Source: Candidatus Eremiobacteraceae bacterium
GTDB lineage: Bacteria; Vulcanimicrobiota; Vulcanimicrobiia; Eremiobacterales; Eremiobacteraceae
NCBI GenBank assembly: GCA_035314825.1
Contig: DATFYX010000011.1
Location: 1 to 64,000, forward strand
Reading direction: 5' to 3'
Length of the DNA: 64,000 nucleotides
The notes under the pieces were generated by a model. It was given only the letters and a program-made list of their open reading frames with translations, had not been told where the DNA came from and ran no database searches. How positions within the stretch are numbered: the stretch's first letter is position 1; each line of letters opens with the position of its first letter. Of this stretch, positions 1 to 64,000 are shown in pieces. The position numbers and the translations under genes were made by a program.

Positions 1-2387
1 CCGCGACGCGGATCCATCTCAAGCGATTCGCTCACCGCGCGCAGGGCCTCTTCCGGGTGCCCGTTCTTAAACTCAAGTTCCGCGAGATTTGCAAGGACGA
101 CCGCAGCTCCGCTTTCGTTCCCAAGCGCCTTATAGAGCGCCAGCGCCTGCGCATACAAATCGCGCGCTTCGGCGATTGCACCTCGATATGCCGTGTTACT
201 CGCTTGCTGCCTTAGGCAACCCGCCACACCTTGCTTATCCCCGTACTCGCGCAGTGCCGCGATTGCTCGTTTGCTGGTCTCGTCCGACTCGTCAATGCGG
301 CCCATCTGGGAAAGGCCATAGGCAAGGCTGCTAAGCGCGCGGGCCGCGCCGTGACCGTCGCCGACAGATTCGTAAAGAGTAACCGCTTGCTCAGCGGCTT
401 CGCAGGTACGCCGGGCCGAGTGAAGCCCCGCGAGCGCGAGCCACAACCTCGCTGAAACCTTCGGGTTTTCAGAGGCGTTCAGGCGCTTGAGCGCAGATTC
501 AACCCAGTAGCGGCCCTCGACGGCAAGGCCCCCTCGCCGCCAGAAGTACTGAAGAGCACCGGCGATGGCAGCGCCCACCACCCCATCATTTCCCTGAGAA
601 AGCGCCCACTCAAGCGCAGCACGATAGTTGTCCAGCTCCAGTTGCACATCCGCAAACCATGCCGCAGTCGAGCCTACTCCCAAGCGTTTGTCGGCTTCCT
701 CCGCCTTATCGCGAAAGTACTCGCAGTGCGCGCGCGCCAGCCGGTCGCGCTCCCCTGCGGCGATAAGCTTGTCAAGGGCGTAGGCGCGAGTAGATTCAAG
801 CAAGTGGTAGCGTTCTTGCTCTCCTGAGGTGTCGGCCACGACCAACGACTTGTCGGTCAGCGATGAGAGCACATCCAAAACCTCGATCTCATCGAGGCCT
901 TCACCGCCGCACACCGCCGTCGCCGCATCAAGGCTGAAGCCACCGGCAAAGATCGCCGCCCTCGTGAACAGCATCTGCTCCGGCGGACTAAGCAGGTCGT
1001 AGCTCCAGTCGATAAGTGCGCTCAAAGTCTTCTGGCGCGGCAGCGCACTACGGCTCCCACTTGTGAGGATTTTGAACCGTTCGTTGAGCCGTTGCGCGAG
1101 GTTCGGAATGCTGAGCACTTTCACGCGCGCGGCAGCAAGCTCGATGGCCAGCGGAATACCATCGAGGCGCCGGCATATGTCGGCGACGATGGGCGCTGTG
1201 TCACTCGTGAGCGTAAAGGAGGCGTCTACCGACCGAGCGCGATCGACGAACAGGGCTACGGCCCCAAATTCTATCACCGCTTCGGGCGTGAGGTCGACGA
1301 TCTTGTGCGGCACGTCCAGCGAGGGAAGCCGCAGAACCTGCTCACCGCTGACGCCAAGCGCCTGACGCGAGGTGGCGAGCATCCGCACATCGGGGCAAGC
1401 ACGCAGGATCGAGTTGGCGATAGCCGCGACAGTCTCCAAGACGTGTTCACAGTTATCGAGCACGAGCAGCATTTTCTTGCGTTTGAGCCATTGCACAATG
1501 GACTCGTCAACTCGGCGGCCCTCCACCTGGGTCATGCCCAATTCTTTTGCGATGATGCTCGAGACAAGCTCCGGGTCTGTGATGGGGGCAAAGTCCGCCA
1601 ACCAGACCCCATCCGGATACTGGTCGAGCACCTCTGCTCCGACCTGCAACGCCAGCCGCGTCTTGCCGACACCGCCTGAGCCGAACAACGTCAACAACTT
1701 GTGCTGACCTAGCAGGCCCTTCACTTTCTCGAGATCGTGCTCGCGGCCGCGAAAACTTGTCGGTTGAATGGGGAGATTGTTCGGAATCGTATCGAGTGAC
1801 TTAAGCGGCGCAAAGCTTGCGGACAGACCTTCAATCGTCAGCTGCCACACTTGTTCTGCTTCGGTAAGATCCTTGAGCCGGTGCGAGCCGAGATCGACGA
1901 GCGACACGCCTTCGGGAAGATCGCTATGGGCCAGTCCACGAGTGGAACTTGATAGGAGCACCTGGCCGCCGTGGCCGATAGACATGAGCCTCGCCGCGCG
2001 GTTGACGGCCGGACCGAAGTAGTCGGCGTTGCGCTCCTCCGCATAGCCTGTGTGGAGGCCCATGCGTATGCGCAGGCCGTCAACGCTTGAAAAGTCTTCT
2101 CTGGCGACGGCGCGCTGAGCGTCGACCGCGGCCCGAAGGGCTTGCGGTGGGGTGGGAAAGGCGACGCAGAATGCATCGCCCATGCTCTTGAAGATGTAGC
2201 CGCCATGTTGCTCGATTGCGGCCCGCATGAGCTGCTCATGACGCGCAACAGCAGCCTTCATAGCCTCGCGGTGCGCTTCCCAACGCTGCGTGGAACCTTC
2301 TACGTCGGAGAATAAGAACGTGACCGTACCCGTAGGCAAAGTAACGGGACCCTCAGCTTTGGCCTCAGCTCCACGCTCGGGTTGCAT
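1..2387 (-). CDS. Class III adenylate/guanylate cyclase with ATPase and TPR domains, 3' end beyond window
   Basis: The frame is open from ATG at 2387 to the left edge (795 codons, no stop), so the C-terminus is missing. A class III cyclase domain comes first: FSDVEGS at residues 26-32 (metal-binding Asp28) and GDAF with the second metal Asp71. An NB-ARC/AAA-like ATPase follows, with Walker A GSGGVGKT at 236-243 and Walker B LLVLDNCEH near 307-315. From about residue 640 the sequence becomes TPR-like helical repeats. The architecture is that of large signalling ATPases that may make cAMP or cGMP and sense a partner through the TPRs. It is a close paralog of the gene at 18658-20616, which lacks the TPR region. 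It is divergent from the DUF899 gene. The ligand and the nucleotide made are unknown. Confidence 0.9.
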   Translation of the reverse strand, partial: MQPERGAEAKAEGPVTLPTGTVTFLFSDVEGSTQRWEAHREAMKAAVARHEQLMRAAIEQHGGYIFKSMGDAFCVAFPTPPQALRAAVDAQRAVAREDFSSVDGLRIRMGLHTGYAEERNADYFGPAVNRAARLMSIGHGGQVLLSSSTRGLAHSDLPEGVSLVDLGSHRLKDLTEAEQVWQLTIEGLSASFAPLKSLDTIPNNLPIQPTSFRGREHDLEKVKGLLGQHKLLTLFGSGGVGKTRLALQVGAEVLDQYPDGVWLADFAPITDPELVSSIIAKELGMTQVEGRRVDESIVQWLKRKKMLLVLDNCEHVLETVAAIANSILRACPDVRMLATSRQALGVSGEQVLRLPSLDVPHKIVDLTPEAVIEFGAVALFVDRARSVDASFTLTSDTAPIVADICRRLDGIPLAIELAAARVKVLSIPNLAQRLNERFKILTSGSRSALPRQKTLSALIDWSYDLLSPPEQMLFTRAAIFAGGFSLDAATAVCGGEGLDEIEVLDVLSSLTDKSLVVADTSGEQERYHLLESTRAYALDKLIAAGERDRLARAHCEYFRDKAEEADKRLGVGSTAAWFADVQLELDNYRAALEWALSQGNDGVVGAAIAGALQYFWRRGGLAVEGRYWVESALKRLNASENPKVSARLWLALAGLHSARRTCEAAEQAVTLYESVGDGHGAARALSSLAYGLSQMGRIDESDETSKRAIAALREYGDKQGVAGCLRQQASNTAYRGAIAEARDLYAQALALYKALGNESGAAVVLANLAELEFKNGHPEEALRAVSESLEMDPRR

Positions 2388-2530
2388 CGAGGTCTACTTC
2401 GGCTGGCTACTCGCGGGAACCTAGTCTGTCATATCCGCTATCAGCCTCTTAAACTCTCCGCAAATGCACTGGTAGCTCGCTCTCTCCACCATGAGGGAGG
2501 GCCTTATTCTCGCGCTACTGGCCGATATCG

Positions 2531-2563
2531 ATCCGCGACCACATTTGGACCGAGGTCGCGGAT
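2531..2563. promoter_or_regulatory. Perfect 10-bp inverted repeat between divergent genes
   Basis: ATCCGCGACC (2531-2540) and GGTCGCGGAT (2554-2563) are exact inverted copies separated by 13 bases. They lie between the divergent cyclase and DUF899 genes, about 80 bases upstream of the DUF899 start. The repeat could be a dimeric regulator site or an RNA hairpin in the DUF899 leader. The rest of the 256-bp interval shows no gene. Confidence 0.4.
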
Positions 2564-2643
2564 GCGGCCCACGCGAAGGTCGCACGGCGCTCGCACCCCT
2601 AACGCATGAGTTTGGACCTGAATCGGAAGATGGAGATCTCGCA

Positions 2644-3360
2644 ATGAAGACACCCCCAGTAGTGTCACCACAGGAGTGGGAGGCTGCGCGCCAGCAACTG
2701 CTCGTGAAAGAGAAGGAATTGACCCGCGCCCGTGACGCGTTGGCCGCCCAGCGTCGGCGGATGCCGTGGGTTGCCATCGAGAAGAAGTACGAATTCGACG
2801 GACCCAAGGGCAAGGTAAGCCTGCTCGATCTGTTCGAGGGCCGCCGCCAGTTGATCGTCTATCGCGCCTTCTTCGAACCTGGGGTGTTCGGGTGGCCCGA
2901 GCACGCTTGCCGCGGCTGCTCCCTGGGCGCGGACCAGGTCGCCCAGCTGGCCCATCTGAATGCCCGCGACACCACCCTCGCCTACGCCTCACGCGCGCCA
3001 CAGGCGGACATCGCGCGCGTAAAGGCGCGGATGGGCTGGGAGATGCCCTGGTATACTATGACCGACAGCTTCGACACGGACTTCGGCGTCGATGAATGGC
3101 ACGGCCACAACGTGTTCTTCCGCGACGGCGAGCGGGCATTCCGCACTTACTTCATCAACGCCCGCGGCGACGAGGCGATGGGGACCACCTGGAGCTACCT
3201 CGACATCACGCCGTTCGGCCGTCAGGAGACTTGGGAGGACTCGCCAGAGGGCTACCCCCAGACCCCGCCCTACAAGTGGTGGAACTGGCACGACAACTAC
3301 GACGCCGCAGCCCCGCCTGACCCGAAGTGGGTCGAGGTGTTAACAGCAGCGCAATCGTAA
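2644..3360 (+). CDS. DUF899 family thioredoxin-like protein
   Basis: A 238-aa protein matching the DUF899 family, which has a thioredoxin-like fold and is often annotated as a dithiol-disulfide isomerase-like protein. Features seen are the N-terminal segment with VSPQEWEAAR, the FEPGVFGWPEHACRGCS stretch holding the CxxC-like cysteines near residues 88-91, and the aromatic C-terminal tail ending KWWNWHDNY. ATG 2644 is chosen because GGAG sits 10 bases upstream; an in-frame start at 2491 would add an unconserved extension. The gene is monocistronic with a terminator downstream. The biochemical role of the family is not established. Confidence 0.85.
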   Translation: MKTPPVVSPQEWEAARQQLLVKEKELTRARDALAAQRRRMPWVAIEKKYEFDGPKGKVSLLDLFEGRRQLIVYRAFFEPGVFGWPEHACRGCSLGADQVAQLAHLNARDTTLAYASRAPQADIARVKARMGWEMPWYTMTDSFDTDFGVDEWHGHNVFFRDGERAFRTYFINARGDEAMGTTWSYLDITPFGRQETWEDSPEGYPQTPPYKWWNWHDNYDAAAPPDPKWVEVLTAAQS

Positions 3361-3468
3361 CAATTGCGCCGCCGAGTGCTTTGCGGAAAGTGAAGCATGC
3401 GGGGATTGTTGGCTCCCGCTGGCTGCGAGGTGCGCGAATCCATCCCCCGCAAGTTTTCGGGCCACAGG

Positions 3469-3515
3469 AAAAACGCATAGCCTCTTAGTCAAAGGGGCTG
3501 CGCGTTTTCTTGTTT
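3469..3515 (+). terminator. Hairpin terminator between convergent genes
   Basis: AAAACGC near 3470 pairs with GCGTTTT at 3502-3508, with an inner TAGCC/GGCTG stem, followed by the T-rich CTTGTTTCGTT. It lies between the DUF899 gene (+) and the DUF1059 gene (-). Because of its flanking A and T runs it could stop transcription from both sides. Confidence 0.6.
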
Positions 3516-3526
3516 CGTTCCCCGGT

Positions 3527-3763
3527 CTAGCGGGTGGAATTGGCGGCGCTAGATCGAACTTCGGGAGCCGCGTCCCACTTCGGCTTCATCTCCTTGCCCC
3601 ATTTGCTAGGGTCCTCGTTGTGCATCTTTTCCATTTGTTTGGCCACGTCAGGGTGCTTCGCTATCACGTGCTTCGTCATGGTCTGGACCATTTCGTCCCA
3701 TGAGTTGGCTGACAGCTCTTGATCACACGCTCCGCCGAGTTCTCTACATGTCATCGTCTTCAT
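3527..3763 (-). CDS. DUF1059 family small protein
   Basis: A 78-aa protein starting MKTMTCRELGGACD, the signature of the DUF1059 family: two N-terminal cysteines (Cys6 and Cys13), then a helical segment with MTKHVIAKHPDV. ATG 3763 is preferred over an upstream in-frame codon because GGAGG lies 8 bases before it. Family members are short cytosolic proteins of unknown role; the cysteine and histidine pattern would allow metal binding. Convergent with the DUF899 gene. Confidence 0.8.
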   Translation of the reverse strand: MKTMTCRELGGACDQELSANSWDEMVQTMTKHVIAKHPDVAKQMEKMHNEDPSKWGKEMKPKWDAAPEVRSSAANSTR

Positions 3764-3901
3764 TTCCGGCACCTCCTCGACACAAGAACAGCTCCTGACC
3801 AAGTGTACCCGTCAACGGTCGTGTGCTAACCTTCTTCCCCCCATCCCTCCGCATGAATCCTCCCAAAGCGTGACGGTCCATTCGTTTTCAGCCCGTTACC
3901 G

Positions 3902-4360
3902 CTAGTGAACTACCATGGACGCTCGCGCCAGCTCGGCAAGGAGCCGCTGCTTGTCCTCTTCGCTGAGCTTGTCTGGTTGGAGCACGACGAGAAGCTTGTG
4001 CAAGGTTCCTCTGTACGAGAAAGGCATCTTGTCGAGATAATCCTCCAAGACGGGCGTCCCCGTGTCCTCGCCGACATCGAAGGTCTCGTCCGCACGGTCG
4101 CGCCCTCACCGATTCCGCCACCGTCATACACGGAGTCAACGCGCACGGAATGCTTATCGGGCGTCAGCGCTTGAGGAGCGGCGATTCGATATTTATGCTT
4201 CAGCTGATTCGAAATCGCGTAGGCGAACTCTGGCTTTCCATTGAGCACAAAGAAGGCCAGCCGCCGAACCTACCGCCGATGGTCGCGATGACGCCGCCGG
4301 CGCCGAAGCGCCGAGGCAGTGCGCTTGCTAGGATGTTCCGAAGCTCAGATGTCCCAGCAG
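3902..4360 (-). pseudogene. Decayed arylsulfatase C-terminal fragment
   Basis: Three minus-strand frames together spell the C-terminal accessory region of bacterial arylsulfatases. Reading down the strand: GGVIATIGGRFGG, then a one-base shift to LAFFVLNGKPEFAYA and HSVRVDSVYDGGGIGEGATV, then a second shift to DETFDVGEDTGTPVLEDYL and the tail ending at TAG 3902-3904. About 20 residues expected between GATV and DETFDVGEDTGTPV appear to be missing. No catalytic sulfatase domain with the CxPxR motif is upstream. This is therefore a relic of a lost sulfatase gene. No single frame covers it, so it would be missed by ORF prediction. The match is to the family sequence as I remember it. Confidence 0.7.
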
Positions 4361-4421
4361 TCGGCCACTCTGCTCATGCTGCAGACTATCCCGCGCCCTT
4401 AGGGCCTGAGCAGCCAGCCCA

Positions 4422-5153
4422 TCACGTCGGCAGCGGCTGAGGACTTGATTGCCAGATCGATTCTGGTATGGGCGCATTGATCTCGTATGCGCCGTAGTGC
4501 GCAACCGCGTGTACTTTGTAGTCGGGAAATGCGATGTCGATGGTCTCAAGCGCGGGCAGCCGGTAGATTCCGTTCACCGCTTCGTTCTCGAATTGCAGCG
4601 CGACCGTGCCTCCGTTGCTGTAGAACACGTGCGCTGAAGTCGGGGCGAACGTGTCGCTGGCTACATCCAAGAGCACGTACGAGATGCCGACGCTGCTCGT
4701 GCCTTTCGGCACGCCCTTTAGCTTGTAGCTTTGCGAATTCGAGACCTGATCTTCGGCGAATGTGACATCGTACTGTGCGAGCCATGTCTCAGGCGTCCCG
4801 ACACCGGTGTAGATGTTACGAAACTTCCTAGCCATTGGAGGCATCGACTGCATGACCAGCATGTCTTTGTCCGGGCTTTGGAAGTAGCGGACTGCGTCGA
4901 GTTGCGCGGAGACGCTGACCCCTTTGTGTACGACAAGATTGAAATGAATCGGGACTGAAAAGGAGTTAAGGCCCTGCCGTGTAGCGACTACGCGGGCGAC
5001 GACGTCGGGCGCGGTCAGATTCCCGGACGGTTGGGCAAGCGGCAAGCCAGGAGAAGCCGGGCTTGTCGTCGCGGCGCCTGTTGATCCGGTCACCGCGACG
5101 ACGGCCATTCCCAGGGCGAGAAAGACGATTAGGGCGCTTCTTACCGCGTGCAC
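4422..5153 (-). CDS. Secreted LolA-like outer-membrane lipoprotein-sorting domain protein
   Basis: A 243-aa protein with an N-terminal signal sequence (hydrophobic IVFLALGMAVVAV, residues 9-21), then a proline- and threonine-rich linker. The remainder resembles the LolA/LolB-like half-barrel of 'outer membrane lipoprotein carrier' proteins: NLTAPDVVARVVATRQGLNS, DKDMLVMQSMP and the YKLKGVPKG region. The start is GTG 5153, 7 bases after the stop of the coiled-coil gene upstream, so the two probably form one transcript. Whether it sorts lipoproteins or binds another lipid is not known. The fold assignment is moderately sure. Confidence 0.65.
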   Translation of the reverse strand: MHAVRSALIVFLALGMAVVAVTGSTGAATTSPASPGLPLAQPSGNLTAPDVVARVVATRQGLNSFSVPIHFNLVVHKGVSVSAQLDAVRYFQSPDKDMLVMQSMPPMARKFRNIYTGVGTPETWLAQYDVTFAEDQVSNSQSYKLKGVPKGTSSVGISYVLLDVASDTFAPTSAHVFYSNGGTVALQFENEAVNGIYRLPALETIDIAFPDYKVHAVAHYGAYEINAPIPESIWQSSPQPLPT

Positions 5154-5160
5154 ACGGCGA

Positions 5161-5544
5161 TCATTTTGGAGGGTTCGCGTGGGCCGCGCCCTGCGCGCGA
5201 ACCGCCGCGGTCAGGTGTTCAACACCCGCTTTGGCTCGATCTTGCGCCTCGCGAACCTTTGCCTTCAGATCGGCCCCGCGGGCGTCGGCAGAATCTTTCG
5301 CGCGTTTTGCCGTCTCTTCAAACGCGGTCTGCGCTTCTTTCAGGTGGATTTTCGTCTCAGCATGCTGATGCTCTGCCAACGTCTTGATGTTGTTGGCGAT
5401 CTTTTGTGCCTCCGCTTGCGCGTTTGCCATATCGACACGGGTCTGCTCGAGATCCTCAGCCGCGAAGCTTTGCAGTTTCTTGTTGAAAGCCTGAGCGTGC
5501 TCGCGTGCCTGATCGAGCGCTTCCTTGGCGCTGCCTTCACTCAT
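5161..5544 (-). CDS. Small alpha-helical coiled-coil protein
   Basis: A 127-aa, Ala/Lys/Glu/Gln-rich protein predicted to be almost all amphipathic helix, with no signal peptide and no cysteine. The heptad-like pattern runs from about residue 10 to 115. The strong site AAAGGAG precedes ATG 5544. It resembles LEA-like, phasin-like or apolipoprotein-like helical proteins in composition only, so no function is assigned. It is first in a likely two-gene unit with the LolA-like protein. Confidence 0.7.
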   Translation of the reverse strand: MSEGSAKEALDQAREHAQAFNKKLQSFAAEDLEQTRVDMANAQAEAQKIANNIKTLAEHQHAETKIHLKEAQTAFEETAKRAKDSADARGADLKAKVREAQDRAKAGVEHLTAAVRAQGAAHANPPK

Positions 5545-5898
5545 CGACTTGACTCCTTTGTTTCATTCGTCATCGGCGGTTGCCGACTCGGCTCCAAAAC
5601 GCCTGCCAATATCGCGCAACCCGCCTAACCTGCGATACTCACGCTATACGCTCCGTGTGAAGCCACGGTGAAGGAATTCGCCATTTACGCTCGAGTGGCC
5701 GACGTTCGAAGCGAATTGGCCACGCGTCGCGTTTTCAAGACTGGAACATTAGTTCGACCCTCCACAACTAGAGCAGATCTTCGCGACCCTGCGAGCGCTT
5801 GAAAAATAAGGCGCTTCAAGAACCCGCACGAGCCGCAAGTCCCCGCGGGACCGTCACGATCGAAGACCGAACGCCGTCTGCATCAAGGGGAGAATGGC
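5545..5898. other. Intergenic region without a recognisable gene
   Basis: This 354-base stretch separates the divergent coiled-coil and NPCBM-like genes and must hold promoters for both. A 44-codon frame opens at GTG 5669 but has no recognisable product. No repeat of the A, B or C families is present. I see no convincing promoter or RNA gene. Confidence 0.5.
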
Positions 5899-6486
5899 AT
5901 GAGAACCATACTTTCGGTACTCGCGGTGTTCGCATTCGTGGCAATCTCGATAACGGCAATCGCGCAAGCCGCAGATGTCGTCTATCTTTCCGACCTACCT
6001 TTCAAGCCGTCCGGATTGAAGGGCAATCCCAAGGGCGGTTATTACGACGGGATCCGCGTGAACAGCCACGAGACGATTATCACAAACACAGGTACCCAAG
6101 CCAACCAGTGGGATCGGCCCACCCAGGTCAATGGGCAAGAATATGACAAGAGCCTGCTCTTTCACGCGGTCAAGGATGAAACCATTACCGCGACGTGGGC
6201 GCTCAATCACAAGTTCACAAAGTTGACTGCGATGATCGGCCTGGACGACACGCAAGACATACCGGGTATCTACCCGCTTATCACGGTCGATTTCACCGGT
6301 GACGGCAAGGCACTGGGCAGCGCTTCGATCCAATCGGTGTTTGGGAAACCGAATCCGACCCCGAGCGTCGATATCGACCTAACAGGTGTCAATTCACTAA
6401 CGATTGCGATCACCTTCAAAGGCACCGGTGGCGGCACCAATCTCGACATCGTCAATCCGGAATTGCAACCAGTCAGCGGTCAATAA
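5899..6486 (+). CDS. Secreted NPCBM-like domain protein
   Basis: A 195-aa protein with a signal peptide (residues 1-24, ending AIAQAA before DVVYLSD). The mature part looks like an NPCBM/NEW2-type carbohydrate-binding beta sandwich: YLSDLPFK, YYDGIRVNSHE, KSLLFHAVKDETITATWALNHKFTKLTAMIGLDD. This is the order seen in glycosidase-associated NPCBM modules, but no catalytic domain is attached. GGGGAG precedes ATG 5899. It likely binds a polysaccharide in the periplasm or outside the cell. The next gene starts 4 bases after its stop. Confidence 0.65.
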   Translation: MRTILSVLAVFAFVAISITAIAQAADVVYLSDLPFKPSGLKGNPKGGYYDGIRVNSHETIITNTGTQANQWDRPTQVNGQEYDKSLLFHAVKDETITATWALNHKFTKLTAMIGLDDTQDIPGIYPLITVDFTGDGKALGSASIQSVFGKPNPTPSVDIDLTGVNSLTIAITFKGTGGGTNLDIVNPELQPVSGQ

Positions 6487-6490
6487 CCCC

Positions 6491-7171
6491 ATGAGCAAGA
6501 GAAACTGGACGATGTTCTGCGGCTTCGCGTGCGCGCTCGTTGTCGTCTTCGGAACATCTCTCGCCCGCCCGGCGCCGACGCCGGCAGTCGTGCCGTTAGC
6601 CACGCCGAGGCTCGCGCCGTTGATAGACCCGGTCCAGCGAGCCTGGGGCCACGTGTTGTCATATCACGGTACCTATTCGGGCACCGTCTACGGACCGGGT
6701 GGGATAGTGCAAGAACGTGTGCGCGCAACTGGTTTGACGATCACGGGCTACACACCATCCGTCGTGAACGAGCCTTGGGACGTGGAATATCAGGGACACG
6801 CCCACACCACCGATAACGTGAACGATGGGAGTTGCGGAACCGGAACGGGTTCCGCAGACACCGCGGTTCGGCTCGTCGTCAACATCCAGAAACGCACATA
6901 TTATCTGTCGACGGGCAGCGTCGGTTTTGTAACGCTACACGGCGCTCATACCACGCCGACGAATGCTTGCAAATCCCCCGTCGGCACCAGCTCTTTTGCT
7001 TTGACCACCAAACTCCCAGCTCCAGCCCAAGGCATCTGCGGCACACTAACCGTCCCAGAGAACTACACTTGGAGCTGGAGGCTCGTACCGACGACGAATG
7101 ATCGCGAGACGATCAACGTGCGCTGCGTGACCGTGCCGCTGCCGAAGAACACGGGCGAAAGCGAGATATAG
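6491..7171 (+). CDS. Secreted protein of unknown function
   Basis: A 226-aa protein with a cleavable signal sequence (FCGFACALVVVFGTSLA, about residues 9-25) and a proline-rich N-terminus after it. I do not recognise a family. The mature part is rich in Thr, Gly and beta-prone stretches, and has cysteines in SCGTGTG, ACKSPVG, ICGTL and VRC that could form two disulfides. ATG 6491 is preferred to an in-frame start at 6404 because it lies just after the upstream stop and begins the signal peptide. Probably co-transcribed with the NPCBM-like gene. Confidence 0.7.
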   Translation: MSKRNWTMFCGFACALVVVFGTSLARPAPTPAVVPLATPRLAPLIDPVQRAWGHVLSYHGTYSGTVYGPGGIVQERVRATGLTITGYTPSVVNEPWDVEYQGHAHTTDNVNDGSCGTGTGSADTAVRLVVNIQKRTYYLSTGSVGFVTLHGAHTTPTNACKSPVGTSSFALTTKLPAPAQGICGTLTVPENYTWSWRLVPTTNDRETINVRCVTVPLPKNTGESEI

Positions 7172-7180
7172 GCCTACGCA

Positions 7181-8137
7181 TCATTGTTGGAGCGCAGCCG
7201 GCAGACTACTGCGGCCGAATAGATAGTTCGCGCTTAGCGAGAGCAATCTCGGGTATGCCATGTTGGCCGCACTCACGAGGCCTAAGAACGGCCCTGCTTG
7301 CGACGACGTGCGCTGAAAGCCGCCATAGGTCACGGCAAACTCGAAGTGCCTCCCGATCAGCTGCCCGGCGCTGAACGAGACCGGTGTCGTGCTCGGGTTG
7401 AAGTCATGCTGGACAGACACCGAGAGCAGGGTCCCACCGGGCGACTCCCAGCTCGGCGTCAGCTGCGGCGACAAACTCCAACCGCGCGAAGCGCTCGAGC
7501 ATGTTGAACAACTCACAGTGACATTGTTCACTGGTACCGCGATCGTAAGACCAAAATTGTGCGGCAGCGTCACGTTGACCAGAGGGTCGATGGTGTATTC
7601 CGGCCCCGGTCCCCGCAGCACCGGCGATCCGGTCGGCGCCTTGTACGCGAGATCAACCGCGACCACGTCGAGCTCAGGAACCTTGACATAGACGATCTGC
7701 TTGTAATCGAATTGCATATCGGTTGCGCCGGCGGCGAGCGTTCCTAGATTTCCGGAATTGATCTGGACAAACGATGGCAGAGTGATCGCTATCTGCGCCC
7801 TGGGAGTGATGCCGACGTACATCACCGAGGCTGGGTAGGCGAAGCCGTGCGCATACTCTGAGAGATCGAGCGTGTTGGCCATGAAGTTGAGCTGCGTGGT
7901 GGCGGGCATGTTCGCGCTTCCATATTGAGCGGTGACCGCAGCTTCGCCCCGGACGAAGACGCACGCGGTTCCGCTGCCGATCTTATTCAGGAGTTCGAGC
8001 GGACCGCCGCATGGATCAAAGTCTTTGGGCACCGGGCTTGCAGCAAGCGAGGGCACGGGCGTCGGATCTGCGGCGGCGCTCGTTCCCGCGAAGAGCAGCA
8101 CCAGTGCCGCATATACCAAGGGCGCTATTCGCTTCAA
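7181..8137 (-). CDS. Secreted beta-rich protein, possible outer-membrane protein
   Basis: A 318-aa protein with a signal peptide (LVYAALVLLFAGTSAAADP). I do not recognise a family. After two N-terminal cysteines the chain alternates polar and hydrophobic residues (VMYVGITPRAQIAITLPSF, NFGLTIAVPVNNVTV, HFEFAVTYGGFQ) and ends in an aromatic-containing strand near NYLFG, which suggests a transmembrane beta-barrel. The only suitable start is TTG 8137. It is 10 bases downstream of the DUF1345 gene and convergent with the previous secreted gene. Confidence 0.65.
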   Translation of the reverse strand: MKRIAPLVYAALVLLFAGTSAAADPTPVPSLAASPVPKDFDPCGGPLELLNKIGSGTACVFVRGEAAVTAQYGSANMPATTQLNFMANTLDLSEYAHGFAYPASVMYVGITPRAQIAITLPSFVQINSGNLGTLAAGATDMQFDYKQIVYVKVPELDVVAVDLAYKAPTGSPVLRGPGPEYTIDPLVNVTLPHNFGLTIAVPVNNVTVSCSTCSSASRGWSLSPQLTPSWESPGGTLLSVSVQHDFNPSTTPVSFSAGQLIGRHFEFAVTYGGFQRTSSQAGPFLGLVSAANMAYPRLLSLSANYLFGRSSLPAALQQ

Positions 8138-8147
8138 TGCTCGATCT

Positions 8148-8858
8148 TTATGAAGTCAGAAGTGCGTTGAGCCCGATGGAGACCACAGTCGAATAGAAGA
8201 GAAACGAGACGAAGCTGTGCAGCATGACGATGCGCCTCATGGCGGAGCTCGTGGCCGTGACGTCGCTCATCGCGTAGGACAGCGCGATCGTGGCGGCCAC
8301 GTACAAGAAATCGACGGCAGCCGGCGCGGCCGTCCCCACGAATTGAAAGCCGCCGCGGCTCCCACCAGTGGTAGAGCCTTGGAAGTACGCTCGCGCGTAG
8401 TAGACGGAGAAGCTCGCTAGCAGCAGCGTCCACGATAGTCCGACCGCCGCGACGCTGAGCCAGAGCAGGCGCTGCGCATCGCCGTGGGCGCGGTGACCGA
8501 CGGATGTCAACAGCACGCCGATGACGGCGTTGCTGACGAACGCGATCACCACCACGACGACGAACAACCGCCTTTCGCTCACAGGCGAGCGCGACGCCCT
8601 CGCCTCGATCAACGCCGGGTCGCCGCTCAGCATCGTGGGCAAGAGCAGCCCGAGATAGCATGCCGTAAAAGCGACATACGCGCACAGGAATGTGTACTCC
8701 CATCCCGTTCGAAGCACTAACGCGGCGATCAGGAGTCCGATGACAAGAGCGATCATCAACCGCTGCGCGTCGCTTAGACTCCAGAGTACGCGCTGTATGG
8801 GAGTTCTCGCCAAGACTGCCACGTCGGCCGGTTGTTGCTGCATGTCGGGTCGCTTCAT
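8148..8858 (-). CDS. DUF1345 family membrane protein
   Basis: A 236-aa inner-membrane protein with about six hydrophobic segments: LMIALVIGLLIAALVL, YVAFTACYLGLLLPTML, LFVVVVVIAFVSNAVIGVLL, LLWLSVAAVGLSWTLLLASF, FLYVAATIALSYAMSD and a last one near HSFVSFLFYSTVVSIGLN. The DUF1345 signature is the ARAYF segment plus FVGTAAPAAVDFLYVAATIALSYAMSDV, where the family usually has D(F/Y)xYfaftig. Function is unknown. ATG 8858 is used; a second ATG lies at 8843. It is divergent from the LVIVD gene. Confidence 0.75.
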   Translation of the reverse strand: MKRPDMQQQPADVAVLARTPIQRVLWSLSDAQRLMIALVIGLLIAALVLRTGWEYTFLCAYVAFTACYLGLLLPTMLSGDPALIEARASRSPVSERRLFVVVVVIAFVSNAVIGVLLTSVGHRAHGDAQRLLWLSVAAVGLSWTLLLASFSVYYARAYFQGSTTGGSRGGFQFVGTAAPAAVDFLYVAATIALSYAMSDVTATSSAMRRIVMLHSFVSFLFYSTVVSIGLNALLTS

Positions 8859-8895
8859 GAAGGAGGCGGTGCTGTACCTCCGCAAACGCCCAACG

Positions 8896-10518
8896 ATGGC
8901 GCGCATTTTCGCAACGGTGCTCACCTTGGTCTTGTGCCTCGCCATGGCTGATCGTGCCGCGCCAGAAGTGTTCGCGACGGCATCCGAATCCAACGTCACG
9001 CTCGTCGGGCACGATCCGCTCTTCAACCGCGGCATGAACGCCGCGCTGGCCATCTACGACCACTACGTGTACGTCGGCAATCGTACGGACAGCTCGTCGA
9101 TCTGCGTCGGCGCCACCGGCACACCGTCCGGAGACAATTGCCCTCACCCGCACCCCGGCGTCCTCATCGTCGACATCGTGGACCCCGCGCACCCGAAGGT
9201 CGTCGGTGAGATCGGCAAGCCGTATGCGGGCAATATCGGAGTCACCACCCGCGAACTGCGGGTCTGGCCCGGCAAGAAGCTGCTGCTCGTCATGGACTTC
9301 CGCTGCAGCCACCTGATCCATGCCTGTCAAAGCGGCAGCGACGCGCAGTTCCCGTTCGACATCGCGTTTTTCGACCTGACCGACCCGCAGCAACCTCGTT
9401 TCATCTCGCGTTACGTACCGACGTCACAGGCCGGCAAACAGGTCAAGCCGCACGAGATGTTCTTGTGGGTCGACCCCGGCGACAAGAACAGGGCGCTGCT
9501 CTATCTCTCGACGCCGACGATCTCGAAAGATCCGTCTTCGCCGAACTTGATCGTCGCGGATATCAGCAAAGCGAGTCAGAGCGGGCGCGTGGTCGAGATC
9601 GCCGAAGGGAATTGGAACAACCTCTATCCAGGCACGGACCAAGCCGACTATCCTCTGGCATCGCGCGATACGTGCGGTCCGTACGATTGCAATCTCTTCG
9701 TCCACTCGATGAGCGTCTCGGTCGACGGCACTCGGGCGTTTCTCTCGATGGAAGCCGGCCAATTCCTCATCTTGAACACGGCGGCTGTCGCGAAAGATAC
9801 GTCGCCGGACAAGGTGCTCTCGCTCAATGACGACCTCATCACATCACCTTTGAATCGCCCCATCTGGGGACAAACGCCGGCCGATCCGCACGCGGTGCCC
9901 GACAACTGCAAGAAGGCGTGCGCGAATGGCCATTCCGCGGTGAAGGTGCCGGGGCGGCAGCTCGTGCTGACGACCGACGAGGTGTACGGAACGTTCACGG
10001 ATCCCAAATTCGGCTGCCCGTGGGGCTGGGAGCGCCTCATCGACGTCTCCGATCAGGCGCACCCGAAGATCGTCGGCGAGTTCAAGATCCCGCAAGACGA
10101 ACGGTCGTTCTGCGGCGGTCCGTACGACGACGCGGCAACGGAGCAATTCACCAGCTACTCCTCTCACAATCCGACCGTCTTGCGCGATCTGGCCATCGTC
10201 GCGTGGCATTCGGGCGGCTTGCAGGTGACCGACATCAGCGATGCTGCCCACCCAGTACGCGCGGGCGCCTTCTTCCCTGACGCGCTCAGGACCGTGGCGA
10301 CCGAGGACCCGGCGCTGGGCCGCGGCCCGACCAAAACGATCATGTGGAGCTATCCGATCATCAAGGATGGTCTCATCTACGTCGTGGACGTCCGAAATGG
10401 GCTCTACATCCTGCGCTACGCCGGACCGCATGCGGCTGAGCTCAGCAGCGTCAAGTTCCTCGAGGGCAATAGCAATCTCGGCGACGCCGCCGCGCTCGAG
10501 CGCTCGAGCGCTCCATGA
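8896..10518 (+). CDS. Secreted LVIVD-repeat beta-propeller protein
   Basis: A 540-aa protein with a signal peptide (IFATVLTLVLCLAMA) followed by LVIVD-type repeats such as GVLIVDIVDPAHPKVVGEI, DIAFFDLTDPQQPRFISRY, ERLIDVSDQAHPKIVGEFK and GGLQVTDISDAAHPVRAG. Such repeats build a cell-surface or periplasmic beta-propeller of unknown ligand. Paired cysteines (SSICVGATG with DNCPHP, CSHLIHAC, CGPYDC, CKKAC, GCPWGWE) suggest disulfides in an oxidising compartment. No strong ribosome site precedes ATG 8896; in-frame ATG 8857 is possible. It heads a three-gene run, the next start lying 20 bases downstream. Confidence 0.75.
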   Translation: MARIFATVLTLVLCLAMADRAAPEVFATASESNVTLVGHDPLFNRGMNAALAIYDHYVYVGNRTDSSSICVGATGTPSGDNCPHPHPGVLIVDIVDPAHPKVVGEIGKPYAGNIGVTTRELRVWPGKKLLLVMDFRCSHLIHACQSGSDAQFPFDIAFFDLTDPQQPRFISRYVPTSQAGKQVKPHEMFLWVDPGDKNRALLYLSTPTISKDPSSPNLIVADISKASQSGRVVEIAEGNWNNLYPGTDQADYPLASRDTCGPYDCNLFVHSMSVSVDGTRAFLSMEAGQFLILNTAAVAKDTSPDKVLSLNDDLITSPLNRPIWGQTPADPHAVPDNCKKACANGHSAVKVPGRQLVLTTDEVYGTFTDPKFGCPWGWERLIDVSDQAHPKIVGEFKIPQDERSFCGGPYDDAATEQFTSYSSHNPTVLRDLAIVAWHSGGLQVTDISDAAHPVRAGAFFPDALRTVATEDPALGRGPTKTIMWSYPIIKDGLIYVVDVRNGLYILRYAGPHAAELSSVKFLEGNSNLGDAAALERSSAP

Positions 10519-10538
10519 AACCCCAAGGGAGTCGACCC

Positions 10539-11213
10539 ATGACCGTTTCCTCTCGCGTCGTTGCAATTGCCAGCATGGTCTGTTTGGCCACCAGCGCTTC
10601 GGCCGCGCTCGCACAGCAAGAGTTTCCTCCGCCACAGGGCAAGGGACGCGTCGTCGTCTTGTCCTCGGGCATGTCCGGCCCCGCGCACTACACGGATGTC
10701 GCCCGCGACATCGCGCAGCTTGGATACGACGTCGTGCTGGTCGATGGTAACGCCGAAGAGGGCACGCACGGCGCCGGTGTGAGAACAGCGATCCAGGAAG
10801 CGCTGGCGATGCCGCACGCCCTGCCTGGCAAGGTCGCGTTGGTCGGATTCTCTTTAGGCGGCGGCGAGTCGCTGTACTACGGCACGCAATGGGGCGACCA
10901 AGTGGCCGGCGTCGTGGTGTGGTTTCCGGCAAACTCCTTCATCCGCAATGTGCCGGGCTTTGCGAGCAGATTGCAAACGCCCGTGGTCGTGCTCGCCGGG
11001 GGAAAAGACAATTATCAGAACGGTTGTTGCACGGCGGCCTACGATAGCGCGCTGCAAGCTGCAGCACAAGCGGCCGGCAAGTCATTCGAACTGACGATCT
11101 ACCCCGACGCGGATCACGACTTCGTCAAAGGCGGGGCGAACTACAATGCCAAGGACTACGAGGATGGCTTGAAGCGAACGGCGGAAGCGCTCAAGGCGTA
11201 TTTTTCGAATTAA
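10539..11213 (+). CDS. Secreted dienelactone-hydrolase-like alpha/beta hydrolase
   Basis: A 224-aa protein with a signal peptide (MVCLATSASAALAQ) and a compact alpha/beta-hydrolase fold. The nucleophile elbow is VALVGFSLGGGES with Ser as nucleophile rather than the Cys of classical dienelactone hydrolases. The acid is expected near VVVLAGGKDNY and the histidine in YPDADHDF. ATG 10539 has GGGAG 7 bases upstream; an alternative ATG 10515 overlaps the previous stop. It sits between an LVIVD protein and a methyltransferase in a likely operon. The substrate is unknown, perhaps an ester or lactone. Confidence 0.75.
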   Translation: MTVSSRVVAIASMVCLATSASAALAQQEFPPPQGKGRVVVLSSGMSGPAHYTDVARDIAQLGYDVVLVDGNAEEGTHGAGVRTAIQEALAMPHALPGKVALVGFSLGGGESLYYGTQWGDQVAGVVVWFPANSFIRNVPGFASRLQTPVVVLAGGKDNYQNGCCTAAYDSALQAAAQAAGKSFELTIYPDADHDFVKGGANYNAKDYEDGLKRTAEALKAYFSN

Positions 11214-11217
11214 CCCG

Positions 11218-12042
11218 ATGGACGACCTCAACCCGCAGGGCAAGCAGATGGCCGACGAATCGATGGTGCGCAATCTGGACGCCCAAGCGCGCGCGATCTG
11301 GCCTCAGGAAGTCGTCTTGTACCAGCGCTATGCGCTGCCGCCAAATGCGCACATCCTCGATGCCGGTTGCGGCACGGGTGAGATCTCCTCACGGCTCGCG
11401 GAGTTGTTCCCCCAAGCGCAGGTGCTCGGCGTGGACATCATCGACCACCACCTGGAGCTAGCCCGGACGCGCTACGCCCGTCTTGCGCCGCGATTGTCGT
11501 TCGAACACCAAAGCGTGTACGAGCTGCGCGCACCGGACCATAGCTTCGACCTGACGGTGTGCCGCCATGTGCTGCACTCGATTCCGCACCCCGACCGCGT
11601 CATCGCCGAACTCGCACGGGTCACCCACCCAGGCGGCTACCTTCATCTTATTCCCGAGGATTACGGGATGCTCCACTTCCAACGCGGAGCTCTCGACCCG
11701 AGCGATTTTTGGCACGTGGTCCCGCGAAGCTTCGGCGCCGCGACCGGAACCGATCTGTTCATCGGGCGCGACTCGTATGGCATCCTCGCCGCGATGAAGC
11801 TCGAGGACATCACGGTGGATTACATCGTGGTCGATACGGTTCGGGTGGAGCGCGGCACGGTTGCGTCGATCTTTGAAGCATGGCGCGATGGATACGCCGA
11901 CGCTGTCGCCGAGTACTCGCCGCTCACGCGCGAGTCGGCGCTGGCGTACTTCAACCAGATGATCGCCAATATCATGGATCCGCTCGGCTACGCGGTCTGG
12001 ATGGTCCCAGTCGTGAGCGCTCGGGTACCCTCGGCCTCTTGA
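11218..12042 (+). CDS. Class I SAM-dependent methyltransferase
   Basis: A 274-aa cytosolic protein with the class I motifs: motif I ILDAGCGTGEISSRL (about residues 44-58), an acidic end of strand 2 (LGVDIIDHHLELARTRY) and the motif-II-like SFDLTVCRHVLHSIPHPDRVIAELARVTHPGGYLHLIPEDYG. The acceptor substrate cannot be read from sequence; the pattern matches small-molecule methyltransferases of the UbiE/type 11 group. It starts 4 bases after the hydrolase stop, so it is the third gene of that run. It is convergent with the methyltransferase-like membrane gene at 12056. Confidence 0.85.
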   Translation: MDDLNPQGKQMADESMVRNLDAQARAIWPQEVVLYQRYALPPNAHILDAGCGTGEISSRLAELFPQAQVLGVDIIDHHLELARTRYARLAPRLSFEHQSVYELRAPDHSFDLTVCRHVLHSIPHPDRVIAELARVTHPGGYLHLIPEDYGMLHFQRGALDPSDFWHVVPRSFGAATGTDLFIGRDSYGILAAMKLEDITVDYIVVDTVRVERGTVASIFEAWRDGYADAVAEYSPLTRESALAYFNQMIANIMDPLGYAVWMVPVVSARVPSAS

Positions 12043-12055
12043 CGCTTGGTCGCGG

Positions 12056-12751
12056 TCACCAGATCAACGGCACGAGGCGGTATTTCACCCGATTCCGATA
12101 TTCGGGATAGCCCGGCAAGTCGCTTGCCAAGAGCCTTTCTTCATCGAGCACCCGCAACACAAGCACCAGCACCATGGGGATGATCGTGAGCAACCCCCAC
12201 CACGATCCGAGCGCCAGGGGGATGCCGAGCAGCATGACGAGTGCGCCGCCGTACATCGGATGGCGCACCAGCGCATATGGGCCGGTCGCGATGACCTGCT
12301 GATCCGGAACGACCTGGATGTTCCCCGCGGCAAACGTGTTCTCGCGCAGCACGAGGAACACCAGGTAGAAGCCGAGCGCGACGAGGATGTCACCTAACGC
12401 GACCACCGATACCGGCACCGCGGACCATCCGAAGCGATGGTCGAGTCCTGACACGACGAAGATCGAGATGAACGACAGCGACGCGAAGAACTGGATGATC
12501 TTCTGCCTCGTCTCTTTCTCTGCAGCAGGACCCGCGTTCATGCGCCGCTCCAAGAGCTTGGGGTCTTTGCGCATCAGGTAGACGGTGATCGCCAGCACGC
12601 ACGAGGAGAACACGGCGCAGAACACCCACGCCTGCCGGTAATGGAGCGTGCCTGCCGGAATAAAAATAGATGCCGCGAGAATGACGACCAGGCTCGCCAG
12701 TCCGCCTAGGGCCCGCAGGTACAGGGTCGGATCCATGCGCGATCGCTTCAC
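12056..12751 (-). CDS. Isoprenylcysteine carboxyl methyltransferase-like membrane protein
   Basis: A 231-aa protein with about five membrane segments and the ICMT/PEMT-type C-terminal signature: GPYALVRHPMYGGALVMLLG followed by the loop DEERLLASDLPGYPEYRNRVKYRLVP. The RHPxY and E(E)R residues bind S-adenosylmethionine in characterised relatives. Bacterial members methylate lipids or other isoprenoid-like acceptors, mostly unknown. It is closely related to the gene at 26040-26711 (shared FIPAxTLHYxQAW and KDPxLLERRM segments). GTG 12751 is the longest start; ATG 12736 is equally possible. Confidence 0.8.
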   Translation of the reverse strand: MKRSRMDPTLYLRALGGLASLVVILAASIFIPAGTLHYRQAWVFCAVFSSCVLAITVYLMRKDPKLLERRMNAGPAAEKETRQKIIQFFASLSFISIFVVSGLDHRFGWSAVPVSVVALGDILVALGFYLVFLVLRENTFAAGNIQVVPDQQVIATGPYALVRHPMYGGALVMLLGIPLALGSWWGLLTIIPMVLVLVLRVLDEERLLASDLPGYPEYRNRVKYRLVPLIW

Positions 12752-12857
12752 TTCTTGGCGGCTCTAACCTGGCTCTCATCGCGGCACACGCTCTTTTCCA
12801 AGGCGCATCAGTTACCATGATGCCGGGCCAGTCGTCATGGCTTGGAAGGGACGCCCA

Positions 12858-13391
12858 ATGATCCGATATGTCGCGCTGGGTGCGTGTGGAGTCCTCGTCA
12901 TCGGTCTCGCAGCCGCCTACGTAGCCGTGCTCTTGGGTCTCATGCCCGCCAACGCGGACGCCAAACCCAGCAAGCTCGAGCGCTGGGCTGCGCGCACGTC
13001 GCTGCGCGCGACCGTCGCCCGCGAGGCCCCGAAGCAACCCGATCCGGTGCCTTTGGATGAGACCAACCTGGAGGCCGGCGTGAAGTTGTACGCCGATAAC
13101 TGCATGGTGTGCCATGGCGCCTCGGACGGCGCGGCTTCGAACATCGCCGCCGGACTGTATCAGCACGCGCCGCAGTTCGGCAAGCACGGCGTCGAAGACG
13201 ATCCCGAAGGCGAGACGTATTGGAAGATCGACCATGGGATCCGCCTCACCGGCATGCCAGCCTTCGGCAAGTCGCTCACCGAGACCCAGATCTGGCAGCT
13301 TGCGACGTTTCTCAAGCATATGGACTCGCTGCCGCCTAAAGCGCAGACGGCGTGGAAAAAGCTGCCGAGCCAAGCCGCAAGACTTTTGTGA
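12858..13391 (+). CDS. Membrane-anchored monoheme cytochrome c
   Basis: A 177-aa protein with an N-terminal transmembrane or uncleaved signal helix (YVALGACGVLVIGLAAAYVAVLLGL), then a periplasmic class I cytochrome c domain. The single heme site is CMVCH (near residue 82), and the likely distal Met is in GIRLTGMPAFG. ATG 12858 follows GGAAGGG at a good distance; an in-frame ATG at 12837 lacks such a site. It would carry electrons in a respiratory or oxidative pathway, but the partner is not in the window. First gene of a run with a patatin and a DoxX-like protein. Confidence 0.85.
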   Translation: MIRYVALGACGVLVIGLAAAYVAVLLGLMPANADAKPSKLERWAARTSLRATVAREAPKQPDPVPLDETNLEAGVKLYADNCMVCHGASDGAASNIAAGLYQHAPQFGKHGVEDDPEGETYWKIDHGIRLTGMPAFGKSLTETQIWQLATFLKHMDSLPPKAQTAWKKLPSQAARLL

Positions 13392-13417
13392 CCTGAGGCG
13401 AGAAGGGGCTGGCCGTC

Positions 13418-14452
13418 ATGAGGGCACTCATTCTCAGCGGCGGAGGCGCCCGCGGCGCATACGAGACGGGTGCCGCCTTATCGCTGCTCCAGCACGAGCC
13501 GTTCGACATCATCTGCGGCACGTCGATCGGCGCGATGAACGGCGCGCTGGTCGCGCAGGACGAGGCGGATAAGCTCGAGCAGGCGTGGAGATCGATCGCT
13601 TCGCTCGACGTGCTACGCCCAGCGCCTGAGATCGAAGCGCTCGTCAAAGTCGTGTCCGATCTGCGGCAGTTTTCCGAGGACCCTTTATCGCGCCGGCCGG
13701 CCACGCTCGTGCAGCTGGCTCAGGATTATCCACGAGTCGGTCCGCCGTCGGCCTTCATGCACGTGCTTGGGGCGTTGGACTGGCACCCTATCATAGCGGC
13801 GCTGGGCTCGTACACCTCGTTCACGTCGCTCAAACGAACATTCGTGGTGGCCGCGACCAACCTGACCGAGGGACGGCCGGAAGCGTTCTATCATTTCGTG
13901 GGCGCGGGCGCCGCGCAGGACGCGAAGTTCTTCGCGGATCGCGAACCGTTCAGCCACGCGATGACGGAGTCGAACTACCTCGATGCGATCCGGGCGTCGT
14001 CCGCGATCCCTGTCGCGCTCCCGCCGGTCACGATCTCGGACGCGGCGTGCGGCGCGTGCCAGTATGTCGATGGCGGCGTCACGGGCAACGCGCCGATCAG
14101 CCAGGCGATCCACGCCGGCGCTGACGACGTCACCATCATCTACATGGACCGGCCCGACCTGCGTCCGCCCAACTGGCAGTTCTCGTCCATCGCCGACGTC
14201 GCGCTGGTCAGCCACGACATCATGCAGCAGCGGATGATCGAACGCGATCTGCGGCTTGCGGCGGCGGTCAATGAGGCGGTTGCGGACAAGCGCGCGCCGG
14301 ACAGGCGCTACGTCGCGATCCAAGTGATCAGTCCGGAGATTTCGCTTGGGTTATCCGTGCTCGACTTCGATAAGCAAGACCGCATCGACGCCGCGATCGA
14401 GCAAGGCAAACGCGACGCCGAGCGGGTCCTTGCCCGGCCAAAGGTCAGGTAG
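13418..14452 (+). CDS. Patatin-like phospholipase
   Basis: A 344-aa protein with all patatin hallmarks: the oxyanion-hole loop SGGGARGAYETG at residues 7-18, the nucleophile elbow GTSIG with Ser36, and the catalytic Asp in VDGG near residue 217. No signal peptide is present, so it is probably cytosolic or delivered without Sec. The family hydrolyses acyl chains from phospholipids or neutral lipids. The start is ATG 13418. It lies 26 bases after the cytochrome c gene and 8 bases before the DoxX-like gene. Confidence 0.88.
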   Translation: MRALILSGGGARGAYETGAALSLLQHEPFDIICGTSIGAMNGALVAQDEADKLEQAWRSIASLDVLRPAPEIEALVKVVSDLRQFSEDPLSRRPATLVQLAQDYPRVGPPSAFMHVLGALDWHPIIAALGSYTSFTSLKRTFVVAATNLTEGRPEAFYHFVGAGAAQDAKFFADREPFSHAMTESNYLDAIRASSAIPVALPPVTISDAACGACQYVDGGVTGNAPISQAIHAGADDVTIIYMDRPDLRPPNWQFSSIADVALVSHDIMQQRMIERDLRLAAAVNEAVADKRAPDRRYVAIQVISPEISLGLSVLDFDKQDRIDAAIEQGKRDAERVLARPKVR

Positions 14453-14460
14453 GAGGGGAT

Positions 14461-14835
14461 ATGAAGCCGATCGTGTGGACGGGGCGAGTCTTGACGGTGC
14501 TCTCCGTGTTGTTTCTTCTCTTCGACGCCGTGGCGCATATCATGCAGCCGGGGCCGGTCGTCGACGCGATGGGGCGGCTCGATTTTCCGATGAACCTTTC
14601 TGCCGGCGTCGGAATCCTCGAGATCGCGTGCGTTCTCATCTATGCGATTCCCCGCACCGCGGTGTTGGGCGCGGTCCTGCTCACCGGCTACCTCGGGGGC
14701 GCGACCGCCATCCAACTGCGCGCGGGCTCGCCTCTCTTCGAAGTGCTTTTCCCGATCATCATGGGCGTGTTGGTGTGGGCGGGAATCCTATTGCGCGAGA
14801 GACGATTGTGGGCATTCATCCCGGTGCGAAGGTAG
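14461..14835 (+). CDS. DoxX-like integral membrane protein
   Basis: A 124-aa protein with four predicted membrane helices (VLTVLSVLFLLFDAVAHIM, GVGILEIACVLIYAIP, AVLGAVLLTGYLGGATAIQL, VLFPIIMGVLVWAGILL). The DAVAHI, LGxLEIxCxxLYxIPRT and GGATAIQLR pattern is that of the DoxX-like family. Members are small membrane proteins linked to oxidative stress or quinone chemistry, without a settled function. AGGAGG sits directly upstream of ATG 14461, so translation should be efficient. It is last in the cytochrome c-patatin run and convergent with the M23 gene. Confidence 0.8.
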   Translation: MKPIVWTGRVLTVLSVLFLLFDAVAHIMQPGPVVDAMGRLDFPMNLSAGVGILEIACVLIYAIPRTAVLGAVLLTGYLGGATAIQLRAGSPLFEVLFPIIMGVLVWAGILLRERRLWAFIPVRR

Positions 14836-14837
14836 GA

Positions 14838-15623
14838 CTAACCGGTCAACACGTCACCCGTGATGACGACGCGGACCGCATCGCCATCGCGGAATGCGAT
14901 TGGAACTCCTTGAGCTTTGAAGGGGGCCGGCTCGGGCGTCTTCTGAGCGTGGATGTGCAAGTGCGCTCCGGTCGACCGGCCGCTGTTGCCGCATTGAGCC
15001 ACCTGCTCGCCAGCGCCGACCTGCTGGCCAGCCCTGACCGAAATCGAACCCTCTTTGAGGTGGCACAAGATCACGTAGGCGTCGCCGACGCGGATGACGA
15101 CGTAGTTGCCGAACGGCCTGCCCGCGACGCTTGGATCGTCTGCGTTCGGCGATGGCGCTCGATCGGGCATCCCGTCGCTGGTCATGATGACGGCGCCGTC
15201 GGCGGGCGCGAGGATCGGTCGGCCAAACGACCCGTCGAGCGAAACGAAATCACACGCGAACTGCTGATCACTTGCGACGAGATGGTGATTGAGCAGTGGA
15301 TCCGGACCGGCAGCCGCTACGCGCCATCGCCCGGTGAACGGCAGTTGCAGCGTCAGCACGTTCTCGACGTCGGCCATTCTGCGCCGCGCCGCCACTGTTA
15401 TGAGCCGGGGTATCACCACAAGCGCGATACAGCCGGCGAGCGCTGTTATCTGCACCGGTAGCGCGTTGGCCTGAAGCACGGTTAGGGACAAGAATAGCAG
15501 GAGTGAAACTCCAAACGAGCCGCCGACCAGCCAAGGCACCAACCGAAAAGTCATGTACGGCCGGCTTAGCCAAAGCGCGATGAACTGACATCCCAACACC
15601 AACCAGAAGACTGCGTCCGGCAT
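14838..15623 (-). CDS. Membrane-anchored M23 family metallopeptidase
   Basis: A 261-aa protein with three or four N-terminal membrane helices (residues about 5-80) and a C-terminal M23/LytM domain. The zinc and catalytic positions are seen in HLVASDQQFACDFV (His and Asp), VILCHLKEGSI and AHLHIH. The core G.V....G......G.YV.I order of LytM is intact (ADGAVIMTSDG, GNYVVIRVGD, AGQQVGAGEQVAQCGNSG). M23 enzymes cleave peptidoglycan peptides. Its start lies 3 bases after the OB-protein stop, so the two are co-transcribed. Confidence 0.85.
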   Translation of the reverse strand: MPDAVFWLVLGCQFIALWLSRPYMTFRLVPWLVGGSFGVSLLLFLSLTVLQANALPVQITALAGCIALVVIPRLITVAARRRMADVENVLTLQLPFTGRWRVAAAGPDPLLNHHLVASDQQFACDFVSLDGSFGRPILAPADGAVIMTSDGMPDRAPSPNADDPSVAGRPFGNYVVIRVGDAYVILCHLKEGSISVRAGQQVGAGEQVAQCGNSGRSTGAHLHIHAQKTPEPAPFKAQGVPIAFRDGDAVRVVITGDVLTG

Positions 15624-15626
15624 TCT

Positions 15627-15947
15627 TTACGCTCCGGGCGGCGGCGCTCCGAACCAGACGGGATACTGTGAGTTGCCGCCTTCGAACATCACCCACACCT
15701 GCGCTCCGACCGCCGGCGGTGCACCCGACTGGCCAGGTAAAGCCCACAGTCCGTCGACGTTGGCCTGCGGCACGCGCAACTGGACCCTTCCTTTGTGCAT
15801 GGGGTCGCTTGCGTTTTCGACGACACCGCGGTAGACGCCGCACACATGTTGAGCGGACATCATCTGCACCTGAGGCACTGGGGTGGCGAACACCATGAGG
15901 GCGGAGGAGAATGCAATCGCAAGGGAGCGCGGGATTGATAGTAGCAT
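15627..15947 (-). CDS. Secreted OB-fold protein of the phage gp5/VgrG spike type
   Basis: A 106-aa protein with an N-terminal hydrophobic signal-like segment (LAIAFSSALMVFATPV). It is followed by an OB fold that matches the N-terminal domain of phage T4 gp5 and tail-spike proteins: GVYRGVVENASDP, KGRVQLRVPQ, GLWALPGQSGAPPAVG, VWVMFEGGNSQYPVWFG. That domain normally caps a contractile tail spike and lacks a signal sequence. ATG 15947 is chosen because AGGAGG lies 9 bases upstream. It precedes the M23 peptidase by 3 bases. No other tail genes are adjacent. It may be a domesticated periplasmic version. Confidence 0.7.
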   Translation of the reverse strand: MLLSIPRSLAIAFSSALMVFATPVPQVQMMSAQHVCGVYRGVVENASDPMHKGRVQLRVPQANVDGLWALPGQSGAPPAVGAQVWVMFEGGNSQYPVWFGAPPPGA

Positions 15948-15973
15948 CCCAATGTACCTCCTACTCGCTTGTA

Positions 15974-15990
15974 TGAGTGACGTTCGCTCA
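15974..15990. promoter_or_regulatory. Imperfect 17-bp palindrome, TetR-type operator candidate
   Basis: TGAGTGACGTTCGCTCA is a 17-bp near-palindrome 27-43 bases upstream of the OB-protein start. Its TGAG(C/T)GA half-sites resemble operators bound by TetR-family repressors. No regulator gene is adjacent. The assignment rests on symmetry and position alone. Confidence 0.35.
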
Positions 15991-16035
15991 CATGCAGCGT
16001 CCAACATCTTGGCGGGCGTCGGGCGCAAGAAAGGT

Positions 16036-16061
16036 CCCGCGCTCAAGAGCGCGGGACTACA
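16036..16061 (-). repeat. REP-like palindrome, family C
   Basis: The stem arms CCCGCGCTC and GAGCGCGGG are separated by AA and followed on the plus strand by ACTACA. Read on the minus strand it is TGTAGT followed by the hairpin. It is 9 bases from a family B copy, forming a tandem pair. Confidence 0.65.
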
Positions 16062-16070
16062 TAGTGCCGT

Positions 16071-16096
16071 GCGCGTTCAAAGAACGCGCTACTACA
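16071..16096 (-). repeat. REP-like palindrome, family B
   Basis: The arms GCGCGTTC and GAACGCGC flank AA, followed by TACTACA on the plus strand. On the minus strand it reads GTAGTAG then the hairpin. It lies 7 bases past the stop of the small secreted gene at 16104. Confidence 0.75.
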
Positions 16097-16103
16097 GCGG
16101 GGT

Positions 16104-16313
16104 CTAGCCGCTGAGCTCGAGCATCTTGGCCTGGAAGTCGCCGGCGATGTCGATCGGGGCGATGTGCACGTCGAGGCCCGGCTGCGGCCGGGTCGTGATC
16201 GTCGTGACCGTTGTGACCGCTTTGACCGGGAGGATAGCGGCGTCGGTCGGCGGCGTCTGAACCGCGGCGGGGCTTGAGAGCGTGAGCAGGATTGCCAGTA
16301 CAGTTGCTGTCAT
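16104..16313 (-). CDS. Small secreted protein of unknown function
   Basis: A 69-aa protein consisting of a signal peptide (TATVLAILLTLSSPAAVQ) and a short Thr/Val-rich mature part ending in DFQAKMLELSG. No family is recognised. The start ATG 16313 is preceded by GGTGGAG. A long extension upstream in this frame is antisense to the DUF4239 gene and is rejected. The gene is divergent from the DUF4239 gene and is followed by two REP-like palindromes. Confidence 0.6.
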   Translation of the reverse strand: MTATVLAILLTLSSPAAVQTPPTDAAILPVKAVTTVTTITTRPQPGLDVHIAPIDIAGDFQAKMLELSG

Positions 16314-16397
16314 GATATTCTCCACCTTTCGGGTGTCTTGGGATGGAGTCGCGACGTCCAACCGGAACATGCCGCTGACCGACGAATGGTTCACATC

Positions 16398-17207
16398 ATG
16401 AGCTTCCTTTATAGCATTCCCCCGGTGATCTTGCTCCTCGTCGCGGCCGCCATGGGGCTGCTGTTCGCGTGCGGCGGACAGCTCTACGTGCACCGGCATT
16501 TCGGCGGAAGCGGCTTCGTCCGGCATAACGAGGTCGGCGGGTTCATCATCTCCGTCGTCGGAACGCTCTACGCGGTGGTGCTCGGTTTCCTCACCGTCGT
16601 CGTGTGGCAGCACTTCGCGGATGCGCGCGATCTCGTCGCGGTCGAGGCGTCTGCAGCCGGCGACGCGTGGCACACGGCGGTGGGCCTCCCGCCGGCGGAG
16701 CGCACCAGCGTGCGCCGCGATATGCTCGACTACGCGAACCTGATGGTGAACGGCGAATGGCCGCTGATGCGCAAGGGTGAATTCGAACCAGACGGCGACA
16801 TCATCCTCATGGATGCGATCGGCGCGGCCGGCTCGTTCGTACCGGCCAATCCGCGAGAGTCCAACGCGCAGACGCTGACCATGCAGCAGCTCGCCGCGGT
16901 CCACGACGACCGGTCTCGGAGGCTTGAGTCCAACACCTCGGGTGTCGAAGGGTTCGAATGGCTCGTGCTGCTGATCGGCGCGACCTGCGTGGTCTGTTTC
17001 TGCTGGCTGTTCGGCTTGGCCAACCCGCGGGCGCACATGCTGATGACGGCAGCCGTGACAATCGTCGTGGTCTCGATCCTCGTGTTGCTGTTCGAACTAC
17101 AGTACCCGTTTCGCAGCCACCTCGGCGTCGGGACGGACGCCTGGCGCGGCATCATCAATCACATCCAACTGATGCAAGCCGGCCCGCAGATGAATATGAA
17201 GATGTAG
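16398..17207 (+). CDS. DUF4239 (bestrophin-like) membrane protein
   Basis: A 269-aa inner-membrane protein with two N-terminal helices (PPVILLLVAAAMGLLFACGG and IISVVGTLYAVVLGFLTVVVW) and two C-terminal helices (WLVLLIGATCVVCFCWLFG and MLMTAAVTIVVVSILVLLFEL). They flank a long soluble segment. The GTLYAVVLGFLTVVVW(Q/E) and ELQYPFRS motifs are diagnostic of DUF4239, a family described as bestrophin-like. The transport function is not proven. ATG 16398 is chosen because the upstream codons do not look coding. Convergent with the DUF202 gene. Confidence 0.85.
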   Translation: MSFLYSIPPVILLLVAAAMGLLFACGGQLYVHRHFGGSGFVRHNEVGGFIISVVGTLYAVVLGFLTVVVWQHFADARDLVAVEASAAGDAWHTAVGLPPAERTSVRRDMLDYANLMVNGEWPLMRKGEFEPDGDIILMDAIGAAGSFVPANPRESNAQTLTMQQLAAVHDDRSRRLESNTSGVEGFEWLVLLIGATCVVCFCWLFGLANPRAHMLMTAAVTIVVVSILVLLFELQYPFRSHLGVGTDAWRGIINHIQLMQAGPQMNMKM

Positions 17208-17229
17208 CGGCCCCGGGCTTAGGATCGGC

Positions 17230-17604
17230 TCAGCGGACGAAGAGGAGCGCAGCGCCGAGGAGCGACGCCATCAATATGATGCCGCTGAGGATCCATACGT
17301 GTCCCTGGCCGGGGCGATAGTTCTGCTGCTCGATGCCGCGATAGGTCAGGCCGAAATGAACCGTGCCCCAGATCAGCACCAATATTCCGATCAGCACCAT
17401 GCCGGTGCCCAATTGCTCGGCGCTGCGCAACGTGTGGCCGGTGGTGGTCGCCATCGAGATCACATTCTTCTCGATCAGATAGAGCGAGAAGCGGTTGACC
17501 GAGATCCCCAGGGAGATCAGCGACAGCGCCGTGCGCACGAACGCCAGATAGGTGCGCTCGTTGGCGAGATAGTCGCGCACGTGCGCGTTTTGGTCTATGC
17601 TCAT
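17230..17604 (-). CDS. DUF202 family (YidH-like) membrane protein
   Basis: A 124-aa protein with the DUF202 N-terminal signature YLANERTYLAFVRTALSLISLG followed by two more hydrophobic segments (TGMVLIGILVLIWGTVHFGL and VWILSGIILMASLLGAALLF). Function of the family is unknown. The gene starts 41 bases after the aldo/keto reductase and closes a five-gene minus-strand run that begins with the OsmC protein at 21424. Confidence 0.88.
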   Translation of the reverse strand: MSIDQNAHVRDYLANERTYLAFVRTALSLISLGISVNRFSLYLIEKNVISMATTTGHTLRSAEQLGTGMVLIGILVLIWGTVHFGLTYRGIEQQNYRPGQGHVWILSGIILMASLLGAALLFVR

Positions 17605-17645
17605 GACCCGCGCAATTCTGCGCGCCGCAATGCGAACCTTCGGCC

Positions 17646-18632
17646 TCAGGCGTCGACAGTGCTCATGTCCGCATAGCGCTGGCCGGCGAATGCGCCAGGA
17701 CGCGCGACCTCGTCGATGCGTTCAATATCTTCTTTCGATAGCACGACGTCGACCGCGGCGCAGTTCTCGTCGAGGCGGGTGCGACGCCGCGTGCCCGGGA
17801 TGGGCACGATGTCCTGCCCTTGGTGCAAGAGCCACGCCAGTGCGAGTTGCGCCGGCGTGATGCCCTTCGCCGTCGCGATCTTCTTGAGCACGTCGACAAG
17901 CTCGAGATTGTGCTTGAAGTTGCCGGCTTGGAACCTCGGGAAGCGCTCGGTCTTGCGGCCGTCGCCGTCGGCGAGCTTGGTGGGGTCGGTGATCGCGCCG
18001 GTGAGCAGGCCGCGCCCGAGAGGACTATAGGCGACGAATCCGATGCCGAGCTCGCGGCACGCCGGCAGTATCTCGCTCTCCACGTCGCGCGCGAACAGCG
18101 AGTACTCGGTCTGCAGCGCGGTGATCGGGTGCGTCTTGTACGCGCGGCGCATCGTCGCCGGCGCGGCCTCGCTCAGGCCCAAGTAGCGGACCTTGCCCTC
18201 CTTCACCAGTGAGGCCATGGCGCCCACCGTCTCTTCGATCGGCACCGTCTTGTCGACGCGATGTTGATAGTACAAGTCGATCGTGTCCACTTTGAGACGC
18301 TTGAGAGAATCCTCGCATGATTTTCGAACGTAGCCGGGCTTACCGTTGACGCCGAGGAACGAGCCGTCTTCCCCTCGTTCGTTGCCGAACTTGGTGGCGA
18401 GGAAGACCTTGTCGCGTTTGCCGGCGATCGCTTTGCCGACCAGGATCTCGTTCTTGAACGGTCCGTACATGTCGGCCGTGTCGAGGAAGCTGCAGCCGAG
18501 CTCGATGGCATGATGGATGGTCGCGATCGATTCTTCGTCGTCGGTCGGGCCGTAGAACTCCGACATGCCCATGCAGCCGAGACCGATCGCCGACACGACG
18601 GGGCCGTTGAGACCGAGGGTGCGCTCTTTCAT
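17646..18632 (-). CDS. Aldo/keto reductase
   Basis: A 328-aa TIM-barrel oxidoreductase with the full AKR catalytic set: Asp and Tyr in [10 protein letters not shown], Lys in VFLATKFG and His in DLYYQHRVD. The NADPH-binding end [16 protein letters not shown] is also present. Similarity is to the AKR13/IolS-like group ([19 protein letters not shown]). It would reduce aldehydes or ketones in the cytosol; the substrate is unknown. ATG 18632 begins MKERTLG, the expected N-terminus. It is 25 bases downstream of the cyclase-ATPase gene and probably shares its transcript. Confidence 0.92.
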
Positions 18633-18657
18633 CTGCGTATCTCCGTGAAGAAGGGGC

Positions 18658-20616
18658 CTACGAGTAAAGGAACCGAGAGGTGAGAACGGCCATGGCCTGA
18701 CGCAACCGAGCCTCGACCGCCGGGTTCTCCCCGGTGCCGACCTGGCGCAGCGCCGCCCCGATCCACCGCCGCCCCTCGGCCTCGAGTCCGCCGTGCCACC
18801 AGAACATCTCCAGCGCGCCGGCCAGCGCGCCGCCGAGCGCCGCGTCGCGACCCTTATCGAGCGACCACTCCAAGACTGCGCGGAAGTTCTCGAGCTCGGG
18901 ATCGAGGTGCGCAAGCCACTCGTTCAACGGGATCGTGTCGAGCTTCGTCTCGGCCTCTCGTGCGACGCCGAGGAAAAATTCGGCATAGCGGCGCGCAAGG
19001 CTCTCGCGCTCGCCGCTCGCCGTCTGCTTCTCCAACCCGTATTCGCGCATCGATTCCAGCAGCCGGTAGCGCTCCAGATCGCCGCCCGTATCCGCGACCA
19101 CGAGTGATTTGTCCACCAGCGACGACACTAGATCGAGCATGTTCGCGTCGTCGATGCCGTCACCCGCACACACGGCGGCGGCGGCATCGAGCGTGAAAGT
19201 GCCGGCGAACGTGGCCAGCCGGCCGAACAGCGTCCGCTCTTGCGGTGAAAGCAGATCGTAGCTCCAGTCGATGAGCGCGCTCAGCGTCTTTTGACGAGGC
19301 AAGGCTGTGCGGCTGCCGCCGGTCAGGACCCGGAAGCGCTCGTTCAAGCGTTGCGCGAGGTTGGGAACGCTCAGCACTTTCACGCGCGCCGCGGCGAGCT
19401 CGATGGCGAGCGGAATGCCATCGAGGCGCCGGCAGATCTCGGCGACGGCAGTCGCGTTGTCGTCGGTGAGCTCGAAGCGCGTGTCGGCGAACGAGGCTCT
19501 GTCGATGAACAGCGCGATCGCGCCGTATCGCAGCGCTTCTTCGGTCCGTAGCCGGGTGACCGGTTCGGGCACTGCAAGCGAAGGCAGCCGATATAACGCC
19601 TCGCCGACGATACCGAGCGCCTGGCGCGACGTGGCCAAGATACGTACGTCGGGGCACGACCGGCAGATCGCATCGGCCAATGCGGCAACCGCCTCCAAGA
19701 GGTGCTCGCACGTGTCGATGATCAGCAACAGCTGCTTGCGTTTGAGCCATTGCGGAATCGGCCCGTCGACACCATACCCCTCCGGCTTGCTCGCGCTCAA
19801 CACTTTGGCGATCACGCTTGAGACCAGGGCCGGATCGCTGATGGGCGCGAGCTCTGCAAGCCACACCCCGTCGGCGTAGCGGTCGAGGAGCTGTGCGCCT
19901 GCTTGCACCGCGAGCCGCGTCTTGCCGACGCCACCCGCGCCGGACAGGGTCAGCAACGCGTGTCTGTCGAGCAGGGACTTGACCTCTTTGAGGTCGTGCT
20001 CGCGGCCCCGGAAACTCGTCGGCTGGATCGGCAAGTTGTTCGGCAACGCATCGAGCGACTTGAGCGGCGGGAACTCGTTCAAGAGGTCGGCGGCGCTCAG
20101 TTGCCAGACTTGTTCGGTGTGCGTGAGGTCCCGGAAGCGGTGAGAGCCGAGGTTCGTCAGCGTCGCGGTGTCCGGAAGGTCGTGGTGGATGAGCTCGCGC
20201 GTCGCAGCAGACACGAGCGTCTGCCCGCCGTGGCCGACGGACATGAGTCTCGCGACGCGATTGACCATTGGACCGAAGTAGTCTCCGTCGCGCTCGTCGG
20301 CGTGGCCGGTGTGGATGCCGATGCGGACGCGCAGCCCATCAACGGCCGAGAAGTCCGCATCCGCGAGAGCGCGCTGCGCCTCGAGTGCGGCTTTCACTGC
20401 GTCGAGCGGGGTGTGAAAGGCGGCGCAGAACGCGTCGCCGACGGTCTTGAAGACGTAGCCCCGATGCTTCTCGATCGTCGCACGCATCAGCGCATCGTGA
20501 TGCGCAACGGCGGCCTTCATCGTCTCGCGATGCGTTTCCCAGCGCTGGCTGCTGCCTTCAACGTCGGTAAATACAAACGTGACCGTGCCTGAGGGCAAAG
20601 GCCCGGAGCTGTTCAT
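18658..20616 (-). CDS. Class III cyclase with ATPase domain, lacking the C-terminal TPR region
   Basis: A 652-aa protein with a class III cyclase domain (FTDVEGS with Asp18, VGDAF with Asp61) and an NB-ARC/AAA-like ATPase (Walker A GAGGVGKT near 226-233, Walker [10 protein letters not shown] near 298-306). It is nearly colinear with the gene at 1-2387 but stops right after [24 protein letters not shown]. The paralog continues there into TPR repeats. The Walker B follower is Thr where the paralog has Asn. The last dozen residues ([11 protein letters not shown]) do not resemble the paralog, suggesting a truncation. It sits 6 bases after DUF4242 and 25 before the aldo/keto reductase. Confidence 0.9.
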
Positions 20617-20622
20617 CTATTC

Positions 20623-20895
20623 CTAGTGGTAGAAATATGGATCGAGGACGCTGACTTGTGAGATCGAGTCGACAGGCAGGCCGTTGCGTTCGGCCGCCAG
20701 CCTGATGGCCTTCTCGTCCGGACCGTCGTAGATGCAATACGTCTTCTTGTGATCCTTCGACACGTACGAGTGCACCCAGGTGACGCCGACGACCTCGTTG
20801 TTCTGGACGACGGAGCGGCAGGCTTTGGCGCCGTCATCGGTCGTCGGAATGGTCAGACCATCTTTGAACGTTCGTTCGACTACGTAGCGTGGCAT
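20623..20895 (-). CDS. DUF4242 family small protein
   Basis: A 90-aa protein (PRYVVERTF, VTWVHSYVSKDHKKTYCIYDGPDEKAIRLAAERNGLPVD) matching DUF4242, a ferredoxin-like fold whose characterised member SCO4226 from Streptomyces binds nickel. The conserved Cys in KTYCIYD and the His of WVHSYVS are present. It lies 10 bases after the OsmC gene and 6 before the cyclase-ATPase gene, so it is likely co-expressed with both. A regulatory or metal-sensing role is inference only. Confidence 0.85.
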   Translation of the reverse strand: MPRYVVERTFKDGLTIPTTDDGAKACRSVVQNNEVVGVTWVHSYVSKDHKKTYCIYDGPDEKAIRLAAERNGLPVDSISQVSVLDPYFYH

Positions 20896-20905
20896 CGATC
20901 TGTGT

Positions 20906-21424
20906 TCATCCTTTCCTGCGGTTGAATTCGGTCTGCGGCTTGACGCCGCCGGCGAGCGTCTGATACACGACGCAGTAACGTTCGGTGAGCTTCTGCAAGG
21001 TCGCGAGTTGTTCCGCGCTCAGATCCCCTTCGAGCGCAAAGCGCATCACTATCTTCTGGAAGCCGACGGGCGCATCTCTATCGACGCCCAGCGTGCCGCG
21101 AAAGTCGAGATCTCCCTCGGCGACGATCTCGCCGCCGCTCAACGGTATCCCGGTCGACGTCGCGACGGCCCGCAACGTGACCCCCGCGCACGCGACAAGC
21201 GCCTGGAGCAGCATGTCGCCCGAGCACGCAAGCGAGCCGTCGCCTCCGGTCGCCGGATGGAGCCCGGCCTTGACCAGCGCGCGGCCGGTCTCCACCGAGC
21301 AGCTGAGGCCTTCGGGATCGTCGACCCGGCCCTGCGCGCGCAGTTTGATGAGGGCCGCCCCCGGCTCCGCGCGATATCTGTCCTTGATCGGCCCTTGGAT
21401 GTCGCGCAGTGTTGTTGCGTCCAT
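20906..21424 (-). CDS. OsmC family peroxiredoxin-like protein
   Basis: A 172-aa protein with the OsmC/Ohr fold order: an N-terminal beta half, then the helix LACSGDMLLQALVACAGVTLRAVA carrying the two candidate redox cysteines, then EGDLDFRGTLGVDRDAPVGFQKIVMRFALEGDL. A third Cys in ERYCVVYQTLAGG completes the usual pattern. Such proteins reduce organic hydroperoxides, although this subgroup is poorly studied. ATG 21424 is used. It is the first gene of the five-gene run and divergent from the lipoprotein at 21585. Confidence 0.82.
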   Translation of the reverse strand: MDATTLRDIQGPIKDRYRAEPGAALIKLRAQGRVDDPEGLSCSVETGRALVKAGLHPATGGDGSLACSGDMLLQALVACAGVTLRAVATSTGIPLSGGEIVAEGDLDFRGTLGVDRDAPVGFQKIVMRFALEGDLSAEQLATLQKLTERYCVVYQTLAGGVKPQTEFNRRKG

Positions 21425-21584
21425 CGATGCTCCGTCCTCGGTTTTGCGGTATGGATCTGGCTCGCGGTTTTCACCTTGTGGACGGAGTTCACCCTCACGG
21501 AGCGCTGCGGGCTGTGCGCAATCGTCACACTCTGGGGCGGGGGCGAGGAACGCCTCGGCGGTCCAAGAAGAAAAGCAGCAACGC

Positions 21585-22391
21585 ATGAAGATGACCTTGG
21601 GGGCGATCTGCATGTTCGCATGCCTGCTATGCACAGGCTGCGGCGTGCGACCTACGGCCGTGGCCGCCACCGCCGCCCCGCCCATCGCTGGCACGCTGTA
21701 CATCATGCACCCTTCGGACCACCCGGATGGCCGCCTGAATATCGAGGTGCGCCACGACGGTCTTGTCGTGCAGCGCCCGACACTGGCCGGCGAACTCGTC
21801 GCGCGAGATCGGCCCAGCGTGCACGTCTCGAGACAGGCCATGTTCTCCGGCGTACGACGCTGCGAACCGTTAGCGATCTCGCCGCATGGCGTCTACGTCG
21901 CGTGCCTGAAGGCCGACGGCAACGGCACGGTCGCGGTGTTCAAGTTGGATCAGCCCGCGGCCACGCTGCGCGACACGAGAGTCCATATCAGCGTCGACAC
22001 GCACGAGATGGCCGGGTTCGTATCGGACAGCCGCCTGGCCCTCGCCGGCGACGATCAGACGTGCCCGATGTACTATCGCACGGATGCGCACGTCTATTCG
22101 GCCGAGCCGCGGGCCCGGCTGTTCATCGTCGATTCGTCAAGCGCGAAGACGATCAGGCCCGGCGTCTGCCTGCATGGCCTGGTCGCGGGCGACGGCATGA
22201 TCGCGTACATCGGCCACGACTCAAGCGAAGAGCCGCAGTATTCGCTTGACGGCACGCATTGGTCTCCGGGCCTCGCGGTCGCGGTGGACGGTGGCGGCGA
22301 CGTACTGGCGATCGGTGCGAACAACGACCTCGCGGACAGCCGGAATCGCGTCATCGCGCACGACGTCGTCGACGCCGTCTGGACGCGTTAG
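21585..22391 (+). CDS. Lipoprotein of unknown function with beta-propeller-like repeats
   Basis: A 268-aa protein with a lipoprotein signal (FACLLCTGCG, lipidated Cys near residue 19). No family is recognised. The mature part has repeated beta-rich units (EPLAISPHGVYVACLKADG, MAGFVSDSRLALAGDD, SLDGTHWSPGLAVAVDGGGDVLAIG) that look like a WD40/TolB-type propeller. ATG 21585 follows the purine-rich AAGAAGAAAAG. Upstream in-frame codons are antisense to the OsmC gene and are ignored. Confidence 0.65.
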   Translation: MKMTLGAICMFACLLCTGCGVRPTAVAATAAPPIAGTLYIMHPSDHPDGRLNIEVRHDGLVVQRPTLAGELVARDRPSVHVSRQAMFSGVRRCEPLAISPHGVYVACLKADGNGTVAVFKLDQPAATLRDTRVHISVDTHEMAGFVSDSRLALAGDDQTCPMYYRTDAHVYSAEPRARLFIVDSSSAKTIRPGVCLHGLVAGDGMIAYIGHDSSEEPQYSLDGTHWSPGLAVAVDGGGDVLAIGANNDLADSRNRVIAHDVVDAVWTR

Positions 22392-22427
22392 GAAGATTTC
22401 CGCAGGCCCTGGCTTAACCTAGCGGGC

Positions 22428-22787
22428 GTGGAAGACACCATCGCACGGGCGACGCTTTTCATCGCCAATCTCACCGATGCGTGCGCGACAGTCATCATCG
22501 GGCTGGCGACGATTGAAGCGCTGATCCGTTCGGCGGTCGCCTTCGTCCACTTCCGCCAGGTGCACCAAGGCATCACTGCGATCCGCTGGCGCTTCGGCCG
22601 ATGGCTCTCCCTCGCGCTCGACTTCCTCATCGCAAGCGACATCCTGCGCACGGGCGTGTCGCCCTCGTGGACCGAGATCGGCCAGTTGGCCGCGATCGTC
22701 GCGATCCGCATCCTCATCACGTTCACGCTCGGCAAAGAGACCGAGGATATCACGCCGCAGATAACGGCCGCACCGTCTCAATCGTGA
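22428..22787 (+). CDS. DUF1622 family membrane protein
   Basis: A 119-aa protein with three predicted membrane helices and the DUF1622 core IRWRFGRWLSLALDFLIASDILRT followed by IGQLAAIVAIRILITFTLGKE. The family is found in many bacteria with no assigned function. GTG 22428 is the only fitting start. The stop TGA overlaps a GTG of the next gene, so translational coupling is possible. Confidence 0.85.
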   Translation: MEDTIARATLFIANLTDACATVIIGLATIEALIRSAVAFVHFRQVHQGITAIRWRFGRWLSLALDFLIASDILRTGVSPSWTEIGQLAAIVAIRILITFTLGKETEDITPQITAAPSQS

Positions 22788-22801
22788 CCGGTTCGCCGGG
22801 G

Positions 22802-23446
22802 ATGACCGCGCGCTTCGAGTCGCGCTGGCCAGCCGCGCTCGCCGTGATTTTCGTGTTGGTGCTGCTCGCGCTGCTGCCGGCGCGTTTGGCCGTGATGCCG
22901 AGGTGGATGCCATACGCCTTAGGCGCGGTCATGCTCGTGCCGTTGGCCGGCGTGGAATTCTCCGGCCATGCATCCCGATGGCTGCGCATCGAGCGGATCG
23001 CGCTGCTCGCCGCCGCGCTCTTCGGCATCGTCACAAACGTGATCACCGTGACGCGACTCGTGTACACGATGCTTTTCGAACCGAACGCCATCGCCCCGAT
23101 CACGCTGCTGACGTCGTCAGTCGCCGCGTGGGTGGCGAACGTCGTTCTGTTCGCGCTGGTATACTGGCTGACAGATCGGGGCGGACCGGATGCGCGCGAG
23201 CACGGACAAGGGGGCGAGAGCGACTATCTATTCACCCAGGTCGCCAATCCCCGGAGCGCAACGCCTGATTGGTCCCCGACGTTCGTCGACTATTTCTCGC
23301 TGGCGTTCAATACGTCAACTGCGTTCAGTCCGACCGACACGCTGCCCCTCACGCCGCGGGGCAAGATCCTTATGATGCTGCAAAGCTCGATCTCGCTGGT
23401 GACGATCGTGGTCGTCGCTGCGCGCGCCATCAATATCCTGAAGTAG
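22802..23446 (+). CDS. DUF1345-like/ion-channel-like membrane protein
   Basis: A 214-aa protein with about five hydrophobic segments (LAVIFVLVLLALLPARLAV, YALGAVMLVPLAGV, IALLAAALFGIVTNVITVTRL, VAAWVANVVLFALVYWLTD and ISLVTIVVVAARAINIL). The motif TFVDYFSLAFNTSTAFSPTDTLPLT near the C-terminus resembles the pore/selectivity region of two-helix ion channels and the end of DUF1345 proteins. Start is ATG 22802, or GTG 22784 overlapping the upstream stop. Probably co-transcribed with the DUF1622 gene. Ion transport is inferred only. Confidence 0.7.
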   Translation: MTARFESRWPAALAVIFVLVLLALLPARLAVMPRWMPYALGAVMLVPLAGVEFSGHASRWLRIERIALLAAALFGIVTNVITVTRLVYTMLFEPNAIAPITLLTSSVAAWVANVVLFALVYWLTDRGGPDAREHGQGGESDYLFTQVANPRSATPDWSPTFVDYFSLAFNTSTAFSPTDTLPLTPRGKILMMLQSSISLVTIVVVAARAINILK

Positions 23447-23454
23447 TCGGGCGA

Positions 23455-24048
23455 CTACGTCTGCTTCGCATTGGCCGGATCGTGCGCCGCGAGCACATCT
23501 TTGGCGAAATCGCGCCGCTTCCAATCCGGAATGGGTGTTGCGGTGTCGGCGTGCGGCACGAAGCGGGAGCGTTCGACCAGCTTCATGGTGTGGATGTAGC
23601 GCCCGCAGTTCGGGAACAGCTCGCGCACCGCGACGCGCACGATGAACTGCGCTTCCGGATAGGCGGCGAGCAGCGGGTCGTCGAGCTCGATGCGCGCCTC
23701 GCCGTTGAGGCGCAGGCGTGTCGGCTCTTGCCAGTCGATGAACAGCATGCCGACGTTGGGGTTGCGGCGCAGGTTGCCCATCGAGAGATACATGCCGTTG
23801 CCGTCGTAGTTCGGGAATGCGATGGTACGCTCGTCGACGACGCGCACGAAGCCGGGATCTCCGCCCTTGTACGAGCAGTTCGGCAGCCCCGCATCGTCGA
23901 CCGTCGCGAGAAAGAACATGTCGCGCGCTTCGATGAAGCGCTTGTCCTCCTCGTCGATCGCGTCAAGCACGAGGCGCTCCTCGAGGCGGTCGGCGAGCCT
24001 GCGCGTGTCGAAGCGGTCCTGAAAGAAGCGGTTGCCGTCGTGATACAT
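23455..24048 (-). CDS. Pyridoxamine 5'-phosphate oxidase-like FMN-binding protein
   Basis: A 197-aa split-barrel protein: RFIEARDMFFLATVDDAGLPNCSYKGGDPGFVRVVDERTIAFPNYDGNGMYLSMGNLRRNPNVGMLFID is the classic PNPOx-like FMN-binding core. The C-terminus (ELFPNCGRYIHTMKLVERSRFVP) matches the uncharacterised PNPOx-like group annotated as pyridoxamine 5'-phosphate oxidase family, not true PdxH. It likely binds FMN, F420 or heme. ATG 24048 is used. Convergent with the DUF1345-like gene (8 bases apart) and divergent from the S9 peptidase. Confidence 0.85.
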   Translation of the reverse strand: MYHDGNRFFQDRFDTRRLADRLEERLVLDAIDEEDKRFIEARDMFFLATVDDAGLPNCSYKGGDPGFVRVVDERTIAFPNYDGNGMYLSMGNLRRNPNVGMLFIDWQEPTRLRLNGEARIELDDPLLAAYPEAQFIVRVAVRELFPNCGRYIHTMKLVERSRFVPHADTATPIPDWKRRDFAKDVLAAHDPANAKQT

Positions 24049-24102
24049 GTGTGCGCGGATTCGTGCAGGAAGGCCCTGCGACCTTACCAATAGCCTTTTG
24101 AC

Positions 24103-26043
24103 ATGACAGCACCGGGCCGCCTCACGCCGGGGCATCTGCTCACGTTGCCCGTGGTCAGCGGTTGCGCGCTCGACCCGAGCGGCCAGCGCGTGGCCTACGT
24201 GCGGACCGTGGCGGACGAGGCCGCGAACGCCTACCGCGGCAGCGTGCGTTTCGTCGATCTCAAATCCTCGGCGGTGACCGTGCTGACGCGCGGCGTCGCG
24301 CGCGACGCATCGCCCGCGTGGTCGGCCGATGGCTCGAAGCTCTTCTTCCTGAGCGATCGCAGCGGCGCGATGCAGCTGTGGTGCATCGAGCTGGCCGGCG
24401 GCGAGGCATATCCGCTGCCGGCGATCGACGGCTCGATCGGTGAATTCTCCGTGTCGCCCGATGGCCGCTTCATCGCGGCCGTCGCCGTCTCCGGGCAAGG
24501 CAAGCGCGACGTCGAATCGCGCGGTTGGCGGCGCATCACGCGCCAACGCTACCGCGCCGACGGCATCGGCTACCACGATTCGTATCCGCAGATCTGGCTG
24601 ATGGATCTTGCCGGCGGCGGTGCGCCGCGGCCGCTGACCGATGCGACCGGTTTCGTGGCGGCGCCCGCGTGGTCGCCCGACGGAACGCGGATCGCGTTCA
24701 CCGGGGAGCATGGCGCCGACGCGGACGGCGTCCTGATGCGCGAGTTGTGGTTCGCATCCGTGAAGGATCAGGGCGCGCCGCGCAAACTGCTCTCGCTGCG
24801 GGGCGACGTGCAGCTGCCCGTCTGGTCGTCAGACGGCGAGCGCATCGTGTGCATCGGCAGCGACGATCCGCGCGGCTGGGTCGGTCTGTTGAACCAGCGA
24901 CTCTTCGCGGCCGATCCCGGCGTCGGCGAAGCGGTGTGCCTCACGCCGTCTGAGGATTGGACCTGCGGCGACTGGACGACCACCGACACCGGGACCGCCG
25001 GCGCGCCGTTCGCGCCACGTTTCTTGCCCGATGGCAGCATCGCGGTGCTCGGCACGCAGGGCGGCGCCACGCGGGTGTTCGTCGTCGAACGAAATCTGCG
25101 CGTGCGCACCGCGACTCCGTCCACGATGTCGGTCTCGATGTTCGCGCCATACGCCGGCGGTTTCGTGTGCTGCGCTTCGACGCCATCGACGCCACCTGAA
25201 CTATACGACATCTCGGCCAGCGGTGCGCTGCGCCGGCTCACCTTCGAGACCAAAGCGTGGTGCGATGACGCCGGTGTGCGCGAAGCCGTGCGTCTGGCGG
25301 TGGACACGCCGTCGGGCACGATCGACGCATGGCATCTGCCGTCCGATGTGCCCGCGCCGCGGCCGTGCATCCTGCAGATCCACGGCGGCCCGCACTTCGC
25401 CTACGGCGAGGCCTTCTTCTTCGAGTTCCAGTTGCTGGCCGCGCGCGGCTACGACGTGCTGTATTGCAATCCGCGCGGCAGCCAAGGCTACGGCGAACCG
25501 TTCGCCGCCGCGATCCTCGGCAAGTGGGGTGGGCCGGCGTTGGCCGACTGCATCGCCGCGCTCGATGCGCTGGTCATCCAAGGCGGCACCGACGAACGCA
25601 GGCTCGGCGTCGCCGGCGGGTCGTATGGCGGCTACCTCACCGCGTGGACGATCTCGCATTCGAAGCGCTTCGCGGCCGCGGTGGCGATGCGCGCCGCGAT
25701 CAATCTCGAGAGTTTGTGGGGCACGTCCGAGGTCGGGCGCATGCTCAACGTCGAGATGGGCGGCACGCCGGCGCAGATCCCCGACATCTATCGCCGCAAC
25801 TCCCCGCTCACGTTCGCCGGCGACATCACGACGCCGCTGCTGCTCATCCACGGCGAACGGGACTATCGCTGCCCGATCGAGCAGGCGGAGCAGCTCTTCA
25901 GCGCGCTGTATCAGGCCGGCAAGAAGGTCGAACTGATGCGTTTTCCCGAGGCCGACCACGGTTTGTCGCGCGGCGGGCCGCCGCGCCAGCGCGTCGCTGG
26001 TCTGGAAGCGATCCTCGACTGGTTCGACCGCCACCTCGTGTGA
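24103..26043 (+). CDS. S9 family prolyl oligopeptidase/acylaminoacyl-peptidase
   Basis: A 646-aa protein with a seven-bladed N-terminal propeller made of TolB-like repeats (ASPAWSADGSKLFFLSDRSG, EFSVSPDGRFIAAV, APAWSPDGTRIAF) and a C-terminal peptidase domain. The triad is visible: Ser in GVAGGSYGGYLT, Asp in LLIHGERDYRCPIEQ and His in FPEADHGLSR. The IHGGPHFAYGE loop forms the oxyanion region. No signal peptide is evident, so it is probably cytosolic. The stop overlaps the GTG of the methyltransferase-like gene by 4 bases. Confidence 0.93.
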   Translation: MTAPGRLTPGHLLTLPVVSGCALDPSGQRVAYVRTVADEAANAYRGSVRFVDLKSSAVTVLTRGVARDASPAWSADGSKLFFLSDRSGAMQLWCIELAGGEAYPLPAIDGSIGEFSVSPDGRFIAAVAVSGQGKRDVESRGWRRITRQRYRADGIGYHDSYPQIWLMDLAGGGAPRPLTDATGFVAAPAWSPDGTRIAFTGEHGADADGVLMRELWFASVKDQGAPRKLLSLRGDVQLPVWSSDGERIVCIGSDDPRGWVGLLNQRLFAADPGVGEAVCLTPSEDWTCGDWTTTDTGTAGAPFAPRFLPDGSIAVLGTQGGATRVFVVERNLRVRTATPSTMSVSMFAPYAGGFVCCASTPSTPPELYDISASGALRRLTFETKAWCDDAGVREAVRLAVDTPSGTIDAWHLPSDVPAPRPCILQIHGGPHFAYGEAFFFEFQLLAARGYDVLYCNPRGSQGYGEPFAAAILGKWGGPALADCIAALDALVIQGGTDERRLGVAGGSYGGYLTAWTISHSKRFAAAVAMRAAINLESLWGTSEVGRMLNVEMGGTPAQIPDIYRRNSPLTFAGDITTPLLLIHGERDYRCPIEQAEQLFSALYQAGKKVELMRFPEADHGLSRGGPPRQRVAGLEAILDWFDRHLV

Positions 26044-26711
26044 AACGGCGGCAGCCCTTCGGCGCGCTCGTCGTCGTCATGCTCGGGATGGCCGCACTTA
26101 TCTTCATCCCCGCGTGGACGCTTCACTACTGGCAGGCGTGGACATTCTTAGCTGTTTACTTCTTCACGTCGGTTGCCGTCGGCATTTATCTCGTCAGGAA
26201 GGACCCGGCGCTTTTGGAACGCCGGATGAGCGGAGGGCCGGCTGCGGAGAACGAGACCAGCCAAAAGATCATCATGTCGATCGCTTTTGCCGGGTTTGTG
26301 GGCCTGCTCGTCGTGCCGGCGCTCGATCATCGCTTCGGCTGGTCGCACATGTCGGCGGCCGCCGCCATTGCCGGAGATTGTCTTGTCGCGCTCGGTTGGT
26401 TCCTCACGTTTCTCGTGTTCAAAGAGAACTCGTTCTCGTCCGCCATCATCGAGGTAGCGCCGGATCAGAAGGTCGTCACGACGGGTCCATACGCGATCGT
26501 GCGCCATCCCATGTATGCCGCGGGCGTGATCCTGCTCGCAGGCTTCCCGATCGCGCTCGGTTCATGGTGGGGGCTGCTCGTCCTCGCGGCGATTCTGCCC
26601 GTGCTCTTGTGGAGGCTGTTCGACGAAGAAGCGTTCCTGGCCGAGAACTTGCCCGGCTATGTGGAGTATCAAGCCAAAGTAAAGCACCGGCTGATACCGT
26701 TCATCTGGTGA
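26040..26711 (+). CDS. Isoprenylcysteine carboxyl methyltransferase-like membrane protein
   Basis: A 223-aa protein starting at GTG 26040, which overlaps the S9 peptidase stop as GTGA, so translation is probably coupled. About five hydrophobic helices precede the SAM-binding end GPYAIVRHPMYAAGVILLAG and DEEAFLAENLPGYVEYQAKVKHRLIPF. It is a close paralog of 12056-12751 (same order, very similar KDPxLLERRM and DHRFGWS segments). The acceptor is unknown. Confidence 0.85.
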   Translation: MKRRQPFGALVVVMLGMAALIFIPAWTLHYWQAWTFLAVYFFTSVAVGIYLVRKDPALLERRMSGGPAAENETSQKIIMSIAFAGFVGLLVVPALDHRFGWSHMSAAAAIAGDCLVALGWFLTFLVFKENSFSSAIIEVAPDQKVVTTGPYAIVRHPMYAAGVILLAGFPIALGSWWGLLVLAAILPVLLWRLFDEEAFLAENLPGYVEYQAKVKHRLIPFIW

Positions 26712-26730
26712 TGAGCGTCTGATGTAAGAT

Positions 26731-27162
26731 CTAATGCAGGCGTTGCGCCAGGAAGTTGAACGTGTTCGCGTTCTGGTTGGTCGCAGTGCCGTTGTAGTTG
26801 GAGCCGAAGAACTGCCCTTCGATCTTGAACGTCGCGGGCTGGACCATGTGGAAGACCAGCTCCATCTGCTTGCCCTTCTCGTGTCCGGTCACTTTGATGT
26901 TCTCGCTGTAGAACGGGTCGGGGATCGTCGAAGTCGATTTGTACTTGCCGGTGACGTTGCCCGCTGGATCGATTGAAATGGCGAGGCTGCCGGTCCATTG
27001 ACGGCCACGGCCGTATTGCGGATCGATCGTGCATGTGTATTTCTGCGGAGGGGCCATCGTCGGCGGTGCGCTGGACGTTGTGTCCGCCGAAGCCGTCGAG
27101 GCGCCGAACTGGACGAGAAGAGCGAGCGCGGCTGCTAATTTGAGTGATGCGGATGTCTTCAT
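26731..27162 (-). CDS. Small secreted protein, paralog of 28144-28572
   Basis: A 143-aa protein with a signal peptide (LKLAAALALLVQFGASTASA). The mature part YTCTIDPQYGRGRQWTGSLAISID, GKYKSTSTIPDPFY and TGHEKGKQMELVFHM parallels the gene at 28144 (AWTGDLKFSVNADG, GTYRSNSVRPDPFY), so the two are diverged copies flanking ribF. No known family is recognised. ATG 27162 starts the gene; a REP-like element separates it from ribF. Confidence 0.7.
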   Translation of the reverse strand: MKTSASLKLAAALALLVQFGASTASADTTSSAPPTMAPPQKYTCTIDPQYGRGRQWTGSLAISIDPAGNVTGKYKSTSTIPDPFYSENIKVTGHEKGKQMELVFHMVQPATFKIEGQFFGSNYNGTATNQNANTFNFLAQRLH

Positions 27163-27175
27163 GATCTCCCCTCGT

Positions 27176-27201
27176 GCGGTCGAATGAATTCGACCGCTCC
27201 A
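27176..27201 (-). repeat. REP-like palindrome, family A
   Basis: The arms GGTCGAAT and ATTCGACC flank GA, followed by GCTCCA on the plus strand. On the minus strand this is GGAG plus hairpin. It abuts the ribF stop codon directly. Confidence 0.8.
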
Positions 27202-28113
27202 TCATGTTTGGCGCGAGGCGTGAACGTCGCGCTTCATCTGCGCGACGAGCGCTGCGGCGTCGGGGAAGCGCTGCTGCTTGCGCAGGAAGCGCCAGCCACG
27301 CAGCGCGAGCTGTTCGCCGTAGATGCTCTTGTCGAAATCGAGCAGGTACGCCTCGACCGCCATGTCGTGGCCGCCAAACGTCGGTTTATCGCCGATGCTC
27401 ACGACCGCGGCGAAATCCACACCATCATGGCGCGCGGTGGCGGCGTAGACGCCGGGCGGCGGCACGAGCTTCGCGGGCGGCAATTCGAGGTTCGCGGTCG
27501 GAAATCCGAGCACGTGTCCACGGCCCTCTCCCCCTCGGACGATGCCGTGCAACGTGAACGGCGAGCCGAGCAATTCGTCGGCTTGCACGAACTGACGCTG
27601 CTCGATCAGCTCGCGGATGCGCGAGCTCGAAACCCGCTGGCCGTCGCGCAGCAGCAGCGACTGGACTTCGAACGCGCAGCCCGCCGGCGCGAGCACCGCT
27701 TTGGCAAGCGTCACATCGCCGGTGCGCTCCTTGCCGAAGCGCCAGTTATCGCCGACGACGAGCAGCCGTGTGCGAAGCTGCCGGATCAGCACGTCTTCGA
27801 GGAACGCCTGCGCGTCGAGCTGCTGGATGCGCTCGTCGAACGGCAGCAGAAACAGCACGTCGAGGCCGCAGCCGTCGAGCAGGTTGATCTTCTCATCGAC
27901 ACTCGTCAGCGCTTTGGGCGCGTGACCGGGATGCAAAAAGACGAGCGGGTGGCTTTCGAAGGTGAGCGCCGCGGAGCGCACGCCGGGCGCGCGCTGCGCG
28001 CGCAAGTGATCGAGCACCGCACGGTGGCCGATGTGCACGCCGTCGAAGACGCCGATCGTCAGGAGAAGATCGGCGTCTGCGTGATACGCGTCTAGGCTGC
28101 GGACGATCTGCAT
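27202..28113 (-). CDS. ribF: Bifunctional riboflavin kinase/FAD synthetase
   Basis: A 303-aa protein of normal length. The N-terminal FAD synthetase domain has the nucleotidyltransferase motif TIGVFDGVHIGHRAVL (residues about 18-33) and RLLVVGDNWRFGKER. The C-terminal riboflavin kinase domain has GRGHVLGFPTANLELP, where PTAN is the kinase signature, then GVYAATARHDG and the late KSIYGEQLALRGWRFLRKQQRF. It makes FMN and FAD from riboflavin in the cytosol. It follows truB with one small secreted gene between them, the order usual for the infB-rbfA-truB-ribF block. A family A REP lies immediately after its stop. Confidence 0.95.
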   Translation of the reverse strand: MQIVRSLDAYHADADLLLTIGVFDGVHIGHRAVLDHLRAQRAPGVRSAALTFESHPLVFLHPGHAPKALTSVDEKINLLDGCGLDVLFLLPFDERIQQLDAQAFLEDVLIRQLRTRLLVVGDNWRFGKERTGDVTLAKAVLAPAGCAFEVQSLLLRDGQRVSSSRIRELIEQRQFVQADELLGSPFTLHGIVRGGEGRGHVLGFPTANLELPPAKLVPPPGVYAATARHDGVDFAAVVSIGDKPTFGGHDMAVEAYLLDFDKSIYGEQLALRGWRFLRKQQRFPDAAALVAQMKRDVHASRQT

Positions 28114-28143
28114 GCCGTCAGGCCGTCTCTCCGCGGTGCGCCT

Positions 28144-28572
28144 TCAGTGAGACGGGTCAGCCACAAATTCGAGCGTGCCGCCATTGTACTGAGTCGCGCC
28201 CGTGATGGCATTGTTCGCGACGGTGCCGCGCACCGATATGTTCGGCACGATACCGAAGCTCAAACGGATGTTGGTGCCGGTGACGCCACCGGTGACGGTG
28301 ACGATCTTGCCGTAGAACGGGTCGGGCCTGACCGAATTGCTGCGGTACGTGCCGTTGACGATCCCGTCGGCGTTGACGCTGAACTTGAGATCGCCGGTCC
28401 AGGCAATACCGCCGCCAAAGCGTTGGGTCCAGTGACAGTAATAGTGCAGGTTCTGACCGACCGGGAGTATGCCGCCGGCCACCGTTTGCGGAGGCGTCGG
28501 AGCGGCACCGCTCGGCAACGCGCTCGCCACGCAGATGACGGCCGCGATGAGCCCCGCGAGAAGTGTGCGCAC
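28144..28572 (-). CDS. Small secreted protein inserted between truB and ribF
   Basis: A 142-aa protein starting at GTG 28572, with a signal peptide (TLLAGLIAAVICVASALPSGA) and a beta-rich mature part (LHYYCHWTQRFGGGIAWTGDLKFSVN, GTYRSNSVRPDPFYGKIVTVTGG). It is a diverged paralog of the gene at 26731-27162. Starts further upstream would overlap truB and lack a signal peptide. Function is unknown. Its position inside the housekeeping run suggests a lineage-specific insertion. Confidence 0.65.
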   Translation of the reverse strand: MRTLLAGLIAAVICVASALPSGAAPTPPQTVAGGILPVGQNLHYYCHWTQRFGGGIAWTGDLKFSVNADGIVNGTYRSNSVRPDPFYGKIVTVTGGVTGTNIRLSFGIVPNISVRGTVANNAITGATQYNGGTLEFVADPSH

Positions 28573-28588
28573 GATCAGGCCGGTCCTT

Positions 28589-29473
28589 TCAATCGAAAAC
28601 GCGGCGCGGCGAAAGCTCGCCGCCGACAGCGAGGCTTCCCACTCCGATGCAGCGATTCCCGTGAAGCACGAGGACGGTTGTCTGCGAGTCGCGCTCAACG
28701 CCCTGGTCACTCGCCGGCGCGACAGCATTGCCGTTCATGAAACGCAGCGCCCGCGGTGCGTCGAGTTCGACTCTATGCAATGCCAGCACGCTCAGCGGAT
28801 CGAGGAGGCAAGCTTGGGGGTGCTCGGCGATATCGGTGGGCAGCGAAGCGGTGTCGATCGAGAAGGGGCCGGCCGCCGTGCGCACTAGCGTTCCCATGTG
28901 CGCGGACGTGCCGAGCCGATTGCCGATCTCTTCGCACAGCGAGCGCACGTACAGCCCGGCCTCGCATTCGACGACCATGCGCGCGGATCGCTCGCCGGTC
29001 TGCGCGACGCGCAACGACAAAACGCGGGTCGGGCGAGCGGTGCGCGCGATCTGCTCGCCGCGGCGCGCGCTCACGTATAGCGGACGGCCGGCGACTTTGA
29101 CCGCCGAGAACATGGGCGGCACTTGCTCGAGCGGTCCGATGAGCTGCGCGGCGATCGCGGGCAGGCGCTGCGCCCAATCGCCGGGCACCGCGGCCGTCTC
29201 GAGAATGCGGCCGGTCGCATCCGCGGTATCGGTCGACGTGCCGAGCACGAGTTCGAACGCGTAGCGCTTGTCCGAAGGCGTCACCAGCGGCAAAAGGCGC
29301 GTGGCGTGACCGATGGCAAGGACAAGCACGCCGCTTGCCGCGGGATCGAGCGTGCCCCAATGACCGACCGCAGCGCCGCCGTAGATGCGCTTGACCCAAC
29401 TGCCGAACGAGGTCGACGTCATTCCCGGCGGCTTGAGCGCGTTGACGAACCCGAAGGCAGACTCGGCCTTCAG
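28589..29473 (-). CDS. truB: tRNA pseudouridine(55) synthase TruB
   Basis: TruB makes pseudouridine 55 in tRNA. The catalytic Asp lies in GHWGTLDPAASGVLVLAIG, and the second motif KRYAFELVLGTSTDTADATG and the C-terminal RSLCEEIGNRLGTSAHMGTLVRTAAGPF are intact. The family's conserved N-terminal motif (here GFVNALKPPGMTS) lies upstream of the only in-frame ATG (29422). No ATG, GTG or TTG precedes it before nrnA. I therefore extend the gene to CTG 29473, one base after the nrnA stop, as a probable non-canonical start (294 aa). If ATG 29422 were used, strand 1 of the fold would be lost. Confidence 0.85.
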   Translation of the reverse strand: MKAESAFGFVNALKPPGMTSTSFGSWVKRIYGGAAVGHWGTLDPAASGVLVLAIGHATRLLPLVTPSDKRYAFELVLGTSTDTADATGRILETAAVPGDWAQRLPAIAAQLIGPLEQVPPMFSAVKVAGRPLYVSARRGEQIARTARPTRVLSLRVAQTGERSARMVVECEAGLYVRSLCEEIGNRLGTSAHMGTLVRTAAGPFSIDTASLPTDIAEHPQACLLDPLSVLALHRVELDAPRALRFMNGNAVAPASDQGVERDSQTTVLVLHGNRCIGVGSLAVGGELSPRRVFD

Positions 29474-29474
29474 G

Positions 29475-30500
29475 TCAGCGCACCGCCATCTCGGCGCGGA
29501 TCGCTTCGAGCACGCGTGCCAGCGCGGCGTCGGCCGGTCCGGCCAGCGGCGCGCCCGCGGCGCGGAAGTGTCCGCCGCCTCCGAGCCTCTTGGCGATAGC
29601 CATGACGTTGACGCGGCCGCGCGAACGCAGGCTCAGGCGATACGAGTTGTCGGCCTGCTCTTTGAGCAGCGCGGCGACTTGGCAGCGGTCGACGGCACGC
29701 AGCGCCCCGACCACCTCTTCGAGATCCTCGTTGTCCGCGCCGATATCGGCGAGCATCGCTTGCGTGACCACCGAATAGCAGATGCCATCGTCGGTGAGCA
29801 CGGCCGCGTCCAGCGTGCGACCGAGCAGCTTCTGCGCCGCGAACGTGCGCATCTGATAGAGCTGCTCCGTGATGCGGTCTTTGTCGGCACCCGCCTCGAT
29901 GAGCGCAGCTCCGACGCGCAGCGTGCGCGGCGTCGCGTTGGAATACATGAAACAGCCGGTGTCCGAGAGCACCGCGGACAGCAGACACTCGGCGATGTCG
30001 CTCGTGACCTGGACGCCCAAACCGACGATGAGCTGCAGCACGAGCACGCCTGTTGCCGCCTCGTGCTCGCGCACGTAGTTCCAACGACCGAAGCGCGTAT
30101 TCGAGAGATGGTGGTCGACGTTGACGATGCGATCAGCCGGCACCCAGGCCAGCGCTTTGCCTGCGCGGGCTTGGTCGCTCATGTCGAAAAAAATGAAGAT
30201 CGCGTCGTCGGCGACGCCGTCGAAGGTGCGCTGCGTAAGCCCTGACTCGGGCAGAAACGTCAGGTTGCGCGGAACTTCGTCGTCCAGGAAATACTTGACG
30301 TCTTTGCCGAGGCGCTTGAGCGCGATGCCGAGCGCGAATCCGCTCGCGAGCACGTCGCAATCCGGGTTCTCGTGGGCGCACATGACGAACTGGCGGTGCG
30401 ACCGCAGCGCGTCGAGGGTATCTACGATATCGCCTGCGCCGGCGGCGCGGCCATCACTCTTCGTGTTTGGCTCGAGCTTCATCGGCTCGTTGTACCTCAT
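29475..30500 (-). CDS. nrnA: Bifunctional oligoribonuclease/PAP phosphatase (DHH-DHHA1)
   Basis: A 341-aa DHH-superfamily phosphoesterase. The DHH metal sites are HENPDCDVLASGFALG, FIFFDMSDQ and the signature NVDHHLSNTRFG; SDTGCFMYSN follows. The DHHA1 domain ends with GGGGHFRAAGAPL. NrnA degrades short RNA oligonucleotides and dephosphorylates 3'-phosphoadenosine 5'-phosphate. The start ATG 30500 overlaps the end of rbfA by 47 bases; ATG 30482 is a possible shorter start. Location between rbfA and truB is the common arrangement. Confidence 0.92.
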   Translation of the reverse strand: MRYNEPMKLEPNTKSDGRAAGAGDIVDTLDALRSHRQFVMCAHENPDCDVLASGFALGIALKRLGKDVKYFLDDEVPRNLTFLPESGLTQRTFDGVADDAIFIFFDMSDQARAGKALAWVPADRIVNVDHHLSNTRFGRWNYVREHEAATGVLVLQLIVGLGVQVTSDIAECLLSAVLSDTGCFMYSNATPRTLRVGAALIEAGADKDRITEQLYQMRTFAAQKLLGRTLDAAVLTDDGICYSVVTQAMLADIGADNEDLEEVVGALRAVDRCQVAALLKEQADNSYRLSLRSRGRVNVMAIAKRLGGGGHFRAAGAPLAGPADAALARVLEAIRAEMAVR

Positions 30501-30834
30501 CGATGATGTTGGTCAGCTTGACGCCGCGTTCGATCGAATCGTCGCGTTCGAAATGGATCGTCGGCGTGCGCCGCATGCCCAAGCGTTTGCCGAGCTCGAC
30601 GCTCAAGAAGCCCGACGCGGAGGCAAGGCCGCGCATCGTCTGGCTGGTGGCGCGCTTGTCGCCCATCGGGCTTGCGTAGACGCGCGCGCTGCTCAGATCC
30701 GGACTGATCTTGGCACCGGTGATCGTGACAAAACCGACGCGTGGATCTTTCAGCTCCTTGTGCAACAATTCACTGACCTCGCGCACGATCTCGTGCTCGA
30801 TACGTTCAAGGCGCTTGCTTCTCGGCTCGCTCAC
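30454..30834 (-). CDS. rbfA: 30S ribosome-binding factor A
   Basis: A 126-aa KH-like protein of the RbfA family: RLERIEHEIVREVSELLHKELKDPRVGFVTITGAKISPDLSSARVYAS, then LGKRLGMRRTPTIHFERDDSIERGVKL. RbfA assists 16S rRNA 5'-end maturation and 30S assembly. ATG 30834 gives the expected N-terminus. The 3' end overlaps nrnA. Two REP-like palindromes sit upstream of it, between it and the TPR-like gene. Confidence 0.93.
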   Translation of the reverse strand: MSEPRSKRLERIEHEIVREVSELLHKELKDPRVGFVTITGAKISPDLSSARVYASPMGDKRATSQTMRGLASASGFLSVELGKRLGMRRTPTIHFERDDSIERGVKLTNIIDEVQRADEARAKHEE

Positions 30835-30870
30835 AGTGCTTTATCCCACACAACTGTTCGGTCGTCTAGT

Positions 30871-30936
30871 GCGGTCGAATGAATTCGGCCGCACCATATC
30901 TATCTCGTCCACGGTCGAGTAAACTCGACCGCTCCA
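30871..30936 (-). repeat. Two tandem REP-like palindromes, family A
   Basis: Copy one is 30871-30896 with right arm ATTCGGCC, giving a T-G wobble in the stem, and tail GCACCA. Copy two is 30911-30936 with arms GGTCGAGT and ACTCGACC, a compensated base-pair change, and tail GCTCCA. They are 14 bases apart in the same orientation between rbfA and the TPR-like gene. Confidence 0.75.
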
Positions 30937-30945
30937 TACGTTAAG

Positions 30946-31479
30946 CTATTCGGGTTCGGGCTCGTCGTCTTCGTCGTCGTCCTCGAGCCACGCGCGCCCC
31001 TTGTCATCTTGCGCCGACGCCAGCGCCCACACGCGGATCGCCTCCGCCCGCTCCTGGTCGCCGCACTCGATGAGCGTGTCGATCAGCTGCGAGCAAGCGG
31101 CCGCCCATTGCTCGTCGGGTTCATCCACGCCCAGCACGACCGCAGCCGCGAGGTGCGCGACGGCAGACGGCCAGCGCTCGAGATTGGCAAGCGCCGCGCC
31201 GAGGTCGCCGTGCAACCCGGCCGCGCTCGCGTAGCGGTCCAGTCCTTGGCGCAGCAGGTGCTCTTCGCGCTCGTCATTGCCGAGCTCCAGGCACAGCGAC
31301 GCCATCAGCTGCACGCCGTCGGGCCCGAGCTCGCCGGATTCCTCGAACGGCTCGAGCAGCTGCAGCGCCCGGCGCAGCTCGGCGCGCTGCTCCGGCGACC
31401 ATGGGTCGTCTGCATCTCCGTGGGCGACGATGACGTTGAAATAGATCTCGTGCGCTTGCTCGACGACGTCGTTGTCCAT
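30946..31479 (-). CDS. Acidic TPR-like protein between infB and rbfA
   Basis: A 177-aa helical protein with repeated TPR-like units (SPEQRAELRRALQLLEPFEESGELG, LHGDLGAALANLERWPSAVAHLAAAVVLG) and an extremely acidic tail (DDDEDDEPEPE). ATG 31479 shares one base with the infB stop (TAATG), so translation is coupled. Reading frames that extend further upstream are antiparallel phases of infB and are rejected. No known family is recognised. It may bind a basic partner such as a ribosomal protein, which is speculation. Confidence 0.7.
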   Translation of the reverse strand: MDNDVVEQAHEIYFNVIVAHGDADDPWSPEQRAELRRALQLLEPFEESGELGPDGVQLMASLCLELGNDEREEHLLRQGLDRYASAAGLHGDLGAALANLERWPSAVAHLAAAVVLGVDEPDEQWAAACSQLIDTLIECGDQERAEAIRVWALASAQDDKGRAWLEDDDEDDEPEPE

Positions 31480-34052
31480 TACGCCGTTGCGGCCGCAACC
31501 TGCTCGGTCGTGAACGCCTCGATGACGTCGCCTTCTTTGATGTCGTTGAAGTTCTCGATCGACAAGCCGAGCTCGTAACCCTCGCTGACCTCGCGGACGT
31601 CGTCCTTGAAGCGCTTGAGCGAGGCGAGCTTGCCCTCGTAGACCACGACGCTGTCGCGCAGCACGCGCACGCCCGAGTCGCGCGTGATCTTGCCCGACTT
31701 GACGTAGGCGCCCGCGATCGTGCCGACCTTGGACACCTTGAAGAGCTTGCGCACTTCTACCTGGCCGAGCACGACCTCGCGCGTCTGCGGTTTGAGCATG
31801 CCCGCGATGGCGGCCTTGACGTCGTCGATCGCGTTGTAGATGACCTCGTACAGGCGGATGTCCACGCCTTCTTGTTCGGCCTTGCGCGAGATCGTCGCGT
31901 CCGGCCGGATGTTGAAGCCGATGATGATCGCGTTCGACGCGCTCGCGAGCATGACGTCGGACTCGTTGATGCCGCCGACACCGGTGTGGATGACGCGCGT
32001 GCGCACTTCGTCGTTGGCCAAGCCGTCGAGCTGCGATTTGAGCGCCTCGACCGAGCCTTGCGCGTCGGCCTTGATGATGAGGTTGAGCTCTTTGATGCCG
32101 CCTTCTTTGGCCTGCGCCAAGAAGCCGTCGAGCGTGACCGTGCGCTTGGCGGTGGCCATGCGCTGTTCGCGCTTGCGCTGCGAGCGCTTGGCGGCGAGCT
32201 CGCGCGCGTCGCGTTCGTCGGAGACGACTTCCATGACGTCGCCAGCCGCGGGAACGTCGGACAGACCCATGATCTCGGCGGCGATCGCCGGACCTGCGCG
32301 CTTGATCGGCTCGAGCTTGTCGTCGAAGAGCGCGCGCACGCGGCCCCACGTAGAGCCGACGACGACGATGTCGCCGACGCGCAGCGTGCCGTTCTTGACG
32401 AGCACCGTGGCGACCGGACCGCGTGTGCGATCGAGGCGCGCCTCGATGATCACGCCTTGCGCGCGACGGCTCTTGTTGGCCTTGAGGTCGAGCAGGTCGG
32501 CGTTGAGCAGCACCATCTCGAGCAGCTCGTCGATGCCGGTCTTCTGCTTGGCCGAGACGGGGATGAACTGCGTCTGGCCGCCATATTCTTCCGGCGCAAG
32601 CCCCAGCTCCGAGAGCTGCTGCTTCACGCGATCGGGATTGGCGTCGGGCCTATCCATCTTATTGATGGCGACGACGATCGGCACGCCGGCCGCTTTGGCG
32701 TGGTTCATCGCTTCGATGGTCTGCGGCATGACGCCGTCGTCGGCCGCGACCACAAGAATCGCGACGTCGGTGACCTTGGCGCCGCGCGCGCGCATCTCGG
32801 TGAACGCTTCGTGGCCGGGCGTGTCGATGAAGGTGACCTTGCGGTCGCCGGTCTCGACGGTGTACGCGCCGATGCGCTGCGTGATGCCGCCCGCTTCGCC
32901 CGCCGCAACTTTGGTGGAGCGGATGGCGTCGAGCAGCGACGTCTTGCCGTGGTCGACGTGGCCGAGCACGGTGACGACCGGCGGCCGCGTGGTGAGCGAG
33001 CCCGGCGGATCGGCCTCGACGACGATCTCGGGGGCGGCTTCTTCACCGACCTCTTTGACGATCGTATTGAAACCGAAGCGGCGCGCGACTTGTCCGGCGA
33101 CGTCGGGCGTGATGTGCTGATTGATGGTCGCCATCGTGCCCATGCGGATGAGCTGCGCGATGACCTGGCCGGCAGGCGTCTCCATCGCCGCAGCGAGCTG
33201 CTGGACCGTGATGAGATCGGGAATCGCAAGATCCTTGAGGACTTCCGGTTCGGTGACTGCTGTGCCGACCTGTGCAGCGCGCGAACGCGGCTGTTGTTTT
33301 TTGAGCAGCGCTTCGCGCTCGCGCTCCTTGCGATCGCGCTCGAGCTCCTCGCGCGATTTCTTGCGCCCGCCGCTCGGCGGCGCGCTGGGCATCGGGCCGG
33401 GTGCGACCGCGCCGCGGCCTGGCGGGCCGGCGGGCCGGCCCCCCGTGCCGGGTCTATTGATGAATCCGGGGCGCGGACCCATGGGGCCGCGGCCCATGCC
33501 GGGTGCGCCTGGACGGATCGGTCCGCCAGGGCGCAGTGGTTGCGGCGGGCGGGGCGGCGCTGCCGTGCTGGCCGCGATGGCCGGACGCGTCGTAGGAATC
33601 GGTGCGGTCGGATCGGCAGATGCGGCGGGCACGACTTTGGGCGGCGCGGGCGGGCGCGGCGCGGGTCGCGGCGCCTTCTGAGGCGCGGGCACCACGCGAA
33701 GACGCGCGATCGGCTCTTCAGCGATGACCGGGGTGACCGGCTTTGCCGGAGCTTCGACCTGCGGCGCGCTCGGGGCTGCGGCCTGCGCTGAGGGGGCGGG
33801 CTCGGCCGCCTGTGCAGCAGCGGCGCCGTTGCCGGTGGCGGCAGGCGCGGCTTTCTTGGGCGCAGTCTTGACGCGCTTAGCCTCTTCGGCGAGGTTGCCC
33901 GTGAGCACGCCTTTGACGATGCGCGCGCGGTGCTCGTCGATCAGGCTCATGTGAGTCGAGGCGGCAATGCCGACCTTGCCCAGAAGCGCGATCGTCTCCT
34001 GACTTGAAAGATTCAGCTCTTTAGCGAGCTCGTGTACTCGGACTCCAGCCAT
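31479..34052 (-). CDS. infB: Translation initiation factor IF-2
   Basis: An 857-aa IF-2. An IF2_N segment ([19 protein letters not shown]) is followed by a long Pro/Ala/Gly-rich linker (about residues 55-255). The second IF2_N-like segment lies near 275-340. The GTPase has G1 [16 protein letters not shown]3 DTPGHEAF and G4 [11 protein letters not shown], followed by domains II-IV. It places initiator tRNA on the 30S subunit. The start gives [10 protein letters not shown], the usual N-terminus. It lies 25 bases after ylxR and overlaps the TPR-like gene by one base. The proline-rich linker is GC-rich and repetitive. Confidence 0.96.
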
Positions 34053-34077
34053 GCGTTCGGCCGCCGCTGCGGCCTAT

Positions 34078-34431
34078 CTATTTCCTTTCGTGTGCGCGTT
34101 CAAACGAGCGCGCTACTACATCTGTGGGCACTGTAGCTATGCCCTTGTATCGTTTGTTCTTCTTCACGCGCTCGACGCACTGCGCCGAGCACAGGTATGC
34201 GCCCCTGCCCTCGCGTCGAGCGGCCGGATCAGGCTCCCATTGCCCGTCCGCGGCGCGCACGAAGCGCAGCAGCGTGTGCTTGTCCGAGCGCACGCGGCAT
34301 CCGACGCACTGCCGGATCGGTACGCGCTCGGAAGCTCCATCGTCATTCGGCCGCGCCAGTCTTTTCGGCGTCGTCGGCGGCGTCCTCCGTTGCGTCAGCG
34401 GCCTGTTCGGCTTCCGCGGGCTCTTCGTCAC
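34078..34431 (-). CDS. ylxR: YlxR family RNA-binding protein
   Basis: A 117-aa protein with the YlxR/DUF448 core [26 protein letters not shown] and [22 protein letters not shown]. YlxR sits between nusA and infB in most bacteria; in some it acts as an RNase P modulator or nucleoid-associated regulator. GTG 34431 overlaps the nusA 3' end by 89 bases. The final residues ([14 protein letters not shown]) are encoded by and just after a family B REP element at 34094-34120, so the natural C-terminus has been replaced or extended by the repeat. Confidence 0.88.
34094..34120 (-). repeat. REP-like palindrome, family B, translated within ylxR
   Basis: The arms GCGCGTTC and GAGCGCGC (one T-G wobble) are followed by TACTACA on the plus strand. 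On the coding strand it reads GTAGTAGCGCGC and encodes VVARSFERA of YlxR, about five codons before the stop. Confidence 0.75.
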
Positions 34432-35692
34432 CGCGTTGCAGCTCTTGCAGGCGCCGGATCAGATCCTCGTCTTGGGCGAGCAGCTCGGGCGTCAAGTCGA
34501 CGCCAGACTCTTGCGCGGCCGCTTCGGCCATCGCCGCGACCTCTTCGAGCTCTTTCTCCTCTTCGACGCGCTGCGACATCACCTTGGTCCACTGCTCTTC
34601 ATTGTGGATGTCGATGCGCCAACCGGTGAGCCGCGCGGCAAGCCGCACGTTCTGGCCTTCCTTGCCGATCGCCAGCGAGAGCTGGTGGTCGGGCACGACC
34701 ACTTCGGCCAGATGCTGGCGTTCGCTCAGGTGGACCTGGATGACTTTGGCCGGCTGCAGCGCGTTGGCGATGTACGTGGCGGTGTCGGCGGCCCATTGGA
34801 TGACGTCGATCTTCTCGCCGTGGAGCTCGTCGCTGATGTTGTTGATGCGCGAGCTGCGCGGCCCAAGGCAAGCGCCGACCGCGTCGATGTCCTCTTCGTC
34901 GGTCCAGACCGACACCTTCGAACGCGAGCCAGGCTCGCGCGCGATGTCCTTGATCTCGACCAGTCCCTGTGCGACTTCCGGGATCTCAGTCTCGAACAGC
35001 CGGCGCACGACGTCGGGGTGGGTGCGCGACACGACGATCTGCGGTCCCTTGTTGGTCTTGCGCGCTTCCATCACGTAGACGCGCACGCGCGAGCCGATGC
35101 GGAACGACTCGTGCGGCACTTGCTCGGAGAGCGGCAGGATCGCCTCGGCCTTGCCGAGATCGATGAACATGTTGCGCTGCTCGTAGCGCAGCACGGTGCC
35201 GCTGATCATGTGATCGATCTTGTCGTTGTACTCGTCGAAGACCAGATCGCGCTCCGCCTCGCGGATGCGCTGCACGATGACCTGCTTGGCGGTCTGCGCC
35301 GCGATGCGTCCGAACTCTTTGGGCGTCACTTCGATGTCGAAGTTGTCGCCGACCTTATACTTCTCGCCGGCGTCGGCCGCGCTGATCTCGATGAGCGGAT
35401 CGACGACTTCGTCGACGACGGCGCGCCGCGCGAACACGCGGTACGAGCCGTCCTCGCGGTCGACGATGACGACCGGATTGCCGTGCGCCTCTGCCTCGCG
35501 CGCGAAGTTGCGCTTGTACGCCGAGACGAGGGCCGCTTCGAGCGCGTCAATGAGCACGGCAAAGGACAGCCCGCGGTCGCGCTCGAGCTCGTGGAGCGCG
35601 TCGATCAGTTCTTGGTTCGGTTGGGCGGGCGCGGCGACGGCTATGCCGTTGCCCGAGGTGGCCGCCTTTTTCACGGTCTTGCGTGGTGCCAT
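34343..35692 (-). CDS. nusA: Transcription termination/antitermination factor NusA
   Basis: A 449-aa NusA. The N-terminal RNA polymerase-binding domain ([36 protein letters not shown]) is preceded by a 25-residue Ala/Lys tail. S1 ([23 protein letters not shown]), KH1 ([31 protein letters not shown]) and KH2 ([16 protein letters not shown]-like) follow, then an acidic C-terminus ([22 protein letters not shown]) replacing acidic repeats. ATG 35692 begins [13 protein letters not shown] at 35740 in frame lies inside a hairpin and is rejected. A promoter-like pair and a terminator-like hairpin precede it. Confidence 0.95.
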
Positions 35693-35722
35693 AGTGTGTG
35701 TGGAGCCCTTGGGAGAAACGAA

Positions 35723-35744
35723 AGGAGTGGGCTGTCCCACTCCT
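35723..35744 (-). terminator. Terminator-like hairpin in the nusA leader
   Basis: On the minus strand AGGAGTGGG and CCCACTCCT form a perfect 9-bp stem with loop ACAG, followed by TTCGTTTCTCCC. It lies about 30 bases upstream of the nusA ATG and downstream of a promoter-like sequence. It may end upstream transcription or attenuate nusA. Confidence 0.5.
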
Positions 35745-35762
35745 CACGGAGAATACGTTCGT

Positions 35763-35791
35763 ATACTACCATAAACGGCGTCCCGGCGCAA
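35763..35791 (-). promoter_or_regulatory. Candidate sigma-70-type promoter for nusA
   Basis: On the minus strand TTGCGC (-35 like) and TAGTAT (-10 like) are separated by exactly 17 bases, about 70 bases upstream of the nusA start. Spacing is ideal; each hexamer has two mismatches to consensus. The predicted start would put the terminator-like hairpin at the very 5' end of the transcript. Confidence 0.4.
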
Positions 35792-35816
35792 GGCCGGGGC
35801 GTGGCCCACCGGGCCG

Positions 35817-36404
35817 CTAGAGCGACAGCGCTTGCGTCAGATGCACGGTCACTTCCGACCCGCCAGACACGTTGATATCTTTTTTGTTGTTGGACGCGAG
35901 CATGAACCCCGCGGCCAAACCGACAGCGCCTCCCGCATTGGTGCCGATCGTCTTGCCGATCCAGTTGCCCAACAGCATCCCGACGGCGGCGCCGGCGGCA
36001 CCGGTCAGATAATTCGGCCCTTGCTTCGGCGCGATCTTGTCGATGTAGGCGGAGATCGGGATCTGTGAAGAGGAGCCGTACGATTTGATGTGGTCGACCA
36101 CCAGCTCGAGTTGGGGGTTGCGTCCTTGGCCCGCTTTTTGCACCTGCGCCACATGTCCGTAGATGATCGCGCCTTGCAAGCCTGCGCCGTTTGACGGATA
36201 GGGCGATTGCACGTTCATCGAGATCGGCTGGCCCACGTAGGCGGACTTCGTATTGAGCGAAAGGTTCAAGGTCGCCTGGATCGCCGACCCGGCCGGGATG
36301 ACGGCTCGAGCGGCGAGCGCGCCGGATGAGGATGACCAGATGGTCGCGCATGCGCATGAGATCAGCGCAAGCGCGCGGCCGGCGAGCAGATGGCGATCGG
36401 TCAT
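35817..36404 (-). CDS. Secreted protein with Gly-rich hydrophobic segment, between rimP and nusA
   Basis: A 195-aa protein with a signal peptide (LLAGRALALISCACATIW). A beta-rich part (AVIPAGSAIQATLNLSLNTKSAYVGQPI) follows, and then a Gly/Ala-rich hydrophobic stretch, LTGAAGAAVGMLLGNWIGKTIG with GTNAGGAVGLAAGFMLAS. That stretch resembles glycine-zipper membrane segments. ATG 36404 has AAGG at a good distance; the in-frame ATG 36413 abuts it. No family is assigned. It intrudes between rimP and nusA, genes that are usually adjacent. Confidence 0.65.
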   Translation of the reverse strand: MTDRHLLAGRALALISCACATIWSSSSGALAARAVIPAGSAIQATLNLSLNTKSAYVGQPISMNVQSPYPSNGAGLQGAIIYGHVAQVQKAGQGRNPQLELVVDHIKSYGSSSQIPISAYIDKIAPKQGPNYLTGAAGAAVGMLLGNWIGKTIGTNAGGAVGLAAGFMLASNNKKDINVSGGSEVTVHLTQALSL

Positions 36405-36422
36405 GGCATGCATCCTTCTATG

Positions 36423-36899
36423 TCAAAGCCAGCGAGGCACGCGTTTTTTGTAATCGAGATATTCTTGCCCAAAACGGCGATCGAGGTAACGCTCTTCCGC
36501 CGCGATCACCGCAAACCGGATGATGAGCATGACCGGGACGAACAACACGAGCATCCAGCCCGATTGGGCGACGACGGTGATCATGAGATAGAACAGCGCA
36601 AGACCGAGGTACAGCGGGTTTCTGGTGCGGCCGTAGATCCCTGTGGTCATCAGCGCCGTGGTGGGCTGAACCGGGCTGATCGGCGTGTGCGCTTTCCTGA
36701 ACATCGGCAGCGCCATGAACCACAGCGCGAGCCATCCGAGGAGCAACAGCGCCGCGAGCGGCCAGCGCACGAGCCCGAGCGGAAGGTGCAGCGGCACGAA
36801 TCGTTCGAGCGGCCATGCGAGCAGCAGGCCTAGAAGGTATATGAACGGCGGCGGGAAGCGGACGCCGGCGTTGTCTTGTCGTGCGATCGAGCTGCTCAT
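36423..36899 (-). CDS. Small isoprenylcysteine/phospholipid methyltransferase-like membrane protein
   Basis: A 158-aa protein with four membrane helices and the PEMT/ICMT-like signature TTGIYGRTRNPLYLGLALFYL and EERYLDRRFGQEYLDYKKRVPRWL. It is shorter than the relatives at 12056 and 26040 and of a different subgroup. ATG 36899 overlaps the rimP stop by 4 bases (ATGA), so it is translationally coupled. Substrate is unknown. Its place inside the ribosome-maturation block has no obvious functional link. Confidence 0.82.
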   Translation of the reverse strand: MSSSIARQDNAGVRFPPPFIYLLGLLLAWPLERFVPLHLPLGLVRWPLAALLLLGWLALWFMALPMFRKAHTPISPVQPTTALMTTGIYGRTRNPLYLGLALFYLMITVVAQSGWMLVLFVPVMLIIRFAVIAAEERYLDRRFGQEYLDYKKRVPRWL

Positions 36900-37387
36900 G
36901 TCTTGTGGCGTTTCAGGTCGCCGGCGATATCGTACACCAGATTGGCGCGCTTGATGGCCGCATACGGCACGTCTACGCGGCCGGCGTATCGATCTGCGAG
37001 CGTGACTTTGTCTTCGTCAGCCGCCTCGATCTTTCCGGTGAACTCGACGCGGTTGTGGACGCGCGAGCTGGTGATGATGCGCGCGTCGCGGCCGATGAAG
37101 CGCCGATAGTGCGCGGGGGCGAGCAGCGGACGGTCGAGACCAGCCGACCCGACTTCGATGGTATAAGGCCCGAGGGCCGCGTCGAACTTCTCCGCTTCGA
37201 CGCCTTGGTCGATGAAGCGGGTGATGCGCTCGCATAGCGCCGTGTCGACGCCGCCCTCGCGGTCGATAATCACCGAGAGCGCGTACGCGCGGCCTTCGCG
37301 GCGCACTGCGGTCTTGAGCACTTCGACGTCCGCGAAGCGCTCCGCGACGTTTTGCAGGATCGCCTCGAGGCGCTCTGGCGTGCTCAT
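36896..37387 (-). CDS. rimP: Ribosome maturation factor RimP
   Basis: A 163-aa protein of the RimP/YlxS family: an N-terminal domain containing LSVIIDREGGVDTALCERITRFID and a C-terminal SH3-like domain with EVGSAGLDRPLLAPAHYRRFIGRDARI. The SPGxxRPL motif here reads SAGLDRPL. RimP binds the 30S subunit during assembly. ATG 37387 overlaps the pxpA stop (ATGA) and its own stop overlaps the methyltransferase start, so the row is one transcript. Two genes separate it from nusA. Confidence 0.88.
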   Translation of the reverse strand: MSTPERLEAILQNVAERFADVEVLKTAVRREGRAYALSVIIDREGGVDTALCERITRFIDQGVEAEKFDAALGPYTIEVGSAGLDRPLLAPAHYRRFIGRDARIITSSRVHNRVEFTGKIEAADEDKVTLADRYAGRVDVPYAAIKRANLVYDIAGDLKRHKT

Positions 37388-38106
37388 GGGTGCAGCGGCG
37401 CGATATCGAAACGGGCGTCGCGCAACGCCGCCCGCACCGCGAACGCGATTGCCGACGCACCCGGCGTGTCGCTATGGATGCAAAGCGTCTGCACCTGGCC
37501 GCCGGCGGCAAGGGCGAGGGCTTGTTTGGCGGCCTTGGCGGGGTCGGTGATCAGCGCGCCGTCTTTGGTGCGCGAGCGCAGCGTGCCGTCGGGCTCGTAG
37601 GTGCGGTCGCAAAAGCCCTCGGCCGCGGTCGGCAGGCCGGCGGCGCGGCCGGCCGCGAGCAAGGCTGACTTCGGCAGGCCGACAAGCACGAGGTTCTTGT
37701 CGAAGCGCGCGACCGCTTGCGCGATCGCTTCGGCGAGCGGCTTGTTGGCGAATGCATCATTATATAGAGCGCCGTGGGGCTTGACGTGGTGCAGCGGCAC
37801 GCCGGCCGCTACGGCGAAGGCCGCGAGCGCGCCGATCTGATAGAGCACGCCCGACTCGACGTCGCCGGGTTTGAGGTCCATGCTGCGCCGCCCGAATCCG
37901 GCGAGATCCGGATACGACGGATGCGCGCCGATCGCCACCTGGCGTTCGGCAGCCGCGCGGACGGTGGCGTCGATGGTTGTCGGATCGCCGGCATGGAATC
38001 CGCACGCGACGTTGGCCGAGGATACGACGTCGAGCAATGCGAGGTCGTCGCCCATGCGCCACGCGCCGTAGGATTCACCGATATCGCAGTTGAGATCGAT
38101 GGTCAC
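37384..38106 (-). CDS. pxpA: 5-oxoprolinase subunit PxpA (LamB/YcsF family)
   Basis: A 240-aa protein starting at GTG 38106 with the family hallmarks IDLNCDIGESYGAWRMGDD, NVACGFHAGDP, IGAHPSYPDLAGFGRR, HVKPHGALYNDAF and CIHSDTPGA. PxpA works with PxpB and PxpC to hydrolyse 5-oxoproline to glutamate using ATP. All three are present here in the order B-C-A. It lies 8 bases after pxpC and overlaps rimP. Confidence 0.93.
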   Translation of the reverse strand: MTIDLNCDIGESYGAWRMGDDLALLDVVSSANVACGFHAGDPTTIDATVRAAAERQVAIGAHPSYPDLAGFGRRSMDLKPGDVESGVLYQIGALAAFAVAAGVPLHHVKPHGALYNDAFANKPLAEAIAQAVARFDKNLVLVGLPKSALLAAGRAAGLPTAAEGFCDRTYEPDGTLRSRTKDGALITDPAKAAKQALALAAGGQVQTLCIHSDTPGASAIAFAVRAALRDARFDIAPLHP

Positions 38107-38114
38107 GCTGCGTC

Positions 38115-39116
38115 CTACAACCCTTCGTAGAAACCGGCGCCGAGCTGCGCCGGCGGATCCGGCGACGCCGATGCGAGGTTGCGATGCAGCGCTGCGAGCG
38201 CGTGCACCGCATCGATGCGCGACACCAAGGTGAACCGCACGCGGTCGCCGGGCCGCAGCTGTCCGGCGCGCGGAACGTCTGCTGCGATCGTGCACGCAGC
38301 CGTCGCGTAGCCGCCCGTCGTCTGGTGTTCTGCGAGCAGCATGACCGGCAGTCCGGCGCTGGTGATTTGCACGCACCCGGCATACGCACCCGCCGAGATC
38401 ACGTCGGTCGGGCGGTCGAGCGCAAGCGCCTCGCCCTCGAGCTGCAGGCCTTGGCGTGTGGACCGGCTCGAGACGCCGTACGAGCGCGCGAACAGCTCGT
38501 GCCACGCGGCGTCGGAGAGCGATGCTCGGTGCGGCCCAGGCAAGACGCGCACGATCGTCGAGGGATCCCAGTCTGGGATCGTCTCGGGCGCATAGCACAG
38601 CGGGGTCGAAGCCGCGCTGGGCGGGTCCAGGGAACGAGCTACTACGCTAAGGATGTCGCCGGTGCGCAGCGCCCGGCCGCGATAGCCCCCGAAGCCCGCG
38701 CCCAGATCCGTCGAAGCGCTCCCTAAGACAAGCGGCACCTCGATGCCGCCATCGACAGCCAGGTACGAACGCGCGCCGCGTTCTGCTGCGCCGATCTCGA
38801 TCTTCGCGCCGTCGCGCACTTCCTGCGCCTGCCAGCGCGCCGCCGGCACGCCGTCGATCAGCAGAGAGGCGACCGCGCCGGTCACCGCGATCGCGGCGTC
38901 GCATTGCAGCTCGAACTCCGCGCCCGTCAGCGTGGTTTCGATGAGCGCGGCGCCCGTCGGATTGCCGACCAGCAGGTTCGCGGCGCTCGCGCTGTACCAA
39001 TCAGCGGCGCCTGACGGCGACACGCCGAAGCGCGCCACGTCGCGGCGACCCAGATCTTGCACCGTCGAGAGCGCCCCGGGCGCAAGCACGCGCAGCGCGC
39101 GCTGCGAAGTCACCAC
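38115..39116 (-). CDS. pxpC: 5-oxoprolinase subunit PxpC (KipA/biotin-dependent carboxyltransferase family)
   Basis: A 333-aa protein with the family N-terminus LRVLAPGALSTVQDLGRRDVARFGVSPSGAADWYSASAANLLVGN. Conserved blocks IRVLPGPH-like (VRVLPGPHR), SSRSTRQGLQLEG and MLLAEHQTTGGYATAACTIAADVPRAGQLRPGDRVRF follow. It overlaps pxpB by 7 bases. A stretch VVARS at 38621-38646 (minus) is identical to the peptide encoded by family B REPs and may be a remnant insertion. Confidence 0.92.
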   Translation of the reverse strand: MVTSQRALRVLAPGALSTVQDLGRRDVARFGVSPSGAADWYSASAANLLVGNPTGAALIETTLTGAEFELQCDAAIAVTGAVASLLIDGVPAARWQAQEVRDGAKIEIGAAERGARSYLAVDGGIEVPLVLGSASTDLGAGFGGYRGRALRTGDILSVVARSLDPPSAASTPLCYAPETIPDWDPSTIVRVLPGPHRASLSDAAWHELFARSYGVSSRSTRQGLQLEGEALALDRPTDVISAGAYAGCVQITSAGLPVMLLAEHQTTGGYATAACTIAADVPRAGQLRPGDRVRFTLVSRIDAVHALAALHRNLASASPDPPAQLGAGFYEGL

Positions 39117-39787
39117 GCCACCTCTGCGACCGCGTCACCGACGCGCGAGACTGCGGCGAATCTCACCTCGTCGCCCGGCGCGAACAACGCGGGCGGCTCG
39201 TGCGCCGGATCGAAGATCGCCGCGCTGGTGGTGCCGATGAGCCGCCAGCCGCCCGGCGATGCCGTGGGGTAGATGCCGCACTGCGTGCCGGCCACTGCGA
39301 CGCTGCCCGCGGGCACACGGTCGCGCGGCGCCGGCCGTCGCGGCGCGCCGAGCTCGGGCGGCAAGCCGAGCAGATACGGAAAGCCGGCGATGAAGCCGAG
39401 AAACGCGACGTGGAACTGCGCGGCGCACAGCGTCCTGACGTATTCTTTCGCGCTCGTGCCGACCTCGGCGGCTGTGTCTTGCAGATCCACGCCGTGGTCC
39501 TCGCCGAAGCACACTCCCACGCGGATGCGTCTGGGCGTGAGCACGATGCGCTCTTCGCCTTCTTGCGCGCAGCCGCGCAGGCACGCCAGCGCGATGGCGA
39601 GGTCGAGCCGCGCCGGATCGAAACGCACGAGCACCGAGGCGTACGCGCCGACCACGTCGAGCGCGGCGTCGCCGAAGCGTTCGCGCGCCAGCGCCGCGAC
39701 CGACCAGACCCGGCGCACCGTGGCGAGGTCGATGACGTCGCCGAGGATGGCGATCACCGCGGAGTCGCCGGCGGGTTCGATCCTCAC
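39110..39787 (-). CDS. pxpB: 5-oxoprolinase subunit PxpB (KipI family)
   Basis: A 225-aa protein with the KipI/AHS1 signature: EPAGDSAVIAILGD at the start, ACLRGCAQEGEERI, then IRVGVCFGEDHGVDLQDTAAEVG, VAFLGFIAGFPYLLGLPPELGAPRRPAPRDRVPAGSVAVAGTQCGIYPTASPGGWRLIG. It is the first gene of the pxpB-pxpC-pxpA-rimP run. Two family A REPs lie upstream of its start. Confidence 0.93.
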   Translation of the reverse strand: MRIEPAGDSAVIAILGDVIDLATVRRVWSVAALARERFGDAALDVVGAYASVLVRFDPARLDLAIALACLRGCAQEGEERIVLTPRRIRVGVCFGEDHGVDLQDTAAEVGTSAKEYVRTLCAAQFHVAFLGFIAGFPYLLGLPPELGAPRRPAPRDRVPAGSVAVAGTQCGIYPTASPGGWRLIGTTSAAIFDPAHEPPALFAPGDEVRFAAVSRVGDAVAEVAW

Positions 39788-39794
39788 GTCGTGC

Positions 39795-39856
39795 GCGGTC
39801 GAATAAATTCGACCGCTCCATGGGTTGCGGACGGTCGAATGATTTCGACCGCTACA
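39795..39856 (-). repeat. Two tandem REP-like palindromes, family A, between divergent genes
   Basis: Copy one is 39795-39820 with loop AA and tail GCTCCA; copy two is 39831-39856 with one mismatch in the right arm (TTTCGACC) and tail GCTACA. The second tail gives a full GTAG on the minus strand, linking family A with families B and C. They fill most of the space between pxpB and the DUF255 gene. Confidence 0.78.
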
Positions 39857-39876
39857 ACGGCGAAGCGGGTGCGACC

Positions 39877-41667
39877 ATGGCCGCCAAACTCCATTTCTCC
39901 CCCCGCCCCAATCGCGCCGCCGAGATCAACTGGCAGCAATGGGGACCCGATTCGTTCGCTCACGCGCAGGCCGAACACAAACCTGTGTTGTTGGCGATCT
40001 CGGCCGTGTGGTGCCACTGGTGCCACGTGATGGACGAGACCTCGTATTCCGATCCTGCGGTGATCGACCTCATCAACGACCGGTATGTGCCTATCCGGGT
40101 CGACAACGACCAACGCCCCGATATCAATGCGCGCTATAACATGGGCGGCTGGCCCACCACGGTGATCCTCACGCCCGAAGGCGAGATTCTCCGCGGAGGC
40201 ACGTACATACCGCCTGAGGCCATGCTGCCGTTCCTCCAGCAGGTCTCCGATCTCTATGCCGAGCCGGCCAACCGGCTCGAATTCGCGCGGCGCATCGCCG
40301 AGGTGCGCGCCAAGCGAACCCACACGCCTACAGCGCCAGCGGGCCAGCTGGACGCCGGCGCGCCGGCAGCGATCGTCGCCGCGGCGTCCGAGGCGTTCGA
40401 TGACGAGTTCGGCGGCTTCGGCACCGAGCCGAAGTTCCCGCAGGCGGACGTGCTGCAATTCCTCTTGGACTTCTACAGCCGCCACCCGGACGGGCGCGTG
40501 CAGACGATGGTGCAGATGTCACTGCGGGCGATGGCGGGCGGCGGCATGTACGACCACGTCGAAGGCGGCTTCTTCCGCTATTCGACCACACGCGATTTTG
40601 GCGTTCCGCATTTCGAGAAGATGCTCGAAGACTTGGGCGGCCTGCTGCTCGCCTGCGCGCGCGCAAGCGCGCTCTTCGGCGACGCGGCGCTCGGGCGGGT
40701 CGCGGTCGACACCAAACGCTACTTGGACGCGACCCTGTGGAGCGCCGACCGGCGCGGCTATGGCGGCAGCCAGGATGCTGATGAGACGTATTATCAGCTC
40801 GATAAGGACGGTCGAATGAATTCGACCGCTCCATATGTCGATGGGACGATTTATACGTCGTGGAACGCCGAGGCCGCGCATGCGCTGATCTGCGCCGGCC
40901 CGCTGCTGTCGGCGCAGGGCGAGGATGCCGGCGCGTGGATCGGGCGCGGCGTCGAGATCCTCGAGATGCTGTGGTCGAGCATGCTCGTCGACGGTCTGAT
41001 GACCCGCTATTCGGACGGCACGGCGCACGTGCGCGGCTTGCTCGGCGATCAGGCGTGGAGCGCATGGGCTGCGCTTGCGGCCTTCCAAGCCACCGGCGAG
41101 ATCCGCTGGCTCGAACGCGCCCTGTCCCTGGTCCGCGCAAGCGACCCGCTCTACGACCAGTCTGCGGGGGCGTATCTCGACCGGCTGCCCGATGCCGCCG
41201 AGCCTGGCCGCGTGTCGGAGCCCGTCGCGCCGATGCCCGAAAACGCGCTCATGGCGCGGGTGCTGATAGCGCTGAGCGCCTTCACGGGCGAGGAAGCCTT
41301 GGCGGAGCGGGCGCGCACCGTGCTCGAGCGCTTCACCGCGACGTACGCTCGCATGGGAGTGTTCGGCGCGTCCTACGCGGGCGCGGTGCTCGACGCGTTA
41401 GAGCCGCCGTTCGACATCAAGCTGGTGGGCGAGCACGGCTCCGCCGCGATGAACGCGCTGCGGGACCGCTTGCTCGCCGTCGCAGCGCCGCCGCTGCGCC
41501 TCAACGCGATCGATCCGCGCGATCGGGCGCGCGCGAGCGCTCTCGATGCCGGCGAGACCGACGCGCCACGGGCAATCGTGTGTCGCGGTGCGGTATGCTT
41601 CGCGAGCGCGAAGGAGGCCGAGGAAGTTTTGGCCGCCGTGCGCCGAGCGGACTCGCCCGCGTCTTGA
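39877..41667 (+). CDS. DUF255 thioredoxin-domain protein (YyaL/SSP411 family)
   Basis: A 596-aa protein. An N-terminal thioredoxin-like DUF255 domain has the active-site motif WCHWCHVMDETSY (Cys-x-x-Cys) and NMGGWPTTVILTPEG. A six-hairpin glycosidase-like helical barrel follows: DEFGGFGTEPKFPQ, GGGMYDHVEGGFFRYSTTRDFGVPHFEKMLED and MPENALMARVL. Function of the family is unclear. ATG 39877 begins MAAKLHFSPRPN; an in-frame ATG at 39820 lies inside the REPs. A complete family A REP at 40808-40833 is translated in frame (DGRMNSTAP). Confidence 0.88.
   Translation: MAAKLHFSPRPNRAAEINWQQWGPDSFAHAQAEHKPVLLAISAVWCHWCHVMDETSYSDPAVIDLINDRYVPIRVDNDQRPDINARYNMGGWPTTVILTPEGEILRGGTYIPPEAMLPFLQQVSDLYAEPANRLEFARRIAEVRAKRTHTPTAPAGQLDAGAPAAIVAAASEAFDDEFGGFGTEPKFPQADVLQFLLDFYSRHPDGRVQTMVQMSLRAMAGGGMYDHVEGGFFRYSTTRDFGVPHFEKMLEDLGGLLLACARASALFGDAALGRVAVDTKRYLDATLWSADRRGYGGSQDADETYYQLDKDGRMNSTAPYVDGTIYTSWNAEAAHALICAGPLLSAQGEDAGAWIGRGVEILEMLWSSMLVDGLMTRYSDGTAHVRGLLGDQAWSAWAALAAFQATGEIRWLERALSLVRASDPLYDQSAGAYLDRLPDAAEPGRVSEPVAPMPENALMARVLIALSAFTGEEALAERARTVLERFTATYARMGVFGASYAGAVLDALEPPFDIKLVGEHGSAAMNALRDRLLAVAAPPLRLNAIDPRDRARASALDAGETDAPRAIVCRGAVCFASAKEAEEVLAAVRRADSPAS
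40808..40833 (-). repeat. REP-like palindrome, family A, inside the DUF255 coding region
   Basis: A complete copy with arms GGTCGAAT and ATTCGACC, loop GA and tail GCTCCA lies in frame within the gene. It encodes GRMNSTAP near residue 312, between YYQLDKD and YVDGTIY. The reading frame is uninterrupted on both sides. Confidence 0.85.
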
Positions 41668-41770
41668 AGATCTTCGTCCCGCGGTTAATGAATTTTTTTT
41701 CGAGTTCTGTTTCGAGATGACGAGGAGAACTCCAAGCGCGTAGCAGAACCACGGCGCTTCGTCAGTCTCG

Positions 41771-41828
41771 CACAACCGACGTACATTCCTAGAACTCGGT
41801 TGTGCTGTTCTTTCAGACAACTGTTTTT
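41771..41828 (+). promoter_or_regulatory. Possible attenuator leader upstream of the 204-aa gene
   Basis: CACAACCGA (41771-41779) pairs perfectly with TCGGTTGTG (41796-41804). The right half of that stem, CGGTTGT (41797-41803), can instead pair with ACAACTG (41817-41823), which is followed by TTTTT (41824-41828). The two hairpins are mutually exclusive, as in antiterminator/terminator leaders. The T-run ends just before GGAGG and GTG 41843. The interval 41668-41842 otherwise has only a short GAGTTCT/AGAACTC repeat and a T-run. Confidence 0.4.
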
Positions 41829-41842
41829 CGGAGGCTGCGCGC

Positions 41843-42457
41843 GTGCTGCAAGAGTTGCGAATCGATGTCGACGTCACTGATATTCGCGGCGCGATCCGCG
41901 AACGTCTACGCGAATACGAGGACGGCGGCCGCGAGCAGCGCACCAACACCGAGCGCGCGGACAACGCGTGGCGCGTCGTGCAGAATCTCTTAGCAGAAGA
42001 ACTGTCCGAGCTCAACGATGGCCTAGCGACCGATGCCAGGATCACCGAAAAAGACCGCCTGGCGCTGCCCGACGGCGGCCAGGCCATCGATATCGTCTAT
42101 CGGGACCACAAGTTCTCGATCGTCAGGCCCAAAGATAAGCGCCACCTGTGCCTGGTGGACCCCTCGGCCGGCAGTTTGCCCATCGAAGCCTTGGGTAGCA
42201 AGCTTTTCGTGGCGGGCGAGCCAATCGCGGCCGGGCTGCTGCGGGCGATCAACCGGCTCGTCGAGCGGGCCACTGCCGGCGTCAATAGCCACCCGAAAAA
42301 CGACCAGCACTACATGGCGCTCGAATTGCCGGCGGCAAGCGCGTCGAAAATCGAGGCGGCGCTCAACCTGGCGCGCGACAACGGCTATCGCTTCGTCGAA
42401 TCGTATCGCGGGCAGAGCAAGACGCGGCGCGTGTTTGTGTTCGAGCGGCTAGCCTAG
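41843..42457 (+). CDS. Protein of unknown function
   Basis: A 204-aa soluble protein starting at GTG 41843 with GGAGG 8 bases upstream. No family is recognised. The N-terminal 50 residues are charged and helical (IRGAIRERLREYEDGGREQRTN). A basic middle (VYRDHKFSIVRPKDKRHLCLVD) and a C-terminal alpha/beta part (ASKIEAALNLARDNGYRFVESYRGQSKTRRVFVFERLA) follow. No signal peptide or membrane helix. The coding-like composition and strong ribosome site support it as real. It is followed by a cluster of REP-like palindromes. Confidence 0.7.
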   Translation: MLQELRIDVDVTDIRGAIRERLREYEDGGREQRTNTERADNAWRVVQNLLAEELSELNDGLATDARITEKDRLALPDGGQAIDIVYRDHKFSIVRPKDKRHLCLVDPSAGSLPIEALGSKLFVAGEPIAAGLLRAINRLVERATAGVNSHPKNDQHYMALELPAASASKIEAALNLARDNGYRFVESYRGQSKTRRVFVFERLA

Positions 42458-42465
42458 ACGAAAGG

Positions 42466-42600
42466 GCGCGTTCAAAAGAACGCGCTATTACGACTTAGCG
42501 CGCTACTACAATTGTAGTAGCGCGTCGCTTTTCGTGCGCGGAGATGTTGCGCGTTCAGAGAACGCGCTACTACAAAGACGCCCGCGCTCAAGAGCGCGGG
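42466..42600 (-). repeat. Cluster of REP-like palindromes, families B and C
   Basis: The cluster holds a B copy at 42466-42491 with tail TATTAC and a B half-copy ending TACTACA at 42510. An inverted copy starts TGTAGTAG at 42513, and these two tails form a perfect palindrome centred on AATT. A full B copy follows at 42549-42574, and a C copy at 42581-42600 lacks the usual tail. The mix of direct and inverted copies resembles the BIME arrangements of REP elements. Confidence 0.7.
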
Positions 42601-42938
42601 GTGACGTTCTTTATCCGGCCGGGATCCGAAGGCGGGCGCCACGAGCTCGCCGCCGGGTCGGTGCCGGTCGCCGATTGGTGTTCCCGAACGATATTCGCCG
42701 GGCACAGCTTGACGAACAGCGTCACCAGCAGCATGAGCAGCGCGATGTCGTCGAGCTGGCCGATGATGGGGAAATCGCCGAACAAATCGACGGGCGAGAT
42801 CACGACGACCGCCGCGATCGCCGCCGCCACTTTGAGCAGCGGGGAAACGCGCGTGTCGAGAAATAAGCGGGACGCGAGCAGCGCCGTTTTGGGGAATTGC
42901 AGCGCCCAGCGCGCCGCGGAGACGAGAGACAGAGCCAT
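42588..42938 (-). CDS. DUF1232 family membrane protein
   Basis: A 116-aa protein with the YkvA/DUF1232 core VVVISPVDLFGDFPIIGQLDDIALLMLLVTLFVKLCP, two hydrophobic helices with the conserved SPxDLxPD-like turn. Function is unknown. ATG 42938 is used. The C-terminal end (NVTPRS and stop) runs into the family C palindrome at 42581-42600, whose loop supplies the TGA stop. A second minus-strand frame over the same bases is a shadow. Confidence 0.78.
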   Translation of the reverse strand: MALSLVSAARWALQFPKTALLASRLFLDTRVSPLLKVAAAIAAVVVISPVDLFGDFPIIGQLDDIALLMLLVTLFVKLCPANIVREHQSATGTDPAASSWRPPSDPGRIKNVTPRS

Positions 42939-43013
42939 GGCTATAGGAGTCCTCCGAGGGCATTATACCCTATCGCTCTGGGAATGTTTCGGGACGGTCG
43001 AGGGGTTGAGGGA

Positions 43014-44591
43014 TTGAAGTACGACGCCATCATCATCGGGGGCGGCCACAACGGCCTGGTCACGGCCTGTTACCTCGCGCGGGCGGGACGTAAGGTGCTC
43101 GTGCTCGAGCGGCGCTACATCGTGGGCGGCGCATGCGTCACCGAGGAGACCTTTCCCGGCTTCAAGTTCTCGACCGCGGCCTACGTCAACAGCCTGTTCC
43201 GTCCGGAGATCGCGCGCGATCTGCGCCTGCGCGACTACGGTTTCGATCTGATCGAGCGCCATCCGGCGTCGTTCTCGCCCACGTTGGACGGCCGCTACTT
43301 GATGTTGGGCTCCGATAACGATTCGAACCTGCGCGAGATCGCCAAGTTCAGCGAAAAAGACGCTCAGGCGTACCCGCGCTACGAGCAGATGCTCGAGCGC
43401 GTCGCTTCGGTCATCGAGCCGACGCTGATCCAAACGCCGCCCAACGTCGCCAAGCCGGGCTTGGGCGATCTGCTCAAGATGGCGCCGCTCGGACGCAGCC
43501 TCAGCAAGCTCGGACCGGGTCTGGGCGAGGCGATCGAAGTGCTGACCGGCCCCGCGCGCCCGATCCTCGACCGCTGGTTCGAAGACGAGCAGCTCAAAGG
43601 CACGCTTGCGACCGACGCGATCATCGGATCGTTCGCATCGCCCTCGATGCCGGGCACGGCCTACGTGCTCTTCCATCACGTCATGGGCGAGACCAACGGC
43701 AAGCGCGGCGTCTGGGCATATGTCAGAGGCGGCATGGGCGGCCTGACCCAAGCGCTCGCCGGCGCCGCCAAGGACCTGGGCGTGGACATCCGCACCGAAG
43801 CCGAGGTCGCCAAGATCGTCGTACGCGACGGCGCGGTGACCGGGGTGGCGCTGCGCAACGGCGACGAGTTCCACGCGCGCCACGTCGCGAGCAACGTCGA
43901 TTGCAACATCACCTTCACCAAGCTGCTCGACGAGTCGCTGCTGCCGCCGGATTTCCTGGCAGCGGTCAAGCGCATCGACTACAGCAGCGCGTCGTTGAAG
44001 ATCAACGCTGCCTTGTCATCGCTGCCGAATTTCACCGTGCTGCCGGGCACGGCGTCCGGGCCTCAGCATCACGGCACCGTGCATCTGTGCCCGTCGCAGG
44101 ACTTCATCGAGCGCGCCTTCGACGACGCCAAGTACGGCTATCCCTCGAAGGAACCGGTCGTCGAGTGCCAGTTCCCGTCATCGTTGGACGACTCGCTCGC
44201 GCCGGCCGGCAAACACGTCATGTCGATGTTCATCCAGTACGCGCCCTACCATCTCAAGGAAGGCGGCTGGGACGATGAGACAAAGAACGAGTTCGCCGAT
44301 CGCTGCTTCGACATCGTCGAGCGCCACGCGCCGGGCTTCAAGTCATCAGTGCTCGCGCGACAGGTGCTCAGCCCGGTGGACCTCGAGCGCACCTTCAATC
44401 TGACCGGCGGCAACATATTCCAGGGCTCGATGGCGCTGCACCAGCTGTTCATGTTCCGGCCGGTGCCGGGCTTTGCCGGCTACCGGACCCCGATCCGCGG
44501 GCTGTTCCTGTGCGGGGCAGCGGCGCACCCGGGCGGCGGCGTCATGGGTGCCGCTGGTTGGAACGCCGCGCGCGAGATGCTGCACGCCTAG
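43014..44591 (+). CDS. Phytoene-desaturase-like FAD-dependent oxidoreductase
   Basis: A 525-aa flavoprotein of the phytoene dehydrogenase/CrtI-like family. The Rossmann dinucleotide motif is YDAIIIGGGHNGLVTACYLARAGRKVLVLERR at the very N-terminus. It continues with VGGACVTEETFPGFKFSTAAY, the GVWAYVRGGMGGLTQALAGAA segment and the C-terminal FAD contact LFLCGAAAHPGGGVMGAAGWNAARE. TTG 43014 gives the typical start and follows GAGGGG; ATG 42984 would add ten residues. No carotenoid genes are near, so the substrate is not inferred. It precedes the RND efflux genes by 63 bases. Confidence 0.88.
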   Translation: MKYDAIIIGGGHNGLVTACYLARAGRKVLVLERRYIVGGACVTEETFPGFKFSTAAYVNSLFRPEIARDLRLRDYGFDLIERHPASFSPTLDGRYLMLGSDNDSNLREIAKFSEKDAQAYPRYEQMLERVASVIEPTLIQTPPNVAKPGLGDLLKMAPLGRSLSKLGPGLGEAIEVLTGPARPILDRWFEDEQLKGTLATDAIIGSFASPSMPGTAYVLFHHVMGETNGKRGVWAYVRGGMGGLTQALAGAAKDLGVDIRTEAEVAKIVVRDGAVTGVALRNGDEFHARHVASNVDCNITFTKLLDESLLPPDFLAAVKRIDYSSASLKINAALSSLPNFTVLPGTASGPQHHGTVHLCPSQDFIERAFDDAKYGYPSKEPVVECQFPSSLDDSLAPAGKHVMSMFIQYAPYHLKEGGWDDETKNEFADRCFDIVERHAPGFKSSVLARQVLSPVDLERTFNLTGGNIFQGSMALHQLFMFRPVPGFAGYRTPIRGLFLCGAAAHPGGGVMGAAGWNAAREMLHA

Positions 44592-44654
44592 AGCGTGCCT
44601 ACCTGTTGAGATAGCAGGCCTCTGCGCCCGCATGCAGTATAGGGGCGGCCAAGC

Positions 44655-45940
44655 ATGCACACGTTGAATCAAACGCCGCGTGGGGCGGCGCGGCCCTCTA
44701 TTATCCTCTTCGCCCTCACCTTCGCAAGCGCCGGCGCGCTGCTGACGAGCGCGTGCGCGCGACAGCAAGGGCCGCCCGGCGGCGGCGCCGGAGGGTTCGC
44801 GTTCCCGGTGGCCGCTGCGCCGATCGTGCGCGGCGACATCTCGCAGTACGCAAGCGTGACGGGCACGGTCGTCGCCAAGCAGGTCGGCGATCTGTCGTCG
44901 GTCGCGTCGGGCAACGTGCTCGCGGTGAACGCCCAGATCGGCCAGCACGTGCACCAAGGCCAATTGCTCGTGCAGATCGACGACACCACGCTGCGCGCGC
45001 AGGCGGCGCAGCAGGCAGCCAACCTCGCTGAGCTCCAAGCCACCACGCTGGGCGGCTCGTCCACTGCGCAAGCCCAGCTCCATTCCGCGCAGGTGGCGTA
45101 CGATACCGCTGCGCGCGACCTGCAGCGCAATCAGCAGCTGTTCACCAAAGGCTACGTCTCGAAGTCCGCGCTTGATGACTCCGTCAACGCTGCGGCGGCG
45201 GCACAAGCCGCGCTGCGATCCGCGCAGGTGGCCGCGCAGAACGCCAGTCTGGCGTCGGGCAACAGCGCCGCGAACGCTCAGCTCGCCGCGCAAGAGGCAT
45301 CGTTAGCGGCGGTCCAGCACCAGCTCGAGCAGACACGCGTCAGCGCGCCGTTCGACGGCGTGGTGACCGCACGCAACGTCGATCCAGGCTCGCTCGCGGC
45401 GCCGGGCACCGTCTTGATGCAAGTCTCGCAACTCGATCCCGTCTACGTCGACACCAGCATCGCCGGTAGCGATCTCGGCTACGTCCGCGTCGGCACACCG
45501 GTCACCATCACGGTCAACGGATTGAGCGGACGCACGTGGCAAGGCGCGGTGCGCTATCTCAACGCGTCGGCGGATCCAGGCACGTCGGTCTACATGGCGC
45601 GCATCCCGCTCGCAAACACCGATCTTGCCTTGCGCGGCGGCATGGTCGCCAACGTCCAGTATTCGCAGGCGCATAAGAGCGGGGTGCTGTTGGCTCCGCG
45701 TGCCGCCGTCTACCAGACGCCGGCGGGGTACTCGATGTTCATCATCGAGGACGGCAAGGCGAAGGAAGTCGCTCTCGAGGTAGGGATCCAGAACGATCAG
45801 CAGGTCGAAGTGACCGGTCCAGGGCTCAAGCCCGGCGTACAGGCGATCCTCAACCACTCCGCGCTCTTGCAGCCGGGAACGCCGGTGCAGGTCTTGCCGC
45901 CGCCGGGCGCCGCTCCCCCACCTAGCGCAGCGAAACACTG

Positions 45941-45941
<1 letters not shown>
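44655..45941 (+). CDS. RND efflux membrane fusion protein (HlyD/AcrA family)
   Basis: A 428-aa periplasmic adaptor with a lipoprotein-type signal (ALLTSACARQ, Cys near residue 34). The lipoyl half-motifs are GNVLAVNAQIGQHVHQGQLLVQID and VSAPFDGVVTARNVDPGSL. Between them is an Ala/Gln-rich helical hairpin (residues about 105-225). The beta-barrel (DPVYVDTSIAGSDLGYVRVGTPVTITV) and membrane-proximal domain follow. It links the RND pump to an outer-membrane channel, which is absent here. Its stop shares a base with the pump start. Confidence 0.93.
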
Positions 45942-49117
<3,176 letters not shown>

Positions 49118-50905
49118 TTATCGGGCGCCGGCGGCGGCGCGGACCTGTGACAGCGGCTTGCTCAAGTCGGCCAGCAGTTCGGGCGCGACGATCGAGAGCG
49201 GCGTCGTGCCGTAGCACAGCAGCCGGTCGTGGAAATCCTCGAGCGAGCCGCGTGAGCCCATCGCCGCGAAGTACTGATGCTCGAGCAGCTGGATCTGCTG
49301 GCGGCCGACCGTGTACGAGATGACGTAGCCCGGGAACAGCGCGATCCCGTCGACCGCCTCTTTGGCCGCAGCCGGCGTGAAGCCGGTCTGTTCGGCAAAA
49401 TATGCAGCGGCCTGGGGTTCGGTCATCTCGCCGCTTGCGAGCTTGGCGTCCACGATCGCGCGAGCGCCGCGCACGCGTTCCCACTGCGCGACGTCGAGAC
49501 GGCCGTCCAGGTCGTCGCCGTACAGCCCGAGCCAGACGAACATCTCCTCGCCGTAGTACGCCCAGCCTTCGGCGAACGAACCGCTGCCTTGTATCTTGCG
49601 CACGAAATCGGGATTGCGCCGCGCGATCGACATCTGCAAGAAGTGGCCGGGCATCACTTCGTGTGCCGCGGTCGAGAGAATACGATCGCGGTCGAAGTCC
49701 TCGTTGGCGTCGAGGCGCGCAGCGGCTTCGGTCAGCGAGACCGGCGGCGTGATGAAATAGAAACCTTTGGTCTCGGGTGAGAGCAGGCGCGGTGACTGCA
49801 TCGAGGCGCCGGGCGAAACCGGCTGCAAGAATTTCGGCGTCTCGACGACGTCGATGGTGCCGAGCCACTGCGGCACGTTCACGACGCGATGCTGCGTCAC
49901 GAACCGCTGGAGATATGCGATCTGCTTGCGATAGTACGGGATCAGCGCCGCTCCGCCCGGCGCGAGGCCGCCGCCGGTGGACGGTCCGATGGAGACGCCG
50001 CGCACTGCCGCCACGTTGTAGAGCCAATAGGTGACCGCCCAGCCGTGCGCGAGCTCGTCCATGCCCATCGATTCGATCGTCGTCGCGTTGAACGGCACCA
50101 GCTGCTCGTCGCGCAGCATCGCCTCATACGCGTGGCGGCCGATGGCGAAGTTCTCGGGCCAGGCTGCCTCGTGCGCGTCGATGTACGCTTTCTCGTCGGC
50201 TATCGCGGTTAGCGCCGCGTCGCGCGCGGCTGTGAATTTCTCGAAGTCCGACGCGGGCAGCTGCGCCTTTGCCGCATCGGTGAGGGAGCCGTTGAAGAAA
50301 TCGGGCGCGCCTGCAAGTTCGTCTGAGCCGACGACGCCTTGAAGGTGACCAGGATGCGTGACGAGGGATTCACCGGCAGCGACGTACGCGGGCGCCTTGG
50401 CGAGACGCGCGATGATGTCGAGCCATGCCGCGTGCACGTCGGCTGTGGTCGCGTTCTCACGCCCGGCGACGGGCAGGCGCTGGAACTGCGTGAAGATGAT
50501 GTCCGTGATCGCGTTGCCGGGTGCTGCGTAGTCTTTGGTGTCCGTGCGATACACGGTGTATTGGCGCTCCATGCCGGTCAGCTGCGCGCGCAACAGCGTC
50601 GAATCATCGCGGACGTTGAGCGGTTCTCCCGAGGTCGAGATAGCAGCCAAGCGACCTTGCCAGGTCCTGATGAGCGCGAGGTCGCGCTGGTCTTGCGCCG
50701 CCGACGGTGTGTCGAGCATGCCGTCGTAGCCGGTAATGCCGAGCTGGGTGGCCACGATCGGATGGAGCTTAGCCCATTGGTAGGTCATATCGTGCGCGAG
50801 CCATTGCAGGCTGGTCGAGGCCGGGTCCGCTGAGCAAGGAACCGGCCAAGCGCCGGGCGCCGCGAATACCGCGCACGCCACCAGGTATATGATGGTCCGT
50901 TTCAT
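49118..50905 (-). CDS. Secreted DUF885 family metallopeptidase-like protein
   Basis: A 595-aa protein with a signal peptide (IIYLVACAVFAAPGAWPVPC). The DUF885 core contains the putative zinc motif STAAHEVMPGHFLQM (HExxPGH) near residue 400. The other conserved blocks are SFAEGWAYYGEEMFVWLG, DGIALFPGYVISYTVGRQQI and FHDRLLCYGTTPLSIV. Distant relatives are carboxypeptidase-like. ATG 50905 starts the signal peptide; an upstream in-frame codon adds nine residues. It is a paralog of the gene at 60981-62753. Confidence 0.85.
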   Translation of the reverse strand: MKRTIIYLVACAVFAAPGAWPVPCSADPASTSLQWLAHDMTYQWAKLHPIVATQLGITGYDGMLDTPSAAQDQRDLALIRTWQGRLAAISTSGEPLNVRDDSTLLRAQLTGMERQYTVYRTDTKDYAAPGNAITDIIFTQFQRLPVAGRENATTADVHAAWLDIIARLAKAPAYVAAGESLVTHPGHLQGVVGSDELAGAPDFFNGSLTDAAKAQLPASDFEKFTAARDAALTAIADEKAYIDAHEAAWPENFAIGRHAYEAMLRDEQLVPFNATTIESMGMDELAHGWAVTYWLYNVAAVRGVSIGPSTGGGLAPGGAALIPYYRKQIAYLQRFVTQHRVVNVPQWLGTIDVVETPKFLQPVSPGASMQSPRLLSPETKGFYFITPPVSLTEAAARLDANEDFDRDRILSTAAHEVMPGHFLQMSIARRNPDFVRKIQGSGSFAEGWAYYGEEMFVWLGLYGDDLDGRLDVAQWERVRGARAIVDAKLASGEMTEPQAAAYFAEQTGFTPAAAKEAVDGIALFPGYVISYTVGRQQIQLLEHQYFAAMGSRGSLEDFHDRLLCYGTTPLSIVAPELLADLSKPLSQVRAAAGAR

Positions 50906-51024
50906 GGCCCGATATTTCGGGCTCTCACGCAACTCTCATGCCCGCTTCAAGCCCTCCTCACGGGCGCTGTCGTATACTGAAGCCCAAGAGAACCGCTCCT
51001 TTGCGGTTGGCGGAGTATGCGCGC

Positions 51025-52554
51025 ATGAGCTCAAGCGTAGACCAATTGACCGGCACCGGCGACGAATTCCGGCCGGCCGGCGCCTTGACCGACTTCGACG
51101 GGGCATTGGCGCCCTATAAGGGCCCGTGGGACGCGCGGCTTGCAGCCCACCTGCTGCGGCGCGCGGGTTTCGGCGGATCGCCGTCCGAGATCGCCGCGGC
51201 CGCATCCGCCGGCATGAATGCATCGGTCGACCGGCTCGTGCGCATCCAGCCCGACTCGCTGCCGACGCAACCCGATGGCGACATCTCCTTCGACTTCGGC
51301 CCGACCGCCGACAAGCGCCAGCGCCAGCGCGCGTACCTCGCCACCCAACTGTGGTACGTCAACCGGCTGCTGCAGACGCCCAATCCCTTGCGCGAGCGCA
51401 TGGTGTATTTCTGGAGCAACCATTTCACCAGCGGCCTGGCGCAAGACGGCATCACGCCCCAACAGATGGTCGACCAGTACAATCTTTTCGCGCGCTACGC
51501 GCTGGGCAACTACGCCGAGCTGACGCACGAGATCTCCAAAGACGGCGCCATGCTGCTGTACCTCAACAACGCGCAGAACCGCGCGCAACATCCCAACGAG
51601 AACTACGCGCGCGAGCTCATGGAGCTATTCACCCTGGGCGTCGGCAATTACAGCGAACAGGACGTGCGCGAAAGCGCGCGCGCGTTCACCGGCTGGACGG
51701 TCCTGCGCAAGCAGAACGACGCGGTCATGTTCGTGCCGCGGCTCCACGACAACGGCACCAAGACGTTCTTGGGCCGCACCGGGGATTTGATGGGCGACGA
51801 CATCGTCGACATCATCATGGCGCAAGGCGCCACGCCGCAGTACATGGCGCACAAATTCGCGCGCAACTTCATCTACGACAATCCCGAGCCGGGGCTGGTC
51901 GACGCGTTGGCCGTGCGCTTCCGCGCGAACGGTTACGACGTCGCCAGGCTGATGTCGCTGATCCTGCGATCGAACATCTTCTACTCCGACCGCGCGTACC
52001 GCGCGCTCATCAAGAGCCCGATCGAACTGGTCATCGGCGCGCACAAGATGCTCGGCGCCACGATGGTCGAGCCGCTTGCCTTGGGTGCCATGGACCGCAT
52101 GGGCCAGACCGTGATGCGCCCGCCCAATGTGGCCGGCTGGCCGGGCGGAGCGATGTGGTTGAACACCGGCACGCTGCTCGCGCGCGTCAACTATCTCAAC
52201 CAGCTGGCGCTGGCCAAGGGCAATCCCGCCGCTGCCGCTGCGCCGGCCGGCGGCGACATGACGATGATGATGGTCGACAATCCGGCCGCCGCGTACAAGA
52301 TGGCGGCGAACGTCGCCGACCCGACGCAGTGGATCGCGGGCATCAACTCGGCCGATCCCGGTCAGGTGGCCGATCGCGTGTTGTGGATGTCGGTCCAGGC
52401 CGACGTCACGCCGCAGCAGCGCCTGACCATTCTGAACTACCTTTCCACCGATGCTGCCGGCGACAAGACGGCGCTGTCGATGGAGAACATCGACGAAAAG
52501 GTCCGCGGTGCGATGAGCCTCGCGTTCGCGCTGCCGACCTTCCAACTCGCCTGA
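51025..52554 (+). CDS. DUF1800 family protein
   Basis: A 509-aa protein with the DUF1800 blocks AAHLLRRAGFGGSPSEIAAAA, LRERMVYFWSNHFTSGL, QNRAQHPNENYARELMELFTLGVGNYSEQDVRESARAFTGW, KFARNFIYDNPEPGLVDALAVRFRANGYDVARLMSLILRS and RPPNVAGWPGG. It is typically encoded next to DUF1501, as here (10 bases apart), and the pair is linked to cell-surface functions in soil and planctomycete-like bacteria without a known reaction. ATG 51025 is preferred. No signal peptide is visible. Confidence 0.92.
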   Translation: MSSSVDQLTGTGDEFRPAGALTDFDGALAPYKGPWDARLAAHLLRRAGFGGSPSEIAAAASAGMNASVDRLVRIQPDSLPTQPDGDISFDFGPTADKRQRQRAYLATQLWYVNRLLQTPNPLRERMVYFWSNHFTSGLAQDGITPQQMVDQYNLFARYALGNYAELTHEISKDGAMLLYLNNAQNRAQHPNENYARELMELFTLGVGNYSEQDVRESARAFTGWTVLRKQNDAVMFVPRLHDNGTKTFLGRTGDLMGDDIVDIIMAQGATPQYMAHKFARNFIYDNPEPGLVDALAVRFRANGYDVARLMSLILRSNIFYSDRAYRALIKSPIELVIGAHKMLGATMVEPLALGAMDRMGQTVMRPPNVAGWPGGAMWLNTGTLLARVNYLNQLALAKGNPAAAAAPAGGDMTMMMVDNPAAAYKMAANVADPTQWIAGINSADPGQVADRVLWMSVQADVTPQQRLTILNYLSTDAAGDKTALSMENIDEKVRGAMSLAFALPTFQLA

Positions 52555-52564
52555 GGAGCTAGCG

Positions 52565-53791
52565 ATGACCAACAGACGGCAATTCCTGGTCCAAAGCGTC
52601 GGCGGCTTCGCCGGCTTCCTCTCGATCGACTCGATCTTCGCGCGGGCGGCGAGGGCGGCGGTGGAGTCGCCTGCTGCCTCTTCCGGGTCGGCGCGCACGC
52701 TGGTCGTCGTCAACCTGCAGGGCGGCAACGACGGGCTCAACACGGTGGTGCCGTACGGGGATCCGACCTACTATCGCATGCGCCCGACGATCAACATCCC
52801 GCAGGAGCAGATCGTCAAGCTCGACAGCATGATGGGACTCAATCCTTCGCTCGCCCCGCTCAAGGCGCTCTACGACCAGCAGCGCGTGGCGATTCTGCAA
52901 GGCGTGCACTATCCCAATCCCAATCTGTCGCACTTCCGCTCGACCGAGATCTGGCAGACCGCCGCGCCGGAGAAGTACGTCGACACCGGTTGGGCCGGAC
53001 GCTATCTGGATGCCGAGGGCAAGGGGCAGACGCCCAACTTGTTCGCGGGCGTCGCGGTGGGCCCGGTGTTGCCCAAAGTGATGGTCGCCGAGCGCACGGA
53101 CGTGCCGACGATCTCCGATGCGCGCGCGTTCAAGTTCAACGGCACGCGCGACGAACAGGCGCAGGCCGACAAGATCCTGGGCGGCGACGGTTACAAGTAT
53201 CCGTTCCAAAGCCCGTATCTGCAGCTGGTACAGGACGTCGAGACGCACGCGCACGCGGCGGCCAACGAACTGCCGCACCTGGTGTCGGGCTACAAGCCGG
53301 CGGTCGATTATCCGAAGACGCCGTTCGCGGCGGGTTTGAACCTCATCGCCGGCGTGGTGGCGGCGAACGTCGGCACGAAGGTCTTCTACATCTCTCTGGG
53401 CAGTTTCGACACGCACGTCGGCCAGCGCGTGCAGCAAGACCGCCTGCTCGATCAGTTCGCGACCGGCATGGCCGCGTTCTATCAGGACCTGGCCGCGCAC
53501 AACGCGGACGGCACGGTGCTAACGATGACGTTCTCCGAGTTCGGCCGCCGCGTGGGCGAGAACGCCAATCGCGGCACCGACCACGGCACGGCGGCGCCGA
53601 TGTTCCTCATCGGCGGCAACGCCAAGGGCGGCATCTACGGCGACCACCCGAGCCTCACCGATCTGGACTACGGCAACCTCAAGTGGCACACCGACTTCCG
53701 CCAGGTGTACGCAACCGTGCTCGAGCGCTGGCTGGGCATCGGCTCCGCGCCGATCCTGGGCTCGCAGTTCGACACGCTGACCGTCGTGTAG
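52565..53791 (+). CDS. Tat-exported DUF1501 family protein
   Basis: A 408-aa protein with a Tat-type signal (TNRRQFLVQSVGGFAGFLS, twin arginine followed by FL). The DUF1501 core matches the sulfatase-like alkaline-phosphatase superfamily: VVVNLQGGNDGLNTVVPYGDP, VAILQGVHYPNPNLSHFRSTEIWQT, FYISLGSFDTHVGQRVQQ, TMTFSEFGRRVGENANRGTDHGTAAPMFLIGG. The conserved His and Asp residues suggest metal binding. AGGAG precedes the ATG. It follows DUF1800 and is probably its partner. Confidence 0.92.
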   Translation: MTNRRQFLVQSVGGFAGFLSIDSIFARAARAAVESPAASSGSARTLVVVNLQGGNDGLNTVVPYGDPTYYRMRPTINIPQEQIVKLDSMMGLNPSLAPLKALYDQQRVAILQGVHYPNPNLSHFRSTEIWQTAAPEKYVDTGWAGRYLDAEGKGQTPNLFAGVAVGPVLPKVMVAERTDVPTISDARAFKFNGTRDEQAQADKILGGDGYKYPFQSPYLQLVQDVETHAHAAANELPHLVSGYKPAVDYPKTPFAAGLNLIAGVVAANVGTKVFYISLGSFDTHVGQRVQQDRLLDQFATGMAAFYQDLAAHNADGTVLTMTFSEFGRRVGENANRGTDHGTAAPMFLIGGNAKGGIYGDHPSLTDLDYGNLKWHTDFRQVYATVLERWLGIGSAPILGSQFDTLTVV

Positions 53792-53925
53792 CGGCGCCTT
53801 TTTCGGCTTCGCCGCCACAAAGCTGTCCGGGCCGGTCGCCCCATCGGCCCGGACAACCAACTCGAAAGTTTCAAGGGGCACGACGTGAGCGTTCAACCCG
53901 CGTTACGAAAGGGAGACATCGAGTC

Positions 53926-54285
53926 ATGGAACGCAAGCATTTTCTCGCCGCAGCCGGGATTGCCGGTGCGGCTCTCACCGTGGCCGGCATCGCCGCCGCC
54001 GACACGAGCTCGAACACGCCGTCGGGCGGCTGTGCGCCGATGGCGCCGAAACCGCTCCCGTCAGGCGCCTCGCCGCGCCCGCACGTCCCGCATCAGCGGG
54101 CGAGCGAGATCGACAGCGCGTACAAACACGTCGTGCGCTTGGTCGACATGCTCAGCAAGGATCCGAACGATTACGACGGCCACCGCGTAAAGGCGCTCGA
54201 GTTTCTCACCAATGCGGAGTCAGAGCTGCAGCAAGCGGTCGCCTACGAACAGGCGCACCCTACGGCGACGAGCTCGCCGCTCTAG
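53926..54285 (+). CDS. Small exported helical protein
   Basis: A 119-aa protein with a hydrophobic signal region (HFLAAAGIAGAALTVAGIAAA), a proline-rich linker (MAPKPLPSGASPRPHVPH) and a helical C-terminal part (IDSAYKHVVRLVDMLSKDPNDYDGHRVKALEFLTNAESELQQAVAYEQAH). No family is recognised. ATG 53926 is preceded by AAAGGGAG. It lies 134 bases after DUF1501 and could share its transcript. Convergent with the DUF5069 gene two bases away. Confidence 0.65.
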   Translation: MERKHFLAAAGIAGAALTVAGIAAADTSSNTPSGGCAPMAPKPLPSGASPRPHVPHQRASEIDSAYKHVVRLVDMLSKDPNDYDGHRVKALEFLTNAESELQQAVAYEQAHPTATSSPL

Positions 54286-54287
54286 GT

Positions 54288-54713
54288 CTAGGTGATGCGG
54301 CCTTCGCTCACGTCGAGCAGGTCCACCCAACCTTTGACTTTGGCTTGAACCTGCGGCGGCAGCTTCGCCCGTCGCTCGGCGAAGCGCGCGCGCTCGGCAT
54401 CGTCGTCACCGTCGTTGGTGAACACCTTCGCGAACGTGTCGATGCGTGCAGGCGTCAGGTCCGGCACCCGGCTTTGCAGCCAGCGCAGCATCGCGGCGTC
54501 GTCGGGCGACGAGCGGACACCGTCGAGAAACTGCTCGGGTGTGAGGCCGAGAAAGTCGAGCAGCGACTTATCGAAGCTGCTTTCGTATCCGTAGACATAC
54601 TCGCCGAGCGTTCCGGCCAGCGCGGCGCGCGCTTTGTCGATCGTGCGCGGCAACATGGGGATGCCAAGCAGCCGGTCGTTCGGACTGCGCGGAATTTCCT
54701 TGGTCAGATCCAT
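54288..54713 (-). CDS. DUF5069 family protein
   Basis: A 141-aa soluble protein beginning MDLTKEIPRSPNDRLLGIPMLPRTIDKARAALAGTLGEYVYG, the hallmark of DUF5069. It continues with FLGLTPEQFLDGVRSS, DDAAMLRWLQ and an acidic middle. Function is unknown. It starts 7 bases after the stop of the sorbosone-dehydrogenase-like gene, so it ends that minus-strand run. Confidence 0.85.
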   Translation of the reverse strand: MDLTKEIPRSPNDRLLGIPMLPRTIDKARAALAGTLGEYVYGYESSFDKSLLDFLGLTPEQFLDGVRSSPDDAAMLRWLQSRVPDLTPARIDTFAKVFTNDGDDDAERARFAERRAKLPPQVQAKVKGWVDLLDVSEGRIT

Positions 54714-54720
54714 GCTTCGT

Positions 54721-55845
54721 CTATCCTTTGTAGGTGATGCGGTAGATCGAGCCGCTCAGATCGTCGCTGACGTAGAGCGATCCGTCCTGGCCGACCGCCA
54801 CGCCCACCGGGCGTCCGCTGACGCTCTGGTTCTCGCTGAGCCAACCAGTCGCGAAATCTTCGACGTGATCGGGCCGGCCGTTCTTGAAGAAGACGGCTAC
54901 CACTTTGTATCCGGTCTTCACCGAGCGGTCCCAGGAGCCGTGGTAGGCGACGAACAGCGCCCCGCGATAACGCGCCGGAAACTGCGAGCCGTGGTAGAAC
55001 GCGATCTGCAGCGGCGCGGAGTGCGCCTGGAGATTCAGCGCGGACGGCTGCGTGCCCACGCACTTGGTCGGATCCTTATACTCGGGATTGGGTACGCGAT
55101 CACCGTCGCCGGCATAGCAGTAGGGCCAGCCGTAGTTCCCACCGTCCACGATCTGGTCCACTTCGTCGGGCGGCAGGTCGTCGCCGATGTTATCGCGCCC
55201 GTTGACAACGGCCCACAATCTGCCGGCGTCGTCGAACGCGAGGCCCGACGCGTTGCGCAAGCCAAACGCATAGATGCGGCCGTTGCCGCCCTCCGCGTCG
55301 TAGCGCAGGACGGTCGCAAAGCGCGGGTCGGTTTCGGCGCAGACGTTGCACGTCGAGCCGCTCGAGACGAAGATCGTGCCGTCGGCGGCGATCGCGATGG
55401 CGCGGTGATTGTGCACTCCGCCTTCGGGCATGTTCGAGAACAGCGTCTCGTGCGGCGCCCCTTCGGCTGGAGGATAGTGCAACTTGGTCACACCCGACCA
55501 CGACGCCACGTAGAGATCGTCGCCGTGAAATACAAGGCCATGGGCGACCGGCAGCCCGCTGATCACCACTTTAGGTTCTGCGTCGGGTGCCATTCCGGGA
55601 GAAATCGCGACGACACGGTCGCGTCCTAGCTCGGACACGACGACATCGCCGTTCGGTGCGACCGCCAGGAAGCGCGCGGTGGGCACCCTGCTCGACACGA
55701 TCGAGATGGTGAATCCGAGCGGAACGTGGAGTTGACCGACAGGCACCGCCGCGCGTGCGGTGCAACCGGCGAGGGCGACGCAAAGGGCGAGGAACGCGAT
55801 GAGCGGTCGAATGAATTCGACCGCTCCATTTCTGCTCTTAACCAT
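54721..55845 (-). CDS. Sorbosone-dehydrogenase-like beta-propeller lipoprotein (second copy)
   Basis: A 374-aa lipoprotein with a PQQ-dependent sugar/sorbosone dehydrogenase-like propeller: GRDRVVAISPG, GLPVAHGLVFHGDDLYVASW, HNHRAIAIAADGTIFVSSGS, AFGLRNASGLAFDDAGRLWAVVNGRDNIGDDLPPDEVDQI and VGVAVGQDGSLYVSDDLSGSIYRITY. The signal ends LALCVALAGC. ATG 55845 lies within the upstream gene's last codons (TATGGTTAA). The 5' end of the signal sequence (NGAVEFIRP) is encoded by a family A REP at 55803-55828. It is a paralog of the next gene upstream. Confidence 0.88.
   Translation of the reverse strand: MVKSRNGAVEFIRPLIAFLALCVALAGCTARAAVPVGQLHVPLGFTISIVSSRVPTARFLAVAPNGDVVVSELGRDRVVAISPGMAPDAEPKVVISGLPVAHGLVFHGDDLYVASWSGVTKLHYPPAEGAPHETLFSNMPEGGVHNHRAIAIAADGTIFVSSGSTCNVCAETDPRFATVLRYDAEGGNGRIYAFGLRNASGLAFDDAGRLWAVVNGRDNIGDDLPPDEVDQIVDGGNYGWPYCYAGDGDRVPNPEYKDPTKCVGTQPSALNLQAHSAPLQIAFYHGSQFPARYRGALFVAYHGSWDRSVKTGYKVVAVFFKNGRPDHVEDFATGWLSENQSVSGRPVGVAVGQDGSLYVSDDLSGSIYRITYKG
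55803..55828 (-). repeat. REP-like palindrome, family A, inside a lipoprotein signal sequence
   Basis: A complete copy with arms GGTCGAAT and ATTCGACC and tail GCTCCA lies in frame just after the start codon of the downstream sorbosone-dehydrogenase-like gene. It supplies the only nearby Arg of the signal n-region (EFIRP). Confidence 0.8.
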
Positions 55846-57055
55846 AGGTGACGCGATAGATATACCCATTTGAGTCGTCGCTGATGTACAGCGAACCATC
55901 TGGTCCGACCGCCAGCCCGACGGGACGGCCGGTGACCGAGTTGCCCGGCGTCAGCCAGCCCGAGACGAAATCCATCGGCGCACCGGGCACGCCGCCGGCG
56001 AACGGCACGAAGACGACCTTGTACCCGGTTGGCGGCGAGCGATCCCACGACCCGTGGAACGCGACGAACGCGCCGCCCTTATATGTGGCCGGGAACATCG
56101 AGCCGTAATAGAACACGATGCCGAGCGGCGCGGAATGCGCCTGCAGCGGCTGCGTCGTCGGCAGCTGTCCGTTGCAGTTGGGCGCAGGCGTCGCGAGGTC
56201 GGGGTTGATCTGGCGCGCGCCGGTCAGGTCCGGATAGCACTGCGGCCACCCGTAGTTACCGCCGGCGACGACCTTATCGAATTCGTCAACCGGAAGATCG
56301 GTGTGGTTCGGAGGGAGATCGTCGCGCTGATTGACGACCATCCACAGTTGTCCGCTCTGATCGAACGCGAGGCCGCTGCCGTTGCGCACGCCGGTCGCGT
56401 AGATCTGCGGGTTCGAGCCGTCGCCGTTGGCGTGGATGATCGTCGCCAAGATCTGCGAGCCCTCGTTGCCGAGGTTCGTATCCGAACCCGACGATTCGAA
56501 GATGCTTCCGTCGGGAGCGATCGCCAGCGAGCGGTTGTTGTGATCGCCGTTTTGCGGCAGGCCGTTATACAGCGTCTGGGTCGTGGTGCCGGCCGGATAG
56601 TTCTTGATCACGCTGAAGCCGGTCCAGGTCGCGATATAAAGATCGTTGCCGTGAAAACCGAGCCCGTGGGGCCGCTGTAGCCCACTGGCAAGCACGGTCG
56701 GAGGCGCGTCGTATGGCGCGCCCGCCTTGATCGCTACGACCTGGCCGTTGCCGGTTTCCGAGATGATCAGGTCGCCGTTGGGCGCGACGGTCATGAAACG
56801 CGCGCCCGGCACGTTTTCCGCCACCATCGTGATCTTGAAGCCCGGGAGCAGATTCAGTGCCATCGGCGGGGCCGGGCCGGATGTTGGCGAGCCGGAGGGT
56901 GAGGGTGCCTGGGTGGGACCGACAGGCGTCATTGGACCTGGCATCGACGAGGACGTGCAGGCCGCCAGAAATGAGGCGATGGTGAGAGACATGGCTAGCG
57001 CGTTCAAGGAACGCGCTACTACATTTGGGTTTGATGCATCTAATTCGCGCTTCAT
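55838..57055 (-). CDS. Sorbosone-dehydrogenase-like beta-propeller lipoprotein (first copy)
   Basis: A 405-aa lipoprotein with the same propeller as its downstream paralog (HGLGFHGNDLYIATW, HNNRSLAIAPDGSIFESSGSD, GVRNGSGLAFDQSGQLWMVVNQRDDLPP, VGLAVGPDGSLYISDDSNGYIYRVTYG). The lipobox is FLAACTSS, and a Pro/Ser/Gly-rich linker follows. ATG 57055 is supported by AAGGG about 5 bases upstream. A family B REP at 56998-57023 is translated as VVARSLNA in the signal n-region. Enzymatic activity with PQQ is inferred from the family. Confidence 0.88.
   Translation of the reverse strand: MKRELDASNPNVVARSLNALAMSLTIASFLAACTSSSMPGPMTPVGPTQAPSPSGSPTSGPAPPMALNLLPGFKITMVAENVPGARFMTVAPNGDLIISETGNGQVVAIKAGAPYDAPPTVLASGLQRPHGLGFHGNDLYIATWTGFSVIKNYPAGTTTQTLYNGLPQNGDHNNRSLAIAPDGSIFESSGSDTNLGNEGSQILATIIHANGDGSNPQIYATGVRNGSGLAFDQSGQLWMVVNQRDDLPPNHTDLPVDEFDKVVAGGNYGWPQCYPDLTGARQINPDLATPAPNCNGQLPTTQPLQAHSAPLGIVFYYGSMFPATYKGGAFVAFHGSWDRSPPTGYKVVFVPFAGGVPGAPMDFVSGWLTPGNSVTGRPVGLAVGPDGSLYISDDSNGYIYRVTYG
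56998..57023 (-). repeat. REP-like palindrome, family B, inside a lipoprotein signal sequence
   Basis: The arms GCGCGTTC and GAACGCGC with loop AAG, followed by TACTACA on the plus strand. It lies in frame near residues 12-19 of the first sorbosone-dehydrogenase-like lipoprotein and encodes VVARSLNA. Confidence 0.8.
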
Positions 57056-57172
57056 TGGGCCCTTACACGCGGCTCATGTGCTGGGGAACTCTTGTGAGTA
57101 AGCTGAGAGCAGTTGGAGGGGGCATCCGACAGCTTCGATCCCGGCATTTCGCCAAGAAAGGGTCTCTCTACC

Positions 57173-58267
57173 ATGCGAACGCGTATCATCTTCGCAATCG
57201 TGGCGGCCATCACCCTCGCTGGTTGTTCCGGCGGCGGCGCGGGCAGCCCGTTCTCCAATCCGTCGAACGGCAGCGGCGGAACCCAAACCCAGATGAGCCA
57301 ACAAGAAGCCGCGCAAACGGGGGCCAACTCGGCGATGTCCGAGATCGGTCGCGCCGGTCTGGACAGCTCGCTCTTCTCCGGCTCGGTCGGCGTCGTGCTG
57401 TCCACCCAGAAAGCGCCGATGTCGGTCCAGCCGGCCACGGCGTGCAACAACGGCGTCATCAAGACGGTGACGGTCATCAGCCCGACCGAGACGACCTACG
57501 ACGTGCAGCTCTTCTTCGACAACGCCTGCACGCAGCTGCGCCGCGACTCGCTCTCGGACGTGAAGATCCCGAATCCGTCGACCGAGAACATCACACGCAC
57601 GATCAAGAACTACAACAACTCCGGCCTGCTGCTCTCGACGCGCGTGGCCAACTACTCGGTCACCGGCAGCCCGGGGAACTTCTCGGCCGTCGTGACCAGC
57701 GCGCTGACCATCGGCACCGAGAGCTCGCCTGAAGAGCAAGACGGGCACCAGCTGACGGTCGCGCCGCAGAACGCCACCACCTGGACGATCGCCGGCAACT
57801 CGGCGCGCATCGAGAACATCGGCGTGCCGAGCATCAACGAGTCGTTCGGCGAGGCGGCGCTGCTGCAGAACACCACCGCGACGGTCGATCCGTCCAACGA
57901 CGTCACGTTCGCGGGCATGCGCAACAAGACGTTCTACAAAGGTGCGCTCGGCAGCCTGAGCATCCCGGCGAACCCGCCGTTCTCGGTCAGCGGCGGCACG
58001 CAGACCGGCGCAGGCTCGATCTCCGGTTCGGTCGAGTTCGACGCCAACGACAACCTGCTCAACGTCGCGCTCAACGGCACGCTCGCCAACGGCGACACGA
58101 TCGTGGTCACGAGCTCAGGCTCAGGTCCGACGATCGCCATCAACGGCACGATCTCCAGCGGCGGCACGACGCTTGCGACCTTCTCGGTCGACCGCTTCGG
58201 CGACGGCCTGATCACCTATGCGAACGGTTCGCAAGCGGTGATCATGGACTGGCACGTGGTCAAATAA
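57173..58267 (+). CDS. Lipoprotein of unknown function
   Basis: A 364-aa protein with a lipoprotein signal (IFAIVAAITLAGCSGGG). No family is recognised. The mature part is Ser/Thr/Asn/Gly-rich and beta-prone throughout (TVTVISPTETTYDVQLFFDNACTQL, VANYSVTGSPGNFSAVVTSALTIGTES, GSISGSVEFDANDNLLNVALNGTLANGD). Two cysteines in ATACNNG and NACTQL could pair. ATG 57173 is preceded by AAAGGG. It is divergent from the sorbosone-dehydrogenase-like pair, and a double REP and terminator follow. Confidence 0.7.
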   Translation: MRTRIIFAIVAAITLAGCSGGGAGSPFSNPSNGSGGTQTQMSQQEAAQTGANSAMSEIGRAGLDSSLFSGSVGVVLSTQKAPMSVQPATACNNGVIKTVTVISPTETTYDVQLFFDNACTQLRRDSLSDVKIPNPSTENITRTIKNYNNSGLLLSTRVANYSVTGSPGNFSAVVTSALTIGTESSPEEQDGHQLTVAPQNATTWTIAGNSARIENIGVPSINESFGEAALLQNTTATVDPSNDVTFAGMRNKTFYKGALGSLSIPANPPFSVSGGTQTGAGSISGSVEFDANDNLLNVALNGTLANGDTIVVTSSGSGPTIAINGTISSGGTTLATFSVDRFGDGLITYANGSQAVIMDWHVVK

Positions 58268-58269
58268 GG

Positions 58270-58312
58270 ACGGTCGAATAAATTCGACGGTCGAATAGAT
58301 TCGACCGCTACA
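58270..58312 (-). repeat. Fused double REP-like palindrome, family A
   Basis: Two family A copies share the central ATTCGACGGTCGAAT, so the first copy has lost its tail and the second ends GCTACA. It begins 3 bases after the lipoprotein stop and could be read as a compound stem-loop. Confidence 0.75.
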
Positions 58313-58325
58313 AGGGAACAAGGAA

Positions 58326-58350
58326 AGGGACGGGGCCATGACCCGTCCCT
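58326..58350. terminator. Hairpin terminator between convergent genes
   Basis: AGGGACGGG and CCCGTCCCT form a perfect 9-bp stem with loop GCCATGA, flanked by AA and TTCGCCTTT. It lies between the lipoprotein gene (+) and the cysteine-rich gene (-) and would serve either direction. Confidence 0.65.
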
Positions 58351-58378
58351 TCGCCTTTCCCGGAGGGGTTGGGACGCT

Positions 58379-58726
58379 CTAGTCGGTGTGCGCGCGACGC
58401 TCGGGTTCTGCGGAACCGCGCATCGGATTGTTGGGGCAGCGCCGGCACGCATAGGTGGCGATCGTGCGGAACGCGGCCTTGTTGACTTCGCGGCGCGCGG
58501 TCAGGCGGAAGCGGGTGTACGCGTCATCGAAGGCGCTCTCGACGCCGTTGCCGGTGAACAGGTCCATCGTGAAATGTTCGCAGCACGCGGCGCACATATT
58601 GTCGCTCTTGAAGAGCGGGCAACGCATGCAGCCGTCGCCATGATCGCCGAAATTGTTCCATGACTCGGGGGTGGGGTTCAATGGACCCTCGAGCAGGCTA
58701 TGAAGCAGCTCGTCCACGTTGGTCAT
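58379..58726 (-). CDS. Cysteine-rich small protein, possible metal or Fe-S binder
   Basis: A 115-aa cytosolic protein with seven cysteines in pairs: CMRC (residues 33-36), CAACC (45-49) and CRRC (near 93-96), plus several histidines. The spacing suggests zinc or iron-sulfur binding. No family is recognised. ATG 58726 begins MTNVDELLHSLLEG. It is divergent from the zinc-ribbon gene. Confidence 0.6.
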   Translation of the reverse strand: MTNVDELLHSLLEGPLNPTPESWNNFGDHGDGCMRCPLFKSDNMCAACCEHFTMDLFTGNGVESAFDDAYTRFRLTARREVNKAAFRTIATYACRRCPNNPMRGSAEPERRAHTD

Positions 58727-58780
58727 GCCGGTATGACTAGGGCAGCGGTAAATTTGTGTCGGCCCCGGAACCCCTTTTTC

Positions 58781-58930
58781 ATGGACGAACAGACGTTCAC
58801 GGTCGGCCAGCTCGCCGGTCCTGGGACCTACCGCTGCACGACCTGCGACCGGGTGGTGACCGAGTACGCCTTGTCCTTTGAGATCGAGCCCTGCCCGTGT
58901 GGCGGGACCGAGTTCCGGAGGGTAGATTGA
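58781..58930 (+). CDS. Short zinc-ribbon protein
   Basis: A 49-aa protein made of one zinc ribbon: TYRCTTCDRVVTEYALSFEIEPCPCGGTEF, with Cys pairs CTTC and CPC. ATG 58781 begins MDEQTFTVGQLAGPGTYRC. Such ribbons often bind nucleic acid or act as small modulators. Its stop shares a base with the start of the truncated hydrolase. Confidence 0.7.
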   Translation: MDEQTFTVGQLAGPGTYRCTTCDRVVTEYALSFEIEPCPCGGTEFRRVD

Positions 58931-59217
58931 TGGCAGGCCGCCCGCCTTTGGTGCTGTTGCGCGCTTGGCCCCTGGACGCCCGGATGTGGCAAGCTCAGGT
59001 CTTGGCCCTCGGGCCCGAGGGACCGGTGCTGGCTCCGGATCTTCCAGGATTTGGAAACGAGCCTCTCACCCCTCAGCCATCTCTAGACGATTGGGCGCGA
59101 CGTCTTTCCGGCTCCCTGCGCGGCAAAGGCATCCAAAGCGCGGTGCTAGCCGGGTGCTCCATGGGCGGCCCGGTGAACGACGCGCTGCGCGCGTTTTGGA
59201 GCGCGGCCGGCGGCTGA
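58930..59217 (+). pseudogene. Truncated alpha/beta hydrolase
   Basis: A 95-aa frame covers only the N-terminal part of an alpha/beta hydrolase: LVLLRAWPLDARMWQAQVLALG, APDLPGFGNEP and the nucleophile elbow VLAGCSMGGPVND. It then stops at TGA 59217, where the family normally continues for about 150 more residues with the catalytic Asp and His. The usual HG oxyanion loop before PLD is replaced by RAW. No continuation is found before the convergent Hcp-like gene, so the 3' part is deleted. Start TGATG overlap with the zinc-ribbon gene is preserved. Confidence 0.65.
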
Positions 59218-59229
59218 CCTTCGCGCGTC

Positions 59230-59775
59230 CTATTTCTCTGACAGGTGCGTCGAGCACCATGCGACCGACTCATAGGTGAGAACGATCCTCTCGGTGGCCG
59301 GCGCAGACGGACCCGAACGGGTGATCTCCATATCCTTGACGGCTGCTTGTGAGAGCGTATAGACGATGGAGCTACTCGATGGGCCGCCGGCTTTGCGCAG
59401 CGTCAGTTTGACCGTCGGCAGCGACTCATTTGTCGACGCCAGGCTGAAGAGCTTCGGCGACGCGCTATCCGCCGCTTTGGTTAGCGTGATCTCGCCGCGC
59501 TGGCGCCTGCCGCCCGGCAGGCCCGTCATCGAGTTCATCGACGACGTCACGGCCGGATCGACGACCACAGAAATCAACGGTATCCCCGGCTGGCCTGGTA
59601 GGACGAGCATGTCGCCCGACCCAGGACCGGGTTCGCAGGCGTTGACCGGCTGCAGCTTGTCGACGTTCAACGATTTCGACGGCGACATTGATGGCGGGGC
59701 CGTGGCCGGGAGTGCCGGCTCGATGATCGCCAGCGACATCAGCGCGAGCGAAGCTGTAAACGTGCGGAAGCGCAT
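59230..59775 (-). CDS. Secreted Hcp-like protein (type VI tube-protein family)
   Basis: A 181-aa protein with a signal peptide (FTASLALMSLAIIEPALPATA). The body reads like an Hcp/TssD barrel: PGIPLISVVVDPAV, RQRGEITLTKAADSASPKLFSLASTNESLPTVKLTLRKAG and the last strands SIVYTLSQAAVKDMEITRSGPSAPATERIVLTYESVAW. Hcp forms the hexameric tube of type VI secretion systems, where it has no signal peptide. No tss genes are near. Cysteines occur at NACEPG and AWCSTH. It is probably a lineage-specific exported relative. Confidence 0.65.
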   Translation of the reverse strand: MRFRTFTASLALMSLAIIEPALPATAPPSMSPSKSLNVDKLQPVNACEPGPGSGDMLVLPGQPGIPLISVVVDPAVTSSMNSMTGLPGGRRQRGEITLTKAADSASPKLFSLASTNESLPTVKLTLRKAGGPSSSSIVYTLSQAAVKDMEITRSGPSAPATERIVLTYESVAWCSTHLSEK

Positions 59776-59797
59776 GTGAGACGTCCTTTACCGTCTA

Positions 59798-60310
59798 TTA
59801 CGACGCGGGGGCCGGGATCGTCACGCGAAACGGTTTGAACTTGCCCTTGGCGCATGAATTGCACTGGAAGATCAACTTGGTCGGCACGTAGGTCTTGTCG
59901 ACCGGGAAAAGCGCCGTCTGTTTCACGGACGCGCCTTGCTGGATGTTCAGCGCCACCGGCGTGAAAAAATGGCCCGGGATCTCAAACGAGATGTCATCCT
60001 TGTCGGCCAGCGTGTAGCTGACGAGTTCACCCCACGAGCTCGGCGTGCCATTGCGGATGATGGCGGTGACGACCATGACCTTCTGCGTCGGTCCAGGCAC
60101 CACTGACTCAGGATGATCGGCCGGGGTGGCGTCGCGGACTTCGACGACTTTGAAGCGCAGCACGCCGTTCCACAGCGTGTCGCCGACCTTCCCGGAGATC
60201 GCGTCGACCTGATTGGCGCCGCCCGGCGCGGGTGTCGGAGCTGCGCACACCGAGGCAGTGCCGACCAGCGCGAGCAGAGCTGAGAACGCGAGAATGCGAA
60301 GCGATGACAT
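59798..60310 (-). CDS. Secreted DUF4352-like protein
   Basis: A 170-aa protein with a signal peptide (LRILAFSALLALVGTASVCA) and an immunoglobulin-like beta sandwich resembling DUF4352: GDTLWNGVLRFKVVEVRDA, TQKVMVVTAIIRNGTPSSW and SYTLADKDDISFEIPGHFF. It also contains FQCNSCAKG with two Cys. ATG 60310 begins the signal peptide. It is 22 bases upstream of the Hcp-like gene on the same strand, so they are probably co-transcribed. Confidence 0.7.
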   Translation of the reverse strand: MSSLRILAFSALLALVGTASVCAAPTPAPGGANQVDAISGKVGDTLWNGVLRFKVVEVRDATPADHPESVVPGPTQKVMVVTAIIRNGTPSSWGELVSYTLADKDDISFEIPGHFFTPVALNIQQGASVKQTALFPVDKTYVPTKLIFQCNSCAKGKFKPFRVTIPAPAS

Positions 60311-60407
60311 GCGATGCGTCCTTTCGGATTGTGCGATCGTACGAGAGTTGCGGACGCGCCGTTCGAGGGTCGCCAAGGATAACCCGTTTAAGCGCTTGCT
60401 TGGCTGC

Positions 60408-60433
60408 ACGGTCGAATAAATTCGACCGCTCCA
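60408..60433 (-). repeat. REP-like palindrome, family A
   Basis: The arms GGTCGAAT and ATTCGACC with loop AA, followed by GCTCCA on the plus strand. It lies between the HhH-GPD and DUF4352-like genes. Confidence 0.8.
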
Positions 60434-60451
60434 TTTCGCCTGCTTAGATCG

Positions 60452-60982
60452 TTAGGCGCGTTTGCCGTTCTTGATGACCCACGGCATGTCGGCGTCGCAC
60501 GAGTACTTGCGCCAGCCGGGGAGCTTCACGCCGCCGAATTGGCCGAGGATACGCACTGCCGCCGTCGCCTTGGCCTTGCCGAACCCAGGCAGCGCGAGCA
60601 TGCGCTCGTAGACCTGCTCCGCGTCAGTCGTGCCTTCCCACACGCGCGCGCCTTTGCCGCCGTACTCCTTTGCGATCGTCGCGCACAGCGCGCGCACGCG
60701 CTTGGCCATCATGCCGGGATAGCGATGGATCGCGGGGCTTTCGCGGAACACTTTGTCGAGGCGCGCCGGCGGTATCGCCGCGATCTTCTTCGCGTCGATC
60801 GTGCCGAGCCGGCGACGCAGCTCGTATGGACCGCTCATCGCCTTCTCGGTGCGCACTTGCTGTTCGAGGCACAACCCGATCAGCAGCGCCGTGCCGTCTT
60901 TGGCGAGCAGCTCATTCGCGGCATCGTTGGGCGTGAACGGATACAAGGACTTTGCCATGGTGCGGCGCACTTTGTCCGCCAT
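60452..60982 (-). CDS. HhH-GPD family DNA-repair-like protein
   Basis: A 176-aa protein of the small HhH-GPD family (TIGR03252 type): FTPNDAANELLAKDGTALLIGLCLEQQVRTEKAMSGPYELRRRLG, then the helix-hairpin-helix LALPGFGKAKATAAVRILGQFGGVKLPGW. The usual Asp of glycosylases after the GPD loop is not obvious. It may recognise damaged bases. ATG 60982 overlaps the start of the divergent DUF885 gene; ATG 60958 (MAKSLYPF) is a likely alternative. Confidence 0.8.
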   Translation of the reverse strand: MADKVRRTMAKSLYPFTPNDAANELLAKDGTALLIGLCLEQQVRTEKAMSGPYELRRRLGTIDAKKIAAIPPARLDKVFRESPAIHRYPGMMAKRVRALCATIAKEYGGKGARVWEGTTDAEQVYERMLALPGFGKAKATAAVRILGQFGGVKLPGWRKYSCDADMPWVIKNGKRA

Positions 60983-62753
60983 GAGCCGTTCTCCCGTCAC
61001 GCGCGGCGCCTTTGTGCGCGGTGCGCTGTGCGTCATGCTCGTCGTGGCCGCGTGTGCGCCATTCTCCACAGCGACGCGCGCCGCGCAGACGGGTTCCGAT
61101 GCGTTTCAAAAACTTGTCGAACGGTATGTCGCTGAATCCGAAGCTCGCGATCCGCTCTTCGCCGACAGCATCGGCGTGCATACCTATGATGACAAACTGC
61201 CCGACTACTCGCCCAGCGGCCGCGCCGATACCGATGCGTGGGAGGCCGCTTGGCGCACCCAGTTCGCAGGGCTCGACAGCGCCAAGTTGACGCTTGGCGA
61301 GCGCGCGGATCTGCGCGCGCTGCTCGACCAGATCGACGCCGATCAGCTTGAGGCAAAGACGATCCGCCCGTACGAGACGGATCCTTCCATCTATACAGGG
61401 GCGATCGGCGATGCCGTCTACGAGCTCACGAGCCGCGACTACGCGCCGTTGGAGCAACGCCTGCAAAGCGTCGCGACGCGCATCCGTTCCATCCCGGATC
61501 TCGTGCGCGCGGCCGAGGCGTCGCTGTCGCATCCCACCCGCGTCGCCGCCGAGCTTGCCGTGCAGCAGAACCAGGGCAACATCGATCTGTACAGCCGCGA
61601 CCTGCCGGCGCTGGCCAAGTCCGCATCGGCGCAGACCCAAGCGATGCTCGAAGCCGATCTGCCGGCCGCGATCGCGAGCCTCAAGGATTTCCAGACGTTC
61701 CTCGCGGGCCCGCTGCTCGGGCAGGCCGACGCCAACCCGCGCGTCGGCGCCGCGGTGTTCGACGAGGAGCTGCGGCTGGTCGACGGCACGGATACGCCGC
61801 GCGACGTGCTGGTCGCCCGCGCCCGCGCTGACTTCGACCGCACGCGAAGAGAGATGCTGCGGCTCGCCACGCCGCTGTACCACAAACTGCTGCATGAAGA
61901 GCCGCCGCTTGAGTCCACCGAAGACGCGCAGATCGACGCGATCGTGAGGCCGGTGCTCGACAAGCTAGCGGATCATCATCCGGCGCGCGACGCGGTGCTG
62001 GCGACGGCCAAGAGCGATCTCGCCGGCATCCAGTCGTTCTTGGAACGCGACCCGGTCGTGCCGCTGCCCGTGCCAGACACGCTGCACGTCGCACCGACCC
62101 CTGAGTTCTTAGCAGGCGTCACGGGCGCCGGGCTGGATCCGCCCGGCCCGTTCACGCCGCTGGCCGGATCCTACTACTATATCGATGAGATCCCGGCGTC
62201 GTGGTCAGCCCAGCGCGTCGCCTCGTATCTGCGAGAGAACAACGACTACGAGATGCGCATCCTTTCGATCCACGAAGCGATCCCGGGCCATTACGTGCAG
62301 TACCGCTACAACGCCCTGACGCCTTCCCTCGTGCGCCGCGTGTGGCCAAACGGTTCGTTCGTCGAAGGCTGGGCGGTGTACGGCGAAGGCATGATGCTCG
62401 ACGCGGGGTACGGCGGCGGCGATGTTGCGCTGCGGTTGTTCCAATTGAAATGGCGCTTGCGCGAGTACGCCAACGCGATCATCGACGCCGAATACCATGC
62501 AGGCGATCTAAGCGAACAACAGTGCATGCGCTTGCTCGCGCAGGCCTTTCAGGAACCTGCGGAGGCCCAGACGAAGTGGCATCGCCTGGAGCTTTCGCAC
62601 GATCAGTTATCGAGCTACTTCGTCGGACTCGACGCGATCAGCCAGGCGCGGTTCGCTCACCCGGGCAGCGTCGCCGCCTTCAATAAGAGCCTGTTGGGCA
62701 TGGGCTCGGTCGAGCCGCGTTTCATCGAGGCGCTGCTGAACGCATCGCCGTAG
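60981..62753 (+). CDS. Secreted DUF885 family metallopeptidase-like protein
   Basis: A 590-aa protein with a signal peptide ending in a lipobox-like segment (ALCVMLVVAACAPF). The DUF885 HExxPGH motif is LSIHEAIPGHYVQYRYN. Conserved blocks FVEGWAVYGEGMMLDAG and QAFQEPAEAQTKWHRLELSHDQLSSYFVGL follow. It is paralogous to 49118-50905. ATG 60981 gives the signal peptide and shares bases with the ATG of the opposite-strand HhH-GPD gene. A longer frame upstream is antisense and rejected. Confidence 0.85.
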   Translation: MSRSPVTRGAFVRGALCVMLVVAACAPFSTATRAAQTGSDAFQKLVERYVAESEARDPLFADSIGVHTYDDKLPDYSPSGRADTDAWEAAWRTQFAGLDSAKLTLGERADLRALLDQIDADQLEAKTIRPYETDPSIYTGAIGDAVYELTSRDYAPLEQRLQSVATRIRSIPDLVRAAEASLSHPTRVAAELAVQQNQGNIDLYSRDLPALAKSASAQTQAMLEADLPAAIASLKDFQTFLAGPLLGQADANPRVGAAVFDEELRLVDGTDTPRDVLVARARADFDRTRREMLRLATPLYHKLLHEEPPLESTEDAQIDAIVRPVLDKLADHHPARDAVLATAKSDLAGIQSFLERDPVVPLPVPDTLHVAPTPEFLAGVTGAGLDPPGPFTPLAGSYYYIDEIPASWSAQRVASYLRENNDYEMRILSIHEAIPGHYVQYRYNALTPSLVRRVWPNGSFVEGWAVYGEGMMLDAGYGGGDVALRLFQLKWRLREYANAIIDAEYHAGDLSEQQCMRLLAQAFQEPAEAQTKWHRLELSHDQLSSYFVGLDAISQARFAHPGSVAAFNKSLLGMGSVEPRFIEALLNASP

Positions 62754-62778
62754 AGGGTCGCTCTCGAAAGGCGCGTGC

Positions 62779-62804
62779 GCGGTCGAATGAATTCGACCGC
62801 TCCA
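62779..62804 (-). repeat. REP-like palindrome, family A
   Basis: The arms GGTCGAAT and ATTCGACC with loop GA, followed by GCTCCA. It lies 25 bases after the DUF885 stop and just before the ribosome site AGGAGG of the next gene. Confidence 0.8.
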
Positions 62805-62820
62805 CAGGAAAGGAGGATGC

Positions 62821-63537
62821 ATGCTGGCACCAATATTGATCAGCGCGGTGACCATTTTCGCATTCGCTGCCGCGCCCGCTCCGAGCGCCACCCCGGCGCC
62901 CGCCGCGCCCGCTGGGCCGCTGCGAGAGGTCACCTATAAAGTGTCCTTCAGCGACCGCACGTATAGCGGCGGCGAGCACTATTCCGGGTACTCGTCGCAG
63001 TCGAACGTCGTCGCGGATAGCGGCACCGTGACGGTCGACATCACCGGCGTGATCGGCGACGCGCTCGCAGTCGACGTCACCGAGATCATGAATAAGACCG
63101 GCACGCCCGCCAAGTACAGCGGCTCGGTCCTGCCGGACGGCTCCGTCAACTTCCCACCCGACTCGATCAAACCCGTGACGCGCGCGCTGCTGCAATACTT
63201 CGGCACGCAGTTCGTGCCGGCGGACAAGATCGCGCCCGATGCGACGTGGGATGTCAATGAGGAGCGCGGCGGCGTCTCCGTCAAGACGAACTACAAGGTC
63301 ACCAAGGTCGACGGCGCAGTCGTCACCCTGGCGGAGAAGCAGACGATCAAGATCGCCACGCAGAACGCGACCGTCACGACCGATGGGACCGTCACGTTGA
63401 AGCCCTCGCTGCTCGTGCCGATGAGCGGCGACTTGCACCAGGTGATCTCGCGCTTGTCCGTCTCGGGTGAGACCAGAGACGACGTGTCGATGCGCTTCGA
63501 TCGCTCGTCGGACAGCCGCGACGTGCCGGCCAAGTGA
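62821..63537 (+). CDS. Secreted protein of unknown function, first of a tandem pair
   Basis: A 238-aa protein with a signal sequence (APILISAVTIFAFAAAPAP) and an Ala/Pro-rich linker. The mature part is beta-rich (REVTYKVSFSDRTYSGGEHYSGY, ADSGTVTVDITGVIGDALAVDVTEIMN). It shares a diagnostic order with the next gene: TDDGTVEIDV-like versus SGTVTVDI, PPDSIKPVTRALLQYFGTQFVPADKI versus PEESLSDASLTLLRFFGVRFAADRS. No known family is recognised. AGGAGG lies 4 bases before ATG 62821. Confidence 0.7.
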   Translation: MLAPILISAVTIFAFAAAPAPSATPAPAAPAGPLREVTYKVSFSDRTYSGGEHYSGYSSQSNVVADSGTVTVDITGVIGDALAVDVTEIMNKTGTPAKYSGSVLPDGSVNFPPDSIKPVTRALLQYFGTQFVPADKIAPDATWDVNEERGGVSVKTNYKVTKVDGAVVTLAEKQTIKIATQNATVTTDGTVTLKPSLLVPMSGDLHQVISRLSVSGETRDDVSMRFDRSSDSRDVPAK

Positions 63538-63561
63538 CCGGATCGCCGCCGGATAGGGACC

Positions 63562-64000
63562 GTGACGATCGGACTGCTCGCACTGTTTGCATCGGCGGCG
63601 CTGGCAGACGCATCGCCTGCCTCAGCGGCACCGGCGGCCACGCAAGCGCCGCTGCGCGCGGTGGTCTATACGATATCGATCCTACAGCGCAATCAGGCGC
63701 ACATCGAGCGCTATAACACGGTCGAGCGGCCCAGCGCCGCATTCACCGACGACGGCACCGTCGAGATCGACGTCATGGCCGACGCGGATCCGCTCCTGGG
63801 CGTGCGCGTGCTCGAGACGATGCGCTCGCGCGGCTATCCGGCGGAATTCGACGGCAACGTCGGACCGCAGGACGGCGTGCACTTCCCGGAAGAGTCGCTC
63901 AGCGATGCCTCGCTCACGTTGCTGCGTTTTTTCGGCGTGCGTTTCGCCGCCGACCGAAGCTTGGAACCGGGCTCGCATTGGACCGGAGATTCGGGGACGA
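63562..64000 (+). CDS. Secreted protein of unknown function, second of a tandem pair, cut by window edge
   Basis: The first 146 codons of a frame starting at GTG 63562 and still open at the right edge. It has a signal peptide (IGLLALFASAALADASPASA) and then VVYTISILQRNQAHIER and DDGTVEIDVMADADPLLGVRVLETM, parallel to the upstream gene. It starts 24 bases after that gene's stop, so the two are one transcript formed by tandem duplication. Function unknown. Confidence 0.7.
   Translation, partial: MTIGLLALFASAALADASPASAAPAATQAPLRAVVYTISILQRNQAHIERYNTVERPSAAFTDDGTVEIDVMADADPLLGVRVLETMRSRGYPAEFDGNVGPQDGVHFPEESLSDASLTLLRFFGVRFAADRSLEPGSHWTGDSGT

What the first reader, a model, noticed from the sequence alone, without database searches (positions are those of the whole stretch)
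16036..62804. Three palindrome families share a REP-like GTAG/GGAG end
About 18 short (about 26-bp) palindromes recur across 47 kb. Their stems are unrelated: A GGTCGAAT/ATTCGACC, B GCGCGTTC/GAACGCGC, C CCCGCGCTC/GAGCGCGGG. Yet each is followed by the same kind of tail on the plus strand: GCTCCA or GCTACA (A), GCTACTACA (B), GACTACA (C). Read on the minus strand this is a GTAG or GGAG tetranucleotide followed by a hairpin, the architecture of REP sequences recognised by REP-associated tyrosine transposases (RAYT, IS200/IS605-like TnpA). Families A, B and C would then be different REP classes with a common tetranucleotide. I know of no description of such a set in this lineage. No RAYT lies in the window.
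Basis: partly seen in the sequence, partly recalled or inferred. Interest (0 to 1): 0.85.

Follow-up and report, generated by a model that had tools for sequence, protein, structure and literature searches.

The report
Oriented REP repeats, transposase not found
The window carries a new set of tiny mobile DNA hairpins of a known kind (REP sequences) in a little-studied bacterium of the phylum Eremiobacterota; the enzyme that should move them is present in its relatives but not found in this genome, and the hairpins point the same way along long stretches of chromosome, which hints at how they jump.

Summary
The 2.55-Mb genome holds 149 tagged A elements plus about 20 B and 20 C stems; controls give 0. 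Read on the tag strand each is GKAG followed by a hairpin (A = TGKAG-CGGTCGAA-TTYA-TTCGACCG): GTAG-type REP sequences. It succeeds next door: 10 of 11 other genomes of the family (Ca. Eremiobacterota) encode a RAYT, most flanked on both sides by inverted GTAG/GGAG hairpins, and two relatives' REPs share family A's outer stem and loop. A congener lacks the element at most comparable sites, so A expanded recently. Conclusion: recently mobile REPs whose transposase is lost or unassembled. Two features are less ordinary. First, 91 of 105 loci are single copies and clusters run head-to-tail, unlike the inverted REPIN pairs thought to be the mobile unit. Second, orientation is strongly concordant along contigs, also where gene direction is neutral, as single-strand insertion at replication forks would give.

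The parts
16036..16061 (-). REP class C with tag (CCCGCGCTC-AA-GAGCGCGGG-ACTACA on plus; GTAG on minus)
16071..16096 (-). REP class B with tag
27177..27201 (-). REP class A with GGAG tag
30872..30896 (-). REP class A, degenerate stem and tag (GCACCA)
30912..30936 (-). REP class A with compensated stem GTCGAGT and GGAG tag, head-to-tail with the previous copy
34094..34120 (-). REP class B with tag
39796..39820 (-). REP class A with GGAG tag
39832..39856 (-). REP class A with GTAG tag, head-to-tail with the previous copy
40809..40833 (-). REP class A with GGAG tag, inside a predicted ORF (39820-41667)
42466..42492 (-). REP class B, degenerate tag (TATTACG)
42549..42574 (-). REP class B with tag
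42581..42600 (-). REP class C stem, tag lost
55804..55828 (-). REP class A with GGAG tag
56998..57023 (-). REP class B with tag
58272..58289 (-). REP class A-like stem without tag, abutting the next copy
58288..58312 (-). REP class A with GTAG tag
60409..60433 (-). REP class A with GGAG tag
62780..62804 (-). REP class A with GGAG tag

Best explanation
A, B and C are classes of GTAG-type REP sequences: non-autonomous elements of about 25 nt that act as a single-stranded hairpin preceded by GTAG/GGAG. Family A was spread recently by a RAYT (TnpA-REP, an HUH Y1 transposase) of the type still found in sister genera, which recognises tag plus hairpin on one DNA strand and pastes a single copy elsewhere, preferentially into one strand of the replication fork. 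The RAYT is not found in this genome: most likely lost, possibly left out of the draft assembly. Shown: the repeat, tag, covarying stems, copy number, mostly intergenic location, sites empty in a congener, RAYTs with inverted matching REPs in sister genera, polarity along contigs. Inferred: that such a RAYT moved A (and B and C), that insertion is single-stranded at the fork, and that the enzyme was lost.
For: 149 tagged A copies, controls 0; tags on 72 of 80 A stems; compensated stem pairs; 94 of 127 sampled elements intergenic although predicted genes cover 93% of the sample, with 25 convergent and 13 divergent sites against a background of 29 and 96 regions; exact A 107 in G000, 1 in G001, 0 in 12 other family genomes; element missing at most orthologous G001 sites; RAYTs in 10 of 11 family genomes outside the genus, all nine aligned members matching NF047646, nearest solved relative 4er8 TnpArep; inverted tagged REPs on both sides of 12 of 14 RAYT loci, with A's outer stem and loop at G005 and G012; orientation agreement 71:19 within contig stretches and 22:5 at convergent or divergent sites.
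Against: No Y1 transposase of any kind in G000, G001 or G002. No RAYT with B-type flanks seen, and C's link to G006 is only a resemblance. Polarity is not total: C34 and C71 of this genome and the 597-kb C11 of G006 are mixed. GC skew is too weak to fix replication direction, and the groEL, dnaK and ffh stretches disagree with the anchor rule.
Confidence: 0.82

Rival explanations
1. The RAYT is present in the organism but missing from the draft assembly or its bin, so the REPs belong to a live system as in sister genera.
For: Draft MAG of 89 contigs, 97.25% complete. RAYT genes are short and flanked by repeats; in G005 several contigs begin inside REP arrays, and a short contig could drop out of the bin. 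Most A copies are near-identical (107 exact).
Against: Two congeners also lack it, although G002 is only 72% complete and G001 has few REPs. Three stem classes would usually need more than one RAYT, all missing together. Few A copies lie near contig ends in the listed places.
Confidence: 0.25
2. The hairpins are RNA-level elements (terminators or mRNA stabilisers) amplified for that function, not mobile DNA.
For: Enriched between convergent genes and depleted between divergent ones. Such roles are proposed for REPs in general (PMC3733652).
Against: No T run follows the stems. Orientation follows the contig even where gene direction is neutral. The tag is conserved outside the stem, RAYTs with matching inverted REPs exist in sister genera, and copies are absent from orthologous sites. 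A later role in RNA is not excluded.
Confidence: 0.06
3. The polarity comes from selection on a polar DNA motif (as for KOPS or Chi) rather than from insertion at forks.
For: Such motifs show the same strand pattern along replichores (established knowledge).
Against: The same kind of polarity is seen for A, B and C together and for the different REP of G006, and recent species-specific copies already show it.
Confidence: 0.08
4. The palindromes are operator sites for a DNA-binding regulator.
For: Palindromes of 18-20 bp in intergenic DNA.
Against: Asymmetric tag and loop, several stems with one tag, depletion at divergent promoters and 33 of 127 copies inside ORFs.
Confidence: 0.02

Closest known systems
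GTAG-tagged REP superfamily (Di Nocera et al. 2013, PMC3733652), including the Stenotrophomonas SMAG classes
   Same: Stem of 6-13 bp, loop of 2-4 nt, GTAG at one end, several classes in one genome, intergenic and convergent preference, some copies inside genes.
   Different: Lineage (Ca. Eremiobacterota; a find for that name gave 0 hits in the paper). [quoted passage not shown] Both GGAG and GTAG tags in family A.
REPtron: RAYT gene with cognate inverted REPs (E. coli and S. maltophilia models, PMC8266576)
   Same: Sister genera have RAYTs with tagged hairpins upstream and inverted ones downstream; RAYTs match NF047646 and 4er8.
   Different: Not found in this genome or genus. The sister-genus REPtrons carry head-to-tail REP arrays on each side.
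REPIN (Bertels and Rainey 2011, PMC3116915)
   Same: Non-autonomous REP-based elements spread by a RAYT.
   Different: Here loci are single REPs (91 of 105) and clusters have one orientation (13 of 14), not inverted pairs.
IS200/IS605 family elements
   Same: Y1 HUH enzymes acting on hairpins in single-stranded DNA, with insertion into the lagging-strand template (described in PMC6006769); the polarity here fits.
   Different: No gene in the element and no left and right end pair.

Membership tests
GTAG-type REP | Palindrome of 20-40 bp with a short loop, stem kept by compensated changes | tested here: met
GTAG-type REP | Unpaired GTAG-like tag on one side of the hairpin | tested here: met
   72 of 80 A stems tagged; most B and C stems with TACTACA or ACTACA
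GTAG-type REP | High copy number, mainly intergenic | tested here: met
   149 A copies, 19 B, 20 C; 94 of 127 intergenic
GTAG-type REP | Mobility: presence or absence at orthologous sites | tested here: met
   Absent at most orthologous G001 sites, shared at two; alignments at 70-86% identity, so exact ends are uncertain
REPtron (RAYT plus inverted cognate REPs) | RAYT gene in the same genome | tested here: not met
   PF01797, NF047646 and alignment A1 find none in G000, G001 or G002
REPtron (RAYT plus inverted cognate REPs) | RAYT with HUH and catalytic Tyr flanked by inverted REPs in close relatives | tested here: met
REPtron (RAYT plus inverted cognate REPs) | Binding or cleavage of the REP by its RAYT | not testable with these tools
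   needs biochemistry
REPIN | Inverted REP pair as the repeated unit | tested here: not met
   91 of 105 loci single; 13 of 14 clusters same orientation
IS200/IS605-like single-strand insertion | Orientation bias with respect to replication | tested here: inconclusive
   Strong concordance along contigs and agreement with rpoB/rpoC, rplK, recA and atp, but no origin mapped and some stretches mixed

The most novel reading that the evidence does not exclude
In this family the single REP hairpin, not the inverted REPIN pair, is the transposing unit, and it inserts with fixed polarity relative to replication (GTAG strand on the lagging-strand template), so that REP singlets record fork direction in a genome whose GC skew is almost nil.
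Probability: 0.45. Interest if true: 0.68.

Novelty: new member of a known kind. Interest (0 to 1): 0.48.

Why it matters
How RAYTs spread REPs is unresolved (PMC8266576 calls the mechanism poorly understood), and REPIN work treats REP singlets as dead remnants (PMC3116915, PMC8049555). Here singlets are young, numerous and polar, sister genera hold RAYTs beside REPs with the same outer stem and loop, and one species seems to have lost the enzyme. That gives natural with/without comparisons and a direct test of lagging-strand insertion. It also extends the REP/RAYT system to Candidatus Eremiobacterota, for which the library search found no description.

Tried and rejected
GC skew, strand-balanced third-position skew and intergenic skew as replichore markers: near zero; whole-contig GC and TA skew correlate with orientation but TA skew is confounded by gene strand, so not used. 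No dnaA anchor was found in the stretches fetched. The first pattern for G005/G012 REPs was mis-specified by two bases and returned almost nothing; the corrected one gave 314 in G005. A lenient hairpin-plus-tag scan gave too many chance hits and was tightened; the G001 hairpin total is probably inflated by runs of N and is not used. Terminator, operator and polar-motif readings were considered (see rivals).

Full report
Observation. The 18 palindromes are at the stated places, in three stem families, all facing the same way. Fourteen have an intact tag; 30873 (GCACCA), 42466 (TATTACG), 42581 (none) and 58272 (none) do not. In the whole genome (G000, 2.55 Mb, 89 contigs; the window is the first 64 kb of contig C11) there are 107 exact A stems, 19 B and 20 C, and 149 A elements with tag when the six inner bases (two stem pairs and the loop) are left free. 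Reversed-pattern controls are zero.

Anatomy. I read 787 kb of the genome as stretches. It holds 127 tagged elements (92 A, 13 B, 22 C) against 0 in the reversed sequence. On the tag strand A reads TGKAG-CGGTCGAA-TTTA or TTCA-TTCGACCG. At positions that the search did not fix, the C before the stem is 98% and the A after CTMC is 94%. Inner pairs vary with compensation (A-T, G-C, C-G), and family C has four compensated stems with one tag, so it is the hairpin that has been kept.

Lineage. A scan of genome contigs with the family's RAYT alignment returns as best hits contigs mostly titled Candidatus Eremiobacteria or Eremiobacterota, with lengths equal to those of the anonymous family members (for example G012:C39, 29,810 bases, and JANWLL010000039.1). 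The window's species is in the same family; I have no species name for it.

Transposase. PF01797, NF047646 and the family alignment A1 give nothing in G000 or its two congeners. Of the other 11 genomes of the family, 10 have at least one RAYT. Nine aligned RAYTs share D-H-(V/I)-H and an invariant Y and N four residues apart near the C-terminus; all nine match NF047646, and the nearest solved relative is 4er8, TnpArep. In 12 of 14 loci examined, tagged hairpins stand on both sides in inverted orientation. Stems differ between genera. G005 and G012 have GKAG-CGGTCGAG(C/A)-TT(T/C)A-..., that is family A's outer stem and loop with one extra pair. G006 has GTAG-TGCCGGGGC-TTTA-GCCCCGG, which resembles C (GTAG-TCCCGCGCTC-TT-GAGCGCGGG). 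B has no counterpart among these.

Mobility. Exact A is 107 in G000, 1 in G001 and 0 in the other 12 family genomes. Aligning G000 sites with orthologous sites of G001 shows no element in G001 at most of them, for example 30 extra bases inside an ORF at C34:11342, while C34:39935 and C41:23605 have a related tagged A copy in G001. So A existed in the common ancestor and expanded in the G000 line. With no enzyme found, loss after expansion is the simplest reading; an assembly gap is the main rival.

Unit. Of 105 loci, 91 are single copies, and 13 of 14 clusters have all copies in one orientation. This is not the REPIN pattern, for which PMC3116915 and PMC8049555 hold that singlets are decaying, immobile remnants. 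PMC3733652 lists some families made mostly of single elements, so singlets as such are not new.

Polarity. With clusters collapsed, 80 of 96 sites share their stretch's majority orientation (none of 20,000 simulations reached this), and neighbouring sites agree in 60 of 79 cases (P = 4e-6). Each site agrees with the rest of its stretch 71 to 19 (P = 3e-8), and 22 to 5 (P = 0.0015) at convergent or divergent sites, where local gene direction is neutral. C11 is 18 to 0 with coding sequence split 47/53. In G006, which has a RAYT and a different stem, C8 is 17 to 0, the sampled end of C9 0 to 11 and C10 4 to 20, while the 597-kb C11 is mixed. The GTAG strand tends to be the majority coding strand (G000: Spearman -0.50 between plus-strand coding fraction and tail orientation, P = 0.015; G006: all six stretches). 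It is also the strand of rpoB/rpoC, rplK, recA and the atp operon in both genomes (by majority), whereas the groEL, dnaK and ffh stretches of G000 disagree. If those operons run with replication, as is usual, the GTAG strand is the lagging-strand template, where IS200/IS605 enzymes act (PMC6006769). This last step is inference: no origin was mapped. Papers found by searching REP, RAYT and strand or orientation terms did not describe such polarity in the passages shown, which is a limited search.

Verdict. Real, and well explained as GTAG-type REPs of a RAYT system in a lineage for which I found no description: a new member of a known kind, with singlet units and replication-like polarity as the parts worth pursuing.

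Noticed in passing
L047 (G000 C11:87939-87970), L052 (C41:16563-16590), L171 (C31:5516-5543): A few elements carry a tag on both sides of one hairpin, so that either strand reads tag plus hairpin; how they arise is unknown.
   Followed up: no
window 39820-41667, and 33 of 127 sampled elements: About a quarter of the REPs lie inside predicted ORFs, for example 40810 within a 615-aa ORF; at C34:11342 the extra stretch is 30 bases, a multiple of three.
   Followed up: partly
L225-L244 and L252-L255 (G006 contigs C8, C9, C10, C11): REP density and polarity vary by region in G006: C9:1-80000 has none while C9:80001-143193 has 11, all minus; the 597-kb C11 is sparse and mixed.
   Followed up: partly
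G005 contigs C2, C5, C8, C12: Several contigs of this relative begin inside or next to REP copies, so REP arrays may break assemblies there.
   Followed up: no
L043 (G018:C3): A strong Y1_Tnp match (142 bits) lies beside a TnpB-like ORF, so ordinary IS200/IS605 elements occur in a sister family of the same class.
   Followed up: no
G124 (same phylum): One genome has 12 matches to the RAYT model, far more than the one to three of the window's family.
   Followed up: no

What the first reader, a model, noticed from the sequence alone, without database searches (positions are those of the whole stretch)
55803..57023. Paralogous lipoproteins each carry a different REP in the signal sequence
The two adjacent sorbosone-dehydrogenase-like genes both have a palindrome between start codon and lipobox: family B (VVARSLNA) in the upstream copy, family A (NGAVEFIRP) in the downstream copy. 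In each case the repeat supplies the Arg just before the hydrophobic core. Independent insertions at the same functional site suggest the repeats are tolerated, or useful, as n-region material, or that they control expression of these two genes.
Basis: partly seen in the sequence, partly recalled or inferred. Interest (0 to 1): 0.65.

Follow-up and report, generated by a model that had tools for sequence, protein, structure and literature searches.

The report
Repeat palindromes translated inside lipoprotein genes
Two neighbouring lipoprotein genes in an uncultured Eremiobacterota genome each carry a short mobile palindrome in the stretch that encodes the export signal, one example of a genome-wide habit in which these repeats insert in frame into ordinary genes and are tolerated as extra peptide.

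Summary
Two adjacent GSDH-domain lipoprotein genes each carry a REP-like palindrome between start codon and lipobox: family B (window 56996-57023) in the upstream gene and family A (55804-55828) in the downstream gene. Family A has 184 copies in this genome and 6 in the sister species; family B has about 26. In the downstream gene no ATG/GTG/TTG lies between repeat and lipobox, so the repeat must be translated if the gene is. In the upstream gene the MKR start before the repeat matches the repeat-free sister ortholog, though an ATG directly after the repeat leaves some doubt.

Signal sequences are not special targets. In 800 kb of this genome, 88 GTAG/GGAG/GTGG-headed palindromes include 29 wholly inside called genes, adding peptides such as GRMNSTAP, RSNSFDR or VEFIRP to FabH, alanine racemase, NuoI, MutS and others. 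NuoI shows a clean 27-nt in-frame insertion. Gene starts are mildly favoured.

A second genus carries a different species-specific palindrome at the same codon of the downstream ortholog. Best reading: RAYT-type REPs spread recently, and n-regions, gene ends and loops are where insertions survive. Intragenic GTAG REPs and Rickettsia palindromic elements are known, so this is a new member of a known kind.

The parts
55838..57055 (-). Upstream GSDH/NHL lipoprotein gene, 405 aa, MKRELDASNPN[VVARSLNAL]AMSLTIASFLAAC; lipobox LAAC
   Evidence: Pfam PF07995 E 3e-14; ATG-AAG-CG start shared with the G001 ortholog
56996..57023 (-). Family B REP, TGTAGTAGCGCGTTCCTTGAACGCGCTA, codons 12-20 of the upstream gene
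56990..56992 (-). In-frame ATG directly after the family B REP (alternative start MSLTIASFLAAC); no SD-like sequence in front and the REP stem ends a few bases upstream
   Evidence: sequence
54721..55845 (-). Downstream GSDH lipoprotein gene, 374 aa, MVKSR[NGAVEFIRP]LIAFLALCVALAGC; its ATG overlaps the upstream stop (ATGGTTAA)
   Evidence: no ATG/GTG/TTG in frame between the REP and the lipobox Cys
55804..55828 (-). Family A REP, TGGAG-CGGTCGAAT-TC-ATTCGACCG, in codons 6-14 of the downstream gene
40809..40833 (-). Family A REP inside the 616-aa YyaL-like gene 39820-41667(+), read antisense as DGRMNSTAP; orthologs have the same length here, so it looks like a replacement rather than an insertion
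39832..39856 (-). Family A REP at codons 5-11 (as called) of the YyaL-like gene; an ATG further on is a possible start
39796..39820 (-). Family A REP between the divergent genes 39110-39787(-) and 39820-41667(+)
58288..58312 (-). Family A REP just after the stop of 57173-58267(+), beside a degenerate copy; the G006 ortholog has a different REP just after its stop
62779..62806 (-). Family A REP between 60753-62753(+) and 62821-63537(+); G006 has other REPs at both corresponding gene edges

Best explanation
The two palindromes are members of RAYT-type REP families (an asymmetric GTAG/GGAG head followed by a perfect hairpin) that multiplied recently in this Eremiobacterota lineage. They insert at many sites; copies survive in intergenic gaps, at gene edges, and inside genes wherever the reading frame stays open and the peptide falls on a loop, linker or terminus. 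Family A is open in five of its six frames. The signal-peptide n-region of these lipoproteins is such a permissive place, so both paralogs kept an insert and now translate it as a leader extension that signal peptidase II would remove with the rest of the signal peptide. Shown here: identity and copy number of the repeats, their recency, in-frame position, absence in the sister species, in-frame copies in other conserved genes, a clean 27-nt in-frame insertion in nuoI. Inferred: mobilisation by a RAYT (present in most family genomes, not found in this one), neutrality, and removal of the peptide during lipoprotein maturation.
For: 184 family A copies here, 6 in G001, none in 11 of 14 family genomes. 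G001 orthologs of both genes lack the repeats. 29 of 88 headed palindromes in 800 kb lie wholly inside called CDS, 12 more overlap a start or stop; their peptides and hosts are. NuoI: exact 27-nt gap in G001. FabH: the repeat lies in a segment that G006 and G009 lack altogether. RAYT-like genes with conserved DHxH and Tyr in relatives are flanked by headed palindromes, including CGGTCGAG...CTCGACCG in G005, close to family A. Gene starts: 7 of 29 internal copies in the first 30 codons, expected 9.6%, P 0.018.
Against: No RAYT was found in G000, G001 or G002 by Pfam model or by a family-specific profile, so the mobiliser is missing or unassembled. In YyaL the repeat replaces sequence of equal length, which simple insertion does not explain. 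Two hits in adjacent paralogs plus one at the same codon in G006 is somewhat more than tolerance alone predicts. CDS calls come from a home-made gene finder and were not curated. No expression data.
Confidence: 0.78

Rival explanations
1. The repeats act on expression: hairpins in the first 20 codons (or in a 5' leader) slow initiation or stabilise mRNA, and selection keeps one in each gene of the pair.
For: The downstream leader folds better than all 200 shuffles (z -3.2). G006 has REPs 28-80 nt before the upstream gene start and one in the downstream leader; G009 has one 11 nt before its GTG.
Against: The upstream leader is not unusual (z -0.9); the G006 downstream leader is not either (z -0.9). 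G001 and seven other orthologs inspected have no such hairpin by the headed-palindrome scan. The same element is found deep inside unrelated genes.
Confidence: 0.12
2. Translation of the upstream gene starts at the ATG after the family B repeat, so that repeat is extragenic (5' leader) and only the downstream repeat is coding.
For: ATG at 56992 directly follows the repeat and gives MSLTIASFLAAC. The literature warns that many N-terminal REPs are misannotated extragenic ones (PMC3733652).
Against: That leader has no K/R and only 12 residues to the Cys; no SD-like sequence, and the repeat stem would lie against the ribosome site; the upstream start ATG-AAG-CG matches G001's MKR start.
Confidence: 0.25
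3. The site is a true hot spot, or REPs are replaced in place by whichever family is resident: positions are kept across genera while the palindrome changes.
For: G000 and G006 carry unrelated palindromes at +17..+42 and +15..+41 of the downstream start. Along the collinear zone, 5 of 6 G000 3'-edge sites are also occupied in G006 (P 0.016) and 3 of 5 5'-edge sites (P 0.07). YyaL repeat replaced equal-length sequence. Different REPs at about the same site of recB in two Xanthomonas species were reported (PMC3733652).
Against: G001, closer to G000, has neither repeat, so presence is not simply inherited. The zone is REP-dense in G006 (23% of gene starts have one nearby). One element (55804) is counted in both tests. 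Shared permissive gaps explain edge co-occurrence as well.
Confidence: 0.15

Closest known systems
GTAG REPs inside genes (Di Nocera et al. 2013, PMC3733652)
   Same: Short palindrome with a tetranucleotide head, species-specific families, mostly intergenic, some in frame inside ORFs with more at NH2 than COOH ends, repeats supplying stop codons, RAYT genes flanked by repeats.
   Different: Host phylum not treated in the sections read; family A head is mostly GGAG; about a third of copies inside genes here; no RAYT found in the same genome.
Rickettsia palindromic elements (RPE; Ogata, Claverie)
   Same: Palindromic repeats inserted in frame into conserved protein genes and read as extra peptide.
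   Different: RPEs as described are 105-146 bp (PMC2229807) or CGTC-headed RPE-4/RPE-6 (PMC3733652), and Rickettsia-specific; here the element is about 25-27 nt with a GTAG/GGAG head.
REPtrons / TnpA-REP (RAYT) systems (PMC8266576)
   Same: RAYT-like Y1 transposase genes flanked by arrays of headed palindromes in G003, G005, G006, G008, G009.
   Different: No such gene found in G000.

Membership tests
GTAG-type REP | Tetranucleotide head (GTAG and variants) 5' of a 20-50 nt palindrome | tested here: met
   Family A heads ATGGAG (27), ATGTAG (8) and minor forms; pyrimidine-loop orientation constant. Family B head TGTAG.
GTAG-type REP | High copy number, dispersed | tested here: met
   184 family A sites, about 26 family B sites
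GTAG-type REP | Mostly intergenic | tested here: met
   47 of 88 wholly outside called CDS although 94% of the sample is coding; 29 wholly inside
GTAG-type REP | RAYT (Y1 transposase) in the same genome | tested here: not met
   No match in G000 with PF01797 or profile A1; assembly 97% complete in 89 contigs. Found in ten of the fourteen family genomes.
Rickettsia palindromic element | In-frame insertion into conserved protein genes | tested here: met
   (nuoI 27-nt clean insertion)
Rickettsia palindromic element | RPE sequence/length class and occurrence in Rickettsia | tested here: not met
   About 25-27 nt elements with GGAG/GTAG heads in Ca. Eremiobacterota
Bacterial lipoprotein (signal peptidase II substrate) | Charged n-region, hydrophobic h-region, lipobox Cys | tested here: met
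   LAAC and LAGC with hydrophobic stretches; net n-region charge +1 and +2; cleavage itself not tested

The most novel reading that the evidence does not exclude
REP sites are inherited or re-used across genera while the palindrome at each site is swapped for the resident family, so that even a signal-peptide codon position is kept as a REP site; the equal-length replacement in the YyaL-like gene would be a trace of such swapping.
Probability: 0.12. Interest if true: 0.65.

Novelty: new member of a known kind. Interest (0 to 1): 0.42.

Why it matters
It extends protein-coding palindromic repeats to an uncultured soil lineage and shows natural insertion scanning of essential enzymes: about 25-27 nt inserts in FabH, alanine racemase, NuoI, TilS and others mark tolerant loops and termini. 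It also warns that gene callers will place starts wrongly where a repeat carries ATG (MNSTAP) or stop codons. Two genera with unrelated palindromes at one codon make REP site choice testable by comparison.

Tried and rejected
A 2,893-aa chimeric query failed; a 714-aa one worked. My first pattern for the G009 palindrome had the wrong loop and found nothing, corrected. A region request over 20 kb and two translations across stops failed. Rejected: chance palindromes (shuffles); that signal peptides are specially targeted (most N-terminal host genes are not exported); that conservation of ATGGTTAA between G000 and G006 proves the downstream start, because it also encodes the upstream C-terminus Tyr-Gly-stop. 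No paper on REPs in Eremiobacterota turned up in one search.

Full report
What is there. The minus strand carries two adjacent genes for GSDH/NHL-domain lipoproteins (PF07995). The upstream one (57055-55838) reads MKRELDASNPN[VVARSLNAL]AMSLTIASFLAAC; the bracket is a family B palindrome, TGTAGTAGCGCGTTCCTTGAACGCGCTA (56996-57023). The downstream one (55845-54721) reads MVKSR[NGAVEFIRP]LIAFLALCVALAGC; the bracket is a family A palindrome, TGGAGCGGTCGAATTCATTCGACCG (55804-55828).

Repeat families. Family A occurs 184 times in the 2.55-Mb assembly with 0 control hits, 6 times in the same-genus genome G001, weakly (3 two-mismatch sites) in G011 and not in the other family genomes. Family B has about 26 sites. 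Family A consensus is ATGGAG or ATGTAG + CGGTCGAAT-TY-ATTCGACCG with the pyrimidine loop nearly always in the same orientation to the head.

Start sites. In the downstream gene no ATG, GTG or TTG lies in frame between the repeat and the lipobox Cys, so the repeat is translated if the gene is. In the upstream gene two starts compete: ATG at 57055, which shares ATGAAGCG with the repeat-free G001 gene (MMKRLSWIGILIAASWLASC), and ATG at 56992 directly behind the repeat, which gives a short uncharged leader. I favour the first. G001's downstream ortholog reads MSSAERGRIVAIMLCALTGLSAC, also without a repeat.

The phenomenon is general. I sampled 800 kb of the genome with a simple codon-usage gene finder. 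Of 88 headed palindromes, 47 lie outside called genes, 12 overlap a start or stop and 29 lie wholly inside, 7 of these in the first 30 codons against 9.6% expected (P 0.018). Peptides such as GRMNSTAP, GRINSTAP, RSNSFDR, RSNEFDR and VEFIRP appear in genes I recognise as alanine racemase, FabH, NuoC, NuoI, TilS, RluD, a YyaL-like protein and MutS (N-terminus) (names from sequence recognition, not from a family search). Orthologs in G001, G006 and G009 show that most of these sites are variable loops or termini. In nuoI, G001 has an exact 27-nt gap where G000 carries GATGTAGCGGTCGAATTTATTCGACCG, a clean in-frame insertion. In the YyaL-like gene the repeat occupies sequence of unchanged length (DGRMNSTAPY against DGRANAEAPY in G001), so replacement also occurs.

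Same place, other palindromes. In G006, another genus, the downstream ortholog reads MVKSKCG[MPDFSLA]LIFAALMVLSLPAC around GCCAGACTTTAGTCTGGC, a palindrome found 17 times in G006 and nowhere else in the family. An ATG inside that repeat means its start is less certain than in G000. Two copies of a third palindrome lie 28-80 nt before the G006 upstream gene, and G009 has yet another, in a family of about ten, ending 11 nt before its GTG start. Base rates temper this: REPs lie within -80..+60 of 5.4% of gene starts in G000 (11% on this contig), 12% in G006 (23% on the collinear contig) and 4% in G009, but within the first 25 codons of only about 1% in G000. Along the collinear zone, gene edges occupied in G000 tend to be occupied in G006 (3' edges P 0.016, 5' edges P 0.07, one element counted twice). 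Shared permissive gaps are the simplest reading; in-place turnover is possible.

Mobiliser. Y1 transposase genes of RAYT type, with DHxH and a conserved Tyr, occur in most family genomes. In G003, G005, G006, G008 and G009 they are flanked by headed palindromes; G005's, CGGTCGAG..CTCGACCG behind GGAG, resembles family A. None was found in G000, G001 or G002, so family A is either orphaned or its RAYT is unassembled.

Function. I see tolerance, not use: the hosts are unrelated, the sister species does without, and hairpin folding is exceptional only for the downstream leader. Comparison with the literature: intragenic GTAG REPs, including N-terminal ones and different REPs at about one site of recB in two Xanthomonas species, were described in PMC3733652; in-frame RPEs in Rickettsia are reviewed in PMC2229807. 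This is a new member of that kind.

Noticed in passing
window 10493-62806 (all 14 headed palindromes); G006:C15:1-100000 (L184-L188): All headed palindromes of the window's contig point the same way (0 plus, 18 minus over 84 kb, P 8e-6), and in the collinear, same-orientation G006 contig 53 of 54 do too (P 6e-15), although families differ and gene strands are mixed. Other contigs are mixed. This suggests a replication-strand effect, as expected for single-strand transposition, in a REP-dense zone.
   Followed up: partly
window 40809-40833: Family A repeat in the YyaL-like gene replaces equal-length sequence conserved in three relatives instead of adding to it.
   Followed up: partly
G000:C41:40168-40539 and 40550-41317 (L118): Two neighbouring genes are called with their ATG inside a family A repeat (MNSTAP...), so the repeat may supply start codons.
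   Followed up: no
L067, L074 (G005), L068, L073, L077 (G009), L069 (G006), L070 (G008), L071 (G003): RAYT-like genes with flanking arrays of headed palindromes, each genome with its own families.
   Followed up: partly
   Followed up: no
window 16035-16061 and 42470-42600: Further GTAG-headed or GC-rich palindromes related to family B, including an inverted pair around 42500.
   Followed up: no
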